Of a stretch of DNA of 64,000 nucleotides, positions 1 through 64,000 are shown one piece after another. Source of the stretch: a virus; the IMG/VR virus record IMGVR_UViG_3300037264_003623, positions 45,084 through 109,083 of that record; one strand, written 5' to 3'. The translations under genes were made by a program, and so were the position numbers. Positions within the stretch are counted from its first letter, which is position 1, and every line of letters starts with the position of its first letter. The notes under the pieces were generated by a model. The model had not been told where the DNA came from. It ran no database searches and saw nothing but the letters and a program-made list of their open reading frames with translations.

Positions 1-78
1 GACTATTTGTCGAAGGCTCGAACATGGAAGAGCACCTGGGATGACAGTAGTGCAGCCAAGAGGCTCTACGAGGAGTAG
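1..78 (+). CDS. C-terminal end of a gene cut by the window edge
   Basis: Frame 1 is open from the first base and ends at TAG 76-78 with ...KRLYEE. Only 25 residues are visible, so no function can be given. It points the same way as the next gene and ends 20 bases before it, which suggests one operon. Confidence 0.6.
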   Translation, partial: DYLSKARTWKSTWDDSSAAKRLYEE

Positions 79-98
79 AGCGGGTCAGGAGGAGAAAC

Positions 99-416
99 AT
101 GCTCATCGGGATGAGGGTTCGGAAGGACACGGATAAGGGCGAGGCTACCGTGTTCGAGTACCGGATGGGCCAGAATGGCAGGGTGGCCCTTACGGTCGGG
201 GATCCGAACGAGATCGTCTCGGAGATCACGCTGGGGTCGGGGGACAACACGATGATCGAGGACATGGGCGGGTCATACGGGGTGAGGATGCCCCCGTTCG
301 CGAAGGGGGCCGAGAAGACATACACCCCCGCCGACGGGGTGAGCTTCATCCTTGCGCTCCTCGTCCAGTTCAGCAGGAACAACGGCTACTCGTGGGCGGA
401 GCCGATCCTCTCATGA
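99..416 (+). CDS. Hypothetical protein, paralogue of the gene at 1603
   Basis: A 105-residue protein. A ribosome site (GGAGGAG) lies just before the ATG. It aligns along its length with the 1603-1923 product: both open with ...IGxRxxRDxDxGx...FEYR and end with DGVxFxLAxLVxxxRNxGYxxxEPI. The two copies bracket the kinase-like gene, so the block looks like a duplication around it. The stop overlaps the next ATG (ATGA). No known domain is recognised; a small virion-associated role is possible from context only. Confidence 0.8.
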   Translation: MLIGMRVRKDTDKGEATVFEYRMGQNGRVALTVGDPNEIVSEITLGSGDNTMIEDMGGSYGVRMPPFAKGAEKTYTPADGVSFILALLVQFSRNNGYSWAEPILS

Positions 417-1606
417 AGACGTTCTACTCCAGGAAGTTCGCGAGGTTCATGGGTTCCATCCTGGCGAAGGCCACATGGGACCCGGATCTCCACCCGAGGA
501 GCGAGGGCGGGAAGTTCTCCAGGACCGAGGGAGTCTCTGAGGAGAGGCGGGTCGCGGAGAGGCTCATGGGGACCTCGGCGGATCAGCTTGAGGCGGAGGC
601 ACGGGAGACCGAGCGGGAGGCTTCCGCGCTGAGGGCGATGGGGAAGGGCGAGAAGGCCGCGATGGCCGACGCCGTGGCGAGGGACCTGATGGAGAGGGCG
701 AAACTGGCGAGGGAGCCGGTCAGGGTGTTCAGGCCGGGATCGGAGCCGAGGAGGCCCGCCCCGCCGATAGATCCCACGAGGCATCCGCAGGAGTCCGTGA
801 GGGGGAGGGCAGAGACGATGAGAAAAGCCTCGGGGAAGCCTGAGGCTTTCATCATGAACACGCGCAGGGTCATGGGGGGCAAGGGAGAGTGCCACCGAGT
901 CCTCTTCGACGACGGGACCAGGGCCGCCTACAAGCCGACGGCGGGGTCCGTCCTTGTGCAGATGGAGAAGCAGGGCCGGGGTGAGGAGATCACGATCGAC
1001 CCGAAGATCCCGGAATCGAAGCGCGAACGGGCCGTCTTCGATCTCAGCGCGATGGCCGGGTTCGACGTGGTGCCCCCGGTCGAGCTCGTGGACTACGATG
1101 GGGTGGGGTCCCCCGGGGGCGGGCACGCTATGGCATGGGTGGACGGGCAGGAGGCCATTGACATCGAGGACCAGTACTACAAGGACATCTCCGCGAACCA
1201 TCCCGACCTTCACCGGATTGCGGCGCTCGACTTCATCACGGGCAATGTAGACCGGCACCAGGGGAACTTCATGAGGGGGAAGGACGGGCGCTGGTACGCG
1301 ATCGACAATGGCCTCTGCTTCACCAGGGACATGGAGCTCGGGATGTCGTGGTCCGATGTCATGCGGAAGCTCATGATGCACGTCACGCCGCCGGAGGTGC
1401 GGGCGGAGATCGCCTCGATCGACAAGGACGCTATGGGCGGAATCATGAAGGAGGCGGGCTTCGACGCCGTGGACATCAAGGCCGCGCAGACGAGGCTGGA
1501 TGTGCTCAAGGCCTTGGGCGGGTGGGGGACGGAGGGGCAAATGTACGGGGCGGCCGAGGACGCCTACTTCCAGGCGGGTGGGCGCAGGCGGCCAGGGAGG
1601 GAATGA
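413..1606 (+). CDS. PI3/4-kinase-like (HipA-like fold) protein with HPR motif
   Basis: A 397-residue protein starting at the ATG that overlaps the previous stop. The C-terminal half carries the catalytic signature of PI3/4-kinase-like and HipA-like enzymes: DRHQGN at residues 280-285 (catalytic loop D, H, N) followed by AIDNG with D298 as the metal-binding aspartate, preceded by the hydrophobic DFITGN segment. An upstream YKP within a beta-strand-like stretch may be the nucleotide-binding lysine. Near the N terminus, HPRSEGGKF (from residue 27) matches a motif in other proteins of this window. Family knowledge predicts ATP-dependent phosphorylation of a protein or small molecule; the substrate is unknown. 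A second kinase of this kind lies at 49996. Coupled to the next gene by ATGA. Confidence 0.75.
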   Translation: MKTFYSRKFARFMGSILAKATWDPDLHPRSEGGKFSRTEGVSEERRVAERLMGTSADQLEAEARETEREASALRAMGKGEKAAMADAVARDLMERAKLAREPVRVFRPGSEPRRPAPPIDPTRHPQESVRGRAETMRKASGKPEAFIMNTRRVMGGKGECHRVLFDDGTRAAYKPTAGSVLVQMEKQGRGEEITIDPKIPESKRERAVFDLSAMAGFDVVPPVELVDYDGVGSPGGGHAMAWVDGQEAIDIEDQYYKDISANHPDLHRIAALDFITGNVDRHQGNFMRGKDGRWYAIDNGLCFTRDMELGMSWSDVMRKLMMHVTPPEVRAEIASIDKDAMGGIMKEAGFDAVDIKAAQTRLDVLKALGGWGTEGQMYGAAEDAYFQAGGRRRPGRE

Positions 1607-1923
1607 TCGTGCTCATTGGGGTAAGATGGGTGAGGGACGTGGACACCGGGCGGGATGTGTCGTTCGAGTACAGGCTGGACCCGAGGACCGGCAAGGCTGT
1701 CCAGGTCGCGGGGCCCGCGAGGGCGAACGACGAGGTGATCCTCTCCCCGTGGGATGGGGTGATGGGCCCCGAGATCGCCAAGTATCACGGGATGGATTTC
1801 AAGCCGGTTCCGAAGGGCGGGAGGAGGCTGACCCCGGACGACGGGGTTGACTTCCTTCTCGCCGTTCTCGTCAAGTACGCGAGGAACACCGGCTACGGCA
1901 GGGTCGAGCCGATCAGCCGATAG
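1603..1923 (+). CDS. Hypothetical protein, paralogue of the gene at 99
   Basis: A 106-residue protein. The ATG at 1603 overlaps the kinase stop (ATGA) and follows GGGAGG. A longer open frame runs upstream inside the kinase gene, but that part is a shadow. The pair with 99-416 is clear from the shared FEYR, DGVDFLLAVLV and RNTGY segments. Function unknown; its place in the operon suggests the same role as its paralogue. Confidence 0.8.
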   Translation: MIVLIGVRWVRDVDTGRDVSFEYRLDPRTGKAVQVAGPARANDEVILSPWDGVMGPEIAKYHGMDFKPVPKGGRRLTPDDGVDFLLAVLVKYARNTGYGRVEPISR

Positions 1924-1932
1924 GAGGATCAG

Positions 1933-3258
1933 ATGGAGACGCCGTCGAGCAGGGCCACGAGCAATCTGATTTCCAAGTCCCTGGAGACCGTCCAGGAGAC
2001 GCCGGGCCAGGTGTCCTCGAAGGAGATGCAGGACCTCTCCGCGATGATCCTGAAGGCGATGGACGACCCCGCCTTCGTCGAGACGGTCTGCCCGAGCGGC
2101 GGCTGCCCCGAGCTCCGCGGCCTCCTCCTGGAGGTGGTCGAGCGGGCCAAGGAGGAGGACGACTCCCCCGAGGTCAAGGCGTGCGTCTCGAAGAAGATCC
2201 CGATCCTCATCGAAGAGGGATATCCGAGAGCCCAAAGTGTCGCGATCGCGTTCTCGGTTTGCCGCAAGGACCCGTCCGTCGCCGACAAGGCGGTGAAGGT
2301 CGAGGGGACGCCCCGCTACATGACCGAGGCGGAGCTCCGCGCCATGAAGCCGAAGAAGCCGGAGACCGACACGGACACGGAGATCGAGTCCGCGATCGGG
2401 TGCGATCTCGACGCGCTCAACAGGACGACTTCCGTCCTGATTTCCAAGGCCGGGACCTCTGATGGCGCGAAGCTGGGGTGGGAGACCCGTAGGGGCGGAG
2501 CGCCCACTGATGAACCCAAGGCTGGGATGCCCTCCAGGCAGGAGTGGGATGGGTTCCAATCGAACGCTGATGCGGTATTCGATGTCAGCAGGGGCGCGGT
2601 CAAAGAGGTTGAACGGATCGAGGAGAGGGCCATAGAAGCGGAAGAGGAGGGTAGATCCCGCCTACATCCGTTCGGCGTGAAAGAGCCGACGACGCCGAAG
2701 GGCGTGGAGCAGGCTCTGAACAAGCTGGCGGATGTCGCGCCGAAGGCCGCTGACCTCGCGGCGAGACTGAAAGGCGTCCCTGGGGTGGACGAGGGGAAGA
2801 GGAAGGCCGCTGAGGACAAGATGCGGGGATGGAAAGGTGGGGTGCCCCGTGAGGAGATGCAGGATTTCAACGACATCGTGTCCGACATCTACACGATGGT
2901 AGACAGCGCCAGGGCGGACCATGACCCGAAGTACATGGAGGGGTCCGAGCCCGTGACGCGGCCTTCCGTGGGCAAGGAGCTCGTTCTGAACCTGGGCGTG
3001 CAGAAGCGGTTCTTGTCCCTGCAAGACCTTGAGGGATTCAAGCCGACGAAACCGGAGGACGTCCGCCCGCCACGGGAGAGCACCAGGCACGAGGGCGAGC
3101 CGGAAGACTCGGGGCTTCGTCGCCTCATCATGCCGGGATGGGCCCGAAAGGGCGGCCAGGTTGCGCCTCCCGGTGACGTCCCGAAGGATAGGATCAGGGG
3201 CGATGGCTTGACCGAGATGCTCATGCCGAGCAGGAAAGAGGACGAGCCCAAGGAATAG
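1933..3258 (+). CDS. Hypothetical virion-associated protein with GTSxGAKxGWETRR motif
   Basis: A 441-residue protein with a ribosome site (AGGAGG) before ATG 1933. The N-terminal third has paired cysteines around residues 56-80 and a compact helical look; the remainder is charged and probably extended. At residues 174-187 it has GTSDGAKLGWETRR, one of six copies of this motif in five proteins of the window. No enzymatic domain is recognised. It sits between the kinase block and other motif-bearing genes, all in one direction, which suggests a shared destination (virion or injected proteins) rather than metabolism. That role is inference. Confidence 0.75.
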   Translation: METPSSRATSNLISKSLETVQETPGQVSSKEMQDLSAMILKAMDDPAFVETVCPSGGCPELRGLLLEVVERAKEEDDSPEVKACVSKKIPILIEEGYPRAQSVAIAFSVCRKDPSVADKAVKVEGTPRYMTEAELRAMKPKKPETDTDTEIESAIGCDLDALNRTTSVLISKAGTSDGAKLGWETRRGGAPTDEPKAGMPSRQEWDGFQSNADAVFDVSRGAVKEVERIEERAIEAEEEGRSRLHPFGVKEPTTPKGVEQALNKLADVAPKAADLAARLKGVPGVDEGKRKAAEDKMRGWKGGVPREEMQDFNDIVSDIYTMVDSARADHDPKYMEGSEPVTRPSVGKELVLNLGVQKRFLSLQDLEGFKPTKPEDVRPPRESTRHEGEPEDSGLRRLIMPGWARKGGQVAPPGDVPKDRIRGDGLTEMLMPSRKEDEPKE

Positions 3259-3273
3259 CGCACACGATGTGCG
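3259..3273. promoter_or_regulatory. Intergenic palindrome, copy 1 (CGCACA-CGA-TGTGCG)
   Basis: Perfect 6-base arms around a 3-base centre, immediately after the 3258 stop and before the ribosome site of the next gene. Three similar copies occur at 6790, 23909 and 48517. Its centre supplies an ATG (3267) opening a 9-codon frame that ends on the GTG start of the next gene, so a translational role is as possible as protein binding. Confidence 0.6.
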
Positions 3274-3292
3274 GAAACCGGAGGAATACCCC

Positions 3293-3976
3293 GTGAAAGA
3301 GCGCAAGGACAAGGACCTGGGCTCGATTTTCAACGCCAAGTCCCTCCTCGACGGGCAGGGGACCCCACAGCGGGACACCGCCCAGAGCAGGAAGGTCGCC
3401 CTGGACTTCGCCGGGATGCTCGCGAAGGATGGCACGAGCGAGGGTGCGAAGAAGGGCTGGGAAACTCGACGCGGCGCGGCAGCCCTGTCCGAGGGCCCCA
3501 AGGAGTTCAGAGACTTCATGGTAGGAGCCATCGCCCAGCGCGACACCCCTGATGCCAAGGCGACGAAGGAGATGGCGGAGAATCTCAAGGACAGTGATGT
3601 TCCCCTGAAGGATGCTTTTACCGCCGCTCAGAAACGGGTTGACCAGGCCGACGCCCTCGCCGGGGAGACCCTCAAGCGGTTCGGCTCCGCCCTTTCCCAG
3701 TATCACGTCGACAACATCAATCGCGAGCGGGAGACGATCAAGCGGGCCATGGATGTCGCCGACAGGCATGTCCGGGAGAACAGCCGGGGGTATGCCGCCG
3801 ACGCCATCAGCAACGCCGTCGAGGGCGCGGACCTCATGTCGATCTGGGCATCTTCCGCGGTCGGAGAAGTCTGGAAAAAGCAGACCCGGGAGAGGGGGGT
3901 GGGGAAGTCCGGCACTTCCGAGGGGGTCCCGAAGACCCTCAAGGGGTCGTTCCTGACCGAAGGCGACACACAATAG
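3293..3976 (+). CDS. Hypothetical virion-associated protein with GTSEGAKKGWETRR motif
   Basis: A 227-residue product if started at GTG 3293, which has GGAGG eight bases upstream; an in-frame GTG at 3269 lies inside the palindrome and has no ribosome site. The motif GTSEGAKKGWETRR occupies about residues 47-60. The rest is helical and charged, with no recognised domain. It is the third gene in a row in the motif-bearing block. Confidence 0.72.
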   Translation: MKERKDKDLGSIFNAKSLLDGQGTPQRDTAQSRKVALDFAGMLAKDGTSEGAKKGWETRRGAAALSEGPKEFRDFMVGAIAQRDTPDAKATKEMAENLKDSDVPLKDAFTAAQKRVDQADALAGETLKRFGSALSQYHVDNINRERETIKRAMDVADRHVRENSRGYAADAISNAVEGADLMSIWASSAVGEVWKKQTRERGVGKSGTSEGVPKTLKGSFLTEGDTQ

Positions 3977-4001
3977 GTTGCGTTTCCCATCCGGTTCCTT
4001 C

Positions 4002-4029
4002 TTGGCGAATACGCTAAAGGGTGTATAAT
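4002..4029 (+). promoter_or_regulatory. Promoter of the JAMM-domain gene, start on the ATG
   Basis: TTGGCG at 4002-4007, a 16-base spacer, and TATAAT at 4024-4029. Six bases separate the -10 box from ATG 4036, so the predicted +1 is the A of the start codon and the mRNA would be leaderless. No ribosome site lies in front of this ATG. Confidence 0.65.
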
Positions 4030-4035
4030 AGGATC

Positions 4036-5598
4036 ATGGAAGTGGGCGCGATCTATGACGTCCAGAAGGAAGGCACCTCCGAGGGTGCCTACCGCGGGTG
4101 GGAGACTAGGAGAGACGGCCCGAGGGCCGCCCCTTTCGTCGAAGCGCGGAGGAAGATTGGGAGCATGGTGGAGGAGGCCAACGAGGAGTTCAAGAGGGAG
4201 GTTGCTCTTCACCTGAAGGGTATCCCGAGCGACTACGCGGGGATGACACGCAGGGACAGGGAGAACAGAGCCGAAGGCCTGAGGCTCGTTCGGGATGCAG
4301 TCGAGAGACTGAGGGGGGCCGAGGTCGCGGAGGCGGACAGGGGTACGCTCGCCAGGATGATCGACTACGCGGAGCGGGAAGCCCCCATCATCAGCGAGCG
4401 CGACAAGGGGGACCGGAGGTGGCACGAGGAGTTCGACGCCTTCCTCGCCGAAGCCGAGGAGGTCGCGTCCAGGGCGAAGGAGCCCGAGGGAATGGAAAAG
4501 GGCGAGGTCGTCGTCTGGGAGCCGAGCAGGCATCCCCGGGGGGAGGGGGGCCGGTTCGCCCAGGCCGAGGCCAGGGATCCCGAGGAGAGGCGGAGGCTGG
4601 TCGAGTCCGCGGCGTCCGAGGCCGCCAGGCGGGTTATCGACAGCATGGGCCGAGACGCGAACAGGGTGATCTACGATACGGTGAGCGAGTTCGGCCTGTC
4701 CGGCAACGACGCGGCCGAGGCGTTCCAGATGGCCGACCGGAGGCTGCGGAAGGAGCGGGAGCTGGATGTGCTCCGCAAGGCCACTGGGGACCTGCTCTCG
4801 AAGGTCGAGTTCGAGGAGGACGAGCACCCGAGGGACCCCGCAGGCAGGTTCGCCTCCAGGGGAGAAGGGGTCGCGCCGAGGGCCGATGCCGTCTCGAAGG
4901 AGGAGATCGACAGGGTGTTCGACGGCAGGGCGAAGAACCCGAGCACGCCCGATGAGCAGAGCCGCCTGCACCAGGAGATCGAGGCCTCGGCGGACAGGGC
5001 GAGTCGGATGTCGCAGGAGGACCACATCTCCGGGGTGCCCGAGAGGATGACCAAGGTATCCGAGAGGGCGGAGGCCGTCGTGATGTCCCTCGGCAGGAGG
5101 ATCATGGAGGAGGGCGCAGCTAACTGGAAGGAGTTCGTCTTCGCGGTGGAGAACGGGAGCGGGGACGTGGTGGGGATGAGGGAGGGCGACAAGGAATCAG
5201 CGTCGTGCGTCGGGATCTACGGGGGGATGGACAGGGATAGGGGATACACGTTCGTCCACAACCATCCCACAAGCAACTCCTTCTCGGACGTGGACGTGAT
5301 CATATTCACTAGGATCCCCCAGTTTACGAGGGCGGTGGTGGTCAGCGGGATGTGGACGTACATTCTGGAGAAGCCGCCGGGGTGGAACTTCAGGAAGGTT
5401 TGGGGCGTGGACGATGCCAGGGCGGAGTACCTCCGCCAGAGCGACGTGCTGACGCCCAAGTACAAGCCCCCCGCCAACCCGGACGGGACGAGGGACGACG
5501 CCAGGGACAGGGTCGCGTGGCGGGAGCAGGGCCATGAGGTGATATCCAACCTGGCGAAGCTCTACGGGCTGTCCTACAGGAGGGAGAAGAGGGCATGA
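4036..5598 (+). CDS. JAMM/JAB-domain protein with GTSEGA and two HPR motifs
   Basis: A 520-residue protein. ATG 4036 is preferred over an in-frame GTG at 4021 because that GTG forms part of the -10 box. Order of parts: GTSEGAYRGWETRR at residues 13-26; HPRGEGGRFAQ near 166; HPRDPAGRFAS near 264; and a C-terminal JAB/MPN-like domain with HNHP at 408-411 followed by SFSDVD at 415-420. This matches the HxHP...SxxD zinc-binding pattern of JAMM isopeptidases and RadC-like proteins. Known members cleave isopeptide or peptide bonds or act as structural MPN domains; which applies here is not visible. The combination of two virion-type motifs with an enzyme domain suggests a protein carried in the capsid (inference). 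Confidence 0.75.
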   Translation: MEVGAIYDVQKEGTSEGAYRGWETRRDGPRAAPFVEARRKIGSMVEEANEEFKREVALHLKGIPSDYAGMTRRDRENRAEGLRLVRDAVERLRGAEVAEADRGTLARMIDYAEREAPIISERDKGDRRWHEEFDAFLAEAEEVASRAKEPEGMEKGEVVVWEPSRHPRGEGGRFAQAEARDPEERRRLVESAASEAARRVIDSMGRDANRVIYDTVSEFGLSGNDAAEAFQMADRRLRKERELDVLRKATGDLLSKVEFEEDEHPRDPAGRFASRGEGVAPRADAVSKEEIDRVFDGRAKNPSTPDEQSRLHQEIEASADRASRMSQEDHISGVPERMTKVSERAEAVVMSLGRRIMEEGAANWKEFVFAVENGSGDVVGMREGDKESASCVGIYGGMDRDRGYTFVHNHPTSNSFSDVDVIIFTRIPQFTRAVVVSGMWTYILEKPPGWNFRKVWGVDDARAEYLRQSDVLTPKYKPPANPDGTRDDARDRVAWREQGHEVISNLAKLYGLSYRREKRA

Positions 5599-6704
5599 AG
5601 GATCCGAAGGTGCCGATCACCGAGTGGGACATCGACGACCGCGGCAACGTGCCTCCCTACGGGAACGCCGTCGCGAAGGAGGGCACTTCTGAAGGGGCGA
5701 AGCTGGGATGGGAAACGAGGCGGGAGGGCGGACAGGCGGAGGAGAAGAAGCCGGACGCCTCATCCTTCGAGACGCCCCCCGAGAATTGGCAGCAAAGTCT
5801 GCCGTACCAGCATCGGCTGAACTTGGGTGCATGGACGGAGTGGCTCACCAACCTGAGGATGTCCCATGTCTACCGCCAGGGGGGCGAGGCCAAGCCCTAC
5901 CGGCCAGAGTTCGCCGACGTCGCGGCTCGGCGCGAGGTCGGGCGGTGGCTCGATCGCAACGACGATAAGATGATCTACCACATCTCGCGGAAGGTGGACA
6001 TCTCGCATGGGCCGAGGGACGAGAAGATCGGCGAGGCGGTCGGGCTGGTTCAGGAGATCGTTCGCATGGCCCAGGCCGAGGCGCGGAGGGAGGCCGAGAC
6101 GCAGGCCAAGAAGAACCCTCTGTCCGGCGTCCTGTTCGGGAAGGCCAGGGTCGTGGGCGGATTCCCACTCACGCAGGAGGACGCGCTCGCGAAGGAAGGC
6201 ACGTCCGAAGGCGCCAAGAAAGGGTGGGAGACCAGGCGCGAGGGCGGCGGGGCGCTATCCGAAGAGGAGCGCAAGAGGGCCATTCGATCCCTTGAGGTGC
6301 GGGGCGCGGCGGACAGGGGCGACGTGTCCGTGAAGATCGTCCCCCTTCTTACCGGGGAGGGGTTCGGGGTGGAGACCACGGTGGCTGGCGACAGGAGGAA
6401 CCCGAGGGAGCCCGCCATGACGATGGAGGAGGCACGCAGGTTCGCCCTGGAGCAGCTCCAGAGCCCCCGCCCGACCCAGACCCCCGAGATGAAGCCGAAG
6501 CCCGAGGCGGAGGAGAAGAAGCCCTCTCCGACGCCCGTGAGGCCCTACAGGAACCCCGGAGACTTGGCCGCCGACTACAAGCGGCAAGGTATCCCGAAGC
6601 AACGTGCCTGGGATCAGTTCATCATCGACACTGTCCTCTCCCCGAAGTTCCGGTCGGAGCAGGTGGACGCGAGGGAGTTCTTCCAGGCCTACGATAGGGC
6701 GTAG
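5595..6704 (+). CDS. Hypothetical virion-associated protein with two GTSEGAKxGWETRR motifs
   Basis: A 369-residue protein coupled to the preceding gene by ATGA. It carries the motif twice, at residues 30-43 (GTSEGAKLGWETRR) and 202-215 (GTSEGAKKGWETRR), each followed by EGG and a different sequence. The protein therefore looks like two motif-plus-domain units, followed by a proline-rich linker and a short C-terminal helical segment. No enzyme domain is recognised. The repeat inside one polypeptide suggests the motif is a movable tag or binding element. Confidence 0.75.
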   Translation: MKDPKVPITEWDIDDRGNVPPYGNAVAKEGTSEGAKLGWETRREGGQAEEKKPDASSFETPPENWQQSLPYQHRLNLGAWTEWLTNLRMSHVYRQGGEAKPYRPEFADVAARREVGRWLDRNDDKMIYHISRKVDISHGPRDEKIGEAVGLVQEIVRMAQAEARREAETQAKKNPLSGVLFGKARVVGGFPLTQEDALAKEGTSEGAKKGWETRREGGGALSEEERKRAIRSLEVRGAADRGDVSVKIVPLLTGEGFGVETTVAGDRRNPREPAMTMEEARRFALEQLQSPRPTQTPEMKPKPEAEEKKPSPTPVRPYRNPGDLAADYKRQGIPKQRAWDQFIIDTVLSPKFRSEQVDAREFFQAYDRA

Positions 6705-6789
6705 GTCGCGGGGAGATGGAACGGTGGAGGCAGACTGCATCCTATCTCTGCTTCTTGCCCTACCAGATCCTGCGGCTTGAGCACAGAGG

Positions 6790-6804
6790 CGCACACGGTG
6801 TGCG
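6790..6804. promoter_or_regulatory. Intergenic palindrome, copy 2 (CGCACA-CGG-TGTGCG)
   Basis: Six-base arms with centre CGG, between the 6704 stop and the ATG at 6819. The GTG in its right arm (6798) is in frame with the next gene, as also seen for copies 3 and 4. Confidence 0.6.
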
Positions 6805-6818
6805 GGAATGGGTGTCAC

Positions 6819-7397
6819 ATGGCGGAGGCGGGAGGAAGGGTTTGCTCGTGCGGCCATCCCGAGTCGTCGCACGACCGGTTCGGCTGCCACTATGGCGGCT
6901 GCCCTTGTCCCCGCTTCGACCCCTTGCCTTCCTTGGCAGAGAACTTCAAGGAGGTCATCGACCTTGTGCGCCTCGCAATCGAGCTGCACCCACAGCTCAA
7001 GATGTACTGGTATTACTCTCCTCGGGGTCACCGGCGCTACCTGATGCCCACCCGGGTTGGGAAGTCGAGGCGCTACTCGACGGGCACCCTGAAAGGTGAC
7101 ACGGAAGCGGCCCCCGTAGGGCTCGGATCCGGGTCGGCCGCGCCCTCAAACCCCTCCGGAATCGGTCGCGGGGCCGTCCAGGCTGCCCCCAGGAACCAGC
7201 GCGAAGCCTCTTGGGCCACTTCCCCGCATGGGCGCGGCGGCCTCCTCGCTCCGGGCCGCGGGCGCCGTCTCCCCTTCTCCATCAACGACTTGCATCCCAC
7301 CAGGAACCAGGACGCACACGCATACCCCCTCGATGGGTATGCGCCGGCTCTCAAAAACGTCGCAAGTCCTCGCGCACGAGGGATTTACGTCAGATAG
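6819..7397 (+). CDS. Small zinc-binding protein (CxCGH...H...CxC), long uncertain tail
   Basis: A 192-residue frame from ATG 6819; GTG 6798 inside the palindrome is an alternative start. The first 30 residues hold CSCGHPESSH then C...C-x-C followed by RFD, a compact Cys/His zinc-binding layout known from small bacterial and phage proteins. Residues about 40-75 (DLVRLAIELHPQLKMYW) are duplicated as a fragment at 8035-8136. The last 100 residues are low in complexity and may not be a folded domain. Function unknown; nucleic-acid or protein binding is the usual guess for such knuckles. Confidence 0.6.
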   Translation: MAEAGGRVCSCGHPESSHDRFGCHYGGCPCPRFDPLPSLAENFKEVIDLVRLAIELHPQLKMYWYYSPRGHRRYLMPTRVGKSRRYSTGTLKGDTEAAPVGLGSGSAAPSNPSGIGRGAVQAAPRNQREASWATSPHGRGGLLAPGRGRRLPFSINDLHPTRNQDAHAYPLDGYAPALKNVASPRARGIYVR

Positions 7398-7417
7398 AGA
7401 AGTCATAGGAGGAGGCT

Positions 7418-7627
7418 ATGAGAGCGGAAACGAGTGAGGAAACGAGGTCCCCGACGAGGGTGATGTCGTCTGCCCTGGAGAAGGCGGGGTTCCGGGACCT
7501 GGGGGCGTACTTCCGGGCGAGGACGAGGGCGACGTTCGTCGTAATGTCAAGGGAGATGGGGGTTTCGGGCGAGACAGTGAGGCGGTGGTACAGGGATTGG
7601 TCGGGGGTGAACTCGGACTGCTCGTAG
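7418..7627 (+). CDS. Small helix-turn-helix-like protein
   Basis: A 69-residue protein with AGGAGG just before ATG 7418. The C-terminal half (MSREMGVSGETVRRWYRDW) reads as a short helix-turn-helix with the usual small residue and turn, so DNA binding is likely. It is divergent from any named repressor I know. It lies directly upstream of the ribbon-helix-helix repressor and its triple operator, so the two may form a small control unit. Confidence 0.65.
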   Translation: MRAETSEETRSPTRVMSSALEKAGFRDLGAYFRARTRATFVVMSREMGVSGETVRRWYRDWSGVNSDCS

Positions 7628-7652
7628 GAAGACGATTCCCAACTCTCCGTCT

Positions 7653-7756
7653 TTGCATGCCTCTTGGAGAGGCGTGTTATTCCCTTGATCCGCCTCTGGG
7701 AGAGGCGTATTATCCCCAGGAAAGCACTTGACCAGCCTCTCGGAGAGGCGTATAAT
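7653..7756 (+). promoter_or_regulatory. Three tandem promoter-operators of the RHH repressor
   Basis: Three copies of CCTCTNGGAGAGGCG followed by a -10-like hexamer lie at 7660-7680 (TGTTAT), 7693-7713 (TATTAT) and 7736-7756 (TATAAT). Each copy is an inverted repeat CCTCT-N-GGAGAGG filling the spacer between a -35-like hexamer (TTTGCA or TTGCAT, TTGATC, TTGACC) and the -10 box. Copy starts are 33 and 43 bases apart, close to three and four helical turns, so the sites face the same side of the DNA. The last -10 box is six bases from ATG 7763. This is a layout expected for autorepression by the adjacent protein. Confidence 0.75.
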
Positions 7757-7762
7757 AGAGAC

Positions 7763-8029
7763 ATGACCAGAACGAGGAAGCACACGAAGGAGATCCGGGT
7801 CTGGGTCACGCCGGAGCTCGACGCTCTGTTGGGGGAGAAGGCAGGGACGGAGGGCCGGAGCAAGTCCGATTTCGTGAGGAGGCTGTTGGAGGGGGTGCTG
7901 TCTCCAGGCCAGGCGGATTCCCATCGAGCGGCCCCCGCTGATGCTTCCTCCCGCGCCGCGCCTTGGGGGACATCGGTGAAGTTGACGCGGACCAGCATGA
8001 GCTCGGACGAGTTCCTGAAGGACACGTAG
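7763..8029 (+). CDS. Ribbon-helix-helix (Arc/MetJ-type) transcriptional regulator
   Basis: An 88-residue protein. The first 45 residues match the RHH fold: a basic start, the strand KEIRVWVTPEL, helix A, the turn GRSKSDFV, and helix B RRLLEGVL. The tail is alanine/proline-rich and then polar. The ATG is exactly where transcription from the third promoter should begin, so translation is probably leaderless; a longer open frame upstream runs through the operators and is not coding. Known RHH proteins bind as dimers of dimers to short inverted repeats in their own promoters, which fits the three operators directly upstream. Confidence 0.85.
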   Translation: MTRTRKHTKEIRVWVTPELDALLGEKAGTEGRSKSDFVRRLLEGVLSPGQADSHRAAPADASSRAAPWGTSVKLTRTSMSSDEFLKDT

Positions 8030-8034
8030 GATTC

Positions 8035-8136
8035 GACCTAGTGCGCCTCGCACTGGATCTGCACCCGCAACTCAAGATGTATTGGGATCACTCTCCACGT
8101 CGATGGAGGCGTCACCTGATCTGGAGGACGCGATGA
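8035..8136 (+). pseudogene. Duplicated fragment of the zinc-protein gene at 6819
   Basis: Read in frame, this stretch gives DLVRLALDLHPQLKMYW and a further 14 residues, closely matching the 6819 product (DLVRLAIELHPQLKMYW). It has no start codon of its own, begins straight after the RHH stop, and ends at a TGA overlapping the next ATG. It is probably the remnant of a tandem copy into which the repressor block was inserted. Confidence 0.65.
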
Positions 8137-8549
8137 GGAAGGCTCGGTTCAAGGTGAAGAAGGCGGAGCCCTGGCTGTGCCTGCTGTGCGGGAAGCCCGT
8201 GTCCCAGCCCGTGCTCCTGAGGGGGAGGGGCGGGGCGAACGTGGTCTCCCACGAGTTCGGCCAGGCCCTGCACTTCTACATGCCGGGGAACTGGGGCTCG
8301 GGCATCTGGGACCCCTGCTCTACGAGCTCCACGCAGACGAGGCTGGAGGGCGCGATCTGCGACGTCTGCCTGATGCCTCTGCTCAAGAGGGTGCGCGTGG
8401 TGCGCTTCAGGGAGGAGTACCACGAGGTCTACAGCGAGCCGCACCCTGTGTGGGAGAAGGAGCAGAAGAGGCTGCACAGGGAGAGGCTCAAACACGAGAG
8501 GCGCGAGAAGGCCAGGAGGGGGAGATGCCGGGTGAAGAAGAGTTCGTGA
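8133..8549 (+). CDS. Hypothetical zinc-binding protein (CxxC pairs)
   Basis: A 138-residue protein from ATG 8133, which overlaps the stop of the fragment before it. CLLCG near residue 17 and CDVC near residue 79 form two CxxC knuckles about 60 residues apart, consistent with one zinc site, followed by a long basic helix rich in R, K and E. No family is recognised. Overlaps the next gene by 25 bases. Confidence 0.7.
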   Translation: MRKARFKVKKAEPWLCLLCGKPVSQPVLLRGRGGANVVSHEFGQALHFYMPGNWGSGIWDPCSTSSTQTRLEGAICDVCLMPLLKRVRVVRFREEYHEVYSEPHPVWEKEQKRLHRERLKHERREKARRGRCRVKKSS

Positions 8550-8773
8550 AGTGCGCGTGCTGCAAGGAAGAGGTCGCGGGCGAGGACATCATCAAGTGCT
8601 CGCGCTGCAAGCGCGGTGTGTGTGACGAGTGCTACCTCGTGACGTGCGCGGGCAGCATGTGTGAGGACTGCGCCGCGGGCGAGGAAGAGGACGACGAGGA
8701 TCCCGGCGATAGTGATGAGCGTGATGAGTGGGATGAAGAGGAAGAAGAGGAAGAGGACACTGACGAGGACTGA
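8525..8773 (+). CDS. RING/B-box-like cysteine-rich protein with acidic tail
   Basis: An 82-residue protein. Residues 10-50 contain CACC, CSRC, CDEC and CEDC pairs in alternation, the cross-brace spacing seen in treble-clef, B-box or RING-like zinc domains. The last 30 residues are almost all D and E. An acidic tail on a zinc domain often means protein or DNA mimicry, but that is only suggestion here. Confidence 0.7.
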   Translation: MPGEEEFVKCACCKEEVAGEDIIKCSRCKRGVCDECYLVTCAGSMCEDCAAGEEEDDEDPGDSDERDEWDEEEEEEEDTDED

Positions 8774-9015
8774 CAGTGCTGACTCCGAGTGACAGGAGGA
8801 GGCATCTTCTACACGGGCATGAGACCAGGGGGGTGGTCAAACTTTCCTCCGCATGCCGATCGATCGCCCCCTGCACCGCCTCCCATCGCCCCTCCCGCCT
8901 TGCACATACTGGGCGGAATTATGCGGGGTCGGGGCGTGTCGGCCTGCCCACAATGTTCCCTCCTGTGGATCGGATCGGCTCCCCGGATGGCCTCCGGAAA
9001 TTTCGGTGGATTTCC

Positions 9016-9031
9016 CCCCGGTTTTTCGGGG
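9016..9031 (+). terminator. Short hairpin before a class I promoter
   Basis: CCCCG and CGGGG arms with a GTTTTT loop, just upstream of the 9039 promoter. There is no run of T after it, so termination is uncertain. From 8774 to 9015 there are open frames, but I see no convincing gene. Confidence 0.35.
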
Positions 9032-9038
9032 ATTCTAC

Positions 9039-9066
9039 TTGACGAAAGGCCAGAAACACATATAAT
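9039..9066 (+). promoter_or_regulatory. Class I promoter
   Basis: TTGACG, 16-base spacer beginning AAAGG, and TATAAT at 9061-9066, followed by ATGTGTGTCAAG and the ribosome site AAAGGAG. One of nine near-identical cassettes in the window. Confidence 0.85.
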
Positions 9067-9093
9067 ATGTGTGTCAAGATAAAGGAGTCAGAG

Positions 9094-9369
9094 ATGAGCG
9101 AGACGAACGTGGACTTGGGGACGGCGTACATCGCGGTGCGTAGGGAGGGGGCGACGGGGATCGAGTTCGGCGACTCCTCGACGTTGAGCCGCTACTTGGT
9201 GGACGCGGTTCGGTCCGCGAGAAGGCATGACAAGCTTCGTGATTCTGCGTCCAGCGACTACCCTGTGGTGCGGTTCGCCACGGTGCAGTTGGTCGAGGTG
9301 GCGGACGCGACGAAGGATGCCTGCATGGAGGAGATCGAGGCGGCTATGGGCCTGCGGGGGGAGGGGTAG
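9094..9369 (+). CDS. Hypothetical protein, first gene of a class I operon
   Basis: A 91-residue protein starting at ATG 9094, seven bases after AAAGGAG and 28 bases after the -10 box. It is soluble and mixed alpha/beta, with one cysteine. No known domain. A GTG-initiated longer form starting at 9067 would lie in the leader and is unlikely. Confidence 0.75.
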   Translation: MSETNVDLGTAYIAVRREGATGIEFGDSSTLSRYLVDAVRSARRHDKLRDSASSDYPVVRFATVQLVEVADATKDACMEEIEAAMGLRGEG

Positions 9370-9438
9370 GGGGAGATCAATCCGAGGTGCCACTGGTTCA
9401 AGAACACGAGGGAGAGGGCGGCATAGCCGGTCTTTCTT

Positions 9439-9466
9439 TTGACGAAGGCGGGAAAACGCCTATAAC
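9439..9466 (+). promoter_or_regulatory. Class I promoter, variant
   Basis: TTGACG, spacer AAGGCGGGAAAACGCC (16), TATAAC at 9461-9466. The downstream leader is diverged (GGGTGTTGTTTCAAGG) but still ends in GGGAGGA before ATG 9499. Confidence 0.75.
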
Positions 9467-9498
9467 ATGGGTGTTGTTTCAAGGCAAGGGAGGAAGCG

Positions 9499-9756
9499 AT
9501 GGTGATCAAGCTGAGGTCCGAGCGCAAGGGCGGGCACGTCCACGAGCGGGTGTTCGTCGGCCCCGACGAGGGGCACCTCGCCCTGGCGGGGACTCTGGTG
9601 CTCGACGTCGGGCAGTGGCAGGAGCTCGGGGCCGCGCTGCTCCTCGGGGCGGGCAGGATGCACGGGAGAGTGAAGGTGCTGCTGGAGGGGGATCGGCAGG
9701 TCGTCGGCGGGTTCGACGAGATCCCGGAGGTCACCGAGGGGAGGGTCGAGGGGTGA
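9499..9756 (+). CDS. Hypothetical small protein
   Basis: An 85-residue protein with GGGAGGA seven bases before ATG 9499. Short beta-rich sequence with no cysteine cluster and no recognised family. Coupled to the next gene by GTGA. Confidence 0.75.
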   Translation: MVIKLRSERKGGHVHERVFVGPDEGHLALAGTLVLDVGQWQELGAALLLGAGRMHGRVKVLLEGDRQVVGGFDEIPEVTEGRVEG

Positions 9757-10235
9757 GCAAGGGCCGGAGGATCTTCAGGCGGGTCAACCCGTTCGTCGGT
9801 CGCTCGAAGTGCGCGCCGAAGTCGAAGGTCGACCACTACCTAGATCTCCCCGGCGGGCTCTTCGTCGTCTACAAGGACGGGACGAAGATCAGGTCCGGCT
9901 ACTCGCTCTACGACCTCCTTGGGCCGGACAAGCCGGAGGGCGACATCATCGAGGTCGACGGGCAGGGCCGGGAGATCAAGGCGTGGCGGGGGCTGGGCGA
10001 GGATCGGGAGGGGGAGAGGATGACCGAGGAACGGAAGACCCTGATCAGGCGGGCGAGGCGCGAGTGCTCTAAGTGCTACCGCGGGCCGAAGATCGTGGGG
10101 CATGCGTTCACGGCCTTCATCTGCTCCCTGTGCGGGGAGGAGAAGTCTTACCCAAACACGGGCGTCCCGAAGGTCTGCGACGAGTGTTGCGAGAAGAAGG
10201 GGGTCTGCTGTAGATGCGGCGGGCCTATGGATTGA
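9753..10235 (+). CDS. Hypothetical protein with C-terminal zinc ribbon
   Basis: A 160-residue frame from the GTG that overlaps the previous stop. Residues 1-88 have a small beta-rich part (DLPGGLFVVYKDGTKIRSGY). From M90, which follows GGGGAGAG, a second unit carries CSKC, CSLC, CDEC and CRCG pairs of a double zinc ribbon. It may really be two genes, the second starting at 10020. No family is named. Confidence 0.65.
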   Translation: MSKGRRIFRRVNPFVGRSKCAPKSKVDHYLDLPGGLFVVYKDGTKIRSGYSLYDLLGPDKPEGDIIEVDGQGREIKAWRGLGEDREGERMTEERKTLIRRARRECSKCYRGPKIVGHAFTAFICSLCGEEKSYPNTGVPKVCDECCEKKGVCCRCGGPMD

Positions 10236-10236
10236 C

Positions 10237-10494
10237 ATGAGCGCCAAGAAGAAGCGGATGTCGCTGCAAGAGGTCGTCAATGAACTTGAGAGGAGAACCG
10301 GCAGGACCCCGGTGTTCGTTGACGGTCAGTTCAGGGACCCCAAGACGTGCTCGAAGTCCAAGGACAGGAGGTGCCCGAAGTGCAAGTCGGTCCTGAGGCT
10401 AGGCTACGGCTTCGCCGGGGGCTACGGACTCGGGGGGTACAACTACTGTGAGAAGTGCCACAAGGTCTACGATTTCGTCGAGGACAAGGAGTAG
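10237..10494 (+). CDS. Hypothetical zinc-ribbon protein
   Basis: An 85-residue protein: a helical N terminus (LQEVVNELERRTG), then CPKC and CEKC separated by a glycine/tyrosine-rich loop, a typical zinc ribbon. No strong ribosome site; translation may rely on coupling to the gene ending two bases upstream. Confidence 0.7.
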   Translation: MSAKKKRMSLQEVVNELERRTGRTPVFVDGQFRDPKTCSKSKDRRCPKCKSVLRLGYGFAGGYGLGGYNYCEKCHKVYDFVEDKE

Positions 10495-10497
10495 GGG

Positions 10498-11010
10498 ATG
10501 GTCGAGTACACCCACAAGTCGGCGGTCCTGTCCGAGGACGGGAAGTACCGGTACGTGTTGCGTCGCCAGTGGTCGATGTGCGATGCGACCCAGTTCTTCA
10601 CCCCCGTCTTCATATGCTTAAATCCTTCGACCGCCGACGAATCGGTGGACGACCCGACCGTCCGCAGGTGCGTGGGGTTCGCGAAGGCGTGGGGCTGGTG
10701 TGAGGTGACCATCCTGAACCTCTTCGCCCTGCGCTGCACCGACCCGAGGGGCCTGGTCGGCCATCCCGATCCTCGTGGCCCCGAGAACGAGAAACACCTC
10801 CTGGAGTTCGGAAAGTTCAACCAGGCGATCGCGTGCTGGGGCGTCGGTGGGGCGCTGATGGGAGAGGGGAAGAGGGTAAGCCAGATGCTCGCGTTCCACG
10901 GGTGCGAGCTTCTGCACCTCGGGCTGACGAAGGATGGGTATCCCAGGCACCCGCTGTATCTCCCATCCTCGGCGAGGCCGGTCTCGTGGGTGTGGCGAAG
11001 GAGGATTTGA
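10498..11010 (+). CDS. DUF1643 family protein
   Basis: A 170-residue protein matching the DUF1643 pattern: CLNPSTADESVDDPTVRRC, then GFAKAWGW, NLFALRCTDPRGL and a central GPEN. Length and order of these blocks fit the family, which is common in phages and bacteria but has no established activity. The stop overlaps the next ATG by one base (TGATG). Confidence 0.85.
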   Translation: MVEYTHKSAVLSEDGKYRYVLRRQWSMCDATQFFTPVFICLNPSTADESVDDPTVRRCVGFAKAWGWCEVTILNLFALRCTDPRGLVGHPDPRGPENEKHLLEFGKFNQAIACWGVGGALMGEGKRVSQMLAFHGCELLHLGLTKDGYPRHPLYLPSSARPVSWVWRRRI

Positions 11011-11495
11011 TGGACAGCTACGGTGACACGATGAAGCACATCGGCAGGGTGAGGGAGATCCTGTCGATCGTGGCGGAGAGGCTGAAGAATAGGGGAGTGG
11101 GCCACGACCGGTCCAAGCTGGAGTCTCCGGAGAAGGATGTCCTCGACGAGTTCACCCCGAAGCTGGCTGGGTCCGAGTACGGGGGCGAGGAGTACAAGGG
11201 CTTCCTCAAGGCGATGAAGCCTGCCCTGGACCACCACTACGCGGAGAGCCCTCACCACCCGGAACATTACCCGAACGGAATCAACGACATGACCCTGATC
11301 GATCTGGTGGAGATGATGGCGGACTGGGCCGCCGCGTCAGAAAGACACCAGAGCGGAAGTGTGGCACGGTCGGTCGAGGTGAACCGGAAACGGTTCGGGC
11401 TAACGGACCAGCTTGCCACCATCTTCCTCAACACCTACAGGGAACTGGGACTGCTTCCGAAACCGAACGATGCTGGCGCACAAGTCAAGGAATAG
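11010..11495 (+). CDS. DUF5662 family protein with a substituted 3' end
   Basis: A 161-residue protein. Residues 1-108 fit DUF5662 well: HIGRVREIL, HDRSKLESPE, YKGFLKAMKPALDHHY, HHPEHYPNGI, LIDLVEMMADW. From ASERH onward (base 11334) the sequence QSGSVARSVEVNRKRFGL still resembles the family but differs from the orphan tail at 12246-12380, which continues the same segment. The gene therefore appears to have received a replacement 3' end together with the antisense HNH gene. The end overlaps the HNH gene by 96 bases on the other strand. It is probably still functional. Biochemical role of the family unknown. Confidence 0.85.
   Translation: MDSYGDTMKHIGRVREILSIVAERLKNRGVGHDRSKLESPEKDVLDEFTPKLAGSEYGGEEYKGFLKAMKPALDHHYAESPHHPEHYPNGINDMTLIDLVEMMADWAAASERHQSGSVARSVEVNRKRFGLTDQLATIFLNTYRELGLLPKPNDAGAQVKE
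11334..11344 (+). repeat. 11-base repeat at the left junction of the HNH insertion
   Basis: GCGTCAGAAAG here and at 12246-12256. Both copies are in the same reading frame of the DUF5662 gene; the distance is 912 bases, exactly 304 codons. Joining at the repeat restores one uninterrupted DUF5662 frame. Confidence 0.7.
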
Positions 11496-12185
11496 CGGCT
11501 CATGAATCTTATTCTTCATGACATTCACGATCGAGCAGACGAACTGGAAGTTGCCGATCTCGTACCCGAGCCCGGAATCTATCCTATCAATGGACGGGCG
11601 GTACGGGGATGCCTTGTCCACGATCATCGTGATGCCGGACAGGGCGCAGATTCCTCCCTGGAGGAGGAACTGATGGTCGAGATCCTCCTTTGTCAGATTC
11701 CACTCGTGGCCCCGGCGTGCGGCGCTGAACTTCCAGGCGAAGATCAATCGTCCCGCAAAGTTCTCGGAGCCGGTCCAGTTCGCGGTTCGACCGCCGTGCA
11801 TCTTCATGACGGCGTGGCGAACGCACCGGGGGCACAGATTCCGGTCGAACACCTTCTTTCCGTGCTGGGGCGTATTCCTGATCAGATGCTTGCCGCAATC
11901 TTCGCAGGTGTACTCGATCAGAACGGTTCGGTCCCTGGAGGCGAAGCAGGAGCGGCACCACGACGAAAGACCGTCGCTGGAGCGAGAGTTCTTCGTAAAC
12001 GACGCGGCGGGTCTCATGACCCCGCAATGACTGCATGTCTTGGACTTTACCAAGCGCGGCGGTTGTCTCTGCGCCTCGACTTGGCACCGGTGCGAGCAGT
12101 AGACGCGGGTGTGGCACCTCGGATGGAAGACTTCTTTGCATGTGGGACAGATGATCGACGTGAGGTGATGATAGATTCGGGCCAT
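11400..12185 (-). CDS. HNH homing-type endonuclease, antisense in the DUF5662 gene
   Basis: A 261-residue protein on the minus strand with AAGGAGG before its ATG. The N-terminal two thirds contain several CxxC pairs (CPTC, CSHC, CSHCG, CRSC, CEDCG, CPRC) that form small zinc domains for DNA recognition. The C terminus has the HNH block CALSG followed by PSIDRIDSGLGYEIGN and N...KN, typical of phage free-standing HNH nucleases. Its coding sequence ends inside the substituted 3' end of the DUF5662 gene. It has its own promoter. Composition is visibly less GC-rich than the flanking genes, consistent with recent arrival. Confidence 0.85.
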   Translation of the reverse strand: MARIYHHLTSIICPTCKEVFHPRCHTRVYCSHRCQVEAQRQPPRLVKSKTCSHCGVMRPAASFTKNSRSSDGLSSWCRSCFASRDRTVLIEYTCEDCGKHLIRNTPQHGKKVFDRNLCPRCVRHAVMKMHGGRTANWTGSENFAGRLIFAWKFSAARRGHEWNLTKEDLDHQFLLQGGICALSGITMIVDKASPYRPSIDRIDSGLGYEIGNFQFVCSIVNVMKNKIHEPLFLDLCASIVRFRKQSQFPVGVEEDGGKLVR

Positions 12186-12215
12186 GCTTCCTCCTTGTTA
12201 AAAGTTCCTATCTCT

Positions 12216-12243
12216 ATTATACCTGATAGCAGCTACAAGGCAA
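12216..12243 (-). promoter_or_regulatory. Promoter of the antisense HNH gene
   Basis: On the minus strand TTGCCT (12243-12238), 16 bases, TATAAT (12221-12216), then a leader with AAGGAGG and ATG at 12185. Confidence 0.6.
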
Positions 12244-12245
12244 TA

Positions 12246-12380
12246 GCGTCAGAAAGGCACATCACGGGGGATGTGCTCAAGAGCATCGAGATCAACACGA
12301 AGCGGTTCTCGATCTCTCCCCAGCTCGCGGCGATTCTGGTGAACACGGTGAGGGAGATATGGCCGAAGAAGGAGGGGTAG
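12246..12380 (+). pseudogene. Orphaned original 3' end of the DUF5662 gene
   Basis: Starts with the second GCGTCAGAAAG and reads ASERHITGDVLKSIEIN, then KRFSISPQL and a normal family C terminus, ending at TAG. It has no start codon of its own and continues exactly the frame interrupted at 11344. It marks the right edge of the HNH insertion. Confidence 0.8.
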
Positions 12381-12617
12381 ATGCCGATTCTCAGCATCGA
12401 GATCACCTGCTTGAAGACGCGGTGCGAGGGGTGCTACCACTGCCACTATGGGAAGGAGCGCAGGCTTGTCCCGGACATCACCTGTTCTCTCTTCGGTAGG
12501 GCGCTCCAGGCCCCGGGCGGGAGCCCGCTGCGCCTGAAGCAGTGCGTAGCGGCGGAGGCAAGGGCGCACCTTACCGAGACGGCGCGTAAGGCCCTGGCGA
12601 TGTGCGGGGTGGTGTGA
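12381..12617 (+). CDS. Hypothetical cysteine-rich protein
   Basis: A 78-residue protein starting directly after the orphan tail, with GGAGGGG in front. The pattern C...CEGCYHCHYG in the first 26 residues suggests a metal-binding knuckle; two more cysteines follow. No family recognised. One-base overlap with the next gene. Confidence 0.65.
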   Translation: MPILSIEITCLKTRCEGCYHCHYGKERRLVPDITCSLFGRALQAPGGSPLRLKQCVAAEARAHLTETARKALAMCGVV

Positions 12618-12799
12618 TGTGGACCGTGATCCGCGACGAGAAGGGGATGGCCGTTGCCCTCGGGTGGGACCCGAGGCCGGATCCCCCGAAACTGAGGATT
12701 CCCAAGCAGCGGCCCTACCCTCAGGCGGAGCGGTGGTGCCGTGAACGCGGGATGCTCGACGGGGACGGGTGCCTCAAGGAGGAGGAGAAGTCGAAGTGA
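12617..12799 (+). CDS. Hypothetical small protein
   Basis: A 60-residue protein, ATG 12617 overlapping the previous stop. Basic, proline-rich centre and lysine/glutamate end. No recognisable domain; kept because of the tight start-stop overlaps on both sides. Confidence 0.55.
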   Translation: MWTVIRDEKGMAVALGWDPRPDPPKLRIPKQRPYPQAERWCRERGMLDGDGCLKEEEKSK

Positions 12800-12840
12800 A
12801 CATCATCGACGGGAAGTGGCGGAAGTACAAGCGGGACTAG
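12796..12840 (+). CDS. Possible 14-residue minigene
   Basis: GTG overlapping the previous stop (GTGA), then NIIDGKWRKYKRD and TAG immediately before the next ATG. GGAGGAGAAG lies upstream. It fits the stop-start chain of this operon but is too short to prove. Confidence 0.35.
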   Translation: MNIIDGKWRKYKRD

Positions 12841-13524
12841 ATGGTCGCGCTGAAGGAGCCGGTCCAGGTCGTGAAGGTCGGCTACGAGGTTGGCCGGGAC
12901 GAGATCATGGAGCAGCTCGCGAGGGAGGCGAGCCCGGTGCCCGCGGATGCTCCGACCGGTTTCGAGGGGGACTACTTCCCGTTCAAGGACTTCGTCTTCC
13001 ATGTCGTGTCGGGGCACAACCTTCTCTGGAAGTACTGGAACGATAGGGAGAACTTCAGGAAGCATCTCGACTCGCTCCTGGGGGACGCCCTTGGATCCGC
13101 CGACATCGGCGAGGTCCTCCAGTCCATCGACATGGCGGTGGTGAGGCGGATGGTCCGGGCGCGGGTCCGGCAGGAGCTTGTCGGGAATCGAAAGCGGATC
13201 CTCTGGACCGAGCCGATCGAAGGTGATGCGGATGAATCGTGGAGGGGGCCCTGGGCGGTGCGCGGGTGGAGGATGGCGACCACCGGGACGTACACCCCCG
13301 GGTATGGGGGTGGGTATGGGGGTGGGGAGGATGAGGAGGGACCCTCGATCAGGAACGTGAAGCACCATGTCCTTCTGCTGGTCGAATGGGTCGGGGAAGG
13401 CGGGCTTAGGGGGGGCAGTTACGTCGTCGAAAAGGGGAACACTTACCCCTGGACGAATGTGGCGACGGCGAACACCCTGATGGAGGAGGATCGGTCATTG
13501 ATGTTGGTCGATCCGTTTGCATGA
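12841..13524 (+). CDS. Hypothetical protein
   Basis: A 227-residue protein. A helical N-terminal half (residues 15-115) leads to a glycine/tyrosine-rich insert (TYTPGYGGGYGGG) and a beta-rich C terminus. The ATG directly follows the minigene stop without a clear ribosome site, so translation is probably coupled. No family recognised. Confidence 0.7.
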   Translation: MVALKEPVQVVKVGYEVGRDEIMEQLAREASPVPADAPTGFEGDYFPFKDFVFHVVSGHNLLWKYWNDRENFRKHLDSLLGDALGSADIGEVLQSIDMAVVRRMVRARVRQELVGNRKRILWTEPIEGDADESWRGPWAVRGWRMATTGTYTPGYGGGYGGGEDEEGPSIRNVKHHVLLLVEWVGEGGLRGGSYVVEKGNTYPWTNVATANTLMEEDRSLMLVDPFA

Positions 13525-13901
13525 TGAGCGAGTGCGTGAGGTGCGGGTACTGCTGCACGGTAGCCTCGTGTGGTTTCGGGGAGTGGAACCCGACGCTGGG
13601 GCAGTGCAGGTTCCTGACCGGCGACAACCTCTGTGGCAAGCACGAGGAGATCTTCGTCATGGAAGGATCCGACGTCAGCCCCGCGTTCGGGAAGGGGTGT
13701 CCCTCCTCGCTGTTCAACGAGCGGCGGGACGCGAAGATTAGGGGGGACTGGCCCAAGACATCGCAGGGGAAGGACATCGACATGAGCTTGGAGTTCGTTG
13801 GCCGGTTTCTCCGGTTCCCGGACGTGAACGAGGATTTCGAGTTCGGAGGGTACGCCTACGTCTACAAGGGCAACCGGGTGTGGGAAAGGAAGAAGGGATG
13901 A
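13521..13901 (+). CDS. CxxCxxCC-type cysteine-cluster protein (YkgJ-like)
   Basis: A 126-residue protein beginning with CVRCGYCCTVASCG, then C...CGKHE and GCPSSLFNERR. The CxxCxxCC start followed by three spaced cysteines is the pattern of the YkgJ-like zinc or iron-cluster family and of a common phage subgroup. Biochemical activity is not established. Coupled by ATGA on both sides, next to RNase HII. Confidence 0.75.
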   Translation: MMSECVRCGYCCTVASCGFGEWNPTLGQCRFLTGDNLCGKHEEIFVMEGSDVSPAFGKGCPSSLFNERRDAKIRGDWPKTSQGKDIDMSLEFVGRFLRFPDVNEDFEFGGYAYVYKGNRVWERKKG

Positions 13902-14470
13902 GCCTACTTGTGGGGATCGACGAGGTGGGGCTCGGGCCTCTCGCGGGTCCCGTTGTGGCGGCGGCGGTCCTGATCGAGGACGGCGCGGTGCCCGGGGTGC
14001 GCGACTCGAAGAAGGTGCCGGAAGGGCGGCGGTACGCCCTGGCGGAGGAGATCCGGCAGAAGGCCAAGTGGTTCCACATCGCCCGGCGGGGGCCGGAGGA
14101 CGTGAACGCCCACAACACGATCTGGTGCTGGCGGGCGGTCCTATACGAGGCGGCGAAGGCGGCGCACCTCGCCTGGCCGGAGGTGGAAATCCTGATCGAC
14201 GGGCCGGGGAAGAAGGAGTGGCGGGGGACGCTGACCTACGCCCGGTTCGTCCCCGGCGGCGACGACAACGTGTACCAGGTTGCGGCGGCCTCCCTGTTGG
14301 CGAAGGCGGCGAGGGACCTGGAGATGATCGAGATGGGGGAGAAGTTCCCGAAGTACACCTTCGGCCACCACAAGGGATATGGAGTTCCGGCCCATCTGGC
14401 CGAGATCCGGCGGTGGGGACTGTGCGAGATCCACCGGCGCGTGCCCGCGATGCACGCGATCGAACGGTGA
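13898..14470 (+). CDS. rnhB: Ribonuclease HII
   Basis: A 190-residue protein with the RNase HII signature: GIDEVGLGPLAGPVVAA (catalytic D and E), DSKKV, a central ILIDG aspartate, DDNVYQVAAASLLAKAARD, and FGHHKGYG. The length is normal for the family. It cleaves RNA in RNA-DNA hybrids, removing primers or single ribonucleotides, and together with the ligase at 36339 suggests the phage provides part of its own lagging-strand repair. ATG 13898 overlaps the previous stop. A Thr tRNA follows four bases after the stop. Confidence 0.93.
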   Translation: MSLLVGIDEVGLGPLAGPVVAAAVLIEDGAVPGVRDSKKVPEGRRYALAEEIRQKAKWFHIARRGPEDVNAHNTIWCWRAVLYEAAKAAHLAWPEVEILIDGPGKKEWRGTLTYARFVPGGDDNVYQVAAASLLAKAARDLEMIEMGEKFPKYTFGHHKGYGVPAHLAEIRRWGLCEIHRRVPAMHAIER

Positions 14471-14474
14471 GGAC

Positions 14475-14546
14475 GCCAGCGTGGCGCAACGGTAGCGCGG
14501 CGGTTTTGTAAATCGCAGGTTGGGAGTTCGAGTCTCCCCGCTGGCT
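14475..14546 (+). tRNA. tRNA-Thr(UGU)
   Basis: Seven-base acceptor GCCAGCG pairs with CGCTGGC, D arm GCGC...GCGC, anticodon loop TTTGTAA gives UGU, T loop TTCGAGT. CCA is not encoded. A run of six T follows (14552-14557). It stands apart from the main tRNA operon. Confidence 0.92.
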
Positions 14547-14662
14547 CTCGGTTTTTTCAGGATTCCTTGCCCAATCCCCGGGTTCTCCGTCATTCCTTGT
14601 CACGGATTCTCGTACATAGGGATGTGAGGGGCGAAGTGAAACGCCCCGAAAGGAGGACGGAG

Positions 14663-14872
14663 ATGGGCAGGTTCTACGACTTTTTCGATGAGGTGGACGG
14701 GATCGGCAACCTAGTCAACGCCGAGGCGATCCTGGGGGAGAGGTACTTCCAGGAGGGGTACAGGGGCAAGGCGCTCCGCCGGAAGGTCCGGTGGGCGATG
14801 ATCATGATCCGGCACATGGATCGGCTCGACATGGCCGACGTTGTCCCCCTCTGGGAGATGGAGGTGGGGTAG
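14663..14872 (+). CDS. Hypothetical small protein
   Basis: A 69-residue protein. AAAGGAGG lies seven bases before ATG 14663, which decides the start over upstream in-frame codons. Helical, with a basic centre (RKVRWAMIMIRHMDRLD). No known family. Confidence 0.7.
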   Translation: MGRFYDFFDEVDGIGNLVNAEAILGERYFQEGYRGKALRRKVRWAMIMIRHMDRLDMADVVPLWEMEVG

Positions 14873-14902
14873 AATGGGAGGTGGACCTTCGGGGGCCGAC
14901 CG

Positions 14903-15073
14903 ATGGAAGACAGAGACAAGCCCTGGTACCACTGGCAGATCCGGTGCCAGGAGGATGGGGACGACGGGTGGACGTGCATCGCTAACATCAACGGGGGCAA
15001 GGCGGGCCCCTGCATGTTCAGGAGCAGGGGTGAGGCGGAGAGGAAGTGCCCCGTCTACAAGCCGGAGGGATGA
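14903..15073 (+). CDS. Hypothetical 56-residue protein
   Basis: Starts MEDRDKPWYHWQIRCQ and ends CPVYKPEG, with four cysteines spaced across the chain that could bind a metal. Codon choice (GC in third position) matches neighbours. Its stop lies in the loop of the terminator hairpin. Confidence 0.6.
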   Translation: MEDRDKPWYHWQIRCQEDGDDGWTCIANINGGKAGPCMFRSRGEAERKCPVYKPEG

Positions 15074-15088
15074 CCTCCGATTTTTTTT
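15063..15088 (+). terminator. Rho-independent terminator
   Basis: CGGAGG (15063-15068) pairs with CCTCCG (15074-15079) around the stop codon, followed by A and eight T. It closes the preceding operon directly in front of the next promoter. Confidence 0.8.
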
Positions 15089-15098
15089 GTTTTCCCCC

Positions 15099-15126
15099 TT
15101 GACGAAAGGGACGAAACGCATATAAT
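15099..15126 (+). promoter_or_regulatory. Class I promoter
   Basis: TTGACG, spacer AAAGGGACGAAACGCA, TATAAT, then ATGAGTGTCAAGAGCGAAGGAG. Contains the direct repeat GACGAAA-GG-GACGAAA. Confidence 0.88.
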
Positions 15127-15154
15127 ATGAGTGTCAAGAGCGAAGGAGATGATG

Positions 15155-15385
15155 ATGGCCGAGACGACGACCCTGACGGCGGAACAGCAGAAGGAGTTCG
15201 TGAGGCTGGTGGGGGCGCTCTCCCCGGAGAACCTGTACTGCGACGGCGAGATCTCGCACGCCCAGGGCGTCAAGAAGTACAAGGCCCTGCGGAAGCAGTG
15301 GTGGGCCCTGGAGATCAGGGTCGGCCGCAAGGTGACCGAGGACGAGGTGTGGGCGGCCCACATGGCCGAGAATCGAAAGGAGTAG
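15155..15385 (+). CDS. Hypothetical protein, class I operon leader gene
   Basis: A 76-residue protein. Three in-frame ATGs lie at 15149, 15152 and 15155; the third has the best distance from GAAGGAG. Helical and charged, no cysteine cluster beyond one residue, no known family. Confidence 0.7.
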   Translation: MAETTTLTAEQQKEFVRLVGALSPENLYCDGEISHAQGVKKYKALRKQWWALEIRVGRKVTEDEVWAAHMAENRKE

Positions 15386-15741
15386 AGGCCCCCTGGAAGA
15401 GGGGAGGGAGGGGCGCTGGCCGATCCGCAGGTAGCCGGTGCCCTATGCTCCGGGGGATGCGGGCCCCTGGCTTGTCCTTCCACGCAGGCCTCCGTCGCCC
15501 CTACGGTGGCGGAGGACCTGCGGGTGGGCTCGGTTCTCCTCTCTTTCAGCGGGCTTCTGGGGAAGCGGACAGAAAATGATCTCAGGGGGCCAGCCAGCGC
15601 CGGTTCCCGCCACGGTACTTGGAGTCGTGGGATCGGGGCCGATAAGCGTGGGCCGTGGAGGCCAGCGGCAGGAGGGGGGCCAAGCCTCTGAATGTCGTCG
15701 CGGGTTCGAGGCCCGTCCCTGGGGCCAGATGCGTGGGGGTC
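15386..15741 (+). ncRNA. Gene-free structured segment, possible non-coding RNA
   Basis: No convincing gene over 356 bases on either strand. A long hairpin at 15483-15522 pairs CGCAGG and an adjoining 11-base arm with GGTGGCGGAGG and CCTGCG (17 pairs, one bulged A, five-base loop). Near the right end, GCGGG-TTCGAGG-CCCGT (15700-15716) is a perfect tRNA T arm followed by CCCTGGG-G-CCA, but I could not fold a matching D or anticodon arm. It would be transcribed from the 15099 promoter. A tRNA-like or tmRNA-like relic and a new small RNA are both possible. Confidence 0.35.
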
Positions 15742-15879
15742 ATGATGAAGCGGTTCGAGAACAAGGTCGATACCGACGCGGACTGCGTCCGGGCCGGGCC
15801 TCCGATTCCCCCTCCGGGGTGCGAACTCTCGTTCGTGAGGAGGATGGTGGCCTTGTGGCGGGAGAGGAGCAAGCGATGA
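15742..15879 (+). CDS. Hypothetical 45-residue protein
   Basis: Starts MMKRFENKVDTDADC (ATG 15742 or 15745) after GGGGGT and overlaps the next ATG. A proline-rich centre is followed by a basic helix. Accepted mainly because of the ATGA overlap. Confidence 0.5.
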   Translation: MMKRFENKVDTDADCVRAGPPIPPPGCELSFVRRMVALWRERSKR

Positions 15880-16139
15880 CCGAATCCAAGGGAGAGCCGA
15901 CGGGATTCCTGGCGGGGAAGCGGTACCGCAGGATGGCGCTGGCGCAGCACGTCATGGTGGTCGCCGTGTTCGACCTGGAAGTGGGGGACTGGTCGGCCTA
16001 CATCGACGCCGTGCCGGGGAACGACCACGCGGCGGAGTGGGGGTCCGTGGTGGACCATGGCGACAAGATCCCGAAGGACGTAGCGGCGGTGCTGTTCCCC
16101 GGCCTCGCGGCGGACAAGGGGCTGAAGTGGAGAGAGTGA
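15876..16139 (+). CDS. Hypothetical protein
   Basis: An 87-residue protein with a beta-rich core (MVVAVFDLEVGDWSAYIDAV). Start overlaps the previous stop, and its stop overlaps a GTG start (GTGA). The open frame continues far upstream but that part is the structured segment. No known domain. Confidence 0.68.
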   Translation: MTESKGEPTGFLAGKRYRRMALAQHVMVVAVFDLEVGDWSAYIDAVPGNDHAAEWGSVVDHGDKIPKDVAAVLFPGLAADKGLKWRE

Positions 16140-16405
16140 CGGAGGAAGAGATGGCCTTGCCGATGGAAGGGGCGAAGCTCGACCTCTGCCGGGAGGCGGT
16201 GAAGACGCTCCCCGAGAGGGCCTGTGCCTACTACGCCGAGAGGTTTCGGCGGGGTTTCATGGAACAACATCGCCCAAGCCCCGACGACGCGGCCCTGGAG
16301 ATCTACCGCTACGCCTTCTTAGGGGAGAAGCCCCCGAGGCGGTTCCGTGAACTGGTCAGGCCGATCCTGGTGGCGTTGAGGTTCGCGGCAGATGGAGATG
16401 ATTGA
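16136..16405 (+). CDS. Hypothetical protein
   Basis: An 89-residue helical protein started at GTG 16136 (ATG 16151 is possible). Segments CREAVKTLPERACAYYAERF and RFRELVRPILVALRF recall the 16655 product (EEHLQPVLDRLRAL), so the two may be distant paralogues. Function unknown. Confidence 0.65.
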   Translation: MTEEEMALPMEGAKLDLCREAVKTLPERACAYYAERFRRGFMEQHRPSPDDAALEIYRYAFLGEKPPRRFRELVRPILVALRFAADGDD

Positions 16406-16658
16406 GATCCTGCGGCGGCTGGGTACCGTCGAGAAGAGGAAGGGGGGAGTCCTGCGAGACGGGATGCAGATAGGGATGATCCGTCTTGTTCTTTTCTCGG
16501 ACGGGAGCGGGGAGGTGCAGGCGGACTGGGCCAAGTATGACGAGGAAATGTGCCGGGAGGAGAAACTTCTTCATGCGATATTCTCGGTCGACGGTCCTAT
16601 CTTCGAGTTTGAGAAGATCGAGCAGTTAGAGGCGTGGCTGGTGGAGCAGAGCGGATGA
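16392..16658 (+). CDS. Hypothetical protein
   Basis: An 88-residue protein overlapping the previous gene by 14 bases (8 if ATG 16398 is used). Mixed alpha/beta, acidic C terminus. No recognised family. Confidence 0.65.
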   Translation: MEMIEILRRLGTVEKRKGGVLRDGMQIGMIRLVLFSDGSGEVQADWAKYDEEMCREEKLLHAIFSVDGPIFEFEKIEQLEAWLVEQSG

Positions 16659-16942
16659 ATGAGCATGGAGGGCCGGACTCGAAGGTGATGTCCAGGTGGG
16701 AGGAGTGCTACTTCGCCGCCAAGGATCTCCCGTCGTTTGTCTGCGTCCGTCTTGCCAGGAGGACTCGGGCGAGGATGAACTGGACGGCGGGGGGGTCGAC
16801 GGAGAGCGTTGCGGCCTCGGAGATCTACGCGATCGCCTTCGAGGGGGTTCCGATCCTTCGTAGCGTCGAGGAGCATCTTCAGCCGGTCCTCGACCGGCTC
16901 AGGGCGTTGCAAGTGGCCGAGAGGATGATGGGCGATGAGTAG
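16655..16942 (+). CDS. Hypothetical protein
   Basis: A 95-residue protein, ATGA overlap at its start. C-terminal helix EEHLQPVLDRLRALQ resembles the end of the 16136 product. No named domain. Confidence 0.65.
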   Translation: MNEHGGPDSKVMSRWEECYFAAKDLPSFVCVRLARRTRARMNWTAGGSTESVAASEIYAIAFEGVPILRSVEEHLQPVLDRLRALQVAERMMGDE

Positions 16943-17171
16943 AGACCTCAAGTGCAGGACATGCGGGGAGTGGATGAAGGAGATTGCCTGTCACGAGGAC
17001 TCCAACGCTCGCGACTGGATCACGATGTGGTGCCCGGAGTGCGGGACCATCTGCGGATCCTTCGAGTCGGTGTCAGGTCCGCAGGATTACCACTGGGAGT
17101 TCCCGAAGATGGCATCCCTCCCCGAGGTCGGGGCCGCACTTTCTCTCATGCGTGACAGGAACAAGGGTTGA
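16935..17171 (+). CDS. Hypothetical zinc-ribbon protein
   Basis: A 78-residue protein with CRTCG near the start and CPECG about 27 residues later, a plain zinc ribbon. The last codons contain the -35 box of the tRNA promoter (TTGACG overlaps the stop). Confidence 0.7.
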   Translation: MSRDLKCRTCGEWMKEIACHEDSNARDWITMWCPECGTICGSFESVSGPQDYHWEFPKMASLPEVGAALSLMRDRNKG

Positions 17172-17195
17172 CGGAGAGGCGAAACCGCCTATAAT
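17168..17195 (+). promoter_or_regulatory. Promoter of the tRNA operon
   Basis: TTGACG, spacer GAGAGGCGAAACCGCC (16), TATAAT. The next ATG (17202) lies six bases after the -10 box, the same distance as at the four other start-on-ATG promoters. Confidence 0.8.
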
Positions 17196-17201
17196 AGGGT
17201 C

Positions 17202-17312
17202 ATGAAGATCGGTGCTGACATCCGCGAGGGAAACCGGGGGGCGGCCACGCTCCTCTGGTCCAGCACCACGCCAACATCATGCCTTAGCTTCCACTACCCG
17301 CTGTCCTTGTAG
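17202..17312 (+). CDS. Possible leaderless 36-residue peptide in the tRNA operon leader
   Basis: ATG on the predicted +1, then MKIGADIREGNRG and a serine/threonine-rich end, stop TAG 17310-17312. There is no ribosome site. It may be a short translated leader or chance. After it, from 17314 to 17353, GCCGCCAG pairs with CTGGCGGC, and CCC-CTTC-GGG forms a small hairpin, so the leader RNA is structured up to the first tRNA. Confidence 0.35.
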   Translation: MKIGADIREGNRGAATLLWSSTTPTSCLSFHYPLSL

Positions 17313-17377
17313 GGCCGCCAGGCCTCTTCGACTCGGTTCCTTGGTCTGGCGGCGGAAACCCCTTCGGGAACCACTGC

Positions 17378-17462
17378 GGGCAGGTCGGATAGCGGCAAGT
17401 CCACCTGGCTGTAAACCAGGCGCCTCAGGCTTACGTGAGTTCGAGTCTCACCCTGCCCACCA
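17378..17462 (+). tRNA. tRNA-Tyr(GUA)
   Basis: Acceptor GGGCAGG/CCTGCCC, anticodon arm CCTGG-CTGTAAA-CCAGG, long variable arm as in bacterial tRNA-Tyr, T loop TTCGAGT, discriminator A and encoded CCA. Confidence 0.95.
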
Positions 17463-17537
17463 CGCGCTGTGGCCCAGTCTGGCTAGGGCGCCTGCTTCGG
17501 GAGCAGGAAAACGCCGGTTCGATTCCGGCCAGCGCGA
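17463..17537 (+). tRNA. tRNA-Pro(CGG)
   Basis: Acceptor CGCGCTG/CAGCGCG, D stem GCCC/GGGC, anticodon arm CCTGC-TTCGGGA-GCAGG, T arm GCCGG-TTCGATT-CCGGC. CCA not encoded. Starts on the base after the Tyr CCA. Confidence 0.93.
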
Positions 17538-17538
17538 T

Positions 17539-17615
17539 GCTGGGATAGCTCAGACGGTAGTAGCACTGGACTGAAAATCCAGGTGTCGCCGGTTCGATTC
17601 CGGCTCCCAGCGCCA
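17539..17615 (+). tRNA. tRNA-Phe(GAA)
   Basis: Acceptor GCTGGGA/TCCCAGC, D arm GCTC...GAGC-like, anticodon arm CTGGA-CTGAAAA-TCCAG, T arm GCCGG-TTCGATT-CCGGC, encoded CCA. Confidence 0.92.
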
Positions 17616-17703
17616 GCGGAAGTGGCGGAACGGCTAACGCACCCGGTTCAAGGCCGGGCGGCTCGAAAGGGCCTTGCGGGTTCGAGTCCCGCCTTCCGCA
17701 CCA
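17616..17703 (+). tRNA. tRNA-Leu(CAA)
   Basis: Acceptor GCGGAAG/CTTCCGC, anticodon arm CCCGG-TTCAAGG-CCGGG, long variable arm, T loop TTCGAGT, encoded CCA. Confidence 0.92.
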
Positions 17704-17787
17704 GGGCGAGTGGTGGAGTTGGCAGACACCTGTGTTTGAGGGGCACAGGCCCGAAAGGGCATGCGGGTTCGACCCCCGCCTCGCCCA
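17704..17787 (+). tRNA. tRNA-Leu(GAG)
   Basis: Acceptor GGGCGAG/CTCGCCC, anticodon arm TGTGT-TTGAGGG-GCACA with a terminal U-G pair, long variable arm, T loop TTCGACC. CCA not encoded. Same anticodon as the disrupted copy that begins two bases later. Confidence 0.88.
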
Positions 17788-17789
17788 TT

Positions 17790-17823
17790 GCCGGGGTGGT
17801 GAAGTTGGCAGACGCGCTGGCAT
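17790..17823 (+). pseudogene. 5' half of a split tRNA-Leu
   Basis: GCCGGGG acceptor strand, leucine-type D arm and the 5' anticodon stem CTGGC, then an abrupt end where the next tRNA begins. The matching 3' half lies at 18501-18555. Confidence 0.85.
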
Positions 17824-17907
17824 GTTGGAGTGGCGTAATGGCTAACGCACCGGACTCAGGATCCGGGTCCGAAAGGACACCTGTGGGTTCGACTCCCACC
17901 TCCGACA
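17824..17907 (+). tRNA. tRNA-Leu(CAG)
   Basis: Acceptor GTTGGAG/CTCCGAC (one U-G pair), anticodon arm CCGGA-CTCAGGA-TCCGG, variable arm GTCC/GGAC, T loop TTCGACT. CCA not encoded. It lies between the two halves of the split tRNA-Leu, just before the HNH promoter. Confidence 0.92.
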
Positions 17908-17915
17908 TTAAAGAC

Positions 17916-17944
17916 TTGGCAGACTCATAGGAACGGGTTATAAT
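17916..17944 (+). promoter_or_regulatory. Promoter of the HNH gene in the tRNA operon
   Basis: TTGGCA, 17-base spacer, TATAAT, then a 26-base leader with AGGAGG before ATG 17971. Confidence 0.7.
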
Positions 17945-17970
17945 ATGTCGTCCAAGTAGGAGGACGACAG

Positions 17971-18504
17971 ATGAGAAGGGAAGAGGATCTGCGAAGGGTG
18001 GTTTCCGAGTGCGTGTCTTTTGCCCAGGTTCTTCGACGTTTGGGATTGAAGCAGGCTGGCGGAAGTCAGAGCGAGTTGAAGAAGAGGGTGGAGGCGCTCG
18101 GGATAAGCACAAGTCATTTCCTTGGCAGGAGGACGAACTCGGGGGCGCACCATCGCGGCGGGTGCCCCAAGAAGGCTTGCTCGGAGGTATTGGTTCGTAG
18201 CGTGAGGCGGCATCCCTACCTTCTTCGCCGGGCCTTGCTCGAATCGGGGAGGGAGTACCGCTGCCAAGGAGACGGTTGCCCGGTAAGGGATGAATGGCTT
18301 GGGAAGAAGATCGTCTTGCAGGTGGATCACGTTGATGGAGACAGGAGCAACAATAGGGCTTCCAACCTTCGATTCCTTTGCCCCAACTGTCATTCGCAGA
18401 CAGGCAACTGGGGAAAGAACGAAGGGGGAACGGATCTGACCACTAACGCGAGGCAGTGCCAGAACTGGAGACGGAAACGCCGGGAAGCATCGGGCACGGT
18501 TTGA
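17971..18504 (+). CDS. HNH homing-type endonuclease inside tRNA-Leu
   Basis: A 177-residue protein. The N terminus (FAQVLRRLGLKQAGGSQSEL) reads as a small helix-turn-helix-type DNA-reading part. The C terminus holds the HNH block LQVDHVDGDRSNNR, NLRFLCPNCHSQT with H-N-N residues and a CxxC zinc knuckle partner (CQGDGC). The stop codon falls within the first bases of the 3' tRNA half, so the gene fits tightly between the halves. The gene is less GC-rich than flanking genes. Confidence 0.9.
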   Translation: MRREEDLRRVVSECVSFAQVLRRLGLKQAGGSQSELKKRVEALGISTSHFLGRRTNSGAHHRGGCPKKACSEVLVRSVRRHPYLLRRALLESGREYRCQGDGCPVRDEWLGKKIVLQVDHVDGDRSNNRASNLRFLCPNCHSQTGNWGKNEGGTDLTTNARQCQNWRRKRREASGTV

Positions 18505-18555
18505 GGAGCCAGTGCCCGAAAGGGCGTGCGAGTTCGACCCTCGCCCCCGGCACCA
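18501..18555 (+). pseudogene. 3' half of a split tRNA-Leu
   Basis: Loop end TTGAGGA, stem GCCAG (pairs with CTGGC at the 5' half), long variable arm, T arm GCGAG-TTCGACC-CTCGC, CCCCGGC (pairs with GCCGGGG of the 5' half), discriminator A, CCA. Joining the halves gives a normal tRNA-Leu with anticodon GAG whatever exact junction is chosen. Confidence 0.85.
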
Positions 18556-18556
18556 T

Positions 18557-18630
18557 GTGGTCGTGGTCCAGCGGTAGGGCGCTTGGTTGTGCCCCAAGAG
18601 ATGGCGGTTCGACTCCGCCCGATCACCCCA
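18557..18630 (+). tRNA. tRNA-His(GUG)
   Basis: Acceptor GTGGTCG/CGATCAC with one G-U pair, anticodon arm CTTGG-TTGTGCC-CCAAG, T arm GGCGG-TTCGACT-CCGCC, C73 and encoded CCA. The base before G1 is T, so the usual genome-encoded G-1 facing C73 is absent. Confidence 0.9.
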
Positions 18631-18706
18631 GCCCTCGTAGCTCAGTTGGTAGAGCGGCGCTTTCGTAAAGCGCAGGCCGCAGGTCCGATGCCTGCCGGGG
18701 GCTCCA
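18631..18706 (+). tRNA. tRNA-Thr(CGU)
   Basis: Acceptor GCCCTCG/CGGGGGC, D arm GCTC...GAGC, anticodon arm GCGCT-TTCGTAA-AGCGC, T arm GCAGG-TCCGATG-CCTGC, encoded CCA. The T loop has C instead of the near-universal U55. Confidence 0.9.
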
Positions 18707-18719
18707 GGGGCATGGAAAT

Positions 18720-18738
18720 CGCGGATAGCCTATCCGCG
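18720..18738. repeat. 19-base perfect dyad after the tRNA operon
   Basis: CGCGGATAG-C-CTATCCGCG: nine-base arms around one base. No T run follows, so it is as likely to be a protein site as a terminator. The remaining bases to 18950 hold no gene that I can support; they include a T run at 18801-18805 and the ribosome site of the next gene. Confidence 0.6.
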
Positions 18739-18950
18739 CCGCTATACCGCATCTATATCCGGAACGGTGAGTTCACCCCTCGGGACCTACCCCCGGCGAT
18801 CTTTTTCCCCCTTCTCCAGATGTGGATTCCTGTCGAACTTCGCACTTCTCGCGGAATAGGAGGGAATCAGAGGACGATTCCTGTAAGAAACGCGATCGAC
18901 AGGTGTTCAGGAGGGATGAAGTGAGGTTGAAGTGAGGCTGGAGGTGGCTG

Positions 18951-19466
18951 ATGAACGAGGTCAGGGCGAGGATCAGGTGCTCCGGGACGTTCCACACGAT
19001 CGGGATCGACCGCGACGGGATGCCTTTCGCCGCCCACCACTCCCGCGAGGAGATGGAGGCGGCCAGGGTCGCCGAGCAGATCGGAGGGGTCCAGGTGGAC
19101 GTGCCCTGCGTCAGGATGCTGGCGGAGATCGAGGAGTGCCTGCGGAGGAAGTCCTCGCCCCCGTCCGACATGCCCAGGGCGATCCTCGATTTCCTCCTCC
19201 GGCGGAGAGCGCAGGCGGTGGTCGAGCTGCGGGACCGGCAGAGGTACCTGGAGAGGAGGGTCAAGCGGGTGATGCGGCAGGCCGAGCTGGCGGCCAAGGG
19301 GGACCTCTCCTGCCTGGAGGACATCCTGGAGGGGGTGGAGGACGAGATCTACGACCGGTTCCACGGGGAGGGCACCAACGTCCTCCTGGACGTCTTTACC
19401 GAGGCCGAGGCCAGGATCATGCACCGGAGGCAGGATTTCGACCTGCGGAACTTCGAGTCCGTGTGA
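18951..19466 (+). CDS. Hypothetical protein, helical
   Basis: A 171-residue protein with GGAGG before ATG 18951. Long helices rich in E, R and L (residues 55-125) suggest a coiled coil. Two cysteines near residues 10 and 53. The stop is followed at once by a run of eight T. No family recognised. Confidence 0.7.
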   Translation: MNEVRARIRCSGTFHTIGIDRDGMPFAAHHSREEMEAARVAEQIGGVQVDVPCVRMLAEIEECLRRKSSPPSDMPRAILDFLLRRRAQAVVELRDRQRYLERRVKRVMRQAELAAKGDLSCLEDILEGVEDEIYDRFHGEGTNVLLDVFTEAEARIMHRRQDFDLRNFESV

Positions 19467-19484
19467 TTTTTTTTGCTTTTACCC

Positions 19485-19512
19485 TTGACGAAGACCGTGA
19501 TATGTGTATAAT
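19485..19512 (+). promoter_or_regulatory. Class I promoter of the sigma-factor operon
   Basis: TTGACG, spacer AAGACCGTGATATGTG (diverged, 16), TATAAT, then ACAGGTGTCGAG. A T run at 19467-19474 lies just upstream. Confidence 0.78.
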
Positions 19513-19539
19513 ACAGGTGTCGAGTTTGAGGTACGCGAG

Positions 19540-19854
19540 ATGGACGAGACGAACGGGCGCAAGACACTCCGGGAGGCTCATGCCGAGTACTGCCGTGAGG
19601 CGGGGATGGCCGAGGAGGCGATAGCCCGGGACTGGGCCGAGTTCCAGACCGACTACGACGCCTGGCTCGACGATCGCCGGGCGCAGGAAGACGCTGATGA
19701 CCCAAGGTTCGCCGACGCGGACTGCGATGAGGAGTCCGAGGATCTGGAGGAGGTCCTCACCGGATCGGGATGGGACCATGACGATTACCGCAACATCATC
19801 ACGGGATCCTTCGACGACGAGACACCATTCGGCCACGAATTAGAGGGCGAGTGA
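19540..19854 (+). CDS. Hypothetical acidic protein upstream of the sigma factor
   Basis: A 104-residue protein, strongly acidic (DEESEDLEEVL and similar). The start ATG 19540 follows a weak GAGGTACG site. Its stop overlaps the sigma-factor ATG, so the two are translationally coupled. An acidic partner made with a sigma factor could be an anti-sigma or DNA mimic, but nothing in the sequence proves it. Confidence 0.68.
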   Translation: MDETNGRKTLREAHAEYCREAGMAEEAIARDWAEFQTDYDAWLDDRRAQEDADDPRFADADCDEESEDLEEVLTGSGWDHDDYRNIITGSFDDETPFGHELEGE

Positions 19855-20378
19855 TGACGACGACTGAGATCACGGCCAACGACGTGGCCCTCGCGCAGGC
19901 GGGGGATTCCGAGGCGAAGGAACGGCTGATCGCCCGGATCGAGCCCCTGATCGGCTGGTGGCTCAAGCGGGTGAGGTGGGCGGGGGCATGGGAGGAAGGG
20001 ATGCAGGAGGGGCGCGTGGGCGTCCTGGAGGCCCTCCGGCGGTTCGATGCTGGTCGTGGGGCCAGGTTCACGACCTTCGCGGGCTGGTGGATCCGCCAGG
20101 CGGTCGAGAGCGCGATGACCCATGCTCCGCTCTCGGTCGAGGAAGTCCCGGAGCGGGAGTCAGGCATGGACGTGGTGGTGGACGCCGCTGCCGCCGCCGA
20201 GATCGTCGGGGCGGTCGGACTGCTTCCTGAGAGGGAGGCCGACCTTCTTCGGTGGCGGTTCTGGGAGGAGGAGTCCCTGGAGGCGATAGGCAAGCGGCTG
20301 GGCCGCCACAAGTACAGCGTGTCCCTGATGATCCAGAAGTCCCTCCGCAAGGTGCGGGGGCTGGTCGGCAAGTGCTGA
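19854..20378 (+). CDS. Sigma-70 family RNA polymerase sigma factor
   Basis: A 174-residue protein with two sigma regions. Region 2, residues about 20-85: LIARIEPLIGWWLKRV, EGMQEGRVGVLEALRRFD, GARFTTFAGWWIRQAVESAM, the FxTxAxWWIRQA core-binding and -10 reading helix. Region 4, about 120-170: LPEREADLLRWRF, EESLEAIGKRLGRHKYSVS with a helix-turn-helix. Regions 1.1 and most of 3 are missing, as in short alternative or phage sigmas. It presumably redirects host polymerase to a set of phage promoters; whether to class I or to late genes beyond the window is not visible. Confidence 0.9.
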   Translation: MTTTEITANDVALAQAGDSEAKERLIARIEPLIGWWLKRVRWAGAWEEGMQEGRVGVLEALRRFDAGRGARFTTFAGWWIRQAVESAMTHAPLSVEEVPERESGMDVVVDAAAAAEIVGAVGLLPEREADLLRWRFWEEESLEAIGKRLGRHKYSVSLMIQKSLRKVRGLVGKC

Positions 20379-20388
20379 GAGGTGCAGG

Positions 20389-20628
20389 ATGTTCTGTGCA
20401 AAGTGTGCCAGGGATTTCACCGGCGGACGGATGGGCGTGGTCGTGAAGACCGTCCGCAAGGTCACCCGGCGCAACGAGAAGACGAAGCAGGACGTCGTGA
20501 TCGAAAAGGCATCCTTCCGTCGCGGCGACGAGTGCGTTTGTCCCGGGTGTGGGGCGGTCGTGATCGCCCATTTCGGGGATTCTTACGAGGGCGAGACGCG
20601 GACGCCGGACTACACGGTCCAGGCGTAG
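20389..20628 (+). CDS. Hypothetical zinc-ribbon protein
   Basis: A 79-residue protein with CAKC at residues 3-6 and CPGCG near 51, around a basic beta-rich middle (VVVKTVRKVTRR). A zinc ribbon is likely; family not recognised. Confidence 0.7.
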   Translation: MFCAKCARDFTGGRMGVVVKTVRKVTRRNEKTKQDVVIEKASFRRGDECVCPGCGAVVIAHFGDSYEGETRTPDYTVQA

Positions 20629-20638
20629 GGGGTCCTTC

Positions 20639-20971
20639 ATGCTCTACGGGAGGATGGCGAGGCGCGTCTACAGTCATCATCCATTAGGCAGGATGACGAA
20701 CTTCCCTGAGACGGGGAAGATAGTACACGCTTTCATTGTGGACGAACCCGTCCGCCACGACTCCAGCAAGTCCCCGCTTCTGGAGATGACTTCTCTGTGC
20801 GGCAAGGTCGTGGCTAGGAGGTGGACTGTTGATGTATGGGATGTGTCGTGGCCGAAGCGTCTGGTCAAGACGTGCAAACAGTTCGACTTTTACATGCACC
20901 CGTGCCGGTCGTGCAAGAAGAGGCACTACGATGCGAGGGTTGTGGAGATATTGGCTGGAGTAGAGACATGA
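20639..20971 (+). CDS. Hypothetical protein with C-terminal cysteines
   Basis: A 110-residue protein. Residues 30-60 (FIVDEPV...SLCGK) and the C-terminal CKQF...HPCRSCKKRHYD look like a small zinc-bound fold, similar in layout to the product at 21333 (CGLTKRR...LCKKCRWEEV) and at 22646. These three may be diverged copies. Stop overlaps the next start. Confidence 0.65.
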   Translation: MLYGRMARRVYSHHPLGRMTNFPETGKIVHAFIVDEPVRHDSSKSPLLEMTSLCGKVVARRWTVDVWDVSWPKRLVKTCKQFDFYMHPCRSCKKRHYDARVVEILAGVET

Positions 20972-21336
20972 GGATCCTCATCCTTGATGACGACCCGACT
21001 CGTGGGATGGCCTTCCGGAGGGTACTGATCGGACACCTCGTCACGGTCGTGACGACGGCCCCGGAGGCGATCCAGAGACTCGCCGCGGAGGACTGGGACG
21101 CGACATCCCTGGACCACGACCTGGGCGACGAGCAGATGGTCGACTCCGGGCCGGGGACCGGGTGGGAGGTGGCGAGGTGGCTCGCCGAGAACCCCACCAG
21201 GATTCCCAAGGCGGTCGTCCTGCACTCCTTCAACCCCCCGGGGCGGGCGAGGATGAGGGACCTGCTCCCGGACTCCGTGCTGGCCCCGGGGTGGTGGATG
21301 ACCGGGAAGTGGCCGCTGGAGGCGGATGTCGGATGA
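20968..21336 (+). CDS. Cyclic-phosphate processing receiver domain protein (cREC)
   Basis: A 122-residue protein: ILILDDDPTRGMAFR, TTAPEAIQRLAAEDWDATSLDHDLG, WEVARWLAENP, VLHSFNPPGRARMRDLL. This is the cREC pattern, a receiver-like fold with the DDD start and LDHDLG, found in phages and defence-related loci and named for predicted handling of cyclic phosphates. Activity is a prediction of the family, not shown here. Complete, normal length. Confidence 0.8.
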   Translation: MRILILDDDPTRGMAFRRVLIGHLVTVVTTAPEAIQRLAAEDWDATSLDHDLGDEQMVDSGPGTGWEVARWLAENPTRIPKAVVLHSFNPPGRARMRDLLPDSVLAPGWWMTGKWPLEADVG

Positions 21337-21674
21337 GCGGATGTGCGCCGGACGATAGCGCGAACCGGTTCTACATCGGGGATCTGATGATCTCCGCCGA
21401 GCCCTTGTATCACGTCTGGACCCTGATCGACGGCAACCTTGGGGAGGGGACTCTGCGCTCGATGTGCGGACTCACGAAACGGCGCGATGAGATATCGCTG
21501 TATCGGGGAATGTGGAGAAAGTTGAAGCGGTACAGGGGTGGTCTCTGCAAGAAGTGTCGGTGGGAGGAAGTCCAGGCCGCTGCCATACTTTCGGATGTCG
21601 ACAGGAACGTGACTCTGGACGAGCATGATTTTCTGGCGGCCATGTTCGATGAGGAGGATGAGGGTCTGCCGTGA
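21333..21674 (+). CDS. Hypothetical protein
   Basis: A 113-residue protein, ATGA overlap at the start. CGLTKRRDE and LCKKCRW form a possible metal site like that in the 20639 and 22646 products. Acidic C terminus. Confidence 0.65.
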   Translation: MSGCAPDDSANRFYIGDLMISAEPLYHVWTLIDGNLGEGTLRSMCGLTKRRDEISLYRGMWRKLKRYRGGLCKKCRWEEVQAAAILSDVDRNVTLDEHDFLAAMFDEEDEGLP

Positions 21675-21997
21675 GGATGTTCATCTACGTCAAGGACACG
21701 CCGGAGCAGCGGAAGGCCCGACGCCGGTTTCGGAACCGGTCCCCGAGGCGGGTGGTCCACACCACGACATCTTTCGCATCGGCCGGGGTCTACCTCTGCG
21801 GCTGCGGCCTGAAGGCCCGTGTAGACGACGTCAAGGACTTCGAGTCGGTCGCCGGGAGGGTGTCCAACTCCTTCGACATGGACAGGGCCGGGGGGGTCGA
21901 GTGCATCGACCAGATGTCGTGCTGGGAGTGGTGCCCAGGCTGCCGTGAGGACTATATGACGGAGGTGACGGCGGAGATCCTGGCTGGGAAGAGGTGA
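21671..21997 (+). CDS. Hypothetical zinc-binding protein
   Basis: A 108-residue protein started at GTG 21671 (ATG 21677 possible). Cysteines CGCG and C...CWEWCPGC suggest a zinc ribbon. Stop TGA is followed directly by seven T and a class I promoter. Confidence 0.65.
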   Translation: MRMFIYVKDTPEQRKARRRFRNRSPRRVVHTTTSFASAGVYLCGCGLKARVDDVKDFESVAGRVSNSFDMDRAGGVECIDQMSCWEWCPGCREDYMTEVTAEILAGKR

Positions 21998-22014
21998 TTT
22001 TTTTAGGTTGGGTC

Positions 22015-22042
22015 TTGACGAAAGGACGAAAACATCTATAAT
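22015..22042 (+). promoter_or_regulatory. Class I promoter
   Basis: TTGACG, spacer AAAGGACGAAAACATC, TATAAT, then ATGGGTGTCGG. T run at 21998-22004 upstream. Direct repeat GACGAAA-G-GACGAAA. Confidence 0.85.
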
Positions 22043-22088
22043 ATGGGTGTCGGTTTGAGGTAAGTACCGTGAAGATGATGGAGGGTGC

Positions 22089-22310
22089 ATGAGGCCGATC
22101 TGCGTGAGGTGTCGCCGGGAGATGGCCCCGGGGGTCAACGAGTTCCTGGTCAAGGACAAGGCTGTCGGCAATTCCCCGTCGACCTACCGGTTCGGAGACC
22201 TGTTCGAGTGCCCCGACTGTGGGGCCCAGGTCGTCGTCGGATTCGGGAAGGGGCTGACGGAGTCGGAGGTCGGGGGCAGGGCGAAGGACGCGCTGGAGTT
22301 CATTCGATGA
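22089..22310 (+). CDS. Hypothetical zinc-ribbon protein
   Basis: A 73-residue protein: CVRC at 5-8 and CPDCG near 41 with a short beta part between, as in single zinc ribbons. GGAGG lies five bases before the ATG. First gene of its operon. Confidence 0.7.
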   Translation: MRPICVRCRREMAPGVNEFLVKDKAVGNSPSTYRFGDLFECPDCGAQVVVGFGKGLTESEVGGRAKDALEFIR

Positions 22311-22642
22311 GACGGTCCTTCTTCAGCAGCCACGATAAGGAGTTCGCCGCCGTTCATGCCCTGGAGCGCAGGGGATGGTGCCGGGCGTGCTCCGCTGCCC
22401 CGTCTCTGCGGAGCCTGAGGGTGCCGGTCGAGATGGTCCCGATGCCGTACCGGGGGAAGAACTGGTTCCATCTCCGAATCGTTCCGTGGGCACCCAAGTG
22501 GGCGGTGGGACTGGTTAAGCGCATGAAGGGGCTCAAGGTCAGGCGGTCGGACAGGGCCGCCGCCTTCAAGGAGGCGCTGGAACTGGGGGGAGCGGGCCCC
22601 CTTGCCGAGGCTATTATCGTGGCCGGGAAGATGATGAGGTAG
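22307..22642 (+). CDS. Hypothetical protein
   Basis: A 111-residue basic protein (CRAC near residue 25, then several K/R-rich helices). ATGA overlap at the start. No known family. Confidence 0.65.
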   Translation: MRRSFFSSHDKEFAAVHALERRGWCRACSAAPSLRSLRVPVEMVPMPYRGKNWFHLRIVPWAPKWAVGLVKRMKGLKVRRSDRAAAFKEALELGGAGPLAEAIIVAGKMMR

Positions 22643-22645
22643 GCC

Positions 22646-22912
22646 ATGCATTATGTGTTGATCGCGAGGAAGAGAGGGTTGAACCTCCATCTCCCACCCG
22701 GCGCCAGGAGATGTGGGAAGATCCACGCCTATGAGGAGGAACCTAATGTGGGGGAGCCCATCGTGTCTTTGTGCGGTCAGCGGGCCGTGTCCCATAGGTG
22801 CGACTTCCCGGGGAATCCGCTTCCCAACCGCCGCTGGAAGGTCTGCAAGAGGTGCCTCCCGGCGATCGAAGCGGAGACGGTGGGCAAGATTTTGGCAGAG
22901 AGGCCGCCATGA
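22646..22912 (+). CDS. Hypothetical protein with two cysteine pairs
   Basis: An 88-residue protein with RRCGKIH, SLCGQ, and VCKRCLP near the C terminus. The SLCG...CKxC layout resembles the 20639 product. Stop overlaps the next ATG. Confidence 0.65.
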   Translation: MHYVLIARKRGLNLHLPPGARRCGKIHAYEEEPNVGEPIVSLCGQRAVSHRCDFPGNPLPNRRWKVCKRCLPAIEAETVGKILAERPP

Positions 22913-23121
22913 CCGACGCGGACATCTTCTACAGGGAGCCCGGCACTGGATGGAGGAAGTACTGCATCCGGTCGGGGACGCGGAAGGAGATCGAGGAGAC
23001 GGCCAGGGATCTCCTCAAGAGCCTGCGGGAGGAGAGCGCGAGGTCCTCGGTCAAGATCGTGTGGCCGGGGAACCGGACGACGATGGTGCGGCTCCAGAGT
23101 GGTGCCGCGAAGGGGGCGTGA
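22909..23121 (+). CDS. Hypothetical small protein
   Basis: A 70-residue protein, mixed alpha/beta, ATGA overlap at the start and TGATG at the end. No known domain. Confidence 0.62.
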   Translation: MTDADIFYREPGTGWRKYCIRSGTRKEIEETARDLLKSLREESARSSVKIVWPGNRTTMVRLQSGAAKGA

Positions 23122-23579
23122 TGGACCAGAAGATGAAGGCTCTCATCAAGAAGTTCGCCGACTTCTTCCTGATGGATCCGGCGTTCAAGGACATCCCGGA
23201 CGACATCATGGGGGCGGTCTCCGACCCGGCTTTGGCCCCTATCCTGGCCTCGACGGCGCACGTCTTCCTCTTGGGGAAGGAGGACAACGGGACGGACGAG
23301 GAGCTGGAGAAGGAAGGGGACGCCCTTTTCCATGCGTTCTATCTGGAGAGCCTCAGGCGGATGTTCGCCTCCGACCGGCCGAAGACCTTCGCCTTTCGGG
23401 ACCGGAAGGTCCGCGACTTCATGAAGGTCTTGGAGTTCGCGTTCGACGAGGACGAGGCGATCCACTCGATGCGTCTGAAGATCCAGGGGCTTATCGGCAT
23501 CGAGCTCTCGGTCGAGAAGATGCGGGAGATCATGCAGGAGACGATCGCGGACGCGATCAGGCCCCACGAGGGAAGATGA
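23121..23579 (+). CDS. Hypothetical helical protein
   Basis: A 152-residue all-helical acidic protein, e.g. KFADFFLMDPAFKDIPDDIM and EFAFDEDEAIHSM. ATG 23121 shares a base with the preceding stop. No cysteine, unlike its neighbours. No known family. Confidence 0.68.
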   Translation: MDQKMKALIKKFADFFLMDPAFKDIPDDIMGAVSDPALAPILASTAHVFLLGKEDNGTDEELEKEGDALFHAFYLESLRRMFASDRPKTFAFRDRKVRDFMKVLEFAFDEDEAIHSMRLKIQGLIGIELSVEKMREIMQETIADAIRPHEGR

Positions 23580-23794
23580 TCGAGCAGGGCGAGCCGGTGA
23601 AGGCAAGGTTCGGGAGGACCGCGCCTGTCGGGGATGGGTGGGTCTACGGGTGCATCGTCTGCAAAGTCAGGCCGAGAACCCTGACGATATGCAAGTGTCT
23701 CTCCGACGGGAACGAGTACGCCTTGTGCTTCCCGTGCCTGGACGCGATGGGCGACCTCGGGATGGTCGAGGAGAGGATCGAGACATACGTCTAG
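23576..23794 (+). CDS. Small zinc-finger protein, tandem family member 1
   Basis: A 72-residue protein with GCIVC, CKC and CFPCL. It shares the CxxC ... CxC ... CxxC order with the three genes at 23918, 24184 and 24399 but lacks their common C-terminal helix. Between 23795 and 23908 only a 30-codon frame without a good start is seen. Confidence 0.65.
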   Translation: MIEQGEPVKARFGRTAPVGDGWVYGCIVCKVRPRTLTICKCLSDGNEYALCFPCLDAMGDLGMVEERIETYV

Positions 23795-23908
23795 GAGTCC
23801 GGCAACAACTTCACTTTGAGGCATACGACGACAGTCAACAAGCACGACCTGACCCGGTGTCCAAGGGACGAGGGCCTCCGGGCGGCGGTCATGCTGGCGA
23901 GGCGGTGA

Positions 23909-23925
23909 GCGCACACCGTGTGCGC
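23909..23925. promoter_or_regulatory. Intergenic palindrome, copy 3 (GCGCACAC-C-GTGTGCGC)
   Basis: Eight-base arms around one base, the longest of the four copies. Its right arm supplies the GTG (23918) that is the most likely start of the next gene. Confidence 0.6.
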
Positions 23926-24187
23926 GGATCAGAGGAAGTGCGGGTACTGCGGAATGACGGGCGATCGGCGCACACGGTGGAAGATGTTCCAGTGCTCGTG
24001 CGGGAAGATCCACTACTTCTGCGAGCTCTGCTACAGGGACCTCCTGAGCAAGGGGATCATCGTCCGCAGGGGGCGGAGGGGCGGGGGGAAGAAGGACTTC
24101 CTGAAGGCGTGCCCGGCGGAGGTCCGTGTCGCCGAGGCGATTATGCGGGAGAACCGCAGGGTGGACTGGGAGGTCACGAACCTGTGA
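23918..24187 (+). CDS. Small zinc-finger protein, tandem family member 2
   Basis: An 89-residue protein. The GTG in the palindrome is preferred because ATG 23954 would remove the first CGYC pair. Layout: CGYCG, CSCGKIHYFCELCYRDLL, and a C-terminal CPAEVRVAEAIM helix shared with members 3 and 4. Function unknown. Confidence 0.68.
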   Translation: MCADQRKCGYCGMTGDRRTRWKMFQCSCGKIHYFCELCYRDLLSKGIIVRRGRRGGGKKDFLKACPAEVRVAEAIMRENRRVDWEVTNL

Positions 24188-24402
24188 TCTGCGATCTATG
24201 CAAGACGGCTTTCATCTCCAGGGGGTCGGTTCGGGACCTCCAGTGCGGGTGCGGGAGCGTCTACCGGGCGTGCCTGACGTGCAGGCGTGCCCTGCTGAGG
24301 CAGGACTTCGCCTACTACGAGGGCAAGGGGATGGTCCTCAAGATATGCCCGACGGCATTAGAGGTCGCCCAGAGGCTGATGGATGGTGGGGACGGCGGAT
24401 GA
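24184..24402 (+). CDS. Small zinc-finger protein, tandem family member 3
   Basis: A 72-residue protein from the GTG overlapping the previous stop: ICDLC, CGCGSVYRACLTCRRALL, then CPTALEVAQRLM. It aligns with member 2 throughout. The segment FAYYEGKGMVLK also resembles LAYYEGIGLALK in the 30466 product. Confidence 0.7.
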   Translation: MICDLCKTAFISRGSVRDLQCGCGSVYRACLTCRRALLRQDFAYYEGKGMVLKICPTALEVAQRLMDGGDGG

Positions 24403-24650
24403 GCGAGTCTCTATGCGTGATCTGCGGGAAGGGGCAGTACCAGCCCGACGAGCAGGGGGGGTACATCGGGATGCGCGACGTGTTGTGCGCGTGCGGGGAT
24501 GTCCACCGCGTCTGCAAGCGGTGCTGGACGAACCCCGGGAGCAAAGTCCTGGCCGAGGCGTTCTCCTGGGATTCCAAAACCTGGATGGGGGACGCCAAGT
24601 TCGACGTGTGCCCGAAGGATATTCTGGTGGCCTGGAGGTTGATGGGATGA
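24399..24650 (+). CDS. Small zinc-finger protein, tandem family member 4
   Basis: An 83-residue protein: CVICG, CACGDVHRVCKRCW, and CPKDILVAWRLM. ATGA overlap. The family is best read as a tandem duplication with the zinc knuckles and final helix conserved. Confidence 0.7.
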   Translation: MSESLCVICGKGQYQPDEQGGYIGMRDVLCACGDVHRVCKRCWTNPGSKVLAEAFSWDSKTWMGDAKFDVCPKDILVAWRLMG

Positions 24651-24805
24651 TCAGGTTCAAGAAGAGCATGTTCGGGTTAGGGGCCAACTCCTGCGTCTCG
24701 CCGACGAAGGGGACGGCGGACAAATGCGAGGGGTGCCCGGTCAAGGGCCTGGTCGGGATCGTGGTCGTGGTGAAGGTGGGGCCGAGGCCGATCGGGAGGG
24801 GATGA
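24647..24805 (+). CDS. Hypothetical 52-residue protein
   Basis: ATGA overlap at the start. CVSPTKG and CEGCPVKG give three cysteines in 12 residues, possibly an iron or zinc site. Ends in a short hydrophobic stretch (LVGIVVVVKV) too short for a sure membrane helix. Confidence 0.5.
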   Translation: MIRFKKSMFGLGANSCVSPTKGTADKCEGCPVKGLVGIVVVVKVGPRPIGRG

Positions 24806-25272
24806 TGCCCAGGGAAGACCCGATCCGCGAGTACTTCGAGATCGATCTCCCCGACAAGAGATTCCGTGAGCAGAACGAGCGCCTTCAGCGGAAGATCGAC
24901 GAGGGCATCGGGATGAGGGGGAGTCCGCCGCGTTTGAGGAAGACATGGTGGATCTCCACTCCAGGGATGGATTCCAAACGTGCGTTCGGTCTCTCCGATG
25001 CCATTGAGGCGCTCGACTCCCCGGACATGATCTCGGATATGGGCCACATCCCTCTGGTCCGGTGGAGCGGGTGTTTGTGGCACCTGATGGTTTCCTCCCA
25101 CTGCAACCCGGCCAGGGTGGTGTCGGCGTGCGGAGAAACCTTCCCGATGGGAGAGAGGGTGGAGGGGAAACTGGAGATCGAGCCGAACCGGAACCTGACC
25201 TGCATGGGGTGCTGGACCCACGTCGAGGCGGCCAAGGTCGCCCTGATCCTGGCGGGGGAGAGCGATGAGTGA
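24802..25272 (+). CDS. Hypothetical protein
   Basis: A 156-residue protein with GGGAGGGG before ATG 24802/24805. The C-terminal half has VSACGET and CMGCWTH, again the CG...CxxC order found in neighbouring small proteins. Overlaps the methyltransferase start by eight bases. Confidence 0.65.
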   Translation: MMPREDPIREYFEIDLPDKRFREQNERLQRKIDEGIGMRGSPPRLRKTWWISTPGMDSKRAFGLSDAIEALDSPDMISDMGHIPLVRWSGCLWHLMVSSHCNPARVVSACGETFPMGERVEGKLEIEPNRNLTCMGCWTHVEAAKVALILAGESDE

Positions 25273-26896
25273 GGCCGACCGCTTCGCCGGATTTCCATCG
25301 CCCTCGTGGGCATCGCCCGCTGGCTGGGCCCGGCTTCACCTGGGGAACTGCGTCGAGGTGATGAGGTCCCTGCCTGAGTCCTCGATCGACGCGATCGTGA
25401 CCGACCCCCCGTATGGTATTGAGTTCATGGGGAGGGATTTCGACAAGTTGGGGCAGGGGCCGCAGATGCAGGAATGGCACCGGGCGTGGGCGGTCGAGGC
25501 TCTTCGAGTGGCTAAACCCGGTGCCTTCCTTCTTGCCTTTGGCGGAACCCGGACTTGGCATCGACTTGCGTGCGCGATTGAGGATGCAGGATGGGAGATC
25601 AGGGATACTCTCATGTGGATGTACGGGCAGGGATTTTCTAAAAGCATGGATGTCTCGAAGGCGATCGATAAGGCGGCGGGGTCTGATCGGGAGAAGATCC
25701 CGGAGGGGAACTCCGTAAAGCGGATGGTGCCGGGGGCGGACCAATACAAGACTAATTCCTGGATCAAAAGCGACGATCACATGTACCAGTCGGGGCGGGA
25801 GGTTCCGGTGACGGAGGCCGCGAGGACTTGGGAGGGCTATGGCACATCGCTAAAACCAGCCTGGGAGCCGGTCGTGGTCGCCCGGAAGCCCCTGGCCGGG
25901 ACGGTGGTTGATAACGTCCTGAAGCACGGGACGGGGGCGCTGAACATCGATGGGACGAGAATCAGGATCGCGCCCACTTCTCAGGATGGCTCTCGTAGTA
26001 GTCCTGATGATAGCATTTGCGACACATGCCCTTCGCGTGAGGTTTCCCATACTGTCCGCAGCGAGGACATTCACATGGAGGCCTCGTCTGCTCCTCAACG
26101 CGACGGTCGTAGCGTCCTTCGACCCAGTGAATCCGAATATGAGATCGAGAATCAATCACGCATAGATTCTCGGGCGAGTCGTCGTCCTTCCTACCGTTTA
26201 GATGATGGACTTGCTCATGCGGAAGAAGAGCCCGACCAAGCATACGTTCAGCAACGACTCGGTGATACCGAGTCTCCCGTCCGTCAACTAAGCAGCAGGT
26301 GTATCCACGCGGGTCTTTCCACATGTTTACATCGTACTACACCACATGTTGAAAGTCAAGGCCGCTTCCCCGCGAACGTGATCCACGACGGGAGCGAGGA
26401 GGTGGTAGGGATGTTCCCCGATCGCAAGACGACCTGGATCGATCCGTCTCATGCGAACAACCGGGGCGGGGATTTCCTGGGGGCTCTTGGGCATCCCGGG
26501 ATGCAGGGGTTCAACGACTCCGGCTCCGCCGCCCGCTTTTTCTACACGTCGAAGGCTGATGCGTCCGAGCGGTGGTTCTACTGCCGGATCTGCCAGGGGG
26601 CCTACCCCGCGTCCGCGGAGCAGGGGCACCACCACGGGAAGGGGCTGGGGAAGTGCCAGCACATCTTTAGACACCCGACCGTGAAGCCCTTGTCTCTATG
26701 CTCTTGGCTCTGCCGCCTCGTCTCGATGCCAGGGGGGAGCGTGATCCTCGATCCGTTCATGGGGTCGGGCTCGACGGGCGTGGCGGCCCTCGTGGAGGGC
26801 CAGCGGTTCGTTGGGGTGGAGATGGACGGGGAGTTCTTCGCCCTATCGGCGGCCCGGGTCGCGGACGCGAAGCGCCAGCCGGGCCTCTTCGACTGA
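25265..26896 (+). CDS. DNA methyltransferase (beta-type N6A/N4C) with an in-frame antisense HNH insertion
   Basis: A 543-codon frame. The N-terminal part has motif IV TDPPY at residues 46-50; the C-terminal part has HPTVKPL and motif I DPFMGSGSTG at 496-505, with VGVEMD after it. Motif IV before motif I is the beta-class order; known enzymes of this class methylate adenine N6 or cytosine N4. Residues about 236-360 do not look like a methyltransferase: they are polar, compositionally foreign, and are the reverse reading of an HNH gene. Joining ...NIDGTRI to GRFPANVIHD gives the normal family sequence. The frame stays open across the insertion, so a full-length, interrupted enzyme could still be made. 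Confidence 0.88.
   Translation: MSEADRFAGFPSPSWASPAGWARLHLGNCVEVMRSLPESSIDAIVTDPPYGIEFMGRDFDKLGQGPQMQEWHRAWAVEALRVAKPGAFLLAFGGTRTWHRLACAIEDAGWEIRDTLMWMYGQGFSKSMDVSKAIDKAAGSDREKIPEGNSVKRMVPGADQYKTNSWIKSDDHMYQSGREVPVTEAARTWEGYGTSLKPAWEPVVVARKPLAGTVVDNVLKHGTGALNIDGTRIRIAPTSQDGSRSSPDDSICDTCPSREVSHTVRSEDIHMEASSAPQRDGRSVLRPSESEYEIENQSRIDSRASRRPSYRLDDGLAHAEEEPDQAYVQQRLGDTESPVRQLSSRCIHAGLSTCLHRTTPHVESQGRFPANVIHDGSEEVVGMFPDRKTTWIDPSHANNRGGDFLGALGHPGMQGFNDSGSAARFFYTSKADASERWFYCRICQGAYPASAEQGHHHGKGLGKCQHIFRHPTVKPLSLCSWLCRLVSMPGGSVILDPFMGSGSTGVAALVEGQRFVGVEMDGEFFALSAARVADAKRQPGLFD
25962..26324 (-). CDS. HNH endonuclease nested antisense in the methyltransferase
   Basis: A 120-residue protein on the minus strand. 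Residues 1-70 carry the HNH block: YHRVVAERMLGRALLPHEQVHHLNG, DDDSPENLCV, SHIRIH in separate pieces. A C-terminal zinc knuckle CPRCGQYGKPHAKGMCRKC may bind DNA. It has its own promoter and an ATG on the predicted +1. Its stop lies in the methyltransferase sequence, so the gene fills the insertion. Less GC-rich than flanks. Confidence 0.85.
   Translation of the reverse strand: MWKDPRGYTCCLVDGRETRYHRVVAERMLGRALLPHEQVHHLNGRKDDDSPENLCVIDSRSHIRIHWVEGRYDRRVEEQTRPPCECPRCGQYGKPHAKGMCRKCYHQDYYESHPEKWARS
26331..26359 (-). promoter_or_regulatory. Promoter of the nested HNH gene, start on the ATG
   Basis: Minus strand TTGACT (26359-26354), 17 bases, TACGAT (26336-26331), six bases, ATG at 26324. No ribosome site. 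Confidence 0.5.
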
Positions 26897-26974
26897 GACA
26901 TCCCCGTCGGATTTCGGGAAAGAATCTCGCCGGTTCGCCGTAAGTCATTCCCTGTCAACCGATAAAAACTTGCG

Positions 26975-27021
26975 GGGGAAAACGGATTTCCCCTTGACGA
27001 AAGGGACGAAACGTATATAAT
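26975..27021 (+). promoter_or_regulatory. Hairpin plus class I promoter
   Basis: GGGGAAA/TTTCCCC hairpin (26975-26993) touches TTGACG at 26994; spacer AAAGGGACGAAACGTA, TATAAT at 27016-27021, then ATGGGTGTCAAGAG and GGAGGAG. The spacer has the GACGAAA direct repeat. Confidence 0.85.
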
Positions 27022-27049
27022 ATGGGTGTCAAGAGTGGAGGAGAAAGAG

Positions 27050-27544
27050 ATGAGCGAGACGATGACGAGAAGCGGCCTGGTGGACCTGATCAACGCCAAG
27101 GGCGGCGCCTTCCCGGTGGGGCTCCTCACGAAGACCCAGCCGAAGGTCCGCAAGACCGGCAACCCCTACCCCGAGATCAGCCGGGTCACCCGGCGCAACA
27201 TGTTCCTCGGCGCCTCCTACGAGTCCTGCGTGAACAACAAGCAGGAGCGGCAGGGCGGAGAGCGGGACTTCGAGGCCGAGTCCCTTCCCTGGGGCGAGCA
27301 CAGGGGCCGGTTCCTCATCGAGCATAAGGGCAAGACCTACCTCGCCGCCTACCCGGTCGCGAGCGGCTGCCACGGCGAGGACAAGTGGATCACCCCGGAC
27401 GGGGTCGAGGTGGACTTCTCCGTGGTCGAGCCCTTCCTTCCCAAGTCGAACGAGCCCAAGTCGGGCGTGGCCTGGAGGACGATCGCCCTGGAGAACATCC
27501 TGGAGGTCTCCCTCGACGGGCGGACGATCACCCTGGTCGGCTAA
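27050..27544 (+). CDS. Hypothetical protein, class I operon leader gene
   Basis: A 164-residue protein starting MSETMTRSGL, after GGAGGAG. The middle (GNPYPEISRVTRRNMFLGASY, then KGKTYLAAYPV) is beta-rich and basic, compatible with nucleic-acid binding; I do not recognise a family. From 27545 to 27663 the DNA is GC-rich and can fold, but holds no gene. Confidence 0.75.
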   Translation: MSETMTRSGLVDLINAKGGAFPVGLLTKTQPKVRKTGNPYPEISRVTRRNMFLGASYESCVNNKQERQGGERDFEAESLPWGEHRGRFLIEHKGKTYLAAYPVASGCHGEDKWITPDGVEVDFSVVEPFLPKSNEPKSGVAWRTIALENILEVSLDGRTITLVG

Positions 27545-27663
27545 ATAGGGGCGGGGAGGCTTCCCGCCACCCGGCCCCCCTCGGCCTTCGGTCTCTGACT
27601 GGGGGGTACCGAGATAAGGGGGTCGGGCGGCAGGGGGCCTCGGGCCCCGAGATGGAGGATACG

Positions 27664-27843
27664 ATGGACGAGCGCGAGAGCAACGAGGCGGCGGACGAGC
27701 TCCTGGCGGGGATCCGGCGGGTCGAGACGGAGCGGTGCAGGCGGGACCGCCGGAATTGGCGCCGCAGGGAGCGCGAGCAGTGCCTCCGCGACCTGGGGCT
27801 CACGAAGGTCAAGGGCACCCTGGGCGGCACCTACTGGGAGTGA
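27664..27843 (+). CDS. Hypothetical basic small protein
   Basis: A 59-residue protein. GGAGG five bases before ATG 27664 decides this start over ATG 27652. Very rich in R and E in one helix (TERCRRDRRNWRRREREQ). Confidence 0.6.
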   Translation: MDERESNEAADELLAGIRRVETERCRRDRRNWRRREREQCLRDLGLTKVKGTLGGTYWE

Positions 27844-27848
27844 TCGCC

Positions 27849-28118
27849 ATGAAGAACCCCTGCGGCAAGCTGCGTCCCATCGAGGACCCCTACGCCGTCT
27901 ACTGGTCGGCGGACGGGTGGGAGTGGAGGGTCCTGAAGAAGAACCTGTCTCCCGACCAGGAGGCGAGGAACCCCTTCGCGGCCTGGTTCTGCGCCACGAA
28001 GTCTCCCTTCACGTTCGGGCGGTACGAGTACGGGGACGTGTACGCGGCCGATGTGCTCAAGAACGGGGTGGACGTCACGGAGGAGACGATGGTGGCGGAT
28101 AGGATCGCCGGGGGGTGA
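27849..28118 (+). CDS. Hypothetical protein
   Basis: An 89-residue protein with aromatic-rich segments (YAVYWSADGWEWRVLKK, PFAAWFCATKSPFTFG). No family recognised. The stop is followed by TTTT and a class I promoter. Confidence 0.65.
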   Translation: MKNPCGKLRPIEDPYAVYWSADGWEWRVLKKNLSPDQEARNPFAAWFCATKSPFTFGRYEYGDVYAADVLKNGVDVTEETMVADRIAGG

Positions 28119-28135
28119 TCTTTTCGGATTTCCCT

Positions 28136-28163
28136 TTGACGAAAGGGGGAAAATACCTATAAT
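28136..28163 (+). promoter_or_regulatory. Class I promoter
   Basis: TTGACG, spacer AAAGGGGGAAAATACC, TATAAT. The downstream leader is diverged (ATACACAGTGAGAG) but keeps GGGAG before ATG 28191. Confidence 0.8.
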
Positions 28164-28190
28164 ATACACAGTGAGAGTGGGGGACGGGAG

Positions 28191-28456
28191 ATGCCAAAGG
28201 TTGCAAAGACGTACATCCGGCCCTCTCCGAGCGGACAGGGCTGGAGGTCCGCCGGGAGGGCGGGGAGTCGCATCACGTCCGGGCGGTCGGGCATGACCGG
28301 GACACGGGCGAGCCCCGTCTGGCGTGCGACTGCGAGGGGTTCCGGTTCCGGCGGCGCTGCTGCCACATCGAGGAGGCCGAGGCCGCCGCGAACTTCGACG
28401 AGGAGATGATGCACGGCGAGATCGAGGTCGACTGGCCGTGGCCGTTCACGGATTGA
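28191..28456 (+). pseudogene. SWIM zinc-finger protein with a frameshift
   Basis: The start MPKVAKTYIRPSPSGQGW reads from ATG 28191. The continuation in the -1 frame gives VRREGGESHH, then CDCEGFRFRRRCCHIEEA, the CxC...CxH pattern of a SWIM finger, and an acidic end at TGA 28454-28456. One missing G near 28242 (TGGAGG instead of TGGGAGG) would explain the break. SWIM fingers bind DNA or proteins. It may be a real mutation, a recoding site or a sequence error. Confidence 0.6.
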
Positions 28457-28466
28457 GGAGGACGCG

Positions 28467-29099
28467 ATGATCACCAGGTCGAGCGACTGGCTGAAGAACG
28501 ACTCCAGGTTCAAGTCCTGGGGCAAGAAGGTCCGCCCCCAGGACGTGGACCTCTCGAAAGAGAACGGATACGCCCTCGGGGGCGCGTGGGCCCGGTGGGA
28601 CGAGAGCGTGGCCCTGGGGGCCGGGGAGTTCCTGGTCGTGGCGGCGGAGACGGGGAGCAGGGCGAGCCACGACTACGACTACGCCCTCATCGAGGGAGGA
28701 GAGACGGCGCGGTGCCTGTTCAACGGGCAGGACAAGGCCAAGGGCCTTCCGGCGGAGGAGTGGAGGGCACTGAAGGAAGCGGCCCTGAAGGACCTGCCCG
28801 AGGATCAGCGGGCCAAGGCGATGAACTCGACCCTGTATCGGTTCGCGGCGGTCATCCATCACCTGGGCCAGTCGGAGCGCGTGGCGAAGGCCCTCGGGGA
28901 CATCCAGGAGGAGGTCCGGGGATCGGCCTGGTGCGGGATCTTCAGGGGGAAGGACGGCAACGGCACCCCCCGGACGATCCTCGGCACGCACGCGGTCGCC
29001 GAGACGCGGGACGAGGCATACGAGAAGGGTAACGCCGATCCGGACTTCCTCGGGGTGGTGAAGGTCGAGGTCGTGTGGGGCGGCAAGATGCCGGAATGA
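28467..29099 (+). CDS. Hypothetical protein
   Basis: A 210-residue protein with GAGGAG before ATG 28467. Parts ASHDYDYALIEG and FAAVIHHLGQSERVAKAL read as mixed alpha/beta; the C terminus has TILGTHAVAETRDEAYEKG. No family recognised. ATGA overlap with the next gene. Confidence 0.7.
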   Translation: MITRSSDWLKNDSRFKSWGKKVRPQDVDLSKENGYALGGAWARWDESVALGAGEFLVVAAETGSRASHDYDYALIEGGETARCLFNGQDKAKGLPAEEWRALKEAALKDLPEDQRAKAMNSTLYRFAAVIHHLGQSERVAKALGDIQEEVRGSAWCGIFRGKDGNGTPRTILGTHAVAETRDEAYEKGNADPDFLGVVKVEVVWGGKMPE

Positions 29100-29386
29100 C
29101 GATGACGAAAGAAGAGCTGGATCTTTGCTTCCACCGGGCGCATCAGGAGGTGGAGGACTTCGCGGTGAAAGCCGCGATCCCGTGGGAGGACGGGAAGAAG
29201 GTCGAGGTCACCACGGAGCAGGCGGCGGCCTTCCTCCGGTGGCAGGCCCTCCAGCTCAACGGCGAGTGGGATGCCGAGGCGCTGAAGGATGCCCGCTGGT
29301 GTCTCTGTACCAAGACGGAGCTTATCAAGGGAGGGCCGGGCTGGGTCCTAGTATGGGACGGGGGCGTCCAGGGGGCGGTTCGATGA
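29096..29386 (+). CDS. Hypothetical protein
   Basis: A 96-residue protein, helical with two tryptophans and a CLC segment. Start and stop both overlap neighbours by ATGA. No known domain. Confidence 0.62.
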   Translation: MTMTKEELDLCFHRAHQEVEDFAVKAAIPWEDGKKVEVTTEQAAAFLRWQALQLNGEWDAEALKDARWCLCTKTELIKGGPGWVLVWDGGVQGAVR

Positions 29387-29673
29387 TCGTCTTCAAGCAT
29401 CTTGAGTACCGGATCTACAAGGTGAAACGGCACCGTCAGTACAGCTACGACCTCCACCGGTACGTCGAGAAGCGGGAGTACGACTACGAGCATCCCGTCG
29501 TGAAGACGCGGGCGCATTCGCATCTCTTCATCCGGGAGGAGGGGATAGGTGGATGTCCCCGTGCGGGCACGAGATCGAGCACAAGGCGGCCTTCGGGGGT
29601 ATCCGCCCCGAAGACCTTGATCACGCAGTGGAGATTTTCGTCGGTAGGGAATCGGTCATCCTTCCCTGCCTGA
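29383..29673 (+). CDS. Hypothetical protein with uncertain 3' end
   Basis: The first 58 residues (MIVFKHLEYRIYKVKRHR...) look genuine: basic, tyrosine-rich and beta-like. The remaining 38 overlap the next gene in another frame and look like shadow sequence, so a frameshift or a truncated stop near 29545 is likely. Confidence 0.5.
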   Translation: MIVFKHLEYRIYKVKRHRQYSYDLHRYVEKREYDYEHPVVKTRAHSHLFIREEGIGGCPRAGTRSSTRRPSGVSAPKTLITQWRFSSVGNRSSFPA

Positions 29674-29741
29674 AGTGCAGGGATTGGCTGCGGAGGAACA
29701 AGGAGGCGGTGCTCGCCGCGGAGCACCTGAATAGAGAATGA
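29553..29741 (+). CDS. Hypothetical small zinc-type protein
   Basis: A 62-residue protein starting MSPCGHEIEHK after GGGAGGAGGGG. CLKC near residue 40 with the N-terminal CGH may bind zinc. ATGA overlap with the next gene. Confidence 0.6.
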   Translation: MSPCGHEIEHKAAFGGIRPEDLDHAVEIFVGRESVILPCLKCRDWLRRNKEAVLAAEHLNRE

Positions 29742-30016
29742 TCGTGATCAGAAACAAGGGGACGATCTTCGAACGTGGGGTAGTGCATGTCTTCGTCCGG
29801 CAGGGATCCGAGTTCAGGGCTCTGTGTGGGGTCAAGGCCGACTTCCCCGCCTCCGAAATGCGGACGCTTGCCGAGGACATCCTGTCAGAGGACGGGGCCG
29901 AGCGGGCCGTCGAGAGGTTCAAGAGGGTTCGGGATGGGTGCGAGAGGTGCGCGGTCTGGCTGGAGAAGAACTGGGATGCCCTGGTCGTGGCGGAGCGCCT
30001 GGCGGCGACGAGGTGA
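29738..30016 (+). CDS. Hypothetical protein
   Basis: A 92-residue protein: beta-rich start (GVVHVFVRQGSEFRALCG) and a C-terminal CERC in a helix. ALCG...CERC is the same spacing type as the small proteins at 20639 and 22646. Confidence 0.65.
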   Translation: MIVIRNKGTIFERGVVHVFVRQGSEFRALCGVKADFPASEMRTLAEDILSEDGAERAVERFKRVRDGCERCAVWLEKNWDALVVAERLAATR

Positions 30017-30019
30017 TTC

Positions 30020-30469
30020 ATGTTCGTCCTGGTGGGGAAGGATCTGGTGGACCTGGTGACCCGGCGCATCCCCGAGGTCGTCGAGAAGGTGATGCAGAGG
30101 GGCCACTCGAAGTGGTGCGATAGCGCGAGGATCGTCCCCTGGTCGGCGGGTGACGAGGTGGGGGCGACCCTTCGGGTTTCCATCAAGCCTTCCTCCGTTC
30201 GGGCCTCGCGTGGGGACTTCGCCCTCTCATGGGGCGTGGCGCTCAACGGGCAATCGAAGATGGAGATCGCCCTCTATGACGGGGACATGGCGGGCCTTCT
30301 TCACGAGTCACTGTTCGGTCGGGATGGGCAGGTGGACGACGTGAGGCTCGACCTCGACTCGGCCATCAAGGGGAGGGTGGGGTGCGCGGACGTGAATGTC
30401 CTCGTGAGCAGGGTCGTCGAGAAAGTCCGGAACGCGGTGGTGGCCCACAAGATGATGGAGGGGGCATGA
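30020..30469 (+). CDS. Hypothetical protein
   Basis: A 149-residue protein, mixed alpha/beta without a cysteine cluster. Helical ends (DLVTRRIPEVVEKVMQRG; LVSRVVEKVRNAVVAHKM) flank a beta-rich centre. No family recognised. Confidence 0.68.
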   Translation: MFVLVGKDLVDLVTRRIPEVVEKVMQRGHSKWCDSARIVPWSAGDEVGATLRVSIKPSSVRASRGDFALSWGVALNGQSKMEIALYDGDMAGLLHESLFGRDGQVDDVRLDLDSAIKGRVGCADVNVLVSRVVEKVRNAVVAHKMMEGA

Positions 30470-30738
30470 CGAGGTGCAAGTTCGACCGGTCGAACAAGGG
30501 GGGCGTGACCTACGAGAAGCCCTGCCGCGTATGCGGGCTGGGGATCATGCGGGCGCTTCGGGACGACTGCCCGTACCGCAAGCTCGAAGGGAAGCTCGCG
30601 GTCCTCATCAAACGGCACCTCGCCTACTACGAGGGGATCGGGTTGGCGCTGAAGGACGTGAGGAAGTATCGGAGCACCGGGGAACCGGCGCTGTCGGACC
30701 GAGAGGAGATCGAGAGGTTGAAGGGGAGGAAGTCATGA
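30466..30738 (+). CDS. Hypothetical zinc-type protein
   Basis: A 90-residue protein: PCRVCGLG, DDCPYRK and LAYYEGIGLALKDV. The last segment resembles member 3 of the tandem zinc family. ATGA overlaps on both sides. Confidence 0.65.
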   Translation: MTRCKFDRSNKGGVTYEKPCRVCGLGIMRALRDDCPYRKLEGKLAVLIKRHLAYYEGIGLALKDVRKYRSTGEPALSDREEIERLKGRKS

Positions 30739-31076
30739 GCGAGCAGGGTGTCAGTCTGGAGTTCTTCGCCGGGGCGTGCAAGTTGCTCGCCAGGAGCTTC
30801 GGGAACCGGCTCATGGACGTGTCCACGGCGAACGCGATCAAGGACCATTTCGCCGACATCGAGGCCCTCTACAAGACGCTGGAGATGGTCCCCAGGCGGA
30901 AGCCGGGGCACAAGGGCAAGAACGCCTACTACTGCACCTGCTGGGACAGGGACGCCTGGGTGGAGCCGATAGGCGGGGATGCGGTGAAAGACAAGAGCGT
31001 CCGGCGGGGCCGTTCCGACGGGCCCCTCCACGAGCGCGGGAGCGAGAAGTGCTGGGTCGGGAAGGAGAAAAAGTGA
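30735..31076 (+). CDS. Hypothetical protein
   Basis: A 113-residue protein: helical first half, then NAYYCTCWDRDAWVEP with CTC, and a basic tail. No family recognised. Confidence 0.62.
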   Translation: MSEQGVSLEFFAGACKLLARSFGNRLMDVSTANAIKDHFADIEALYKTLEMVPRRKPGHKGKNAYYCTCWDRDAWVEPIGGDAVKDKSVRRGRSDGPLHERGSEKCWVGKEKK

Positions 31077-31483
31077 ACGAGGAGAGGCTGTTCTCGATGC
31101 TCCAAGAGCTGACGGAGGCCGTCGTCGCCCTCGCGAAGGCGGTCGAGGCCGGGCGCAAGGAGACGGAGCGTCTCTGTGACCTGATCCAGCCGATCACCGA
31201 GAAGGTATTGGATTCCGAGGACGAGGGGAGGGTTGCCAGGGCCATCATGGGCCCCCCGAAAGTGGGGATGATGCTTCGCAACGACTACGCGGCCCTCAAG
31301 GACGCGATCGAGAATCCCCCCGATGCGGGCAAGAAGATCAGTGCCATAAAGGCCGTCCGGTCGGCGACGAGAAGTAGCCTGAAGGACGCGAAGGACCTGG
31401 TCGACAAGTATTGGGACACGCTGGAGAGAAGGCGGAATCTCCTCGACATGTTCGATGTTGGTGAGGCACCTTCCCCCGTATGA
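31073..31483 (+). CDS. Protein with ribosomal L7/L12 C-terminal-like segment
   Basis: A 136-residue protein started at the GTG overlapping the previous stop. Residues about 88-115, KKISAIKAVRSATRSS then LKDAKDLVDKYW, resemble the KxxxIKxVRxxTxLxLKEAKDLV core of the L7/L12 C-terminal domain, which contacts translation factors. The N-terminal half is a helix rich in E and A that could form a coiled coil. A role in acting on host translation is possible but unproven. Confidence 0.6.
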   Translation: MNEERLFSMLQELTEAVVALAKAVEAGRKETERLCDLIQPITEKVLDSEDEGRVARAIMGPPKVGMMLRNDYAALKDAIENPPDAGKKISAIKAVRSATRSSLKDAKDLVDKYWDTLERRRNLLDMFDVGEAPSPV

Positions 31484-31728
31484 CGAGGCAGTGCGCGTGG
31501 TGCGGGAACTTCGACGGCCAGTCTTACTGGAAGGTCGTCGGCGGGATCCTGGGCGGGAAGAGCGGCAGGGCGCGGGGCGTCTGCCGCCTACGGGATTTCC
31601 ATGCGATCGTCGTGGACGAGCTGGGTAATAGGAATGAGATTGATGTCTCCTGCTGCTCGAAGAAGGAGGCGGACCTCTGGGCGAAGGCTCTCGGGAAGGG
31701 GGAGATCAAGTGGGTCCTGGGGCTCTGA
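31480..31728 (+). CDS. Hypothetical zinc-type protein
   Basis: An 82-residue protein with CAWCG near the start, VCRL, and SCCSKKEADLWAKAL near the end. Overlaps the next gene by 19 bases. Confidence 0.62.
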   Translation: MTRQCAWCGNFDGQSYWKVVGGILGGKSGRARGVCRLRDFHAIVVDELGNRNEIDVSCCSKKEADLWAKALGKGEIKWVLGL

Positions 31729-32018
31729 TCCTGCCGAAGGCGTTCTTCGACGCCCTGACTGCCGGGAGCCTGCATCGGAGGGACGTCGGGTTGTCGGTCG
31801 CGTTGCGCGACGATGCGACGATCCTCGAAGTCATCGCCGGAGGGGAGACTCATTCGTTCGCGATCTCCCGCGCCAAGAAGAACGGGAAGATCCACATCAG
31901 CGCCCTCTTCACCGAGCATCTATGGGCGGAGGATGCGAGGGGGTGGGAGGTGGCGGGCAGGACCATACGCGGGGCGGTGGAGGCGGCATGGGTCGGATCC
32001 GTCTTCGCCAACGATTGA
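31710..32018 (+). CDS. Hypothetical protein
   Basis: A 102-residue protein from GTG 31710. Basic beta-rich centre (FAISRAKKNGKIHIS). No other start gives a longer conserved-looking frame. Followed by a T run and a class I promoter. Confidence 0.6.
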   Translation: MGPGALILPKAFFDALTAGSLHRRDVGLSVALRDDATILEVIAGGETHSFAISRAKKNGKIHISALFTEHLWAEDARGWEVAGRTIRGAVEAAWVGSVFAND

Positions 32019-32040
32019 CCTGCTTTTTTTCGGTTTCCTA

Positions 32041-32068
32041 TTGACGAAAGGGAGAAAACAGATATAAT
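32041..32068 (+). promoter_or_regulatory. Class I promoter
   Basis: TTGACG, spacer AAAGGGAGAAAACAGA, TATAAT, then ATCGGTGTCAAGAGCGAGGAGG. A T run lies at 32024-32030. Confidence 0.88.
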
Positions 32069-32095
32069 ATCGGTGTCAAGAGCGAGGAGGATGAA

Positions 32096-32497
32096 ATGGG
32101 CTGGTTGTTCATGTTCGAGATGGCGACCCGCAAGGCGATGATCGCCGATCGGATCGCCCCCCAGGAATGGGTGAACCCGGACGGGACCAAGTGCTCCCAA
32201 ACGACCCTCGCCCACACGTTCAAGGGGTCCCCCTTCGCGGGGGTCCTCTACTACGTGCGCGAGACCCGGATCGGCGAGAAGACCGATCGGTTCATCCAGA
32301 TCGACCTCCTCAGGTACTCCAAGACAGACGGCCCCGGGTGCTGGGGCTACAAGGACATGACAGAAGAATGCGGACCAAACCACGTATCATGCCCCCGCAG
32401 TTATTTGGGCATGGTTCCTTGCCCTGACAATCAGATCGCAAGAGCATGGCGGGGTAGAGTATTGGCATGGCATGATGAAAGATACAAAATTACTTGA
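32096..32497 (+). CDS. DUF6927-like protein with a substituted 3' end
   Basis: A 133-residue protein. The start MGWLFMFEMATRKAMI, the middle LAHTFKG...FIQIDLLRY and WGYKDMTEE fit the small family I know as DUF6927 (name from memory). After TEE (base 32368) the sequence changes to CGPNHVSCPRSYLGMVPC in an AT-richer style, whereas the expected family end MGPCYYGCPLKYLEMVPC lies orphaned at 33114. So the gene has a replacement tail delivered with the HNH gene that follows. Probably still functional. Confidence 0.82.
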   Translation: MGWLFMFEMATRKAMIADRIAPQEWVNPDGTKCSQTTLAHTFKGSPFAGVLYYVRETRIGEKTDRFIQIDLLRYSKTDGPGCWGYKDMTEECGPNHVSCPRSYLGMVPCPDNQIARAWRGRVLAWHDERYKIT

Positions 32498-32523
32498 CAG
32501 CGGGGGGAATGATTTTGTATCCT
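32494..32523 (+). promoter_or_regulatory. Promoter of the HNH gene at 32530, start on the ATG
   Basis: Consensus TTGACA at 32494-32499, 18-base spacer, TATCCT at 32518-32523, six bases, ATG 32530. The -35 box overlaps the stop of the preceding gene. No ribosome site. Confidence 0.6.
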
Positions 32524-32529
32524 AAACAC

Positions 32530-33114
32530 ATGAAAACAAAAACATGTAGCCGATGCGGCAGGAACCTTCCGGCCACAGAGGAATTTTTCTTCAGAAAAAG
32601 CAAGAGGACCGGCTGGTTGTCGGGGTGCCGGGACTGCCGAAGAGTTTTGTCGAGGGATGCTTATCGCAATCGCAACAGAATCAATCACGGAAGGCTGCAA
32701 AAACTGGAGGAGCTTAGAGTCTGGAGGAGCAAGTACGGCCTCCGGAAAAAGGCGGCACAGAGGTCACATGACCCAATCGGTTATTATGCGTCTGTCATGT
32801 TCAATTCTTCTTACAGGGCATCTCTTCGTAAGAAGATACCGCATACCATTACCAGGGCATGGATCCGGCAACAGTTAGACAAGGGGATATGCTCGGCAAC
32901 TGGGCTACATTTTAGATTTCCGAAACCAGAGGAAGGGAACCTTATAGGGCGGGATCCTTACCGGCCTTCACTTGACAGAATAGACAACACCAAGGGGTAC
33001 ACCCCGGATAATAGCAGAGTAGTTCTTTGGTGGTACAACGTCGCCAAGGGGCCTTGGTCGGACGAAGAGATGCTGGTCTTGGCGGAGGCGGTAGTCCGTT
33101 ACGTAAGACGATGA
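32530..33114 (+). CDS. HNH homing-type endonuclease behind the DUF6927-like gene
   Basis: A 194-residue protein. N-terminal CSRCGRNLPATEEFFFRKSK and CRDCRR form a zinc domain of the type seen in phage HNH enzymes; the C terminus has CSATGLHF, then PSLDRIDNTKGYTPDN and WWYN.AKG, the HNH block. ATG 32530 is preferred; an earlier TTG is part of the -35 box. The gene is clearly AT-richer than its surroundings, as is the substituted tail upstream. Related in layout to the 11400-12185 enzyme. Confidence 0.88.
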   Translation: MKTKTCSRCGRNLPATEEFFFRKSKRTGWLSGCRDCRRVLSRDAYRNRNRINHGRLQKLEELRVWRSKYGLRKKAAQRSHDPIGYYASVMFNSSYRASLRKKIPHTITRAWIRQQLDKGICSATGLHFRFPKPEEGNLIGRDPYRPSLDRIDNTKGYTPDNSRVVLWWYNVAKGPWSDEEMLVLAEAVVRYVRR

Positions 33115-33269
33115 TGGGGCCCTGCTACTACGGGTGCCCCCTCAAGTACCTGGAGATGGTGCCCTGCCCGGACAGTCAGTACGCCCGCGAGTGGCGGGAG
33201 GTGGTGAAGCGGTGGTGGGCGGTCCAGCGGGAGCGGAGGCAGGAGCGCAAGGCGAGGCAATCGGCGTGA
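33111..33269 (+). pseudogene. Orphaned original 3' end of the DUF6927-like gene
   Basis: From ATG 33111/33114 it reads MGPCYYGCPLKYLEMVPC and then a basic helix, the normal end of the family. The first ATG overlaps the HNH stop, so it might be translated as a 51-52-residue peptide. Removing 32369-33113 restores one continuous gene. Confidence 0.78.
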
Positions 33270-33490
33270 GGTGTTGGATGCCCGAGATGCCCGAGATGCC
33301 CTTAGAAGTGAAGCTGGCCATCGGACGGTTGTTCAGGATGATGAGCCGCCCCAGTCAGCCTGGCGATGTGGACATGTTCTACAAGTGCCGATCCATCATC
33401 CTGAACGCCGCGGAGGCCGGGGGTGTCTCTGTGGATGACTATCAGCCGAACTGGGTCCGAGATCGGTTGAAGGGTGCCCAGGGCGATTGA
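33266..33490 (+). CDS. Hypothetical small protein
   Basis: A 74-residue helical protein from GTG 33266 (ATG 33278 possible). It has the odd repeat MPEMPEMP near the start. No family recognised. Confidence 0.58.
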   Translation: MRCWMPEMPEMPLEVKLAIGRLFRMMSRPSQPGDVDMFYKCRSIILNAAEAGGVSVDDYQPNWVRDRLKGAQGD

Positions 33491-33502
33491 GGGGGGTGGG
33501 AG

Positions 33503-33682
33503 ATGAGGCGGTTGGCGGTATGGATTCTCAGGAGAGCGGCCTTGCTCTGCTACCGGGGCGAGGTCATCTTTCGGATCGGATGCTGGCCGGGGCCGAATGG
33601 TTCCGGAGAAAGAGTTACGGAGGGAGGGGCAGGTGAAGATTCTCGACATGTCGGTGGTGGCGGTTCGGAAGCCACTAATTAG
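33503..33682 (+). CDS. Possible 59-residue protein
   Basis: ATG 33503 after GGGGGTGGGAG; basic hydrophobic start (MRRLAVWILRRAALLCYRG) that could be a signal or membrane anchor, then a glycine-rich end overlapping the next gene. Weak candidate. Confidence 0.35.
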   Translation: MRRLAVWILRRAALLCYRGEVIFRIGCWPGPNGSGERVTEGGAGEDSRHVGGGGSEATN

Positions 33683-33911
33683 CGACACGAGGGAGTGCGA
33701 CTGCTGCGGCAAGACGATACCTCGCAAGACGAAGGCGTTGCGGGGCAAAGTTAGGGAGGGTTACGCAACCACGACGCTGTACGTCTGCGGAGACTGCGAG
33801 ACGGCTTACGGGGGAGAGGAAGCGATCAAGAGGGCCCACGCGAAACTAGTCAGCGACATCCGGACGATGCTCGCCAACGCGAAGCCCGCGACGGACATGG
33901 ATTTGAGGTGA
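33633..33911 (+). CDS. Hypothetical zinc-type protein
   Basis: A 92-residue protein from GTG 33633, chosen for GGAGGGG upstream. CDCCGK and CGDCETAYGG form a zinc ribbon. Confidence 0.65.
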   Translation: MKILDMSVVAVRKPLISDTRECDCCGKTIPRKTKALRGKVREGYATTTLYVCGDCETAYGGEEAIKRAHAKLVSDIRTMLANAKPATDMDLR

Positions 33912-33914
33912 TAC

Positions 33915-34727
33915 GTGACCTGGTTCAAGATCGAGTGGCCGAAGATGGTCGAGGTGGTTCCCGAGGGGCAGATCGGGGAGGCCAAGGTTATGCACTTCGA
34001 GGTGTCGGAGAAGATGAGCCGCATGACGTCCATCCGTGCGGCCCTCAACTCCAGCCGGAACGAGTACGTCCCCGGGGGCCGATACGCGAAGCTCATCGTC
34101 GGCCAGGACTTGATGATGAGCGACACGCTCATGGAGCAGTCCACGAACGCCAGGGCCGTGATGGAGGCCAACGGTGACGTTCTGATTGCGGGTATGGGGC
34201 TCGGGGTCATGCTGATCCCGGTCTGCCGCAAGCCTGATGTCAGGAGCGTCCTGGTCGTCGAGAAGTCCGCCGACGTGATCGTCCTGATCGAGCCCCACGT
34301 CCGCCGGTTCCTGGGCGCGGACGCCGCGAAGCTCACGGTGGTCCAGGGGGACATCTTCGACTTCAAGCCCCCCAAGGGGCAGAAGTGGGATGTTCTGTGG
34401 TTCGATATATGGGCGCAAAAGTGCGAAGACAACCTGGACGAGATGAGCGTCCTGAAGCGCCGGTTCGCCCGGCGGCTCAATCGCGGGAATCCGAAGTGCT
34501 GGATGGGTGCGTGGGAGGAGGCACGCCTCCGCTACCTCCGACGGCAGAGTAGGCGCGAGAACGCATACCAGATGGCGAGGGGCCTCGATAGCGAGGAGAA
34601 GATCGCCGACTTCGTGTCGGCGTTCGCCGAGGCCACGGGGGAGGACCAGGGGGATGTCCGGAGGGAGGTCGTCGGGATCATCCGGGACGTGCGGATGTCC
34701 GACCGGGCGGTGGTGGCTAGGGTGTGA
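33915..34727 (+). CDS. Class I SAM-dependent methyltransferase-like protein
   Basis: A 270-residue protein. GDVLIAGMGLGVMLIPV is a glycine-rich SAM-binding loop; VRSVLVVEKSADVI follows as the acidic strand end, then VVQGDIFDF and WDVLWFDIW as later Rossmann strands. The order resembles small methyltransferases and spermidine-synthase-like folds. There is no NPPY or DPPY, so a DNA-base methylase is less likely. Substrate unknown. GTG start at 33915. Confidence 0.75.
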   Translation: MTWFKIEWPKMVEVVPEGQIGEAKVMHFEVSEKMSRMTSIRAALNSSRNEYVPGGRYAKLIVGQDLMMSDTLMEQSTNARAVMEANGDVLIAGMGLGVMLIPVCRKPDVRSVLVVEKSADVIVLIEPHVRRFLGADAAKLTVVQGDIFDFKPPKGQKWDVLWFDIWAQKCEDNLDEMSVLKRRFARRLNRGNPKCWMGAWEEARLRYLRRQSRRENAYQMARGLDSEEKIADFVSAFAEATGEDQGDVRREVVGIIRDVRMSDRAVVARV

Positions 34728-34748
34728 TCGTTTTTTTTTGCTTTCCTC

Positions 34749-34776
34749 TTGACGAAAGGGAACAAACGGATATAAT
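34749..34776 (+). promoter_or_regulatory. Class I promoter
   Basis: TTGACG, spacer AAAGGGAACAAACGGA, TATAAT, then ATGAGTGTCAAGAGTGAGGAG. Nine T in a row lie at 34731-34739, right after the upstream stop. Confidence 0.88.
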
Positions 34777-34804
34777 ATGAGTGTCAAGAGTGAGGAGTAG
34801 GACG

Positions 34805-35236
34805 ATGATCTGGAACACCGAAGCGACGAAGAAAGCGAAGAAGGTCCTGGTCCAGGACGTCCTGGAGCGGTCCGACGATTTCGTGGTCAGGGCGCTCAAG
34901 GCCGTCTACGCCCGGCAGACCGCCGACGAGCGGGGGGCCGAGATCACCGTCCACCAGAACGGGAGGGGCTTCACCGGCTTCGACGCCCACATCCTCTCCT
35001 CCTTCGCCAAGCAGGTCGAGAAGTGGGAGGCTGCCGCCGAGAGGCAGTTCCCCTCCCCTCTGTCCCCCAAGCAGATGGCGACTGCCCGCAAGATGATGGG
35101 CAAGTACTGGGCACAGCTTATCGAGGTGGCCGACGAGAAGGCGAAGACCGCCCCTGCCCCGGTCGTACCCGTCCAGGCTCCCGCGGTCCTGCGGGTGTCC
35201 CCCTACAAGGGGCGGCGGATAGCCGAGGCGAGTTAG
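34805..35236 (+). CDS. Protein with the NGxGFxGxDA...KYxxQL motif
   Basis: A 143-residue protein from ATG 34805 after GAGGAG. Residues 50-105 (QNGRGFTGFDAHILSSFAKQ, then LSPKQMATARKMMGKYWAQL) match a segment found at the end of some phage helicases and as small separate phage and plasmid proteins. Its job is not established. An alanine/proline tail follows. Confidence 0.72.
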   Translation: MIWNTEATKKAKKVLVQDVLERSDDFVVRALKAVYARQTADERGAEITVHQNGRGFTGFDAHILSSFAKQVEKWEAAAERQFPSPLSPKQMATARKMMGKYWAQLIEVADEKAKTAPAPVVPVQAPAVLRVSPYKGRRIAEAS

Positions 35237-35251
35237 GACGTGAGGACGGAC

Positions 35252-35851
35252 ATGTACGCGAATCGAATCGATTTGACCGAGGACGAGATCCTGCTCCTCG
35301 ACGGGAGGAGTCGGGCGGAGGTCCAGTCCGAGGTAGATAGGATCAAGTCCTTCCGGGCCAAGGTCGCGGGGGGGATGAGCATCTACATGGCCCGGATCAT
35401 CTCTGACGCTGAGACGACGGGTATCCTGGACTTCAAGAACTCATCAGGAGGGAAATGCGCCCGGTGCGGGGAGCCGGGGTCGTCTGATGCCGTGTACCTT
35501 CGGGGGCCGAATAGGGGCCAGAGGAAGAAGCGCAACCCCACCATCTATCACACGACCTCTTATGTGGGGAGTCAGAGCTTCTGTATGGGGTGCTGGCCGA
35601 CCGTCATGAAGGAGCTCAGGGAGATGGACCACGCCCCGCTTTACGAGATCAAGATACAGGGGATCGTCAACAAGGTGATCCTCGATTTGGAGATGAAGTG
35701 CTACGGTTGCGAGCTGGTGTATTGGAAGACAGAGACGAAGGCCGGGTGGGATTGCCCTAGCTGCGGGAGGAGTATGAGACCGTTCAATGGGTCAGGCAAG
35801 AGGATCATCGAGATCGCCGCGCTGAACGCGGCTAATATACTGATGAGGTGA
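35252..35851 (+). CDS. Hypothetical protein with two zinc ribbons
   Basis: A 199-residue protein; ATG 35252 has GAGGA upstream (GTG 35240 is possible). First ribbon: CARCGEPG and CMGC; second: CYGCELVYW and CPSCGRSM. Helices between. Layout suggests nucleic-acid binding. Confidence 0.7.
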   Translation: MYANRIDLTEDEILLLDGRSRAEVQSEVDRIKSFRAKVAGGMSIYMARIISDAETTGILDFKNSSGGKCARCGEPGSSDAVYLRGPNRGQRKKRNPTIYHTTSYVGSQSFCMGCWPTVMKELREMDHAPLYEIKIQGIVNKVILDLEMKCYGCELVYWKTETKAGWDCPSCGRSMRPFNGSGKRIIEIAALNAANILMR

Positions 35852-35854
35852 CCG

Positions 35855-36325
35855 GTGGACCCGAGACACGATCCGAGGCGGATTCGGGAGGCCAGGCAGG
35901 CTGTCAGGGATGCCCGTGAGGAGATCAGGGCCGCCGCGGGGCGGCAGAGGAACGGCTCCATCCTGGCCCTGGTCGAGGGCTTCCTCTGCGCGTCGGTCCT
36001 GGCGGGGGTATCGGACGCCGACCTCCCCCTTCTCGGGCTCATCAAGGACTACTTGATCAAGGGCCTCCAGGTGTCCCGGAATCTCAGGGAGTTCATCGAT
36101 GTGCTGCTGGACGGGGGGAGCGTCCAGGAAGGGGAGGAGCGCGAGATCATCCTCGACATGCTCAAGGGGGCGGTGGGCCTGCTGTCAGGGGCGAGGAAGG
36201 AGTCCGTCTACGGGCTGCTCAGGATGAGAGAGAAGTTCCTGTGTCTTCGCGGCGAGGAGTGGGATCGGGTCATTATTCTTCTGGATGAGGCGCTCGGTAG
36301 GGGCGTGTTCGCTTTCCGGTGCTGA
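35855..36325 (+). CDS. Hypothetical helical protein
   Basis: A 156-residue protein from GTG 35855. Almost entirely helical; no cysteine cluster and no recognised family. Lies directly before the ligase. Confidence 0.65.
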   Translation: MDPRHDPRRIREARQAVRDAREEIRAAAGRQRNGSILALVEGFLCASVLAGVSDADLPLLGLIKDYLIKGLQVSRNLREFIDVLLDGGSVQEGEEREIILDMLKGAVGLLSGARKESVYGLLRMREKFLCLRGEEWDRVIILLDEALGRGVFAFRC

Positions 36326-36338
36326 CAGGAGGTGGTCC

Positions 36339-37475
36339 GTGGTAAAGGTTGATGAGCGGGTGAATCCGGTCTCACTTTTTTGCACGGAGGGGAACTCCAA
36401 CAAGCAGTACACGGTGTGGATGGAGAAGTCCGGGTCCGGCTGGCTCGTGAACTTCCAGTTCGGGCCCGTGGGCGGATGGGTTCAGGGCGGCACCAAGACG
36501 CCGTCTCCGGTGTCCCGCGCCCAGGCGGAGAAGGTCTTCGAGGGCCTCCTCAAGCAGAAGCGGGCGAAGGGCTACTCCGAGGGCGAGGATGCCCCGGCTT
36601 TCTCGCATCCGGCCGTCAAAGCCGTGGCTGCATCGGTCCCCAATGTCTCCGCGAAGGCGGAGGAGGACTCCGGCCTGCGACCCATGCTCCTGACCTGGGC
36701 CGAGGAAAGCGACCTGGAGTGGCTTATCGGGGACGACGGGTGGGGTGCCCAGGAGAAGATCAACGGCAATCGCATCCAGATCAAGGTGATGCCGGACGGA
36801 GTGGTCGGGTCGAACAAGCGGGGTCTGCCCTGCCCGATCCCGGAGGCCGTGGCCCGCGAGATGTCCGGGCTGCTCGGAGAGTTCGACGGGGAGATGGTCG
36901 GGGACGTCTACAACGACTTCGACATGACGATGAACTCGATCTCGGCCGACTTCAAGCGCGAGCGGTGTGACTACCGGCACGAGCGGCTCGCGTCGCGGCT
37001 GGCGAACAGGCCGATGGCCCATGTGAGGCTCGTCCCGCTCGTGGTGGGAGCGGGGCAGAAGAGGGCGCTGGTCGAGAGCCTGCGGGCGAACAGGAAGGAA
37101 GGGGTGGTCTTCAAGCGGCTGGACGCGCCCTACGAGGCCGGGAGGCGTCCGAGCTTGGGGAAAGCGATCGCCGTGAAGGTCAAGTTCTACGCCGAGATCG
37201 CGGTTGAGGTCCTGCGCTGGAACAAGGACAAGTCCTCCGTCGAGGTCGCGGCCTTGGACTCCGGGCGGCTCGTTTCGGTGGGGAAGGTCACGATCCACAA
37301 CAAGTACGTCAGCCAGGTGGTGCCGGGGGTGGTGGTCCGGGTGAAGTACCTGTACGCGACCGAGGCCGCGCAACTGTACCAGGCGAACCTGGACCCGACC
37401 GACGATGGGTCGGTGGTCGCTGACCAGGTGGCAGCGGACCCGATCGGGCGGCTGAAGTTCGAGAACAAGGATTAA
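36339..37475 (+). CDS. ATP-dependent DNA ligase with N-terminal WGR domain
   Basis: A 378-residue protein from GTG 36339, with AGGAGG upstream. Residues 10-85 (SNKQYTVWMEKSGSGWLVNF, FGPVGG, QAEKVFEGLLKQK) form a WGR domain, otherwise known from PARPs and some bacterial DNA-binding proteins. The ligase part has motif I EKINGNRI with the predicted adenylated K140, GEFDGEMVGD (motif III-like), KEGVVFKR (motif IV) and AVKVKFY (motif V), then an OB-fold-like end. It should seal nicks using ATP. The WGR unit may help hold nicked DNA. With RNase HII it gives the phage its own nick-repair steps. Confidence 0.88.
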   Translation: MVKVDERVNPVSLFCTEGNSNKQYTVWMEKSGSGWLVNFQFGPVGGWVQGGTKTPSPVSRAQAEKVFEGLLKQKRAKGYSEGEDAPAFSHPAVKAVAASVPNVSAKAEEDSGLRPMLLTWAEESDLEWLIGDDGWGAQEKINGNRIQIKVMPDGVVGSNKRGLPCPIPEAVAREMSGLLGEFDGEMVGDVYNDFDMTMNSISADFKRERCDYRHERLASRLANRPMAHVRLVPLVVGAGQKRALVESLRANRKEGVVFKRLDAPYEAGRRPSLGKAIAVKVKFYAEIAVEVLRWNKDKSSVEVAALDSGRLVSVGKVTIHNKYVSQVVPGVVVRVKYLYATEAAQLYQANLDPTDDGSVVADQVAADPIGRLKFENKD

Positions 37476-37489
37476 GAAGGGGGGGTAAC

Positions 37490-37690
37490 ATGGGGGCGTG
37501 GAAGAGGTGTCCGTACTGCGGGGGGAGGATCAGGATCCTCATGGTCATGGGGAGCAGGGAGGAACGCTGTGCCGCCGTGCTGCGGGACGAGGTCGATCCG
37601 AGCCGGGAGGCGTGGGAGTGCCTCAACCCGGCCTGCAAGCAGATCATGATCGTCAAGAAAGGCGCGATTCTGGCGCACCAGGGGAAGTAG
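37490..37690 (+). CDS. Hypothetical zinc-ribbon protein
   Basis: A 66-residue protein: CPYCGGRIRI at 7-16 and CLNPACK near 47. A plain zinc ribbon following the ligase. Confidence 0.68.
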   Translation: MGAWKRCPYCGGRIRILMVMGSREERCAAVLRDEVDPSREAWECLNPACKQIMIVKKGAILAHQGK

Positions 37691-37700
37691 GAGGATTTCC

Positions 37701-38258
37701 ATGCCCGACTTCGGCTTCAGGGTCGAGGAGAAGGACCTCGACTCTCTTGCCCCTTTGGACGGGAACCCGAGGACGATCATCGATGAGTCTCTCGACGGTC
37801 TGGAGAGGTGCATCCTCAAGTATGGGTTGGTCCAGCCGATCGTGTGGAACGAGAGGACGGGCCACATCGTCGGAGGCCACCAGCGGCTGAAGGTGCTGCG
37901 TAGGAACGGGGCGGCCAGGACGCAGGTCGTCGTGGTGGACCTACCGATCGATGATGAGAGGTCCCTCGCCGTCGCCCTGAACAACGAGAAGCTTCAGGGC
38001 CGGTGGACGGACGGCCTCTCCGCTTTCCTGGCAAGCATCGGGGATGGGAAGGCCATCGAGGGCCTGATGACGGACGAGCTGGTCGAGTCCCTGGGTGGGC
38101 ACGACGAGGGCGTGGTTCGCCCCGTGAACGTGTCCAGGCCCCCTCGCATGGTGTGGACGGTCGTCGCCGTGCCTGAGGACAAGGCCGGGGAGGCTACCCC
38201 CTACATCGATAGGTTGTCGAGGATCGAGGGGGCCTTCGTCGAATCGGTGAAGAGATGA
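37701..38258 (+). CDS. ParB-like nuclease/CTPase-fold domain protein
   Basis: A 185-residue protein: GNPRTIIDESLDGLERCI, KYGLVQPIVWNERTGHIVGG, HQRLKVLRRNG, VVVVDLPIDDE, ALNNEKLQGRW. This is the phage type of the ParB N-terminal domain, usually found as a separate protein beside methyltransferases or terminases. Family members bind nucleotides or cut DNA; which holds here is unknown. Close to TerS. Confidence 0.85.
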   Translation: MPDFGFRVEEKDLDSLAPLDGNPRTIIDESLDGLERCILKYGLVQPIVWNERTGHIVGGHQRLKVLRRNGAARTQVVVVDLPIDDERSLAVALNNEKLQGRWTDGLSAFLASIGDGKAIEGLMTDELVESLGGHDEGVVRPVNVSRPPRMVWTVVAVPEDKAGEATPYIDRLSRIEGAFVESVKR

Positions 38259-38881
38259 GCCAGGTCGAGGCATTCGTTCTCCTTCGGAAGCACTTCATCG
38301 ACCGGCACCACCAGGACGGCGATGTGCGGGTACTCGATTGCGCCGGGAACGGGGCGGTGTGGGATCGCCTGGCGTGCGGGCGCGTGATATACCTGGGGTA
38401 CGACGCGGGGAAGGCCGCCGCGGAGGGGCTCGCGCTCGACTTCGGGAAGGTGGACGCCGACATCGTTGACATCGGGGGAGGGAACCCGTGGGGGATGTAC
38501 GCCGACGTTTTGGATGGCTTCGCGGGCAGGAGTCTCACCGTCTTCCTCCTCATCCCGGACACCACGCTGAGGGTCAAGGACGGGCTGCCCAAGTACGTGT
38601 GGGAGCGAACCGGGATACCGATTGACTGGAGCCGATGGGAGGGCCCGGGCTTCGACTCCCTTGTTATGAGGGCCGGGCTGTCCTACGCTCTTGACAAGGG
38701 GTTCGAGATTGAGGACGCCCAAGCGGTTCAATTCGTAGGCAAGCCGTTCCCTTGGCGTTACAATCATGTCGGGATAAGACTTCGTTCAATGGGTGAGGAT
38801 GGACGAGAAGGAATCAGTCCTGCTGGAGTTCAAGGCCCGGGAGGAGCTTCGGGCGGAGAACCTCCATCCTCTCATCCGTGA
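38255..38881 (+). CDS. Methyltransferase-fold-like hypothetical protein
   Basis: A 208-residue frame coupled to the ParB-like gene. RVLDCAGNGAVWDRLACG, YLGYDAG and ADIVDIGGGNPWG in order resemble a SAM-fold core, but typical catalytic residues are not evident. The last 27 residues overlap the next gene in another frame and are probably shadow sequence. Confidence 0.6.
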   Translation: MSQVEAFVLLRKHFIDRHHQDGDVRVLDCAGNGAVWDRLACGRVIYLGYDAGKAAAEGLALDFGKVDADIVDIGGGNPWGMYADVLDGFAGRSLTVFLLIPDTTLRVKDGLPKYVWERTGIPIDWSRWEGPGFDSLVMRAGLSYALDKGFEIEDAQAVQFVGKPFPWRYNHVGIRLRSMGEDGREGISPAGVQGPGGASGGEPPSSHP

Positions 38882-39224
38882 CCCCATCCTGCGGAACCTC
38901 GTCACCGCCTGGGCCATGTACCCCGTGAGGTTTGGGGACCCGGAGGGGGCCAAGCCCGCCGACGAGAAGGGTCAGTGGCAGTGGCTCTGGTCGAACGTCG
39001 AGTTCGACTCCGAGGAGCTCGCCGACATCCTCCGGCTCGACTCCCTGAAGATAGGGAAGATCGTGAAGCGGGCTGCCGCCTTCCGGTTGATCTATCCGGA
39101 TGGGTCATCCTCCGGGCTTGCCCTCCAGTTCGTCAGGAGAGAGATCGAGAAGGCGGTCGCCAAGAAGCCGGGGCGTCCGAAGAAGGAGGACAAGGAGGAC
39201 AAGTCAGAGGGGAAGGAGAAGTAG
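38799..39224 (+). CDS. Hypothetical protein upstream of TerS
   Basis: A 141-residue protein from ATG 38799 (GTG 38793 possible). Helical, with EELADILRLDSLKIGKIVKRA reading as a helix-turn-helix, and a lysine-rich tail (GRPKKEDKEDK). DNA binding is plausible; a part in packaging is suggested by position only. Confidence 0.65.
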   Translation: MDEKESVLLEFKAREELRAENLHPLIRDPILRNLVTAWAMYPVRFGDPEGAKPADEKGQWQWLWSNVEFDSEELADILRLDSLKIGKIVKRAAAFRLIYPDGSSSGLALQFVRREIEKAVAKKPGRPKKEDKEDKSEGKEK

Positions 39225-39225
39225 G

Positions 39226-39729
39226 ATGTACGCGACCAAGCCATCGACGCAGGAGACCTACGAGCGCAGGATCAAGGTCTTCCGCATGAAGATGCGGGGC
39301 CTGAGCCACACGTCGATCGCCAAGGAGCTGAGTGTCACTCGGAACGCGATCATCAGGGACGCGAAGTGGATCCAGGAGCACTTCACCCAGCTCGCGGCGG
39401 ATGCCGATCGAAACTCCGAGATGGGCATGGCGATGGCGAAGCTGGAGGAGATCGAGAAGGAGGCCATGTTCAACTATTCCGAGACGGAGAACCCGAAGGC
39501 CAAGAACGACTTCCTCCTGACCGCCATCACCGCCTGCGAGAAGCGGATCAAGCTGATGATGGACGCCGGGATCATCTCGAAGGCCCCTGTGGACCTGAAC
39601 CTCACGATGGACTTCTCGAAGATGTCCACCGAGGAGTTGGTCCAGCGCAGGCGCGAGGTCGTGAACCGTCTCGCCACGTTCGGTGTGGCGGCGGCTATGG
39701 GGGCTGATGGTGAGCAAGCCCAAAACTAA
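39226..39729 (+). CDS. terS: Probable terminase small subunit
   Basis: A 167-residue protein with an N-terminal helix-turn-helix (KMRGLSHTSIAKELSVTRNA) and long C-terminal helices, the usual plan of TerS proteins. It directly precedes and overlaps TerL. TerS binds packaging sites and hands DNA to the large subunit. The family match is not strong by eye, so the call rests on plan plus position. Confidence 0.68.
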   Translation: MYATKPSTQETYERRIKVFRMKMRGLSHTSIAKELSVTRNAIIRDAKWIQEHFTQLAADADRNSEMGMAMAKLEEIEKEAMFNYSETENPKAKNDFLLTAITACEKRIKLMMDAGIISKAPVDLNLTMDFSKMSTEELVQRRREVVNRLATFGVAAAMGADGEQAQN

Positions 39730-42700
39730 GGTCCCGAAGCCGGACATGGCGGCGCTCCGGAACGACCTGACCTACCTCGCCCGCCTCGACGGCGAGATCT
39801 CGGGGCGGATCAAGTCTCAGGACCCGAGGACGTATGGCCTTCCTGACCTCCTCCGACCCAAGGAGGACGGTGAGACGGAGGAGCAGCTTGTCGATCGGCA
39901 GAACCGGGAGATCAAGGACCTGATCGAGAAGCAGCTCTGGGTCCTGAAGGACGCGAGAAGGCTCGCGATCAAGCTCTCGCCCCCGATGGTCGACTTCATC
40001 GCCACGATGTTCTACCGGCGGGCGAACCTCGCGATCCTGTGGAAGGGGCGCGGCTCCGGCGGGACCCTGTGCGCGGCCATCCTCGTCTGGCTCTGCCTCG
40101 TCTACCACCGGATGTCGTTCACCAGCATGGCCGGGTGCCTCCTGCCGGGCACGCTCGTCTCCACAAGGAGGAGGGGGTGGGTGCCGGTGGAGGACGTGTC
40201 TGATGATGATGAGGTGGTGGGGCGGGACGGGGTGGTCCGCAGGGTAGTCTCGAAGACCTCGAAGGAGTGGGACGGTCCGATCACTAAGTTGGAGCCCCAC
40301 GGTTTCGACGGGAACTTCTTCACCTCTGACCACCGAATCTGGGTCCTTCGTGATGCGGTCGAAGAGGATAAGCGCGGGCATCTTGTTGGGCAGGATATTC
40401 GGCGGTGGGACACCATGTCTCCGGAATGGGTCCCGTGCGGAGAGGTCACGAGGCGGGACGTGTTTGTCCTCCCGAGGCCGAAGCGGACGGGCGTCCTGCT
40501 GCCGTCCCTGATGGTGTCGACCGGCGTCGGGGGCAAGGGGGAGAAGGTGGAGGTGCCTTGGACGCCGGATCTCTGCCGATTCATCGGGTACTGGCTTGCC
40601 GAGGGTAGCGTCTATCGACTCAAGGATGGGGGTCGATTTGTTCGGTTCGATGTGGGGAAGCGGGATCAGTGGCTTGATGACCTTCAGGATCTGATCGTGC
40701 GGTTGTTCGGCAGGAAGCCTTCCTACGATGAGCCGGGGGGGGATCTGACACTTGAGGCGAGGGTGCGGTTCGGGTCGAAGGATGTGGCCCAGTTCCTGGA
40801 GGACAACTTCGGGACCGGGGCGGTCGGAAAGCGCATCCCGTGGGAGATGGTGGTGGGTCTCGACGACGAGTGCGCGATGGCCCTACTCGCCGGTTTCCTT
40901 CGGGGAGATGGGGCCGTGGACATGACGAGCCGAGGGGGGCTCGACGTGTCTCTTTATACGGTCTCCCCTGCCCTCTCGTCCGGGATCTACTGGCTGTCTT
41001 TGCGCCTTGGCCTGGTCCCGTCGCTGGGGATCTCGAAGCCGAAGAATCGCAGCGGCTTTCACAAGGTTCACGACGGGTGGAGGATGCGGTACGGGTCCAT
41101 CGACGCCGATCGTCTTCTGGAGGAGGCGTTCGGTTGGCGCTCTCAGAAGGAGAGGGTTTCGAGGCAGCGTAGGGTGTGGGTCTCCGAGGACCGGGTGTAC
41201 GTCGGCGTGAGGGACGTGAAGCACTCGACCTATCAGGGCGAGGTGTGGGACCTTGAAGTCGAGGGGGACCCGTCGTTCTCCGTTCCGATGATGGAGGTTC
41301 ACAACTCCACCGAGCAGGCTAAGCTGATCTACCAGTACACCAAGTCCTTCTGGGAGTGCTTCCCGGTCCTGTCGGAGTCGCTCCTTGAGGTGGACCCCCT
41401 CCAGACCGAGACCAGGCTGAAGAACGGGGTCATCCTCAAGATCATCAGCGCGTCGGAGAAGCAGACACGCGGCAAGCACAACCCCGGGTTCATCGTTGAC
41501 GAGTCCTGCCAGTCGTCGCAGAACGTGGACTACCTGATCCAGGCCGCCATGCAGGGCTCGATGTCCGAGCCCAACCACATGGTGGTGGTGCTCTCGACCT
41601 TCCACTACCCGATTGGTCTGTTCCAGGAGCTGTGGGACTACGCCGAGGAGCGCGGGTTCAAGCGGTTCAACTGGGACTGCGTCCTGCCCGGAACGTGGAT
41701 CATCACTGCCAGGGGCCTCATCAAGATCGAGGAGGTGGTGGCGGGGGATCTCGTCCTTGCCGAGAACGGCAGGTTCGAGACGGTGGAGAGGGCGTGGTCG
41801 TCGCAGGTCTCGGGCGGGGCTGTCCGAATCTTTCCGTATGGATGGACCGAGGGGATCGAGACTACACCAGACCATCGTTTCAAGGTTCGTAGGGATGGCC
41901 GGGACGATTGGGTCGAGGCGTCGAAGATCCGCGAGGGGGACGATCTTGTTTTCCCGCGTCCGCAGAGGGCGGGGGTTTCGGTCGATCATCTGGGGTCGCA
42001 GATCTCGCCGGACTTCGCCCGTTTTCTCGGGTACTGGTACGGGGACGGGTGGCTTGATGGGAACCGGGTCGGCATCTCGTTCGGAGATCCCGAGAAGTTC
42101 AAGGAGGACTACCTGTCGCTCGTGGGCGGGCTGTTCAAGGCCGACGTTCGTCTGAGGCATAGGGAGCCCAACGAGCAGGGCAGGTTCGACAATGGGCCGC
42201 TCGCTGACTGGATGAGGACGGTTGGGTATCGGGGCGGGGAGAAGCATGTCCCGATCGAGATGGTCCTTGGGATGTCGGACGACGCGCTTCGGGAGTTCGT
42301 GACCGGGATGCTCAGGACGGATGGGTGCGTGACGTTGGCGAACGGGGTGCCGGTCGTGAAGTTCACCCAGGTCTCCTCAAGCGTGACGTGCGCCGTGTTT
42401 CTTGCGTGCGCCAGGCTTGGGGTGTTCATGGCCGTGGACAGGAGGCGGCAGTCCACCTTTGTCATCGAGGGGAGGGAAGTATCGGGCCAGGACTGGTGGA
42501 TGCTTCGGTCGGGGGGGAGGGACACGGATCGGCTCATGGGGTGGCTCGGGGAGTCTACGGATAGGGTTATGAGGAATGGGCAGCACTCCCTGGATGGGGA
42601 CGTGTATCTTACGCGGGTGAGGAAGGTCGAGCGGAGAGAGTACGCCGGACTCGTATTCGATCTGGCGGTCAAGGACGTCCACTCGTTCTCGATGCCCTGG

Positions 42701-45079
42701 GCGGTGGCCCACAACTGTTACGACTCGATGTCCCCCTGCAACGAGGGGCTGCTGACCGCCACGGAAGGAGACCCGGACGCCCTGGAATTCTGTCGGACGC
42801 AGTGCCCGCTGACGGAGAAGCGGTCGAACCTCGACGCCGAAGGCAACCAGGATGGGTGGAAATACATCGGGTGCGGCGGGAAGGCACGGCACTCCGAGGG
42901 GTTCCAGACCAGGGCCAACATGATCCTGGCGAAGAAGATGAACCGGGGGACGGACGTCTTCGAGAACGAGTACGAGAACAACCGGCCCAAGTGGATGCAG
43001 CCGATCTACAACCCCGAGCTCGTCGACCAGATTCTCGTGCCCGAGACGTGGCCGCTGCCATCGGCCTCGGACGCGGAGGCCCCTGACGTCGTGGCGGGTA
43101 GGGTCATGGGTGATAGCGGGTTCGAGATCGTCGAGAAGTCGGTGGGGATCGACTGGGGGTTGGAGGGGCAGACCGCTCTGGTCCTGGCGGCCCTGATTCG
43201 GTTCCATCGTTCGAGGCCGGTGGTGCCCTCCAAGGGTCTCCCGGATGGACCGCCGGTCGACTGGTGCATCGGGATCCTGGAATCCGAGTTCCTGTCGGGG
43301 AAGCTCACGTCCGAGGCCATTAAGGTCCTCATGATGTGGCAGGAGATGTACGGGGAGAACAACTTCTTCGTCTACGGCGACGCGAGCCACCCATTCAACA
43401 ACCTGGAGGTCGAGCAGGCCGGGTTCAACACCAACAACGTGCAGTTCGCCAAGTGGAAGGACTATGGGGTGGGGAACTGCATCAAGTATCTCGTGACGCC
43501 GGGCAAGCTGTTCATCAGGGAGAACCTGCACACCCTCCTGGATCAGATGAAGCGGTACAGGAGGGACAAGTTCGGGAGGCCGATTAAGAAGGACGACCAC
43601 GGTCCTGACGCATGGATGTCCTATCTCGATGCCAAGACGAGAGTTATAACACGTTCGGGATGGACCCCGGTGGGAAGGCTGGGTGTGGGGGTTGAAGTTC
43701 TGACGCATGCCGGAAGGTTTCGTCCGATCGTCAGGTATGAGCCCGCCCGCTACACGAGAGGGAGTCTTGTGGAGGTGAACTTTGCGGGTCAGACGCATCC
43801 GGTCGATGCCCATCGAGTGACTCTTGAACATCCGTTCCAGCTTGATGATGGTTCATGGGTTGAGGCTGAGAACCTGAAGTCGGGGATGAGGGTCCGGTGT
43901 CTGGCCTCTCGATGTGCTAGGTGCGGGATGAAGATCCCCTGGTCGCGCAAGTTTTGTGACGGGTGCGTAGGGAAGGGACGTAACGTGAGATGGAAAAATC
44001 CTGGGGAGCGCGAGCGGGTAGAGGCCGAAAAGAAGGCGGAGGCTCTCCGATCCGAATACGCGACGGGAGCGCGAGACGCGGCCACGAACGCAAGGGCTGC
44101 GACAGCGGCTCGGGCCGACATGATCCGGTCGAACCCTGGGGAGAGAGAGAAGGTCCGAGAACATCTGAGAGCGATTCTTCCGCTGGTGAATACGCCCGAG
44201 AAGAGGGTACGGCAGTCACATCTGATGAAGATGCTTCACGCCAGGGAGGGATTCTTTGATCATCTTCGTACCCTTGAAGGGAGGGAGAATGCCCGTCAGC
44301 GGGTCATCGCACGGATGCTTGCTGATCGTCAGATTCCCTTCAACTGCCGTTTGAGGCACTTCACCGACATCGAGCGGGAGATGTTCGACTCGTTCGTGAG
44401 GGCGGGATTCGAGCCGGTTCATAATCTTCGGGTTGGACGATGGTTTCTTGACGTTGCTCTCCCGGAGTTGAAGGTCGCGGTGGAGTGCGACGGGGGAAAC
44501 TGGCACAACTCGAAGCAGGCTCGGGAGAGGGACGCCAAGAAGGACGCCTACTTGAGGGGACACGGATGGGAGGTGTTCCGGTTTTCAGGGAAACGGATCA
44601 AGGACGACGTGGACGGGTGCCGGGACGATGTTCTGCGGGTTGCGGCCAACCACGAGGGTCTCTACGAGTTCACTTCGATCGAGGTCGTCTCGGTGAAGAT
44701 CGTCGAGATGAAACGGCCACGGACGGCGTACCACTTTGAGGTGGAGGAGGACCGGAGCTACGTGGCCCGTGGGATCGTCTCCCATAACTGCTCGATGCTC
44801 CACTACCGGTTCGAGGAGAGGTTCCACGAGGTGTACGACATCGAGGCGGCCCCGCCGAAGGCCGCTTCCAGCGCGATGCCCATCCCCGCCCCCGTGGCGG
44901 GGGCGTTCGGGGTTGCCCCAGTCACCTGTTCGCCCGACTTCGGGGGGGATTCCTTCTCCCAGCCGGTCCTGTTCGGCGGCGTCCAGGCCCCTGCGATGGA
45001 TCGTCCGGCTGGTTCTCCTATTGACACAAGGGGCAAATCACGGAAGACTGGTGGTAACGGTTCCGTGGTCGTCATCTGA
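39707..45079 (+). CDS. terL: Terminase large subunit interrupted by three inteins
   Basis: A 1790-codon gene that would give about 664 residues after splicing. Extein 1 has the ATPase start with K113-G-R-G-S-G-G-T, a deviant Walker A with the lysine in front, as in lambda gpA, instead of GK(S/T). Extein 2 has Walker B FIVDE and the coupling motif VVLSTFH. Extein 3 has the nuclease aspartates in VGIDWG, YGDASH and DHGPDAWM. Extein 4 is the C-terminal end with a proline/alanine-rich tail. Packages DNA into proheads and cuts it. Each intein sits beside a conserved motif, so splicing is required for activity. ATG 39707 overlaps the TerS end; GTG 39710 is possible. Confidence 0.92.
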   Translation: MVSKPKTKVPKPDMAALRNDLTYLARLDGEISGRIKSQDPRTYGLPDLLRPKEDGETEEQLVDRQNREIKDLIEKQLWVLKDARRLAIKLSPPMVDFIATMFYRRANLAILWKGRGSGGTLCAAILVWLCLVYHRMSFTSMAGCLLPGTLVSTRRRGWVPVEDVSDDDEVVGRDGVVRRVVSKTSKEWDGPITKLEPHGFDGNFFTSDHRIWVLRDAVEEDKRGHLVGQDIRRWDTMSPEWVPCGEVTRRDVFVLPRPKRTGVLLPSLMVSTGVGGKGEKVEVPWTPDLCRFIGYWLAEGSVYRLKDGGRFVRFDVGKRDQWLDDLQDLIVRLFGRKPSYDEPGGDLTLEARVRFGSKDVAQFLEDNFGTGAVGKRIPWEMVVGLDDECAMALLAGFLRGDGAVDMTSRGGLDVSLYTVSPALSSGIYWLSLRLGLVPSLGISKPKNRSGFHKVHDGWRMRYGSIDADRLLEEAFGWRSQKERVSRQRRVWVSEDRVYVGVRDVKHSTYQGEVWDLEVEGDPSFSVPMMEVHNSTEQAKLIYQYTKSFWECFPVLSESLLEVDPLQTETRLKNGVILKIISASEKQTRGKHNPGFIVDESCQSSQNVDYLIQAAMQGSMSEPNHMVVVLSTFHYPIGLFQELWDYAEERGFKRFNWDCVLPGTWIITARGLIKIEEVVAGDLVLAENGRFETVERAWSSQVSGGAVRIFPYGWTEGIETTPDHRFKVRRDGRDDWVEASKIREGDDLVFPRPQRAGVSVDHLGSQISPDFARFLGYWYGDGWLDGNRVGISFGDPEKFKEDYLSLVGGLFKADVRLRHREPNEQGRFDNGPLADWMRTVGYRGGEKHVPIEMVLGMSDDALREFVTGMLRTDGCVTLANGVPVVKFTQVSSSVTCAVFLACARLGVFMAVDRRRQSTFVIEGREVSGQDWWMLRSGGRDTDRLMGWLGESTDRVMRNGQHSLDGDVYLTRVRKVERREYAGLVFDLAVKDVHSFSMPWAVAHNCYDSMSPCNEGLLTATEGDPDALEFCRTQCPLTEKRSNLDAEGNQDGWKYIGCGGKARHSEGFQTRANMILAKKMNRGTDVFENEYENNRPKWMQPIYNPELVDQILVPETWPLPSASDAEAPDVVAGRVMGDSGFEIVEKSVGIDWGLEGQTALVLAALIRFHRSRPVVPSKGLPDGPPVDWCIGILESEFLSGKLTSEAIKVLMMWQEMYGENNFFVYGDASHPFNNLEVEQAGFNTNNVQFAKWKDYGVGNCIKYLVTPGKLFIRENLHTLLDQMKRYRRDKFGRPIKKDDHGPDAWMSYLDAKTRVITRSGWTPVGRLGVGVEVLTHAGRFRPIVRYEPARYTRGSLVEVNFAGQTHPVDAHRVTLEHPFQLDDGSWVEAENLKSGMRVRCLASRCARCGMKIPWSRKFCDGCVGKGRNVRWKNPGERERVEAEKKAEALRSEYATGARDAATNARAATAARADMIRSNPGEREKVREHLRAILPLVNTPEKRVRQSHLMKMLHAREGFFDHLRTLEGRENARQRVIARMLADRQIPFNCRLRHFTDIEREMFDSFVRAGFEPVHNLRVGRWFLDVALPELKVAVECDGGNWHNSKQARERDAKKDAYLRGHGWEVFRFSGKRIKDDVDGCRDDVLRVAANHEGLYEFTSIEVVSVKIVEMKRPRTAYHFEVEEDRSYVARGIVSHNCSMLHYRFEERFHEVYDIEAAPPKAASSAMPIPAPVAGAFGVAPVTCSPDFGGDSFSQPVLFGGVQAPAMDRPAGSPIDTRGKSRKTGGNGSVVVI
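40136..41305 (+). mobile_element. TerL intein 1 with LAGLIDADG endonuclease
   Basis: 390 residues: begins C-LLPGTLV (block A), FTSDHRIWV (block B), two dodecapeptide motifs FIGYWLAEGSVY and LLAGFLRGDGAV, and ends EVWDLEVEGDPSFSVPMMEVHN in two blocks, with Ser as +1. All splicing residues (C1, TxDH, HN, S+1) are present. Confidence 0.92.
41678..42715 (+). mobile_element. TerL intein 2 with LAGLIDADG endonuclease
   Basis: 346 residues: C-VLPGTWI start, TTPDHRFKV block B, FLGYWYGDGWLD and FVTGMLRTDGCV dodecapeptides, LVFDLAVKDVHSFSMP and VAHN end, Cys as +1. It is diverged from intein 1 although both are LAGLIDADG types. Complete. Confidence 0.92.
43619..44788 (+). mobile_element. TerL intein 3 with Vsr-like (EDxHD-type) endonuclease and unusual first residue
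   Basis: About 389 residues. The start reads DAWM-SYLDAKTRVIT, so residue 1 is Ser or Tyr, not Cys; aligning TRV with block A of other inteins favours Tyr. Block B is VTLEHPF, the end is SYVARGIVSHN with Cys +1. Between lie a zinc knuckle (CARCGMK, CDGC), two NPGERE repeats and a nuclease domain GRWFLDVALPELKVAVECDG, NWHN, YLRGHGWEVFRF, the layout of Vsr/EDxHD homing nucleases. Block F has YHFEV where Asp is usual. Confidence 0.82.
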
Positions 45080-45096
45080 TCCGAAGGAGAACAGCG

Positions 45097-45393
45097 ATGA
45101 AGAACGTGTACGTTTCGTTCCCTCAGATGGGGGTGTCGGGCCCCGAGGCCGATTTCCTGGAGCCGATCGCCGAGGCGCTCGCCGACGCGGTCGCCGAGAG
45201 ATCGTTCACCATGTTCTTCCGCGACCGGGTCGGCGCGGTCCGGGTCCTCCTGGAGGACGCGGACAATCGCGACGACGCCGCCCTCGCGGTCGCCACAGGC
45301 GTCAACGCCATCACGGGAGGGACCTCCTTCAAGGCCGTCGAGATCGACTCGACGGGCACGAGGACCGAGCTCACCGACCCCGTCGTCCCGTAA
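45097..45393 (+). CDS. Hypothetical protein after TerL
   Basis: A 98-residue protein with GAAGGAG before ATG 45097. Acidic, alanine-rich, with a VRVLLEDADNRDDAAL centre. No family recognised; first of the virion accessory block. Confidence 0.7.
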   Translation: MKNVYVSFPQMGVSGPEADFLEPIAEALADAVAERSFTMFFRDRVGAVRVLLEDADNRDDAALAVATGVNAITGGTSFKAVEIDSTGTRTELTDPVVP

Positions 45394-45434
45394 CGGGGTC
45401 GCCGTAGGTCCTTGCTGACATCGAAGAGGATCGT

Positions 45435-46142
45435 ATGGTTCCATCGCGGGGCGAGGACGGCCTGTCCGTCCTGAAGTCTGTCACCAGGGGGATGGTCGAG
45501 AAGTTCAATCCCTTCCACGACGAGCAGGGGCGTTTCACCAGCGCGTCGGGTGGGGAGAAGGAGTCGATGGGGCGCTCCGAGCGTGAGCTGGAGCAGAAGC
45601 ACGTCGACTACATCCACGCCAACGAGAAGGCGGGCAAGACGCCGGGCCCCCGCGGCCACTTCCTCCATTACACGACCAAGGCGGAGATGACCGGAAGGGA
45701 GCCAGAGGGCTGGAAGAAGTTGAACACCAAGATCGGCAACTACGAGGGGATGGCGAACGCCTACATCAAGAGGGGGACGGAGAAGGGGGCGGAGGGTTGG
45801 CAGAGGAAGCTCAATCTGGCGCGTGCCGAGACCATGCGGAAGGCCTCCGATCAGTACAAGAGGCAGAGGGACAAGATCGAGGTCCCGAAGGCCGAGGCCG
45901 CTCCTGCGTCCGCCGTTCCGAAGCCGGAGGAGAAGTCGATGGAAGCTGCCAAGGCCAAGATCCATCCGCTTCTTGCGGCGGACTTCAAGCTGATCGAGGA
46001 GGCGCACGGGTACAGCGCGGAGGAGGAGAGCAAGCTCCCACCCGAGGAGATCAAGCAGGTCAAGGTCGGTGCCGTGAAGGACGCCGTTCGGATCGGGATG
46101 ATCACGGCCGAAGAGGGCAAGGAAATCATCGACGGGCTGTAA
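45435..46142 (+). CDS. Hypothetical virion-associated protein with HxxxxGRF motif
   Basis: A 235-residue protein. FNPFHDEQGRFTSASGG at residues 25-41 is a variant of the HPRxxxGRFA motif found in the 413 and 4036 products. The rest is helical and lysine-rich, with KPEEKSMEAAKAKIHPLL leading to an acidic C-terminal segment. Similar short linkers occur in phage head-associated proteins; function unknown. Confidence 0.7.
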   Translation: MVPSRGEDGLSVLKSVTRGMVEKFNPFHDEQGRFTSASGGEKESMGRSERELEQKHVDYIHANEKAGKTPGPRGHFLHYTTKAEMTGREPEGWKKLNTKIGNYEGMANAYIKRGTEKGAEGWQRKLNLARAETMRKASDQYKRQRDKIEVPKAEAAPASAVPKPEEKSMEAAKAKIHPLLAADFKLIEEAHGYSAEEESKLPPEEIKQVKVGAVKDAVRIGMITAEEGKEIIDGL

Positions 46143-46152
46143 GGAGGGATAG

Positions 46153-47298
46153 ATGTCCACCGAGAAGACTCCGTGGGAAGGACGCCTCGGGATCGAGGTG
46201 ATGGGCAAGATGCACGGATGCTGCGTCGGGACCATCGCCAAGTGGCGGCCCCAGATGATCGGGGTCAAGAAGGAGTGCTCCTACTGCGGCTCCTTCCTGA
46301 AGACGATCCGGGCGGGCGAGGTACTCTCCCCCGTCTTCACGGGCGGCATGCTGGAGCACCACCGGGACGTCGAAGAGCCCCCGATGGTCATCGGCGGGCT
46401 CTACTTCGCCTCGTACAAGTTCCCGACCGAGGAGGCCGTGAAGGCGTGGATGGGCGAGCGGGAGATCCCGGGGGACTTCGTCGGCAAGATCGACGACCAT
46501 GCCTTCTACCACCCCATCGACGACTCCCTCATGGTGAACTCCGTCCGGCTGATCTGGGTCGCCCCCGGCGTCGTGGGAGAGATCGGGGTGTCCGAGAAGC
46601 AGGTCGCCACGGGTGGGGGCCAGGCGTCCATGTCGTCCCCCGGAATGACGACCACATCCATCGCGTCCGGGGGTGATCTCTTCCCGGCCCAGGGCCCGGC
46701 GCAGGCTGCCGCCGAAGTCCCTGGCGTGCCGTCCGTGATCCAGGGGATCACCGACGTGCAGGACGGGCACCAGCACGAGTTCTTCCTGACGCCTACCCCC
46801 GAGGTCGGCGGGTGGAGGGTCAAGTCGTTCACGTCCTACAACAGCGGGCACGCGCACATGGTGGAGTGCTCCATCGGGGCGGGCGGAGAGATCGATACCA
46901 GGACGGCCCCGGACCAGACCCCCGTGGGCGGGCACGCGCACGCGCACCGGATCGCGTGGCCGGTCGGCAAGTCCTTCGGCGAGACGAAGCCCTACGAGAG
47001 GCAGTTCCGGGTCACCTCCGGCGACGTGGTCCTGCTCCGCCGGGCGGCGGGGATGGTGGACAACTTCTGCAAGAACATCCAGAATGGCAGGAGTGTCCTC
47101 GACTCCGCGAGCGACTTCCAGGCCCAGCTCTCCAGCGCGATCGAGAGGGCCAGGGGGCAGGTCACGGGCATGGAGGGGGTGGTCGCCATCAAGACCGCGG
47201 ACATCGAGCGCCTCCAGGGGTGCGCGAAGTTCATCGACGACATGGGCGACGGCCTCGCCATAAACATCGGGATGGAGAAGGGGAAGGAGCAACCATGA
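46153..47298 (+). CDS. Hypothetical protein with HxH motifs
   Basis: A 381-residue protein: an N-terminal CSYCG-containing part, a low-complexity T/S/G linker (170-195), then DGHQHEF, GHAHMV and GHAHAHRI, three close-set HxH motifs in a beta-rich stretch, and a helical C terminus. The 49001 product has the same kind of motifs. They probably bind metal or form beta repeats. ATGA coupling to the next gene. Confidence 0.68.
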   Translation: MSTEKTPWEGRLGIEVMGKMHGCCVGTIAKWRPQMIGVKKECSYCGSFLKTIRAGEVLSPVFTGGMLEHHRDVEEPPMVIGGLYFASYKFPTEEAVKAWMGEREIPGDFVGKIDDHAFYHPIDDSLMVNSVRLIWVAPGVVGEIGVSEKQVATGGGQASMSSPGMTTTSIASGGDLFPAQGPAQAAAEVPGVPSVIQGITDVQDGHQHEFFLTPTPEVGGWRVKSFTSYNSGHAHMVECSIGAGGEIDTRTAPDQTPVGGHAHAHRIAWPVGKSFGETKPYERQFRVTSGDVVLLRRAAGMVDNFCKNIQNGRSVLDSASDFQAQLSSAIERARGQVTGMEGVVAIKTADIERLQGCAKFIDDMGDGLAINIGMEKGKEQP

Positions 47299-48515
47299 AC
47301 GAGGGACGCGACGTATGGAGCGGGGGCAACCTCTCCGAGAAGGGTGTCCAGGTCAACAAGTCGCTCCGCAGGGGCCTCGACATCCACAAGGGCATGGAGC
47401 TCTTCCCGAAGAAGGCGAAGCCCTCCGAGATCGATCAGACCCTCGAAGATCTCCAGGATGCCCAGGATTACATCGAGAAGGAGAGGAGACTCCGCAAGGT
47501 CGGAGGCCCTTTCGTCAATAGCCCCCTCGTCGAGAAGGAAGGTACCTCCGAGGGGGCGAAGCGCGGATGGGAGACCCGTCGAGAGGGTGGGGCCGGAGAT
47601 GAGGAGAAACCGACGGGTTCCTCCAAGGCCGAGCGTATGGGCATCCAGAACCCCGACTCCTCCGGCATGGGATCCCACCCGGACCACGACAAGCATCCCC
47701 TTCACGAGACCCTCGCCAACGCGGGGCTTGAGTATTCCCACTCGGTGGTGGTCAACCACGGGTCGGGGGACGACCGCGTCCATCACGCCTACAAGATCCC
47801 CGGAACCGACCGCCAGGTCGGGGTACACCAGACGGCGAAGGGCGACTGGATGTGGGAGTCGAGCAAGGCCGGTTCGGGCCGCATGAAGACGGGGGGAGAC
47901 GCGGCCTCCCTGGCCTCCCACCTCAAGAGGGCGGAGAAGGGCCTCGATGGCGACGAGTCGGTGCGGATCTCCAAGGACCAGGTCGAGAAGATCCTGAAGG
48001 ACGCAGGGTGGGACAAGCTCCCGCTCCCCGACAAGGCGAAGGAGGCACTGGAGGATCTGGTCAGCAACGGGGCGAAGCCGGTGTCCGAGTACACCGGGAA
48101 GATCATGGTGGAGCATGGGATTCCCGAGGAGCCACCGGCGTTCGTCAGGCCGAAGAAGCTGGAAGTCGGGGACATGGTGATCCCGATCGACTGGAGGTCC
48201 GTCGGGGCGTTCGGGGGAAAGTTCGACATGCCGATGGTGCCCCAGGCCGCCAAGGTGAAGAAGATCTACATGGGCCCCGCGAGGGTCTCGAAGAACGCCT
48301 ATCCGTTCGGAAGGACGCCTGCTGATCTCTCCAAGGTCGAGATGGTCACCGAGGATCGGATGTGGGGACTCGACCTGGAGGAGGGGAAGGTCAAGAAGGA
48401 CGACGACACTTTCCCCTCCCCTGTTTCTACCCGGGACACTACAATGGTACTTCGGATGGAGGCGCTGGCCTCGCCAGAAGGGGAGATCAACCCCGGCGCG
48501 GCATCGCCTCGTTGA
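47295..48515 (+). CDS. Hypothetical virion-associated protein with GTSEGAKRGWETRR motif
   Basis: A 406-residue protein. The sixth copy of the motif is at residues 83-96, far from the first five. Upstream is a helical part; downstream is a histidine-rich domain (SHPDHDKHPLHETL, then VVVNHGSGDDRVHHAYKI, VGVHQTAKGDWMW) and a C-terminal beta-rich part (LEVGDMVIPIDW). No enzyme recognised. Confidence 0.72.
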   Translation: MNEGRDVWSGGNLSEKGVQVNKSLRRGLDIHKGMELFPKKAKPSEIDQTLEDLQDAQDYIEKERRLRKVGGPFVNSPLVEKEGTSEGAKRGWETRREGGAGDEEKPTGSSKAERMGIQNPDSSGMGSHPDHDKHPLHETLANAGLEYSHSVVVNHGSGDDRVHHAYKIPGTDRQVGVHQTAKGDWMWESSKAGSGRMKTGGDAASLASHLKRAEKGLDGDESVRISKDQVEKILKDAGWDKLPLPDKAKEALEDLVSNGAKPVSEYTGKIMVEHGIPEEPPAFVRPKKLEVGDMVIPIDWRSVGAFGGKFDMPMVPQAAKVKKIYMGPARVSKNAYPFGRTPADLSKVEMVTEDRMWGLDLEEGKVKKDDDTFPSPVSTRDTTMVLRMEALASPEGEINPGAASPR

Positions 48516-48516
48516 A

Positions 48517-48531
48517 CGCACACGGTGTGCG
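48517..48531. promoter_or_regulatory. Intergenic palindrome, copy 4 (CGCACA-CGG-TGTGCG)
   Basis: Between the 48515 stop and ATG 48549, followed by GGTTTTT and then the ribosome site GGAGGAG. GTG 48525 in its right arm is in frame with the next gene. Confidence 0.6.
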
Positions 48532-48548
48532 GTTTTTCGGAGGAGCCC

Positions 48549-48968
48549 ATGAACCTTGGAAACTACGCGAGATCGGGGGCTGGCAAGGTGTCCAAGTCCC
48601 AGCGGGCGCGGGAGGGCGACGTCAACAAGCAGTTCGACCCGACCAAGCAGCCCCGCGTGCCGTCGAACATCCCCGGGGCGGGGCCGCAGGGCGTCCCCCC
48701 GGCGGATCGCGACGAGATGGCCGCCTTCGCCAGGACCGGGAACGCGGAGATGATCCCGCAGGTGGTCGCGGCTCAGACGGGCCTCGCCTCCCACGGGCCC
48801 GCGCTGGCCTCCTCGCTCGCCCGGATGGGCGGGCAGGTGCGCCTGTCGCCGGGGCAGTTCCGCGCCTGGGCGAACCCGCAGGACCCGGCCCCGAAGCCCT
48901 CGACGCAGGTCACGAGCGATGCGTCGAAGCCGGGTTCGCTGCCGCCTCCGGCCCCCCCGGTGTACTAG
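48549..48968 (+). CDS. Hypothetical protein, alanine/proline-rich
   Basis: A 139-residue protein; GGAGGAG before ATG 48549 decides the start over GTG 48525. Polar N terminus, Ala/Gly-rich helices, and a proline-rich end (LPPPAPPVY). No domain seen. Confidence 0.68.
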   Translation: MNLGNYARSGAGKVSKSQRAREGDVNKQFDPTKQPRVPSNIPGAGPQGVPPADRDEMAAFARTGNAEMIPQVVAAQTGLASHGPALASSLARMGGQVRLSPGQFRAWANPQDPAPKPSTQVTSDASKPGSLPPPAPPVY

Positions 48969-49000
48969 CTGGGCGGGAACCTGAATGACGGAGTGGAGCG

Positions 49001-49588
49001 ATGGCCCAGAGCCATGTCTACAAGGTGATCCCCGCGTCAAAGGCGGCGGAGGACGAGGCCGCCCTGAACGCTTTCGCGAAGGAAGGCTGGAGTCTCCTCG
49101 GGGGCACCGGCGGGAACCTCTACCTCGTGAAGGCGTTGGCCCCCCATGAGACGGGGGGAAGGGTCGACCCTGATGTCAAGGTCGCCAAGGTTTGTGCGAA
49201 CTGCGGCTCCTTCGAGACCGTGAAGGACACGGACGGGGTGGGTCGATGCCCCGAATGGAATCTCCTGGTGGAGGCATCCGGAGGGTGCGGGAAGTTCAAG
49301 ACGAGGGGCATGACCGAGAAGTCCATCCCGGACGAGGTCAGCGCATGGCACTGGACGCCGAGGACGGAGATTGGCGAGAAGCGGATCGAGGCGATCACGA
49401 CCCAGGGGTCGGGGGTCGCCTCCCCGGAGCACAAGCACCGGGTCATGGTGATCCGCGCCAAGGATGGCTCCGTCGTGAGGGGAAAGACCGACGTTGTGAA
49501 TGGACACGACCACCTCATCAAGTTTATGGGGATGGTCGAGGAGGCGGACGGGCACGGTCACACTTTCCTGCTTCCGCAGGAGTCATGA
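49001..49588 (+). CDS. Hypothetical protein with cysteine site and HxH motifs
   Basis: A 195-residue protein. VCANCGSFE...GRCPEWNLLVEASGGCGKF holds four to five cysteines in order, similar to small iron-sulfur or zinc sites. The second half has EHKHRV, GHDHLI and DGHGHTF, HxH motifs like those of the 46153 product. Probably metal binding. Confidence 0.66.
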   Translation: MAQSHVYKVIPASKAAEDEAALNAFAKEGWSLLGGTGGNLYLVKALAPHETGGRVDPDVKVAKVCANCGSFETVKDTDGVGRCPEWNLLVEASGGCGKFKTRGMTEKSIPDEVSAWHWTPRTEIGEKRIEAITTQGSGVASPEHKHRVMVIRAKDGSVVRGKTDVVNGHDHLIKFMGMVEEADGHGHTFLLPQES

Positions 49589-49602
49589 AGGAGGATTGAG
49601 AG

Positions 49603-49974
49603 ATGGGAACCTTCACCACGAGTGCGACGATGGGGCTCTCGACGAGCGACGGGATCTCCCTGTCCAAGATCGTCAACGGCGACGCCATGAACGCGAAGGC
49701 GCTGCTCGACGACAACTTCGGGGCCCCGGTCAGCGTCGACCTCGCCCCGATCTGTCTCAGCATCGCCGACCCGAAGTGGGCGCTGCTGGTCTGCGACGGC
49801 GACGGGGCGCAGCTCAAGTTCGACGGCGTGGCCGCCTTCACGAACAAGGCGTACAAGGCGATGATGCTCCAGCTCACGCCGAACAGCCCCGGTCCGTCGG
49901 GCGTGCTCGACCTGGAGCTCCAGACGAACGGAACCTCCGCGCAGAGGATCCGGTTCATCTGCACAGGCGACTAA
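49603..49974 (+). CDS. Hypothetical virion-like protein
   Basis: A 123-residue beta-rich protein without cysteine clusters (ICLSIADPKWALLVCDGDGAQ split over two strands). It resembles small decoration or tail proteins in composition only. Confidence 0.62.
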   Translation: MGTFTTSATMGLSTSDGISLSKIVNGDAMNAKALLDDNFGAPVSVDLAPICLSIADPKWALLVCDGDGAQLKFDGVAAFTNKAYKAMMLQLTPNSPGPSGVLDLELQTNGTSAQRIRFICTGD

Positions 49975-49995
49975 CCCCGGCGGTAGTGAGGGATC

Positions 49996-50898
49996 ATGCA
50001 GACCCCCGAGTCTGCCAGGATGCGGCTCTTCGCGGGGGGCCTGCGGCCTGAGAACCAGGCTGTAGGCTCCCCGCTTGGTATTGGCCTTCTGTCCAAGATG
50101 AAGTCGTCCGCTGGAGGGCGTCAGTGGCCCCCGGCAGCCCCCAAGGAGGCCGACTTCACCGTGGTGGACATGATGTGCCAAGCTCTTCTTGGGGGCCAGG
50201 AGACCCTGGTCGAGCCCATCGGGGTGGGAATCCACAGGCCGTACAGGGTCGAGTTCCTCGACGGGATGGACTCCGGCCCGATGACCACGAGGCGGGCCGC
50301 CCTCAAGACGATCTACTGCCAGTACGAGAACAAGCGGTACTGCGCCTCTGTGGACTTGGATGTGACGGGGCCGGAGCGGGAGATCCTCTCCTTCGAGCTG
50401 GACCGCATGTTCGGGTTCGACCTGGTGCCCCCGACCGTGGGGAGAGAGATCGAGAAGGTCGGGTTTGGGAGCGTCCAGGCGTGGGTGGACTGTCCGACGG
50501 CGTGGCAGTGGATCGAGCGGGGCTACGACTACCGCGAGGACAAGACGAACCCCTGGCTCCACCGGCTTGCTGCCTTCGACTTCATCCGGGGTGAGATCGA
50601 TCGACACTCGAACAATTTCATCATGGACGACCAGCGGCGGGTCTACGCCATTGACAATGGGTACTCCATCGTGAAGGGTGACGACCGGACCTGGATGAGG
50701 TCGAGCGCGGGGAAGCACCTGGTGGGCACGCCCATCCATCCCGGAGTCATGGTGCAGATCCAGGCGATCGACGAGGGAAAGGCGTTCGACCTCGTGGACC
50801 GTGGCCGCTTCAAGAGCGGCGAGGCCGACGGGGTGGTCAAGCGGATCAGGGAGATGAAGGGTCTGACGGAATGGCGGAAGCTCGGCGATCTCTGGTAG
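49996..50898 (+). CDS. PI3/4-kinase-like (HipA-like fold) protein
   Basis: A 300-residue protein. Catalytic loop IDRHSNN at 201-207 (D202, H204, N207) and AIDNG with D220, both preceded by AAFDFIRGE, the same spacing as in the 413 product (D280/D298). The FGFDLVPPT segment also matches FDVVPPV of that protein. The two kinases are clearly related but diverged, and this one lacks the HPR motif. Target unknown. Overlaps the HAD gene by 28 bases. Confidence 0.75.
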   Translation: MQTPESARMRLFAGGLRPENQAVGSPLGIGLLSKMKSSAGGRQWPPAAPKEADFTVVDMMCQALLGGQETLVEPIGVGIHRPYRVEFLDGMDSGPMTTRRAALKTIYCQYENKRYCASVDLDVTGPEREILSFELDRMFGFDLVPPTVGREIEKVGFGSVQAWVDCPTAWQWIERGYDYREDKTNPWLHRLAAFDFIRGEIDRHSNNFIMDDQRRVYAIDNGYSIVKGDDRTWMRSSAGKHLVGTPIHPGVMVQIQAIDEGKAFDLVDRGRFKSGEADGVVKRIREMKGLTEWRKLGDLW

Positions 50899-51482
50899 GG
50901 GCCCCGCAGCCGGTGGTGGCCGTCGACGTGGACGGGACCATCCTGTCCGAGAAGGACGGGTCCCTTCTTCCGGGTGCCCGCGAGGCGCTCGAACGCCTGA
51001 GAGCGACCGGGTGGCGGATCGTCATCTGGACGCACCGAGTGAACCTCGACGAGGTCAAGGCCGACCTGAAGAGGCACCGGATTCCCTACGACCACATCAA
51101 TGAGGACCCGGAGACGGACGCGAACGGGTTCTCGCGCAAGGTCTACTTCGACGCCACGGTGGACGACAAGGCGGTCCCGTTCGACGGGGATTGGGCCGCC
51201 GCGATCGGGGCATTGGAGAGGAAGAGGGCTGGGTGGAGGTCGGCGGGGGAGACGAAGGTTCGGATCATGGAGGCCAGGTCGGAATCTCCTCTGGCGGTCT
51301 TCTCACTCCGGGACGGGGTGGCCGTGGAGGAAACGGGTACCACGAGCAAGGCCGTCTTGGGTATGATAGAGGGCGGCATCGAGAACGAGGAAGGTCAGGT
51401 TGTTCGCCCCGGCGACGGGGAGATGTTCCTGAAGGCGCTCTCGGCCATGCGAGGCACGTACCTCTGGGCCGAGGCACGTTGA
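50871..51482 (+). CDS. HAD-superfamily hydrolase
   Basis: A 203-residue protein. VVAVDVDGTIL is HAD motif I, VIWTHR motif II, and YFDATVDDKAVPFDGDW the acidic motif IV region. HAD enzymes remove phosphate from small molecules, nucleotides, nucleic-acid ends or proteins. The overlap with a kinase-like gene suggests a kinase-phosphatase pair. The last 80 residues are an extra, unassigned part. Confidence 0.78.
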   Translation: MAEARRSLVGAPQPVVAVDVDGTILSEKDGSLLPGAREALERLRATGWRIVIWTHRVNLDEVKADLKRHRIPYDHINEDPETDANGFSRKVYFDATVDDKAVPFDGDWAAAIGALERKRAGWRSAGETKVRIMEARSESPLAVFSLRDGVAVEETGTTSKAVLGMIEGGIENEEGQVVRPGDGEMFLKALSAMRGTYLWAEAR

Positions 51483-51496
51483 AGAGGAGGTCAAAA

Positions 51497-51742
51497 ATGC
51501 CTGTTGGCGGCGGCGATCCGAAGGTCATCGGGGACGGGAATGTCGTGAAGATCCGTCCCGAGTTCACCCGGGGCAACTGCGACGTGTGGGACCTGCGCGA
51601 CGTGGTCGTGGCCCTGCTCGAAGAGCGCGAGGATCTCCGGACGGCCCTCGCGGGAGCGGCGACCTACGCCGACTTCCAGATCGCCGTCGCGGCGCTGCCC
51701 CGCTGGGTGCAGATCATCGACTCCCTCAACAACAACCCGTAG
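51497..51742 (+). CDS. Hypothetical small protein
   Basis: An 81-residue protein with AGAGGAGG before ATG 51497. Helical C terminus with LRDVVVALLEEREDLRTAL. No domain seen. Confidence 0.65.
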   Translation: MPVGGGDPKVIGDGNVVKIRPEFTRGNCDVWDLRDVVVALLEEREDLRTALAGAATYADFQIAVAALPRWVQIIDSLNNNP

Positions 51743-51898
51743 CGGGGGCGCGGGGGGGAGGTCGAGATGGAGCCGAAGCAGCCTGTTGTTCTGCCGGTGG
51801 TCCAGCTTGGCCTTCCTCCCTATCCCGCGATCCGCGCCGTGCTCCAAGTGCGACGGGTGGTCGCGGCGACTCTGCATCGGCAATCTGGCGAGGGGAGC

Positions 51899-52234
51899 AT
51901 GTCCTCACTCGGGACAGTCCGGCAGGGGGATGTCGGTACCGTCTTCGAGATCACGATCATCGACGAGGATGGTGCGGTGGACATCAGCAACTCGGCCATC
52001 CGGGAGATACTTTTCGGCCGACCCGTGGCGGGGTGGTTCTCCCGCCATGCTGAGTTCACCACCGACGGTCAGGACGGAAAGATCAGGTACAAGTCCCAGC
52101 CTGGCGATCTCGACGTTCCGGGGGATTGGCGGCTTCAGGGGAAGGTCGCCCTCCCCACTTTCGTTGACGAGTTCCACACCGAGATGGCGAGGTTCACGGT
52201 GGAACCCATCGTCGAGGAGATGAATCATGCCTAA
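51899..52234 (+). CDS. BppU-N-like baseplate/fibre domain protein
   Basis: A 111-residue protein: VRQGDVGTVFEITIIDEDG, AIREILFGRP, FTTDGQDGKIRYKSQPGDLD, GDWRLQGKV. This is the pattern of the phage baseplate upper protein N-terminal domain. ATG 51899 has GGGGAG upstream; an in-frame ATG at 51767, also with a good ribosome site, would add 44 residues of uncertain value. Confidence 0.72.
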   Translation: MSSLGTVRQGDVGTVFEITIIDEDGAVDISNSAIREILFGRPVAGWFSRHAEFTTDGQDGKIRYKSQPGDLDVPGDWRLQGKVALPTFVDEFHTEMARFTVEPIVEEMNHA

Positions 52235-52637
52235 GTGGGGACCGAACCTCGACGAGGACTTCATCGTGGACGCGGGGAGCCCCCTCACCGCCGACTTCGC
52301 GGACAACTCCAGGGTCGGTCGCCTTGCGGGGGGTTCCGGCGTCGGCCAGATGTTCCTCTACGTGGACTACACGAAGGGGGACGAGACGGAGATGGATGTG
52401 GATGTCCGGTTCTCATCGGCTGAGGACGCCCCGCCGGGCGAGACGTTCTTCACGGAGGTCATCTCCAGCGACGTGGGTGCGCTTGGCGTCTTCCGCTACA
52501 GGCTCATCGCCACGGAGAACTATCGCATCCCGATCCAGTTCGGACGAAGCGAAGACTACGCTCAAGTATCGGTCAGGGGAACCGGGGGCGCGGGTCCGTT
52601 CACAGGAACAGCGAACCTCTTTTTCGGGATCGGATAG
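52227..52637 (+). CDS. Hypothetical virion protein
   Basis: A 136-residue beta-rich protein (MFLYVDYTKGDETEMDVDV; FRYRLIATENYRIPIQF). It lies between the BppU-like and fibre-like genes, so a small tail or fibre component is likely. Confidence 0.65.
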   Translation: MPKWGPNLDEDFIVDAGSPLTADFADNSRVGRLAGGSGVGQMFLYVDYTKGDETEMDVDVRFSSAEDAPPGETFFTEVISSDVGALGVFRYRLIATENYRIPIQFGRSEDYAQVSVRGTGGAGPFTGTANLFFGIG

Positions 52638-53552
52638 ATGGGCAGAAAAAGCCTTGACGCGAACCGAGGCGACTTCGCCCCGAGGCCCTTCGGGGCCAGG
52701 ATCGCTGTGGGTAGTGGGATTCCAGCCGCCCACGCCCCCGTGCATGAGTCCGGGGGAATCGATCCCCTTGACCTCGGGAGCATCGTGGGCGAGATCACTG
52801 ACGCCCAGCATGGGGATCGAGCAGGGGGAACTCTGCATGACCTCGTCACGCCCGATCCGGCTGGTGTGGCGGGTTTCATGGACCCCGCCGACAAGGCGAA
52901 GCTGGATGGCTTTCCTTCGAGCGTGCCTCCGACCACGCGCCAGATCATCGCGGGAGCGGGGCTCACGGGCGGAGGGGACCTGAGTGCCGACCGTACCTTG
53001 AATGCGGCGGCGAACGCGGATGGCTCTATCGTCGTGAACGCCGACGATATTCAGGTCGGGGTGCTCGCCACGGATGCTCAGCATGGTGTCAGGGGTGGGG
53101 GAACACAGCACGCGGTTGCGACGGTGCTCCTGGCCGGGTTCATATCGGCGGCAGACAAGGGGAAGCTGGACAGCATCCTGGGAACCGGGAAGACCTTCGA
53201 CTACCAGTTCGGCAGGAACACCATCATCCCCGGCGGGGGATCCCTCCAGCTTTTCGGTCCGGGTCCGACGCAGACGGCCCTCCGGCTCCTCCGGGCGGGC
53301 ATCCTCACCGCCGCCTCGATCCAGGTGGGGGTGGTGGATGCCACGCGGACCTACAATCTTGATGTCCGAGTCAACGGCATCTTGGTCCAGACCGTCCCGC
53401 TCGCCATCAGCACACTTGGGAACCAGGTCGTGTTCGCTGTCCCGACCATCGTTGCCGCGGGGGATCTTGTAACGGTGTTCATGGTCAGGACCGGGGGGGT
53501 AGGGGCCTCGACCTTCTCTGACATGCAGGCGGTCGTCGAGGTGATTAGCTGA
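52638..53552 (+). CDS. Tail-fibre-like protein
   Basis: A 304-residue protein. It has IIAGAGLTGGGDLSADRTL, a standard tail-fibre motif, and two copies of DAQHGxRxGGTxH...AGFxxxADKxKLD. The C-terminal 110 residues form a beta-rich domain that could bind a receptor. Starts one base after the previous stop. Confidence 0.8.
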   Translation: MGRKSLDANRGDFAPRPFGARIAVGSGIPAAHAPVHESGGIDPLDLGSIVGEITDAQHGDRAGGTLHDLVTPDPAGVAGFMDPADKAKLDGFPSSVPPTTRQIIAGAGLTGGGDLSADRTLNAAANADGSIVVNADDIQVGVLATDAQHGVRGGGTQHAVATVLLAGFISAADKGKLDSILGTGKTFDYQFGRNTIIPGGGSLQLFGPGPTQTALRLLRAGILTAASIQVGVVDATRTYNLDVRVNGILVQTVPLAISTLGNQVVFAVPTIVAAGDLVTVFMVRTGGVGASTFSDMQAVVEVIS

Positions 53553-54316
53553 TGATGTACTTGAAGCTCAGGTACATGGGGACGGGGCAGTACCCTCTTG
53601 TGGATGTGGGGGTCTTCATCGACCCCGATCCCGGATCGGACTTTCCCGATGTGGCGCTCATGCGTCAGCTCGCGGAGTCGGCGGCGCTCCGGGCGCTCGT
53701 TCTGGCCGGGACCGTGGAAGTTGACGCGGGGGCGGGGTGGCTGACGGCGGCAAACGGGCTGAAGCATCTGGAACTGATTCACCTGATGGCGGGAAACGAC
53801 ACAGCCCCGCAGTTCACGCACATCGAGGGGCAGATCACCGACTACCAACACGGGGCTCGCGGGGCCGGTACGTTGCATCCCGATGCTACCCCGAGCGTTG
53901 CCGGTTTCATGAGTCCGACCGACAAGGGGAAGCTGGATGGGATTGGGAACGGGGGGATGCCGCGCACCGTCTTCACCTTCGGCGACCAGTCCGGGTCGGG
54001 GATCACCAAGACGGGGACGGGGTATGCCGCGAGGCGCTACTTCCGCTTCCCAGGGACTACTGCCATCGGCAGGACGACCGGGTTCTCCTGCTACATCATC
54101 GCTTTCAGGACATCCGGGACAAACTCCTGCTCGGTCAGGCTCTACAACGAGACGAACGGGCAGGTGATCGCGGAGCAGACCGGGATCGTTGCCGTCACGC
54201 GCACGATCTACACGCCGACAGTGTCGAACCTCCCGGCTGGGCAGGCTCTTTTCAGGATTGACCTGGATGGCGGCTCTGGATCAGCCGTGAACTGCGACCA
54301 CTTGGAGATCAATTAG
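53552..54316 (+). CDS. Tail-fibre-like protein, second
   Basis: A 254-residue protein with one copy of the repeat (DYQHGARGAGTLH, AGFMSPTDKGKLD) in the middle and a distinct beta-rich C-terminal domain. Shares the module with the preceding gene, so the two may be alternative or paired fibres. Confidence 0.75.
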   Translation: MMYLKLRYMGTGQYPLVDVGVFIDPDPGSDFPDVALMRQLAESAALRALVLAGTVEVDAGAGWLTAANGLKHLELIHLMAGNDTAPQFTHIEGQITDYQHGARGAGTLHPDATPSVAGFMSPTDKGKLDGIGNGGMPRTVFTFGDQSGSGITKTGTGYAARRYFRFPGTTAIGRTTGFSCYIIAFRTSGTNSCSVRLYNETNGQVIAEQTGIVAVTRTIYTPTVSNLPAGQALFRIDLDGGSGSAVNCDHLEIN

Positions 54317-55135
54317 ATGGCCTCGACCTACAACAAGTACGCCTTGTGGTGTGATACCTGCGGGGCCACGCGGTACACGGACTACCGCAATGAGGAGGAA
54401 GGGGAGCCCACGGTCTGCCCCTTCAACGCCGCGCATACGAACATTCGGGACATCACCATCGTGGACACGTTCTCCACCGACCCCATGTCCGTCAAGATCG
54501 AGGACACGGAGGACATTGATCCCGCCAAGGCCAGGTCGAAAGTCAAGGGGGTCAACTTCGACGCCGTGCCCCAGGCTTGGACTAAGCACGGCGTTTCTTT
54601 CCCCTACAAGACAAACATCCTCTGCGGGAAGGGGTACGGTGGCTTCTGCGAAGACGGCGACAAGGTGGAGTTCTCCGTCGAGCCCCAGCAGATTGGTGCG
54701 GTCATGGCTCCCGCCGCCCAGGGCGCGACCGTGATCAACGCATTCCTTCCGCCTGAGGCGTGGGCCGTTCTTCTCCGGGGCATGTGGCTTCAGTTCGCCA
54801 GGAACCCCGGCCAGAACCCGGTGCCCGACTCCCAGCACCCCGGTGATGACGAGTACGAGATCGGGGACTTCGACGAGGTGGCGGAGACGATCACTCTCCG
54901 GACGGGGCTGGCGACGGCCCTCGCCGGAGGGGATGCCGTGTTCATGGTCGTGAAGTACGGCGAGGAGATTGAGCTCCAGAACAAGGAACTGGTGGACGTT
55001 GGGGCCGACGCCGCCGGTTCCGCCTCGCTCCCCGCGAACACGGTCTTCAACGTCTGGTACTACAACGCAGGAACGGCCCAGAAGAGGGTGCGGTTCCGCC
55101 TCTCCTTCAAGTACGGTCCCCCGAAGTCCCCGTAG
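54317..55135 (+). CDS. Hypothetical virion protein with N-terminal zinc ribbon
   Basis: A 272-residue protein. CDTCG and CPFNAAH in the first 40 residues form a zinc ribbon; the rest is beta-rich. Follows the fibre genes without a gap. Confidence 0.68.
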   Translation: MASTYNKYALWCDTCGATRYTDYRNEEEGEPTVCPFNAAHTNIRDITIVDTFSTDPMSVKIEDTEDIDPAKARSKVKGVNFDAVPQAWTKHGVSFPYKTNILCGKGYGGFCEDGDKVEFSVEPQQIGAVMAPAAQGATVINAFLPPEAWAVLLRGMWLQFARNPGQNPVPDSQHPGDDEYEIGDFDEVAETITLRTGLATALAGGDAVFMVVKYGEEIELQNKELVDVGADAAGSASLPANTVFNVWYYNAGTAQKRVRFRLSFKYGPPKSP

Positions 55136-55193
55136 GAGTATGTTCCCAACGAATCCACCCAGGGGGTAGAATGAGGCAAGACCCGGAGGATCT

Positions 55194-55517
55194 ATGGCCG
55201 CGAACGAGGGGACGATGAGAATGACGCGGGAGGACATCCTTCGGGAGCTCCATCGGATTCACCGTCTCTTCAACGCATGGGTGGAGATGAACGGAAATGG
55301 GAACGGACGACATCCTGAAGCAGATCTTGGAGGCGTTGAAGCGGCTGGAGCGGGGCCTTCCCCCGGACGAGCCCCCTCGCTCTGCTTCTTCACGACCACC
55401 GGACCCAAGGGCGACAGAGCAATTCCCAAGGGTGGAGCTGGCGATCAAGGACGCAATCGAGAAACACTCGGACAAGTGCCTCGGGGCGACGAAAGAAAGG
55501 ATTACAGAGAAGACTGA
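55194..55517 (+). CDS. Short helical protein with uncertain 3' end
   Basis: ATG 55194 has GGAGG in front. The first 35 residues (MTREDILRELHRIHRLFNAW) look real; the rest overlaps the next gene in another frame and is G/P-rich shadow. A -1 shift near 55290 would fuse it to the next gene into one coiled-coil protein. Confidence 0.45.
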   Translation: MAANEGTMRMTREDILRELHRIHRLFNAWVEMNGNGNGRHPEADLGGVEAAGAGPSPGRAPSLCFFTTTGPKGDRAIPKGGAGDQGRNRETLGQVPRGDERKDYRED

Positions 55518-55863
55518 TCCCCTGGAGGTCAGGATTGAGAAGCTGGAGACCGACCTGAAGGACGCGCTCAAGGACTTGAAGGGGCGCATTCTTACGGCCA
55601 AGGAAGACGCGGCGAAAACGGCTGCGGGGCCGGTGATTTCGTTGGAGGAGAAGGTCAGGCTCGTCATGGAAAGCCTGAAAGGAGTTCAGGGCGAGCCGGG
55701 CCTGGAGGAGATGGTCAGAGACTTGGGGCAATGGGTGGAAACCGAGGAGCAGACCAGGCGGGATGTTGCGGAGAAGTCCAAGTTCAACCTGACGACCTTC
55801 CTTGAGATCATCGGCATCCTGACGGGAATTGGTCTCGGACTTGCAGGCATTTTCTTGAAGTAG
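55297..55863 (+). CDS. Coiled-coil protein with C-terminal membrane helix
   Basis: A 188-residue protein: DDILKQILEALKRLE, a long charged coiled coil, and a final hydrophobic FLEIIGILTGIGLGLAGIFLK. One membrane helix at the very end is compatible with a holin or spanin-like lysis factor, or a tail-anchored protein. Not proven. Confidence 0.7.
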   Translation: MGTDDILKQILEALKRLERGLPPDEPPRSASSRPPDPRATEQFPRVELAIKDAIEKHSDKCLGATKERITEKTDPLEVRIEKLETDLKDALKDLKGRILTAKEDAAKTAAGPVISLEEKVRLVMESLKGVQGEPGLEEMVRDLGQWVETEEQTRRDVAEKSKFNLTTFLEIIGILTGIGLGLAGIFLK

Positions 55864-55870
55864 GTGAAGC

Positions 55871-56500
55871 ATGGCTGGAGTGGATCCCGCTTTTGTCGGC
55901 AGCGTCTTCAACAGCTTGCCCCTCGACCGAATGATCACCATCCCGCTCATGGCGATGGTGCAGGCCCAGGTCCAGGCGAGCAAGGCCTACGTGGACTTCC
56001 TCCTGGCCGTCTGCATCAAGGACGGGAAGGCCATCGCGGTCCAGTTCGACTACGACGAGACCCTGACGGACTCCGAGGGGAATATCACTGGTGTCATGAA
56101 GCGGACGATCCGGGTCCCGCTCATGGCCGCGGTGGTCCACCCCTGCATCTGCATCGAGGAAGGCACCATCGACTTCGAGTTGACGGTCTCCCAGGCGGAG
56201 GAGGAGAAGACGGCGACGGAGGGGGCCGCGACCTTGGAGGCCAGCATCGGCTGGGGGCCGTTCAAGGTGAGCGTCCACGGGTCGCTCTCCCACAAGAGCG
56301 AACAGACCAGGAAGACCGATACGAGGGCGAAGTACAGCATCCACATCACGGCCAAGCGGCAACCCGCGCCGGAGGGTCTCCAGAGGATCATCGACCATCT
56401 GGTTGACGCGGCCACGAGGCCGGGGACCCTGCCCGCGAACGCGGAGCCCCATAAGCCCGAAACCCTTGTGAACGAGATTCCACCACCGAAGCAACCTTGA
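55871..56500 (+). CDS. DUF2589 family protein
   Basis: A 209-residue protein. LPLDRMITIPLMAMVQAQVQ, YVDFLLAV, RVPLMAAVVHPCICIEEGTI match the DUF2589 pattern; the second half is a beta-rich HS-like part (YSIHITAKRQP). The family is seen in bacteria and some phages without known role. Pairs with the gene at 56659. Confidence 0.78.
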   Translation: MAGVDPAFVGSVFNSLPLDRMITIPLMAMVQAQVQASKAYVDFLLAVCIKDGKAIAVQFDYDETLTDSEGNITGVMKRTIRVPLMAAVVHPCICIEEGTIDFELTVSQAEEEKTATEGAATLEASIGWGPFKVSVHGSLSHKSEQTRKTDTRAKYSIHITAKRQPAPEGLQRIIDHLVDAATRPGTLPANAEPHKPETLVNEIPPPKQP

Positions 56501-56514
56501 CTCCCGGGGTGGGT

Positions 56515-56655
56515 ATGGATCCCGGCAGTAATCCGAGATGCAGGGATTGCGGAAAAGAGTTGCTGCCGGGGGAGGCACGGTATCTGGCAAATGGCGAGGG
56601 GCGCGGGGGTCCTTTTTGCGTAAAATGCCACGATAAGAGAAAGAAGAAAGTGTGA
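56515..56655 (+). CDS. 46-residue zinc-ribbon protein
   Basis: Starts MDPGSNPRCRDCGKELL and ends CVKCHDKRKKKV: CxxC...CxxC with basic tail. Sits between the two DUF2589-type genes. Confidence 0.62.
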   Translation: MDPGSNPRCRDCGKELLPGEARYLANGEGRGGPFCVKCHDKRKKKV

Positions 56656-56658
56656 ACC

Positions 56659-57177
56659 TTGGGCTGGTTGAAGGAATGGTGGGAAGGCAAGCCGGTCAGC
56701 AAGCATGCCTTGACCGACATCACGCGGGGGATGCAGCACGCCGCGAGCACCACGACGGCGATGCTTGGCGAGCAGTTCCTTCATCTCATCAACCAGTACT
56801 TCGACAAGGAGAAGGACGGCACCCTCCGGGCGAAGATGGTCCGGGTTGAGCTCAGCCCGGGCAACATGGTCAACGTCCCCCTGATTTCCCTCGTCCAGCC
56901 CAGCGCCATCGTCCTCAAGAAGCTTCGGATTCGGATGTCGATCCGCATTGAGGAGGCGGAGATCAAGGCTGCCCAGAAGGAGCTGATGGGCAACTCTGAG
57001 GCGACCAGGCTCTCGTTCAAGGTGAGCATGTCCCCCAGGACTGGCATCCTCGGGCGCAGGTCGGACGTGACGGACATCGAGATGGTCTTCGAGGGGACGG
57101 ACGCCCCCGAGGGGATCATGCGGCTGATCGAGCAGCACACGAACCAGATCGAGCCCCGCAAGGAGGAGAAGAAGTGA
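56659..57177 (+). CDS. DUF2589-partner-like protein
   Basis: A 172-residue protein from TTG 56659 (weak site). VNVPLISLVQPSAIVLKKLRI is the same VPL...I...P..I core as in DUF2589, here with an N-terminal helix HAASTTTAMLGEQFLHLI. The two proteins probably assemble together. Confidence 0.7.
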   Translation: MGWLKEWWEGKPVSKHALTDITRGMQHAASTTTAMLGEQFLHLINQYFDKEKDGTLRAKMVRVELSPGNMVNVPLISLVQPSAIVLKKLRIRMSIRIEEAEIKAAQKELMGNSEATRLSFKVSMSPRTGILGRRSDVTDIEMVFEGTDAPEGIMRLIEQHTNQIEPRKEEKK

Positions 57178-57761
57178 AAATCCGACTCGTGTTCGCCAGG
57201 AAGGATGACTCGATCATCTCCAGGGCGATCTGCTGGTTCAGCCAGCGGAAGAGTGAGCCCGAGCGGAGATGCTCCCATGTCATGGTGAAGTTCCAGCCGG
57301 GAGGGGTCTACGAGCAGGATTGGGCCTGTTTCGAGGCGATGGAACGGGGGGTGTGGGCGAGCCCCTACGACGTGGCCCTGGGGAAACAAACCGTGGTGGC
57401 GGAGTTCGAGGCCGTGGTCTCGGACGAGGCCGCCTACAAGACCATGAGGGTCGCCCTCAACCGCTACCTGTCGTGGTACTACGATTTCTACGGGATCGGG
57501 CTCTGGGCCATCTGGATCCTGGCGAAGAAGTGGTTCTGGACACCTCTTCATTGGCTGGGGGTCACCTTCCGTCCAGGGAAGGCGCACAAGGCCCTGTTCT
57601 GCTCCGGGCTCGCTCTCCAGGTGGTGCAGATCATGGAGCAGATGGACCCGTTCGCGGACCTCGGGATGAAGGACTTGACGGCCAGAACGTCCACCCCTCA
57701 GAACGAGATCGACATCTGCTTCGACCATACGAAGGGATGGAAGAAGATCGGGGAACCTTGA
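57174..57761 (+). CDS. Permuted papain-like (YiiX-type) amidase/peptidase
   Basis: A 195-residue protein from GTG 57174. CSHVMVKF (catalytic His type) precedes LFCSGLALQVV (catalytic Cys type); His before Cys is the permuted NlpC/P60 order. Such enzymes cut peptide or ester bonds, often in cell walls. The middle has a hydrophobic aromatic part (WYYDFYGIGLWAIWIL). It could be a virion lysin or processing enzyme. Confidence 0.7.
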   Translation: MKIRLVFARKDDSIISRAICWFSQRKSEPERRCSHVMVKFQPGGVYEQDWACFEAMERGVWASPYDVALGKQTVVAEFEAVVSDEAAYKTMRVALNRYLSWYYDFYGIGLWAIWILAKKWFWTPLHWLGVTFRPGKAHKALFCSGLALQVVQIMEQMDPFADLGMKDLTARTSTPQNEIDICFDHTKGWKKIGEP

Positions 57762-57811
57762 CGCAAGCCCCGATGGGGGATACGTTAGGATTGTCTTTTG
57801 GGGAGTAGCCG

Positions 57812-58165
57812 ATGGGAGCTTCCGAAGGAACCTACCAGCCGGAACGCGGCTACAAGAATGGGGCGGGGGATTTCATTCTCGAAGCCGGGGCGCGATATCA
57901 CCCTTTCCGCCTCACCACGGTCCTCTGGCAGCGCAAGAACGTCAACGCCGTGGACATCCATCTGGAGATGCTCGACGGCGACAAGGTGTTCACCATCGAC
58001 GAGTATCTCACCTGCACGGACAAGCACTATTCCTGGCCGAACGAGGATAGCCCATGTCCTCTCGCTCTCGTGCCTTCGCAGAGGGTTAGGCTCCGAGTGA
58101 CCGGGGCCAATGCGACGGAGGAGCAGTCGGCGGTGGTCGTATGGGCGGAGCTGGGCGCGGTGTAG
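57812..58165 (+). CDS. Hypothetical virion protein
   Basis: A 117-residue beta-rich protein with GGGGAGTAG before ATG 57812. No domain recognised; immediately upstream of the portal. Confidence 0.66.
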   Translation: MGASEGTYQPERGYKNGAGDFILEAGARYHPFRLTTVLWQRKNVNAVDIHLEMLDGDKVFTIDEYLTCTDKHYSWPNEDSPCPLALVPSQRVRLRVTGANATEEQSAVVVWAELGAV

Positions 58166-58184
58166 ACCCGGCTTGGGGGATTGC

Positions 58185-61100
58185 ATGGACGGCGACGGGA
58201 TCAGAGAAACGCTCGGGGAGGCGCTCATAGGCAAGGATGTTGGCCCCGATGCAATGGAGAACCTAGTGAAAGTTCTCCTGGTGGGCGGGGATGTCGAGGG
58301 GCAGAGTCCTCGGAAGAAGAAGAACAACGAGGAGCCGGAAGCGCCGCCCGCCACGAAACAGCTCGACGATTTTCAACAGATCGTCGGGGAGTTCGTCCCA
58401 CCCGCCTTCAACCCCGGTATATGGGCACAGACGCTCAAGGTCAACACTCGCCTCGCCAGGTGTATCCGGTCGTTCGCGAGGAACACCGTCGGCCTTGGGT
58501 GGAGCATCGAACCCATCCACCCGGTCACGGAGGAAATTCCGAAGCCGATCCGCGATCTCATCACGAAGCAGACCGAGGCGCTCCGGGAGTTCTTCAACCA
58601 CCCGAACCCGACGATACCGATGACCGAGATCTTCTACCTGGAGAAGGTGGATGAGGAGGCCACGGGCAACGGGTACATCGAGGTGGTGCGGAACAACTCG
58701 GGGAAGATCTCGAAGATGTTCCACGTCCCTTCCATCACAGTCCGGAGGAGGATCATCCGGGAGGAAGGGAAACCGGTGGTGTCGGGGTTCGTGCAGATCC
58801 GTGGGAGCCAGAAGAGATACTTCAAGGACTTTGGCGACAAGCGGGTGATGGATGCCTTCAATGGGAAGTACCATGACGGGAAGGAGCCGCTTTCGGCCGA
58901 TCATCGCGCCACCGAGATCCTCCATTTCCTGGTCTACGACCCGGGGAGCTCCTACTACGGGGCCCCGAGGTACATCCCGGCGGCGACCGCCATCGCGGGC
59001 AACCGTCAGGCCGCCATCCGCAACGTGAACTTCTTCGAGAATGACGCCGTCCCGCGCATGGCGCTCCTCATCTCCGGTGGGAAGCTCACCGGGGACTCCG
59101 TGCAGCAGATCGAGGACTTCGTTCGGGCCAAGGGCCGCGGCGTCGAGAACGCGCACAGGGTGATGATCGTCCAGGTGGAGCCGATCAAGGTCGGGTTCCA
59201 GCAGCAGAACAAGGTCATGGTGGACCTGAAGCCGCTGACCGTGGGCGTGACTGAGGACGCCAGCTTCTCCCAGTATCGGGAGGCGAACGACGAGGAGGTC
59301 CGCGAGATATTCGGGCTGGGCCAGATCTTCTTCAAGGCGGAGGGCGCGAACCGGGCGAACGCGCAGGTCTGTCTCGCGGGGCATGTCTCTATCCCCCTCC
59401 TCGATGGACGGGTTATCACGATGAGGGATCTCACCCGGGAATTCGCGGACGGGAGGAGGTTCGCCGTCTATTCCCTGGACCATGCGGGGAATGTCGTCTG
59501 CGGATGGGCTCACCATCCGAGGAAGACCAAAACCGACCAGACCTATGATGTCATTCTCGACTCGGGGCAGGCCGTCAGGGCCAACGCGAGTCATCCGTTC
59601 ATGCTCCGGGATGGGACGTATTGCCCCGTGGGCAACCTCAGGCCAGGGATGAGCCTGATGCCCTGGTATGTCCGGATGGGGTTCAAGAACGCCTTGAGCG
59701 TCGATGCGAGCACTTACGGATACTGGGAGATCTACAACCCTGCATCGGACAGATGGGATCTTGTGCATCGGAGGATCCTTGCGGGCGAGGGCGTGGACCT
59801 TCGCGGGATGTCGGTCCATCATCGAGACGGGAACCCGTTGAACAACGACTTGTCGAATCTGGACGCGCTAACGTGCTCGGAACATATCCGTCTGCACAAG
59901 GGCGGGAGGCGTGGTGAGTACTTCGGTTCGGATCACCCAGGGTTCAAGCACTTCGATTTCGATGAGGTGGTGAGGGTCGCGGCCACCTGCGGGGGTCGTC
60001 CGACGCTCCTGAGGCGACTGGAGATCGGCTCTTCGGCGCTCTACCGGGTCCTCAAGGAGCATGGACTGACCTATGAGGAGTTCCGATGGAAGCACATGGG
60101 GCCGAAGAATCGCCCTCCAGGGGGGAGGTCTCACACAAGGTTCCGGAAGGACGCGAGTTTTGAGCATCTCGCGGAGAAGGCACCGGGTTGCCGGTATCGG
60201 AGGGATTTGATCTCGGCCACGGGGTACTCCGCGAACCTCATCCTCCGTCTCATGAGGGAGCACGGGTACGACTACGCGAGATTCCGTGCGGAGTTCATGG
60301 GCATGAAAGCCCCCGTGATGAATCATCGTGTGGTGGCCGTGGTCCCCGCCGGGATCGAGGATGTGTTCGACCTCACGGTGGACCGGTATGAGAACTTCGC
60401 CGTGGCGGCGGGGGTGTTCGTCCACAATTCTCGCGAGATCACCAACGAGCAGGAGCTTGAGCCCGATCGCCTCTCGAAGGAGTACGTCATCAACCAGACC
60501 ATCGTGGAGGACATCCTCTTCCAGCAGATGGGCGTGACAGGCGATGAGTCTCCCGAGGAGGTCGAGGAGTTCCACAAGAACATCCACGTCCGGTTTCGGT
60601 TCGCCAGGCTTACGCTGACCGATCCGCTCGACGAGGCGCGGATGAACCAGATGTACGCCTCGCTCGGGGCAATCACCCCGAACGAACTCCGCGAGAGCCT
60701 CGGCAAGCCGCCGTTCCCGAAGGACTACTACTTCGCCGACAAGCCTTTGGCGATCGCGATGGCCGAGCTCACGGCAGGGCTCGCGCTTGCCATCGCCCAG
60801 AAGGACGAGGAGAAGATGCCGCAGGTCGCCGCCCCCGGTGCGCCTCCAGGGGTGGGGGTTCCAGGGGAAGAAGGCGTACCGCCGGAAGGGGTGCCTGCCG
60901 AGGAGGAACCTGAGGAAGAGGAAGCCCCGCCTGACGAGATGAATGGGCGGGAGCCGAAGGGCGTCGCTGGGATGCCTCCCATCCCTGGGGCACCGGGGGC
61001 GACACCGATCCCGGGGCTTCAGGTCATGCCGAAACCCGGTGGAGTCAAGAAGCCTTTGAGGAAACCCAGGCCCCCGAAACCAACACAGGGTATTGCATCT

Positions 61101-61250
61101 CTCCACGGGGTGCCGGTATCATCGAGGAAGACGATGGTTCCGAACCCACAGGCGTTCGGGATTCTTTCGGAGCTCATGAGCGACATCAGGAAGTTCGCCC
61201 TCGCGGGGGTGAGCTTTGCAAAGGGGGATGGAGATGGACAAGGTCGCTGA
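58185..61250 (+). CDS. Portal protein interrupted by an intein
   Basis: A 1021-residue precursor, about 668 after splicing. ARNTVGLGWSIEPI, EIFYLEKVDEEATGNGYIEV in pieces, MFHVPSITVRRR, GSSYYGAPRYIPA and REIFGLGQIFFKA are portal hallmarks (PBSX/SPP1-like rather than HK97). It forms the dodecameric entry ring that TerL docks to. The intein cuts just after NRANAQV. The C terminus has a proline/glutamate-rich tail that may extend into the head. It overlaps the protease gene by 17 bases. Confidence 0.9.
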   Translation: MDGDGIRETLGEALIGKDVGPDAMENLVKVLLVGGDVEGQSPRKKKNNEEPEAPPATKQLDDFQQIVGEFVPPAFNPGIWAQTLKVNTRLARCIRSFARNTVGLGWSIEPIHPVTEEIPKPIRDLITKQTEALREFFNHPNPTIPMTEIFYLEKVDEEATGNGYIEVVRNNSGKISKMFHVPSITVRRRIIREEGKPVVSGFVQIRGSQKRYFKDFGDKRVMDAFNGKYHDGKEPLSADHRATEILHFLVYDPGSSYYGAPRYIPAATAIAGNRQAAIRNVNFFENDAVPRMALLISGGKLTGDSVQQIEDFVRAKGRGVENAHRVMIVQVEPIKVGFQQQNKVMVDLKPLTVGVTEDASFSQYREANDEEVREIFGLGQIFFKAEGANRANAQVCLAGHVSIPLLDGRVITMRDLTREFADGRRFAVYSLDHAGNVVCGWAHHPRKTKTDQTYDVILDSGQAVRANASHPFMLRDGTYCPVGNLRPGMSLMPWYVRMGFKNALSVDASTYGYWEIYNPASDRWDLVHRRILAGEGVDLRGMSVHHRDGNPLNNDLSNLDALTCSEHIRLHKGGRRGEYFGSDHPGFKHFDFDEVVRVAATCGGRPTLLRRLEIGSSALYRVLKEHGLTYEEFRWKHMGPKNRPPGGRSHTRFRKDASFEHLAEKAPGCRYRRDLISATGYSANLILRLMREHGYDYARFRAEFMGMKAPVMNHRVVAVVPAGIEDVFDLTVDRYENFAVAAGVFVHNSREITNEQELEPDRLSKEYVINQTIVEDILFQQMGVTGDESPEEVEEFHKNIHVRFRFARLTLTDPLDEARMNQMYASLGAITPNELRESLGKPPFPKDYYFADKPLAIAMAELTAGLALAIAQKDEEKMPQVAAPGAPPGVGVPGEEGVPPEGVPAEEEPEEEEAPPDEMNGREPKGVAGMPPIPGAPGATPIPGLQVMPKPGGVKKPLRKPRPPKPTQGIASLHGVPVSSRKTMVPNPQAFGILSELMSDIRKFALAGVSFAKGDGDGQGR
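59370..60428 (+). mobile_element. Portal intein with HNH endonuclease
   Basis: 353 residues: C-LAGHVSI start, RANASHPFML block B, HNH block MSVHHRDGNPLNNDLSNL with SEHIRLH, and end VFDLTVDRYENFAVAAG with VFVHN and Ser +1. Complete splicing residues. The HNH block is unlike those of the TerL inteins. Confidence 0.9.
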
Positions 61251-62943
61251 TGTCAGCTCGGCCAACGACATCCTGTTCTCCTTCGACGCGGTGTGCGAGA
61301 AGGCGTGGCAGGACGAGAAGGGCAAGATGTTCGTTCGGGCCGTGGCCTCCGACGACCGCCTCGACCTCCAGCGCGACCGCATGAGCGCCAATGCCCTGAA
61401 GAAGATGGCCGACGCCGCCAAGAAGGGCGTCCCCTTCCTGGAAACCCACCGCTCCGTGTTCGAGTTCGGGAAGACCGTGGGCGGAGACGTGGTGGACTTC
61501 GAGGAGGGCGGGAAGAAGGTCCAGAAGTTCGTGGTGGACGTCGAGCTCGACGGTGACTTCCCTCAGGCGAGGAAGCTCTTCAAGGAGGTCGCCGGGAACA
61601 CCTGCAAGCGCCAGCTCTCGATCGGCGGGAAGCTGAACCTCAAGAACAAGGAGGCCGTCCACGTCGAGATGACTCCGACCGGCCTTGCTCGCACGATCAA
61701 CGACCTCGACCTCGATCACATCGCCTCAACCAGGGAGAGCCAGGCGGCCAATCCGCGCACCTCTTTCACCGAGGCGATTTCCAAGGCTCTCGACGATGCG
61801 GAAAAAGGGCTTGCAAAAGAAAAAGGGGATGGTCAGAATGTAACGCAGATGCAGTTCTCGCCTGAGATGCTGGCTGCGTTGAAGAAAGTGATCGAGATAG
61901 CGCAAGTTGGAGGGAAGGACATGAACAAGGCTCCGGAGACACCGGCCACTCCGGCGACGCCCGCCGAGACTCCCACGACTCCCACCGAAACGGCCCCCAC
62001 GACCGAGATCGCCTCGAAGGCTGTGGGAACGCCCCGCAACACCGAGACACCGAAGACCCCGGCGACCCGGCCGGAGCAGACGGCCCTCACGCCCGAGGCC
62101 CCCAAGTTCGGCCAGATCAAGGGCAAGGACGCCGCCTCCGCCTCCGACCTCGCCAACGACATCGCGATCCTGCTCGCCAAGAAGAAGCCCTTCCCCGGCG
62201 CGGCCACTCCCTTCGGGTCCGAGGATTCCAAGGACTCCGAGGACGAGATGACCGACGAGGAGAAGGCGGTCGTCGACTCCCTGTGGGCGACGCGCTTCGT
62301 GCTGGCGAAGCAGGCATCCGGCGCGGAGCTGGGCGCGGGCGAGAAGGCCAAGGCATCCGACATCGTGGGCGCGGGCCCCTACGCTCCGCGCTCCGGCGCG
62401 AAGGGTCTCGCCGCCGGTCCGTTCATCCCGGACAAGGCCCCGAAGGGCGACACGACGGACATGGGGACGAGCGCGGTCACCGACCACCGGAAGAACATCC
62501 AGGTGGGCGGCGAGATCAAGTCGACGGCCCCGACCGCCAAGGACGCTCTCGACCTGACCCTCCGGAACGCCAAGGAGGCCGACAGGCTCCCGCAGGGAGT
62601 CGACCTCGTCTCCTTCGGCAAGACCCTCGGCGAGGAGATCATCTCCAAGAGCGCTGAGATCACCAAGTCCCTCGTGATCGATGCCATCGAGAGGGTGGCC
62701 TCCGATAGCGTCAAGTCCGCCACCGAGATCCAGAAGTCGGTCGCGGGTCTCGGGGATGTGGTCAACGATTCCTCGAAGCGACTCGCCGCGATGGAGTCCC
62801 GGCTCGCCAGGGTGGAGAAGGCCGGGGGCGTGAGCCAGAGCGGACCGAAGGGCAAGGAGGACGCCGCTCCCGAGAGGGCTCGCGGTGGCGTGTGGGGAGG
62901 ACTCTTCAACCGGGCCGCCAAGGACGCGCTGGCCCAGTACTGA
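61234..62943 (+). CDS. Prohead protease fused to scaffold
   Basis: A 569-residue protein; ATG 61234 has AAAGGGGG at a good distance. Residues 15-180 fit the prohead serine protease: VRAVASDDRLDLQRDRMS, FLETHRSVFEFGKTVGG (catalytic His), FVVDVELDGDFPQARKLF, RQLSIGGKL (catalytic Ser), LDHIASTRESQAANP. A threonine/proline-rich linker (about 230-290) leads to an acidic helical scaffold-like part ending in a coiled coil. It should mature the capsid and be cleaved itself. Confidence 0.87.
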   Translation: MDKVADVSSANDILFSFDAVCEKAWQDEKGKMFVRAVASDDRLDLQRDRMSANALKKMADAAKKGVPFLETHRSVFEFGKTVGGDVVDFEEGGKKVQKFVVDVELDGDFPQARKLFKEVAGNTCKRQLSIGGKLNLKNKEAVHVEMTPTGLARTINDLDLDHIASTRESQAANPRTSFTEAISKALDDAEKGLAKEKGDGQNVTQMQFSPEMLAALKKVIEIAQVGGKDMNKAPETPATPATPAETPTTPTETAPTTEIASKAVGTPRNTETPKTPATRPEQTALTPEAPKFGQIKGKDAASASDLANDIAILLAKKKPFPGAATPFGSEDSKDSEDEMTDEEKAVVDSLWATRFVLAKQASGAELGAGEKAKASDIVGAGPYAPRSGAKGLAAGPFIPDKAPKGDTTDMGTSAVTDHRKNIQVGGEIKSTAPTAKDALDLTLRNAKEADRLPQGVDLVSFGKTLGEEIISKSAEITKSLVIDAIERVASDSVKSATEIQKSVAGLGDVVNDSSKRLAAMESRLARVEKAGGVSQSGPKGKEDAAPERARGGVWGGLFNRAAKDALAQY

Positions 62944-63004
62944 GAGTCCGAATCGGAGAGGTCGCCCCGTGCGGGGCATAAGTCGAGAGTAAAGAGGAGG
63001 ATTC

Positions 63005-64000
63005 ATGGAAACGGCCACTCGCGGAAGAGGGGTCGGCGGGGTCAACGAGGACATGATCGAGAAGACGATCACCACGGGCGACCTGCTGACCGGCGGACTG
63101 CTGAACCCGATCCAGCAGACGCAGTTCATCACCCTGGTCAAGAAGTTCTCGGTTCTCCTTCCCATCTCCCGGTTCATCCGCATGCCCCGCCCGCTCATGG
63201 ACGTGGACAAGCTGTGGATCGGCGAGCCGGTGACGGAGTCGGTGGACGAGGCGACGGACACGGGCAACCTGGCCCGCGCCAAGTTCCAGCGCATCGTTCT
63301 CCGCGCCCAGAAGGTGCGGAGCGCCTGGAACATCACCACCGAGGTGCTCCAGGGCAACATCGAACAGAACGAGTTCGAGCAGACCGTGATGAACACGATG
63401 ATCGAGAGGATCGCGACCGACCTCGAAGATCTCGGCATCAACGGCGACACCACCACGGTCGGCACCACGCCCCGCGACCGGCTGCTCCGCCGCCTCAACG
63501 GCTGGAACCAGTCGACCGAGGGAGCGCACATCCTCGACGTCAAGGGCTCCAGCATCCAGAAGGGCATCTTCTCCGAGATGAAGCGCCGGATGCCGAAGCA
63601 GTACAAGAACGACCCGGGCCTGCGTTGGCTGGTCGGCGACGCCATCGCGACCGACTGGGCCGACGTGGTCTCGGACCGCGGCACGATCCTCGGCGACGCG
63701 GCCCTCCAGGGAGCCGAGATGTCCCCGCTGGGCACGCCGATGATCCGCGTCCCTCTGATCCCGGACGACGCCCCGATCACCATCCTCCAGGCGACCCGTG
63801 CGGAGTTCCTGGGCTCGGAGTACGGGCCGTTCGTCATCACCGCCGCCAACGACACGCTCCTCCTCCAGGTGGGCGGGGCACCCGGCCCCGGTGTCACCGT
63901 GGTCCTGACCCACGGCACCCTGAACACGGTCGAGATCGCTCGGCAGATCAACGCCGCCCTCAAGGCCGCCATCGCCACCCTGACCCAGGACGTGGCTCGC
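63005..64000 (+). CDS. Major capsid protein, cut by the window end
   Basis: 332 residues are visible from ATG 63005, with AGAGGAGG upstream. VKKFSVLLPISRFIRMPRPL, AWNITTEVLQGNIEQ, ERIATDLEDLGINGDT and LRWLVGDAIATDW fit the HK97-fold capsid plan (P-domain helix and spine). The order portal, protease-scaffold, capsid is the classic head cassette. Confidence 0.88.
   Translation, partial: METATRGRGVGGVNEDMIEKTITTGDLLTGGLLNPIQQTQFITLVKKFSVLLPISRFIRMPRPLMDVDKLWIGEPVTESVDEATDTGNLARAKFQRIVLRAQKVRSAWNITTEVLQGNIEQNEFEQTVMNTMIERIATDLEDLGINGDTTTVGTTPRDRLLRRLNGWNQSTEGAHILDVKGSSIQKGIFSEMKRRMPKQYKNDPGLRWLVGDAIATDWADVVSDRGTILGDAALQGAEMSPLGTPMIRVPLIPDDAPITILQATRAEFLGSEYGPFVITAANDTLLLQVGGAPGPGVTVVLTHGTLNTVEIARQINAALKAAIATLTQDVAR

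Follow-up and report, generated by a model that had tools for sequence, protein, structure and literature searches.

HNH genes beside copies of displaced gene parts

The window (the whole stretch of viral DNA that was analysed, 64,000 nucleotides) contains two protein-coding genes and one tRNA gene at which an HNH gene lies beside a copy of the displaced part (Table 1). In cases A (11010-12380) and C (32096-33269), a gene that is complete and apparently chimeric lies on one side of the HNH gene and an orphaned duplicate of the 3' end of this gene on the other, while in the tRNA case (17790-18554) the HNH gene and a complete tRNA-Leu(CAG) are found within a tRNA-Leu that is split at the anticodon loop. 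These three arrangements had been described in a first-pass annotation of the sequence, whose coordinates fit and with which both the tRNA anatomy and the self-comparison agree. An unbiased comparison of the 109 kb parent record (G000) with itself in all reading frames recovered both protein cases, with the copies lying at 11328-11447 and 12240-12359 in case A (40 aa, 55% identity, E 1e-9) and at 32372-32470 and 33117-33215 in case C (33 aa, 58% identity, E 2e-8). Between the members of each pair there is one HNH gene (phrog_1035/3322, E 1e-22 to 3e-26), and the HNH motif with its conserved catalytic positions is present according to PHROGs, the alignment and a PacI profile match. For the case C nuclease, the A7 profile matches PacI (3ldy, E 6e-7), which was also the best PDB match, a weak one (E 2.5e-3), of the predicted model (pLDDT 90).

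Table 1. Features of the HNH-associated loci and of a tail duplication that lacks an HNH gene.
Feature	Position	Strand	Evidence or remark
Case D, tail duplication without HNH gene	6957..8136	+	6957-7046 vs 8032-8121, 70% identity
Case A, complete DUF5662 gene, possibly chimeric	11010..11495	+	PF18907 E 1e-32; alignment to 89 homologs
Case A, putative resident 5' part and substitute 3' end	to about 11348; about 11349-11495	+	89-homolog alignment
Case A, left junction patch GCGTCAGAAAGACAC	11334..11348	+	repeated 14/15 at 12246-12260
Case A, HNH gene, PacI/endonuclease VII-like	11400..12185	-	phrog_1035 E 3e-26
Case A, HNH promoter-like site TTGCCT-16-TATAAT	12216..12243	-	4/300 shuffles as good
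Case A, orphan DUF5662 3' end without own 5' part, displaced, probably native	12246..12380	+	homolog alignment, self-comparison
tRNA case, orphan tRNA-Leu 5' half, ending in anticodon loop	17790..17822	+
tRNA case, complete substitute tRNA-Leu(CAG), no gap to orphan half	17823..17908	+	ARAGORN; Rfam RF00005 57.6 bits; fold
tRNA case, HNH promoter-like site TTGGCA-17-TATAAT	17916..17944	+	0/300 shuffles as good
tRNA case, HNH gene	17971..18504	+	phrog_10822, HNH_3
tRNA case, orphan 3' half of split tRNA-Leu	18505..18554	+	acceptor stem pairs with 17790-17796
Case B, host DNA methylase, frame open across HNH insert	25265..26896	+
Case B, HNH_3 gene inside methylase frame	25962..26324	-	antisense
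Case C, complete phrog_21047-like gene, apparently chimeric by GC	32096..32497	+	PHROGs, homolog comparison, GC
Case C, putative resident 5' part and low-GC substitute 3' end	to about 32357; about 32358-32497	+	GC
Case C, HNH promoter-like site TTGACA-18-TATCCT	32494..32523	+	6/300 shuffles as good
Case C, HNH gene, PacI/endonuclease VII-like	32530..33114	+	phrog_3322 E 1e-24
Case C, orphan 3' end, displaced, native	33111..33269	+	self-comparison; intact relatives L115, L116

The insertion points coincide with motifs that are conserved in the target families: compared with full-length homologs, the orphan DUF5662 piece begins at the '(D)WKAASERH' motif and the case C orphan directly after 'WGYKDM'. 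As regards their transcription, the nucleases have promoter-like sites, recognised from sequence only, and no intron; the case A gene is antisense to its host gene, and its 3' end overlaps the substitute tail. Group I and II introns were rejected because an Rfam scan of 6000-34000 returned only tRNAs above the family cut-offs, and inteins were rejected for cases A and C and the tRNA case because the frames are separate, or antisense in case A, and form no single continuous frame with splicing motifs. A fourth HNH gene in the interval 11010-33269 lies antisense in an open methylase frame (case B), which would be a different solution from substitute tails; the open-frame test gave P(open)=0.16. 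No close relative of the phage and no empty site was found by megablast in INPHARED, and the insertions were therefore deduced from distant homologs.

Base composition and boundaries of the copies

The GC content of case C divides the locus in two: it is low in the substitute tail (48%) and the HNH gene (51%) and high in the 5' part (64%) and the orphan tail (69%). This composition supports the view that the host gene would be a chimera of a resident 5' end and a foreign 3' end. In case A, 69 of the 89 DUF5662 homologs are nearer to the orphan tail than to the substitute tail. Because both tails have the same GC (57% each) and fit the family profile equally well, the data only hint at which of them is foreign; the upstream one may be, in which case this host gene might also combine a resident 5' end with a foreign 3' end. 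The low-GC cargo that the first-pass annotation attributed to these elements is clear only in case C and is not seen in the tails of case A. At the case A boundary, 14/15 nt are common to both copies (GCGTCAGAAAG[A/G]CAC), and identity is 53% beyond this patch, which has P=0.003 when the peptide is fixed and the codon usage of the phage is applied.

These observations bear on the possibility that a tandem duplication came first, i.e., that an HNH gene entered between two paralogs, the second of which lost its 5' part, and did not cause the tail. Paralogs often lie close together in phage DNA (71 pairs, 0.25-2.5 kb apart, in 2.1 Mb), the case A tails are equal in GC, and the tail in case D is duplicated around an HTH-like ORF and a ribbon-helix-helix-like ORF with no HNH gene, which cautions against taking this anatomy as specific to nucleases. 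However, the substitute tail of case C matches the HNH gene in GC and not its own 5' part, and the case A orphan starts exactly at the onset of near-identity to the upstream copy. Moreover, both endonuclease VII-like HNH genes of this genome sit in a tail duplication, while no tail duplication around an HNH gene occurs among the other 71 pairs, and split tRNAs that keep both halves require an insertion. Taken together, we regard such an order of events as unlikely.

Further examples in other phages

A search of the whole set of related phage loci (about 2.1 Mb) gave no second protein-tail example, nor did 80 IMG/VR loci with related HNH genes, 80 DUF5662 loci or the surroundings of about 90 DUF5662 homologs. 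A scan of a genome collection with the HNH alignment gave no further case, and scans with the case C HNH alone or with two broad alignments yielded no usable matches. The pairs that were flagged in the set of about 2.1 Mb were HNH-HNH pairs, tRNA-derived or full-length paralogs. The protein-tail class rests on two examples in a single genome, and orphans could be rarely seen because they would be expected to decay after insertion.

The tRNA form recurs in unrelated phages, where it was found independently of the window. In the HNH family of the tRNA case, the adjoining tRNA is tRNA-Leu in 35 of 60 non-redundant loci, compared with 15 expected under a null based on array composition, and none of 20,000 shuffles reached this value. 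A tRNA is split by this family at three other phage loci (L005, L228 and L250/L255), one of which has the layout of the window, while in one the tRNA is restored by a duplicated 5' half. At L005, near-identical copies of the 5' half flank the HNH gene, and at L250 the insert that splits the tRNA has no obvious substitute. Joining tRNA halves by brute force gave too many possible anticodons to name the broken isoacceptor.

It could be argued that HNH genes are merely tolerated in tRNA arrays and that the halves are ordinary decayed tRNA genes; such HNH genes do occupy tRNA-rich arrays, in which decaying tRNAs are to be expected. We find this very improbable, given that the excess of tRNA-Leu is measured against the composition of the arrays, that paired 5' and 3' halves with intact acceptor pairing flank the HNH gene, and that the L005 repeat is near-exact on either side of it. 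A broader reading, for and against which we see equal weight, is that phrog_10822-like HNH genes are widespread phage homing elements that target the tRNA-Leu anticodon loop and bring a replacement tRNA-Leu or half, so that homing would split the tRNA of the recipient while its function is kept; no earlier homing element would then have restored a tRNA without splicing.

The first-pass annotation had proposed a search for more examples and held that the class would be refuted by finding none, or by finding the tails always to be ordinary duplications without an HNH gene. The search yielded further loci for the tRNA form only, and the absence of other examples so far applies to the protein form; case D is a partial strike of the second kind. 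Neither point applies to the tRNA form.

A proposed homing mechanism

We consider it likely that the elements in the window are phage counterparts of the WHO homing elements of yeasts. The HNH enzyme would cut a conserved point of the target gene in a co-infecting phage, namely the 'DWKAASERH' codons of DUF5662, the 'GYKDM' codons of phrog_21047 or the anticodon loop of tRNA-Leu. The broken end would be repaired from a donor in which the HNH gene adjoins a divergent form of the target gene, and copying would transfer the HNH gene together with part of the donor's gene, be it a 3' end, a 5' half or a complete tRNA-Leu, leaving the recipient's own end beyond the insert as a useless orphan. The product gene would be whole but chimeric and would probably no longer be cut by that HNH enzyme; the self-immunity suggested earlier for the substitute part is plausible. 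Later decay of the orphan would leave an ordinary free-standing HNH gene beside an intact gene. The idea that a free nuclease gene arrives with a copy of what it displaces agrees with all three anatomies, and the tRNA variant was also detected in other phages, with the reservation that the protein-tail form is known from two examples.

A similar product might also arise from generic illegitimate or one-sided phage recombination, in which a foreign segment that starts with a homologous gene part creates the chimera and the orphan, with the HNH gene being a frequent passenger and not the cause. Phages are reported to carry nuclease genes at the borders of the regions that they exchange (PMC10448857), and case D has regulator-like genes in place of an HNH gene. 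However, the inserts in three of the four cases consist of scarcely more than one HNH gene and the restored part, and their position at a conserved motif is the one expected under homing; the association of the tRNA HNH family is repeated and target-specific. This explanation appears slightly less probable still than a preceding tandem duplication. If homing with a substitute part is the correct reading, each of the many free-standing HNH genes beside conserved phage genes or tRNAs could be what is left of a tail replacement once the orphan has gone, and the 3' end of its neighbour would then have a different history from the 5' end.

Comparison with known systems

The first-pass annotation presented the substitute part as a third answer beside introns and inteins, but the same principle is already known from fungi. 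In the WHO elements known from the yeasts Torulaspora and Lachancea, a free-standing endonuclease gene lies, without any splicing, between a full-length chimeric gene and a displaced 3' fragment; the nuclease has its own transcription, which is sometimes antisense, and the substitute 3' end confers resistance (PMC7282813). Cases A and C share the position of the nuclease gene between a full-length gene and its displaced 3' fragment, while in the tRNA case both halves are displaced. The WHO nuclease is intein-derived (HO-like) with a zinc finger and targets FBA1 in yeast nuclei, whereas here HNH proteins are found in phage genes and also in a tRNA; because of this difference in the proteins, the phage elements would work like WHO elements without being members of that family. 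For WHO, the mechanism was argued with experiments and cleavage was demonstrated (PMC7282813), while the phage elements are known here from sequence.

Mobile ORFs that bring substitute C-termini had been described from fungal mitochondria before WHO, i.e., in Allomyces atp6, Glomus atp6, atp9, cox2 and nad3, Rhizopus atp9 and Mortierella cox2, and their mechanism was argued from hybrids (PMC3630166). There too, a foreign C-terminus is joined in frame to the resident gene and is followed by a nuclease gene and the displaced native C-terminus; unlike the phage cases, they encode LAGLIDADG or GIY-YIG enzymes, reside in mitochondrial genes, and their nuclease ORF is sometimes fused in frame (PMC3630166).

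Among phages, the free-standing mob and seg genes of T4-like phages are similar in their HNH or GIY-YIG enzymes, the co-conversion of flanking DNA and a target in the neighbouring gene, with segB both lying within and targeting the tRNA region (PMC2988022). T4-like homing endonucleases occupy intergenic positions or split genes (Aeh1 nrdA, T4 gene 60), and the available part of that account describes no displaced orphan tail in the mob and seg systems (PMC2988022). Tandem amplification of tRNA-Tyr in the SegB system also associates homing endonuclease genes with phage tRNAs, but it involves a GIY-YIG enzyme and no split tRNA with a substitute (PMC13096335). In the open-access literature, we found no report of the same principle in phages, with HNH enzymes or for tRNAs, and the phage and tRNA versions are apparently new. 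Our results extend a structural class of homing elements known from fungi to phages, HNH enzymes and tRNA genes, and bring its mechanism within reach of experiments in a fast genetic system.

Gene ends probably restored beside HNH genes

In cases A (a DUF5662 gene) and C (a phrog_21047-like gene), an HNH gene lies between a complete gene, which carries what we call the substitute tail, and an orphan copy of its 3' end; in the tRNA case, a split tRNA-Leu holds a complete tRNA and an HNH gene. Intact relatives of the case C gene were found at loci L021, L115 and L116 (example reading: WGYKDMEESMGPCHYSCP), and the case C substitute starts directly past GYKDM. The GC content was 64% in the 5' part, 48% in the substitute tail, 51% in the HNH gene and 69% in the orphan tail. 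Because its 3' end matches the HNH gene in composition, the upstream gene looks chimeric, and we consider this pattern the strongest evidence favouring substitution over simple duplication. The low-GC cargo described in the first-pass annotation is borne out in case C but not for the case A tails, both of which have 57% GC, so that GC does not tell them apart.

Features of the window associated with HNH genes or tail duplications
Case	Feature	Position	Strand	Assignment or remark
A	Whole	11010-12380		
A	Complete DUF5662 gene	5' member		PF18907, E 1e-32
A	HNH gene	12185-11400	antisense	phrog_1035, E 3e-26
A	Orphan DUF5662 3' end	12246-12380		without 5' part
tRNA	Whole	17790-18554		
tRNA	Orphan tRNA-Leu 5' half	ends 17822		in anticodon loop
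tRNA	Complete tRNA-Leu(CAG)	flush after orphan 5' half		ARAGORN; Rfam 57.6 bits
tRNA	HNH gene	3' of complete tRNA		phrog_10822, E 8e-46; family other than A/C enzymes
tRNA	Orphan tRNA 3' half	after HNH gene		acceptor stem matches 5' half
B	DNA methylase frame	25265-26896	+	
B	HNH_3 gene in methylase frame	25962-26324	- (antisense)	
C	Whole	32096-33269		
C	Complete gene	5' member		phrog_21047 kind
C	HNH gene	ATG 32530, stop 33114		
C	Orphan 3' end	33111-33269		
D	Whole	6957-8136		tail duplication

The case A orphan starts at the conserved motif (D)WKAASERH, as revealed by an alignment with INPHARED and IMG/VR homologs. At this boundary, the two copies are identical in 14 of 15 nt, compared with 56/105 downstream and 5/15 upstream; a patch of at least 14/15 has P=0.003 for copies that encode an identical peptide with the codon usage of the phage. 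The family profile fits both tails equally well (43.4 and 42.9 bits). Mild support for the orphan being the native tail comes from the 69 of 89 DUF5662 homologs, not independent of each other, that are nearer to it than to the substitute. In the tRNA case, the broken tRNA is Leu-like, as judged from its arms; joining of the halves allowed too many anticodons for the exact one to be named.

Recurrence

The first-pass annotation had proposed a class of tail-restoring HNH elements, of which further examples were found in the tRNA form and, in the loci covered here, none in the protein form. Neither a second tail nor this HNH type occurred near any of about 90 DUF5662 homologs, and no duplicated tail flanked related HNH genes in 80 IMG/VR loci. 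Across the roughly 2.1 Mb of phage DNA retrieved, 71 neighbouring partial-duplicate pairs were seen, with an HNH gene at or between 25; these 25 were rejected, being HNH-HNH pairs, frames derived from tRNAs or paralogs of full length.

Relatives of the tRNA-case HNH gene sit in tRNA arrays of the unrelated Suspvirus, Otagovirus, Vibrio phage D69 and a Variovorax phage, as well as of IMG/VR contigs. In a non-redundant set of 60 loci whose HNH gene has a tRNA no more than 130 bp away, the nearest was tRNA-Leu in 35, against 15.2 for a random draw per array (maximum 27 over 20,000 trials); tRNA-Leu flanked the HNH gene on both sides in about 10 loci. In addition to the window, an empty-site search revealed split tRNAs in loci L005, L228 and L250/L255. 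L228 has the layout of the window (5' half, complete tRNA-Leu(GAG), HNH, 3' half), and L005 is its mirror image, with a truncated 5' half, the HNH gene and then a complete tRNA-Leu(CAG) whose 5' half nearly copies the truncated one. In L250, the insert splitting the tRNA has no obvious substitute. At four further loci (L201, L203, L204 and L205), the 3' end of a phrog_10822-like HNH gene directly abuts a tRNA-Leu(tag) or tRNA-Gly gene or extends into its initial bases, so that some of these HNH genes take their stop codon from the tRNA.

The HNH enzymes and their genomic setting

A promoter-like site of its own was present at each of the three HNH genes (A, C and tRNA case), and an Rfam scan of positions 6000-34000 detected no introns. 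Pfam gave no HNH call for the A or C enzymes; they group with PacI and endonuclease VII-like HNH enzymes according to PHROGs, the alignment and a match of their profile to that of PacI (3ldy, E 6e-7). The structure model was confident (pLDDT 90) and its fold match weak (best PacI, E 2.5e-3).

The window spans G000:45084-109083 of an IMG/VR virus record of 109,083 bases; GC is about 63%, and megablast of window 9001-34000 against INPHARED gave no match. Homing-type genes are abundant, with six clear HNH matches in G000 for the profiles tried. Intein-like insertions, judged by eye, were seen in a portal-like protein (with HNH_3; window 58110-61250) and in ribonucleotide reductase and a DnaB-like helicase (G000:C1:4052-7261; G000:C1:8442-11045). 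The left edge (1-1567 and the preceding 720 bases) holds a tandem gene duplication (48% identity over 264 aa), and a tail-fibre-like protein (window 52782-53968) contains internal repeats.

Proposed mechanism and comparison with known systems

The anatomy of cases A, C and the tRNA case would be explained if the resident gene were cut and then repaired from a donor that carries the HNH gene next to a diverged copy of the same gene; the outcome would be a co-converted part of the gene together with the HNH gene and a stranded resident end. The restored part would be set by the side of the donor gene on which the HNH gene lies, i.e., the 3' end in A and C, the whole tRNA in the window and the 5' end in L005. 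Under this model, orphans are predicted to decay with time, leaving ordinary free-standing HNH genes. Anatomy alone, however, is no proof of a nuclease mechanism, since the same kind of tail duplication is seen in case D (70% identity over 30 aa), where it surrounds two small regulator-like ORFs (HTH-like and ribbon-helix-helix-like) and no HNH gene.

Case B solves the problem in another way, with a methylase frame that stays open across the antisense HNH gene (P ~0.16 under synonymous shuffling). Mycobacterium phage MKC-IRE-02 (L286) has an antisense HNH gene, 58% identical, in the same place of a methylase that is about 39% identical. Other Cheoctovirus methylase genes, those of Starcevich (L295, 1501-1737) and ShiLan (L296, 1501-1668), carry related HNH sequences in sense orientation, which may be inteins or fused domains.

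We found no report of the tail form in phages in the open-access library searched; a review of T4-like phages describes co-conversion and split genes (PMC2988022). The same principle has already been described for the yeast WHO elements (PMC7282813) and, with other nucleases, for the fungal mitochondrial hybrids in atp6, atp9, cox2 and nad3 (PMC3630166).

What the first reader, a model, noticed from the sequence alone, without database searches (positions are those of the whole stretch)
17790..18555. tRNA-Leu split in its anticodon loop by a complete tRNA-Leu plus an HNH gene
Seen: 5' half 17790-17823 and 3' half 18501-18555 pair in acceptor (GCCGGGG/CCCCGGC) and anticodon stems (CTGGC/GCCAG) and rebuild a Leu(GAG) tRNA. 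Between them lie an intact tRNA-Leu(CAG) and a promoter-driven HNH gene whose stop sits on the junction. The anticodon loop is the classic homing site for tRNA introns, but no group I intron core is visible. The inserted or neighbouring intact Leu tRNAs may compensate for the loss.
Basis: partly seen in the sequence, partly recalled or inferred. Interest (0 to 1): 0.8.

Follow-up and report, generated by a model that had tools for sequence, protein, structure and literature searches.

The report
Homing nuclease gene splits a tRNA-Leu
A virus has a leucine tRNA gene cut in two by an inserted DNA-cutting "homing" gene plus a spare leucine tRNA, and this belongs to a broad, apparently undescribed pattern in which relatives of that nuclease sit beside leucine tRNA genes in phages and in bacterial chromosomes.

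Summary
Joined at tRNA positions 31|32, window 17790-17821 and 18501-18555 give a perfect 87-nt tRNA-Leu(GAG). The 679-bp insert (17822-18500) holds an intact tRNA-Leu(CAG) and a promoter-driven 177-aa HNH gene. The HNH stop codon is made from the anticodon loop of the broken tRNA. No intron core is present. The best explanation is insertion of a free-standing (intronless) HNH homing endonuclease into a tRNA-Leu gene, leaving a dead split gene. The intact tRNA-Leu(GAG) at 17704-17787 can cover the loss.

Relatives support this. Of 64 non-redundant phage loci with a tRNA within 150 nt of the HNH gene, the nearest is Leu in 37 (16.7 expected; 20,000 draws never exceeded 29). Among 80 bacterial loci, 66 have the HNH stop within about 80 nt of a tRNA-Leu. 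Other broken tRNAs flank relatives: L002, L027, L063, and L162, a bacterial contig. Occupied/empty phage pairs show the gene coming and going at tRNA genes.

The closest known systems are SegB (a GIY-YIG nuclease that cuts tRNA genes) and F-CphI (collaborative homing). I found no description of a tRNA-Leu-linked HNH family. DNA cleavage is inferred, not shown, and no near relative gives this window's own empty site.

The parts
17790..17821 (+). 5' half of the split tRNA-Leu(GAG), acceptor to anticodon stem position 31
   Evidence: pairs 7/7 and 5/5 with the 3' half; joined halves called as tRNA-Leu(GAG), 87 nt
17822..18500 (+). insert of 679 bp between tRNA positions 31 and 32 (GC 0.57 against 0.633 for the window)
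17824..17907 (+). intact tRNA-Leu(CAG) inside the insert
   Evidence: ARAGORN 17823-17908; Rfam tRNA 57.6 bits
17916..17944 (+). sigma70-like promoter of the HNH gene, TTGGCA-17-TATAAT
   Evidence: 11 of 12; 2 found in the region, 0.2 expected
17958..17963 (+). ribosome binding site AGGAGG, 7 nt before the ATG
   Evidence: read from the sequence
17971..18504 (+). HNH endonuclease gene, 177 aa: N-terminal helical (HTH-like) domain, zinc-type HNH domain, C-terminal helix; stop TGA formed in the tRNA anticodon loop
18501..18555 (+). 3' half of the split tRNA-Leu(GAG), TTGAGGA loop to CCA
   Evidence: profile hit of Leu 3' halves E=6e-8
17704..17787 (+). intact tRNA-Leu(GAG) that can replace the broken one
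17616..17703 (+). intact tRNA-Leu(CAA) of the same array
17168..17195 (+). sigma70-like promoter in front of the tRNA array, TTGACG-16-TATAAT
18557..18706 (+). tRNA-His and tRNA-Thr continuing the array right after the 3' half

Best explanation
A free-standing HNH homing endonuclease gene, next to a complete tRNA-Leu(CAG), has been inserted into the anticodon loop of a phage tRNA-Leu(GAG) gene. Proposed route: the enzyme cuts an unoccupied tRNA-Leu gene in or near the anticodon stem-loop during mixed infection. Break repair copies the nuclease gene and nearby tRNA sequence into the cut gene, which destroys the recognition site. The tRNA is not an intron host and is not respliced; its halves are dead remnants. 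The phage tolerates this because an intact tRNA-Leu(GAG) lies in the same array. Shown: the anatomy, the intact catalytic residues, the missing intron, the family's link to tRNA-Leu genes, and gain or loss of the gene in related phages. Inferred: DNA cleavage, the exact cut site, repair by conversion, and co-transfer of the tRNA-Leu(CAG).
For: The joined halves form a perfect tRNA. HNH motif residues D119, H120, N132 and H141 and zinc cysteines C98, C103, C137 and C140 are invariant in 49-52 relatives and intact here. The gene has its own promoter and lower GC than its surroundings, in the lowest 3.3% of same-length stretches. Of 64 non-redundant phage loci with a tRNA within 150 nt of the HNH gene, the nearest tRNA is Leu in 37 against 16.7 expected. 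Of 80 bacterial loci, 66 have the HNH stop at -50 to +80 of a tRNA-Leu. Other split or stumped tRNAs around this HNH: L002 (5' stump ends inside the anticodon, with an intact Leu(CAG) after the HNH), L063 (acceptor 7/7, anticodon stem 6/6), L027 and L162 (HNH plus a complete tRNA-Leu between the halves), L051 and L055. Half-tRNA remnants are 3.2 times denser beside the HNH than elsewhere, p=1.6e-4. Presence/absence pairs: Maleficent against Sf17/Moogle, phiPsa347 against phiPsa374/300, PaeS_B8 against Ab02.
Against: No near relative of this phage carries the same site unoccupied; the nearest record with a large array (66% portal identity) has uninterrupted but only 60-67% similar Leu tRNAs. 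Insertion points vary across the family: in Maleficent the gene sits in front of an unchanged tRNA-Leu(UAG), not in its anticodon loop. In 27 of the 64 phage loci the nearest tRNA is not Leu. In Rhodococcus the gene is present in 18 of 18 species beside tRNA-Leu(UAG) with dN/dS of 0.09-0.2, more stable than expected of a purely selfish element. No cleavage was measured.
Confidence: 0.83

Rival explanations
1. The insert is, or recently was, a mobile intron in tRNA-Leu whose catalytic core has decayed or is undescribed, so the halves are exons.
For: The anticodon loop is the classic tRNA intron site, and three HNH relatives (L081, L083, L098) sit beside tRNA-Leu(UAA) genes with real group I introns in that loop.
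Against: No group I match in the window region even at E up to 5. The insert is filled by a complete tRNA and an ORF with its own promoter and stop. In L081, L083 and L098 the HNH lies outside the intron.
Confidence: 0.04
2. The insertion came from ordinary recombination or rearrangement within the tRNA array (microhomology GGC at the left junction); the HNH was a passenger and did not cause the break.
For: The left junction is directly in front of a complete tRNA and shares GGC with tRNA 3' ends. tRNA arrays are full of short repeats.
Against: The same HNH family recurs at broken tRNAs and beside tRNA-Leu in unrelated genomes, and presence/absence pairs involve the HNH gene.
Confidence: 0.1
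3. The HNH acts mainly on tRNA-Leu RNA or has a domesticated regulatory or defence role beside tRNA-Leu, and its DNA mobility is secondary.
For: The Septu defence system, whose PtuB subunit is an HNH protein (own knowledge), cleaves tRNA-Tyr (PMC13096335). The Rhodococcus copies are present in 18/18 species and under purifying selection.
Against: Insertions into tRNA genes and presence/absence alleles are expected of DNA homing, not of an RNase.
Confidence: 0.08
4. The halves are expressed apart and trans-spliced or annealed into a working tRNA-Leu(GAG).
For: The halves pair perfectly and have not decayed.
Against: An intact tRNA-Leu(GAG) is present in the same array. From general knowledge, trans-spliced tRNAs are described from archaea, not phages. 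Other split copies around this HNH have decayed (L027, L162).
Confidence: 0.02

Closest known systems
SegB of phages T4/T6 (GIY-YIG free-standing homing endonuclease; Brok-Volchanskaya 2008, cited in PMC6409571; PMC13096335)
   Same: Phage homing endonuclease gene beside tRNA genes that cuts inside tRNA genes and spreads or amplifies the tRNA region.
   Different: Different nuclease family (GIY-YIG, not HNH). Its motif RAWTSGAAC is, read on the other strand, the T-arm GTTCSAWTY (my reading), so it is not Leu-specific, and the paper reports no isotype preference. I saw no report that it splits a tRNA at the anticodon loop.
F-CphI of cyanophage S-PM2 (collaborative homing; PMC6083498)
   Same: Free-standing nuclease that targets a gene's intron insertion site. 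Some relatives here (L081, L083, L098) sit beside intron-bearing tRNA-Leu(UAA), the same layout.
   Different: Endo VII-type nuclease, target psbA. In the window there is no intron and the target itself is interrupted.
HNH free-standing homing endonucleases of phages in general, including those of mycobacteriophage tRNA arrays (PMC5966550, PMC6409571)
   Same: HNH genes are known as the most widespread coding genes in some tRNA arrays and were suggested to shape tRNA repertoires.
   Different: No tRNA-Leu specificity, split tRNA genes, or chromosomal tRNA-Leu linkage is described in the passages read.
Group I introns of tRNA-Leu(UAA)
   Same: Insertion in the anticodon loop of tRNA-Leu.
   Different: No ribozyme core here; the tRNA is destroyed, not restored.

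Membership tests
free-standing (intronless) HNH homing endonuclease | HNH nuclease domain with intact catalytic and zinc residues | tested here: met
   Pfam HNH_3 28.7 bits over cut-off 24.8; PHROG 10822 E=8e-46; invariant residues intact
free-standing (intronless) HNH homing endonuclease | gene inserted in or next to its presumed target, not inside an intron or intein | tested here: met
   own promoter
free-standing (intronless) HNH homing endonuclease | optional gene: present or absent at the same place in close relatives | tested here: inconclusive
   met for relatives in three phage groups; no near relative of the window phage with the same site was found
free-standing (intronless) HNH homing endonuclease | cuts the unoccupied allele and is inherited preferentially in mixed infection | not testable with these tools
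   needs cleavage and co-infection assays
group I intron with homing endonuclease | group I ribozyme core between the tRNA halves | tested here: not met
   no RF00028 match in 17600-18760 at E up to 5; the same library does find introns in L081, L083 and L098
SegB-like GIY-YIG tRNA homing endonuclease | GIY-YIG nuclease domain | tested here: not met
   the only Pfam matches are HNH_3 and HNH
tRNA-targeting integrative element | integrase gene in the element and a restored target tRNA | tested here: not met
   the only family-matched gene in the insert is the HNH; the tRNA is not restored
trans-spliced split tRNA | joined mature tRNA in RNA | not testable with these tools
   no RNA data

The most novel reading that the evidence does not exclude
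This HNH clade is a tRNA-Leu-specific homing system shared by phages and bacterial chromosomes. It moves together with its own cut-resistant tRNA-Leu, so it can break a tRNA gene and supply the spare in one step; in some lineages, such as Rhodococcus, it has become a fixed companion of tRNA-Leu(UAG).
Probability: 0.35. Interest if true: 0.8.

Novelty: new variant of a known kind. Interest (0 to 1): 0.62.

Why it matters
It gives a concrete, testable example of a homing nuclease gene breaking a tRNA gene outright, with a spare tRNA-Leu inside the insert. The family link to tRNA-Leu, from phages to Actinobacteria, Acidobacteriota and Cyanobacteria, offers a mechanism for how phage tRNA arrays are shuffled and perhaps for how tRNA-Leu genes gain introns. 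It also raises the question of why a nuclease gene is kept beside tRNA-Leu(UAG) in every Rhodococcus genome examined.

Tried and rejected
Exact pattern of the 5' half in viral contigs: no match. Relatives of the ORF downstream of the array: none. blastn of the region against phages and plasmids: no match covering most of the region, only short pieces, mostly tRNA genes where annotated. Rfam for an intron in the window: none. Search for an unoccupied ortholog through portal relatives: only diverged arrays. Unoccupied alleles of L002 and L063 by exact tRNA patterns: L157 has a different tRNA-Leu(UAG), and the L063 pattern finds only its own contig and the redundant one. A general 5' stump upstream of the chromosomal HNH genes: not found except in L162 and a weak hit in L181, so the chromosomal form is linkage, not splitting. 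Structure match of the predicted HNH protein: only weak matches to HNH nucleases (best Z 5.3) and HTH DNA-binding domains (about Z 3), no closer assignment. A degenerate second 5' half just before the 3' half (GCCGGGAAG...) was seen but judged too weak to use. The idea that the linked tRNA-Leu is always a changed, resistant allele is contradicted by Maleficent, where it is unchanged. In the family trees the window sits on a long branch; its closest rows (L024, Nostocales array copies) have modest support. Pope et al. 2014 on cluster M phage tRNA repertoires was not held.

Full report
WHAT IS THERE. The window is 64 kb of a 109-kb virus record, GC 0.633. A tRNA array runs from 17378 to 18706 behind a sigma70-like promoter at 17168-17195: Tyr, Pro, Phe, Leu(CAA), Leu(GAG), then the object of the finding, then His and Thr. 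The object consists of a 5' half of a tRNA at 17790-17821, an intact tRNA-Leu(CAG), an HNH gene at 17971-18504, and a 3' tRNA half at 18501-18555.

THE SPLIT IS REAL. Joined at exactly 17821/18501, the halves are called by ARAGORN as a complete 87-nt tRNA-Leu(GAG) with all stems paired; one extra base makes the call fail. The acceptor pairs 7/7 and the anticodon stem 5/5, and 17790 is the only such place in the window (0.1 expected per Markov sequence). The 3' half matches a profile of tRNA-Leu 3' halves at E=6e-8. The insert, 17822-18500, is 679 bp and enters between tRNA positions 31 and 32, the 5' edge of the anticodon loop. The HNH stop TGA is made from the loop sequence TTTGAGGA.

NO INTRON. 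Rfam finds no intron in the region at gathering scores or up to E=5. The same library does find group I introns in other loci of this study, so the method is able to see them.

THE NUCLEASE. The 177-aa protein matches HNH_3 and HNH and PHROG 10822, an HNH endonuclease family. The HNH and zinc residues are invariant in 49-52 relatives and intact here. A predicted model (mean pLDDT 88, pTM 0.58) has an N-terminal helical domain, an HNH domain and a C-terminal helix; it matches HNH nucleases and HTH domains only weakly. It has a promoter of 11/12, a clear AGGAGG, and GC 0.579, in the lowest 3.3% of same-length stretches of the window. It looks like an active, recently acquired, free-standing nuclease gene.

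PHAGE RELATIVES. Scans of viral contigs and phage records gave 93 loci with a recognisable HNH ORF, 74 of them non-redundant. Seventy of the 74 have tRNAs in the locus, and 64 have one within 150 nt of the gene. The nearest tRNA is Leu in 37 of 64; random choice within each locus gives 16.7 on average and never more than 29 in 20,000 draws. On a tree the Leu label needs 15 changes against 24.7 for shuffled labels, 0 of 500 shuffles as low: the association is clustered but arose or was lost many times. In 20 non-redundant loci the HNH stop codon lies inside a complete downstream tRNA, 9 times ending at tRNA position 10, mostly using the conserved bases at positions 8-10 as TAG or TGA.

OTHER BROKEN tRNAs. 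L002: a 5' half of tRNA-Leu(CAG) ends inside its anticodon, the HNH follows, and a complete tRNA-Leu(CAG) comes after. L063: a tRNA split in the anticodon loop (acceptor 7/7, anticodon stem 6/6). L027: tRNA remnants (GCACGAG/CTCGTGC) enclose an HNH and a complete tRNA-Leu(CAG). L162, a contig of an Acidobacteria MAG: tRNA-Leu remnants (GCCGAAG/CTTCGGC) enclose an HNH and a complete tRNA-Leu(GAG), with the anticodon arm decayed. L051 and L055 have acceptor-paired remnants, and L031 and L064 have 5' remnants. L027 and L162 have the same composition as the window (split tRNA around HNH plus a whole tRNA-Leu), with the inner order reversed. Half-tRNA hits are 3.2 times denser beside the HNH than elsewhere in the loci, p=1.6e-4; this count leaves out the window itself because its 3' half abuts tRNA-His.

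PRESENCE AND ABSENCE. In Mooglevirus, Maleficent carries the HNH directly in front of tRNA-Leu(UAG), while Sf17 and Moogle have the uninterrupted site and an otherwise matching region; the tRNA itself is unchanged. In Otagovirus, phiPsa347 has HNH plus a different tRNA-Leu(UAG) where phiPsa374 and phiPsa300 have their own tRNA-Leu(UAG). In Pakpunavirus, PaeS_B8 has HNH in place of most of a tRNA-Trp(CCA) that is whole in Ab02. So the gene is optional and its arrival can change or destroy tRNA genes, though not always at the anticodon loop.

THE INTRON CONNECTION. L081, L083 and L098 carry the HNH beside tRNA-Leu(UAA) genes with group I introns in the anticodon loop. L083 and L078 are alike over 3.5 kb (87.5%), with HNH in both but the intron in L083 only. 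This is the layout of collaborative homing described for F-CphI (PMC6083498), here with tRNA-Leu and an HNH protein; this reading is inference.

BACTERIAL CHROMOSOMES. A scan of one genome per species returned 80 loci, the best 52% identical to the window protein. A tRNA-Leu starts within -50 to +80 of the HNH stop in 66 of 80: Leu(UAG) in most Actinobacteria and in Chloroflexi, Leu(GAG) in Acidobacteria; Nostocales copies lie in tRNA arrays. All 18 Rhodococcus genomes examined carry the gene, and tRNA-Leu(UAG) matches lie next to it; across the wider family it is patchy, 13 of 81. Pairwise dN/dS of 0.09-0.2 indicates purifying selection. Some species have further copies beside the first. Small MAG contigs such as those of L161 and L162 could be viral; the Rhodococcus loci are not open to that doubt.

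MECHANISM. Best supported: an HNH homing endonuclease cuts a tRNA-Leu gene at or near the anticodon arm, and repair from an occupied copy inserts the nuclease gene with neighbouring tRNA sequence. In the window this broke tRNA-Leu(GAG) for good, and a second tRNA-Leu(GAG) remains. Shown: anatomy, absence of an intron, conserved active site, linkage to tRNA-Leu, optional presence in relatives. Inferred: cutting, cut site, conversion, joint transfer of tRNA-Leu(CAG). Against a simple selfish reading: the stable, selected copies in Rhodococcus.

KNOWN KINDS. It works like an intronless homing endonuclease and meets the features that could be settled here; the presence/absence feature is met only in relatives, and cleavage and preferential inheritance could not be tested. 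It differs from SegB in nuclease family and in Leu preference (SegB shows none), and from tRNA-Leu introns in lacking a ribozyme. HNH genes in tRNA arrays are known and were suggested to shape tRNA repertoires (PMC5966550, PMC6409571). In ten literature searches I found no description of a tRNA-Leu-linked HNH family or of a tRNA split in this way; the library covers open-licence papers only.

VERDICT. Confirmed observation, interpretation supported, new variant of a known kind, interest 0.62.

Noticed in passing
window 58110-61250 (+): The portal protein gene carries an intein: Phage_portal 154-408, Intein_splicing 429-773 with an HNH_3 domain at 559-592.
   Followed up: partly
window 25265-26896 (+): A DNA methyltransferase matches its family in two pieces with roughly 250 aa between them, possibly another intein or insert.
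   Followed up: no
L081 3521-3708, L083 2673-2858, L098 2669-2868: Group I introns in tRNA-Leu(UAA) of viral contigs directly beside HNH genes of this family; L078 is a close intron-free counterpart of L083.
   Followed up: partly
L161-L240, for example L180 and L269: HNH genes of this family lie next to a lone tRNA-Leu(UAG) in Actinobacteria; all 18 Rhodococcus genomes examined have the gene, some with further copies beside the first.
   Followed up: partly
L163, L164, L167, L187, L189, L205: Chromosomal tRNA arrays of Nostocales and other cyanobacteria hold the nearest relatives of the window HNH in a quick tree, with degenerate tRNA-like 5' halves before some of them.
   Followed up: partly
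20 phage-side loci, for example L033, L040, L042, L105: HNH reading frames repeatedly end on bases 8-10 of a downstream tRNA, which supply the stop codon.
   Followed up: no
L154 (a relative with 66% portal identity): A relative of the window phage has an array of about 40 tRNAs covering nearly all amino acids, with uninterrupted Leu genes and no such HNH.
   Followed up: partly
literature, PMC13096335: The published SegB cleavage motif RAWTSGAAC read on the other strand is the T-arm of tRNA genes, GTTCSAWTY; the link is my reading.
   Followed up: no
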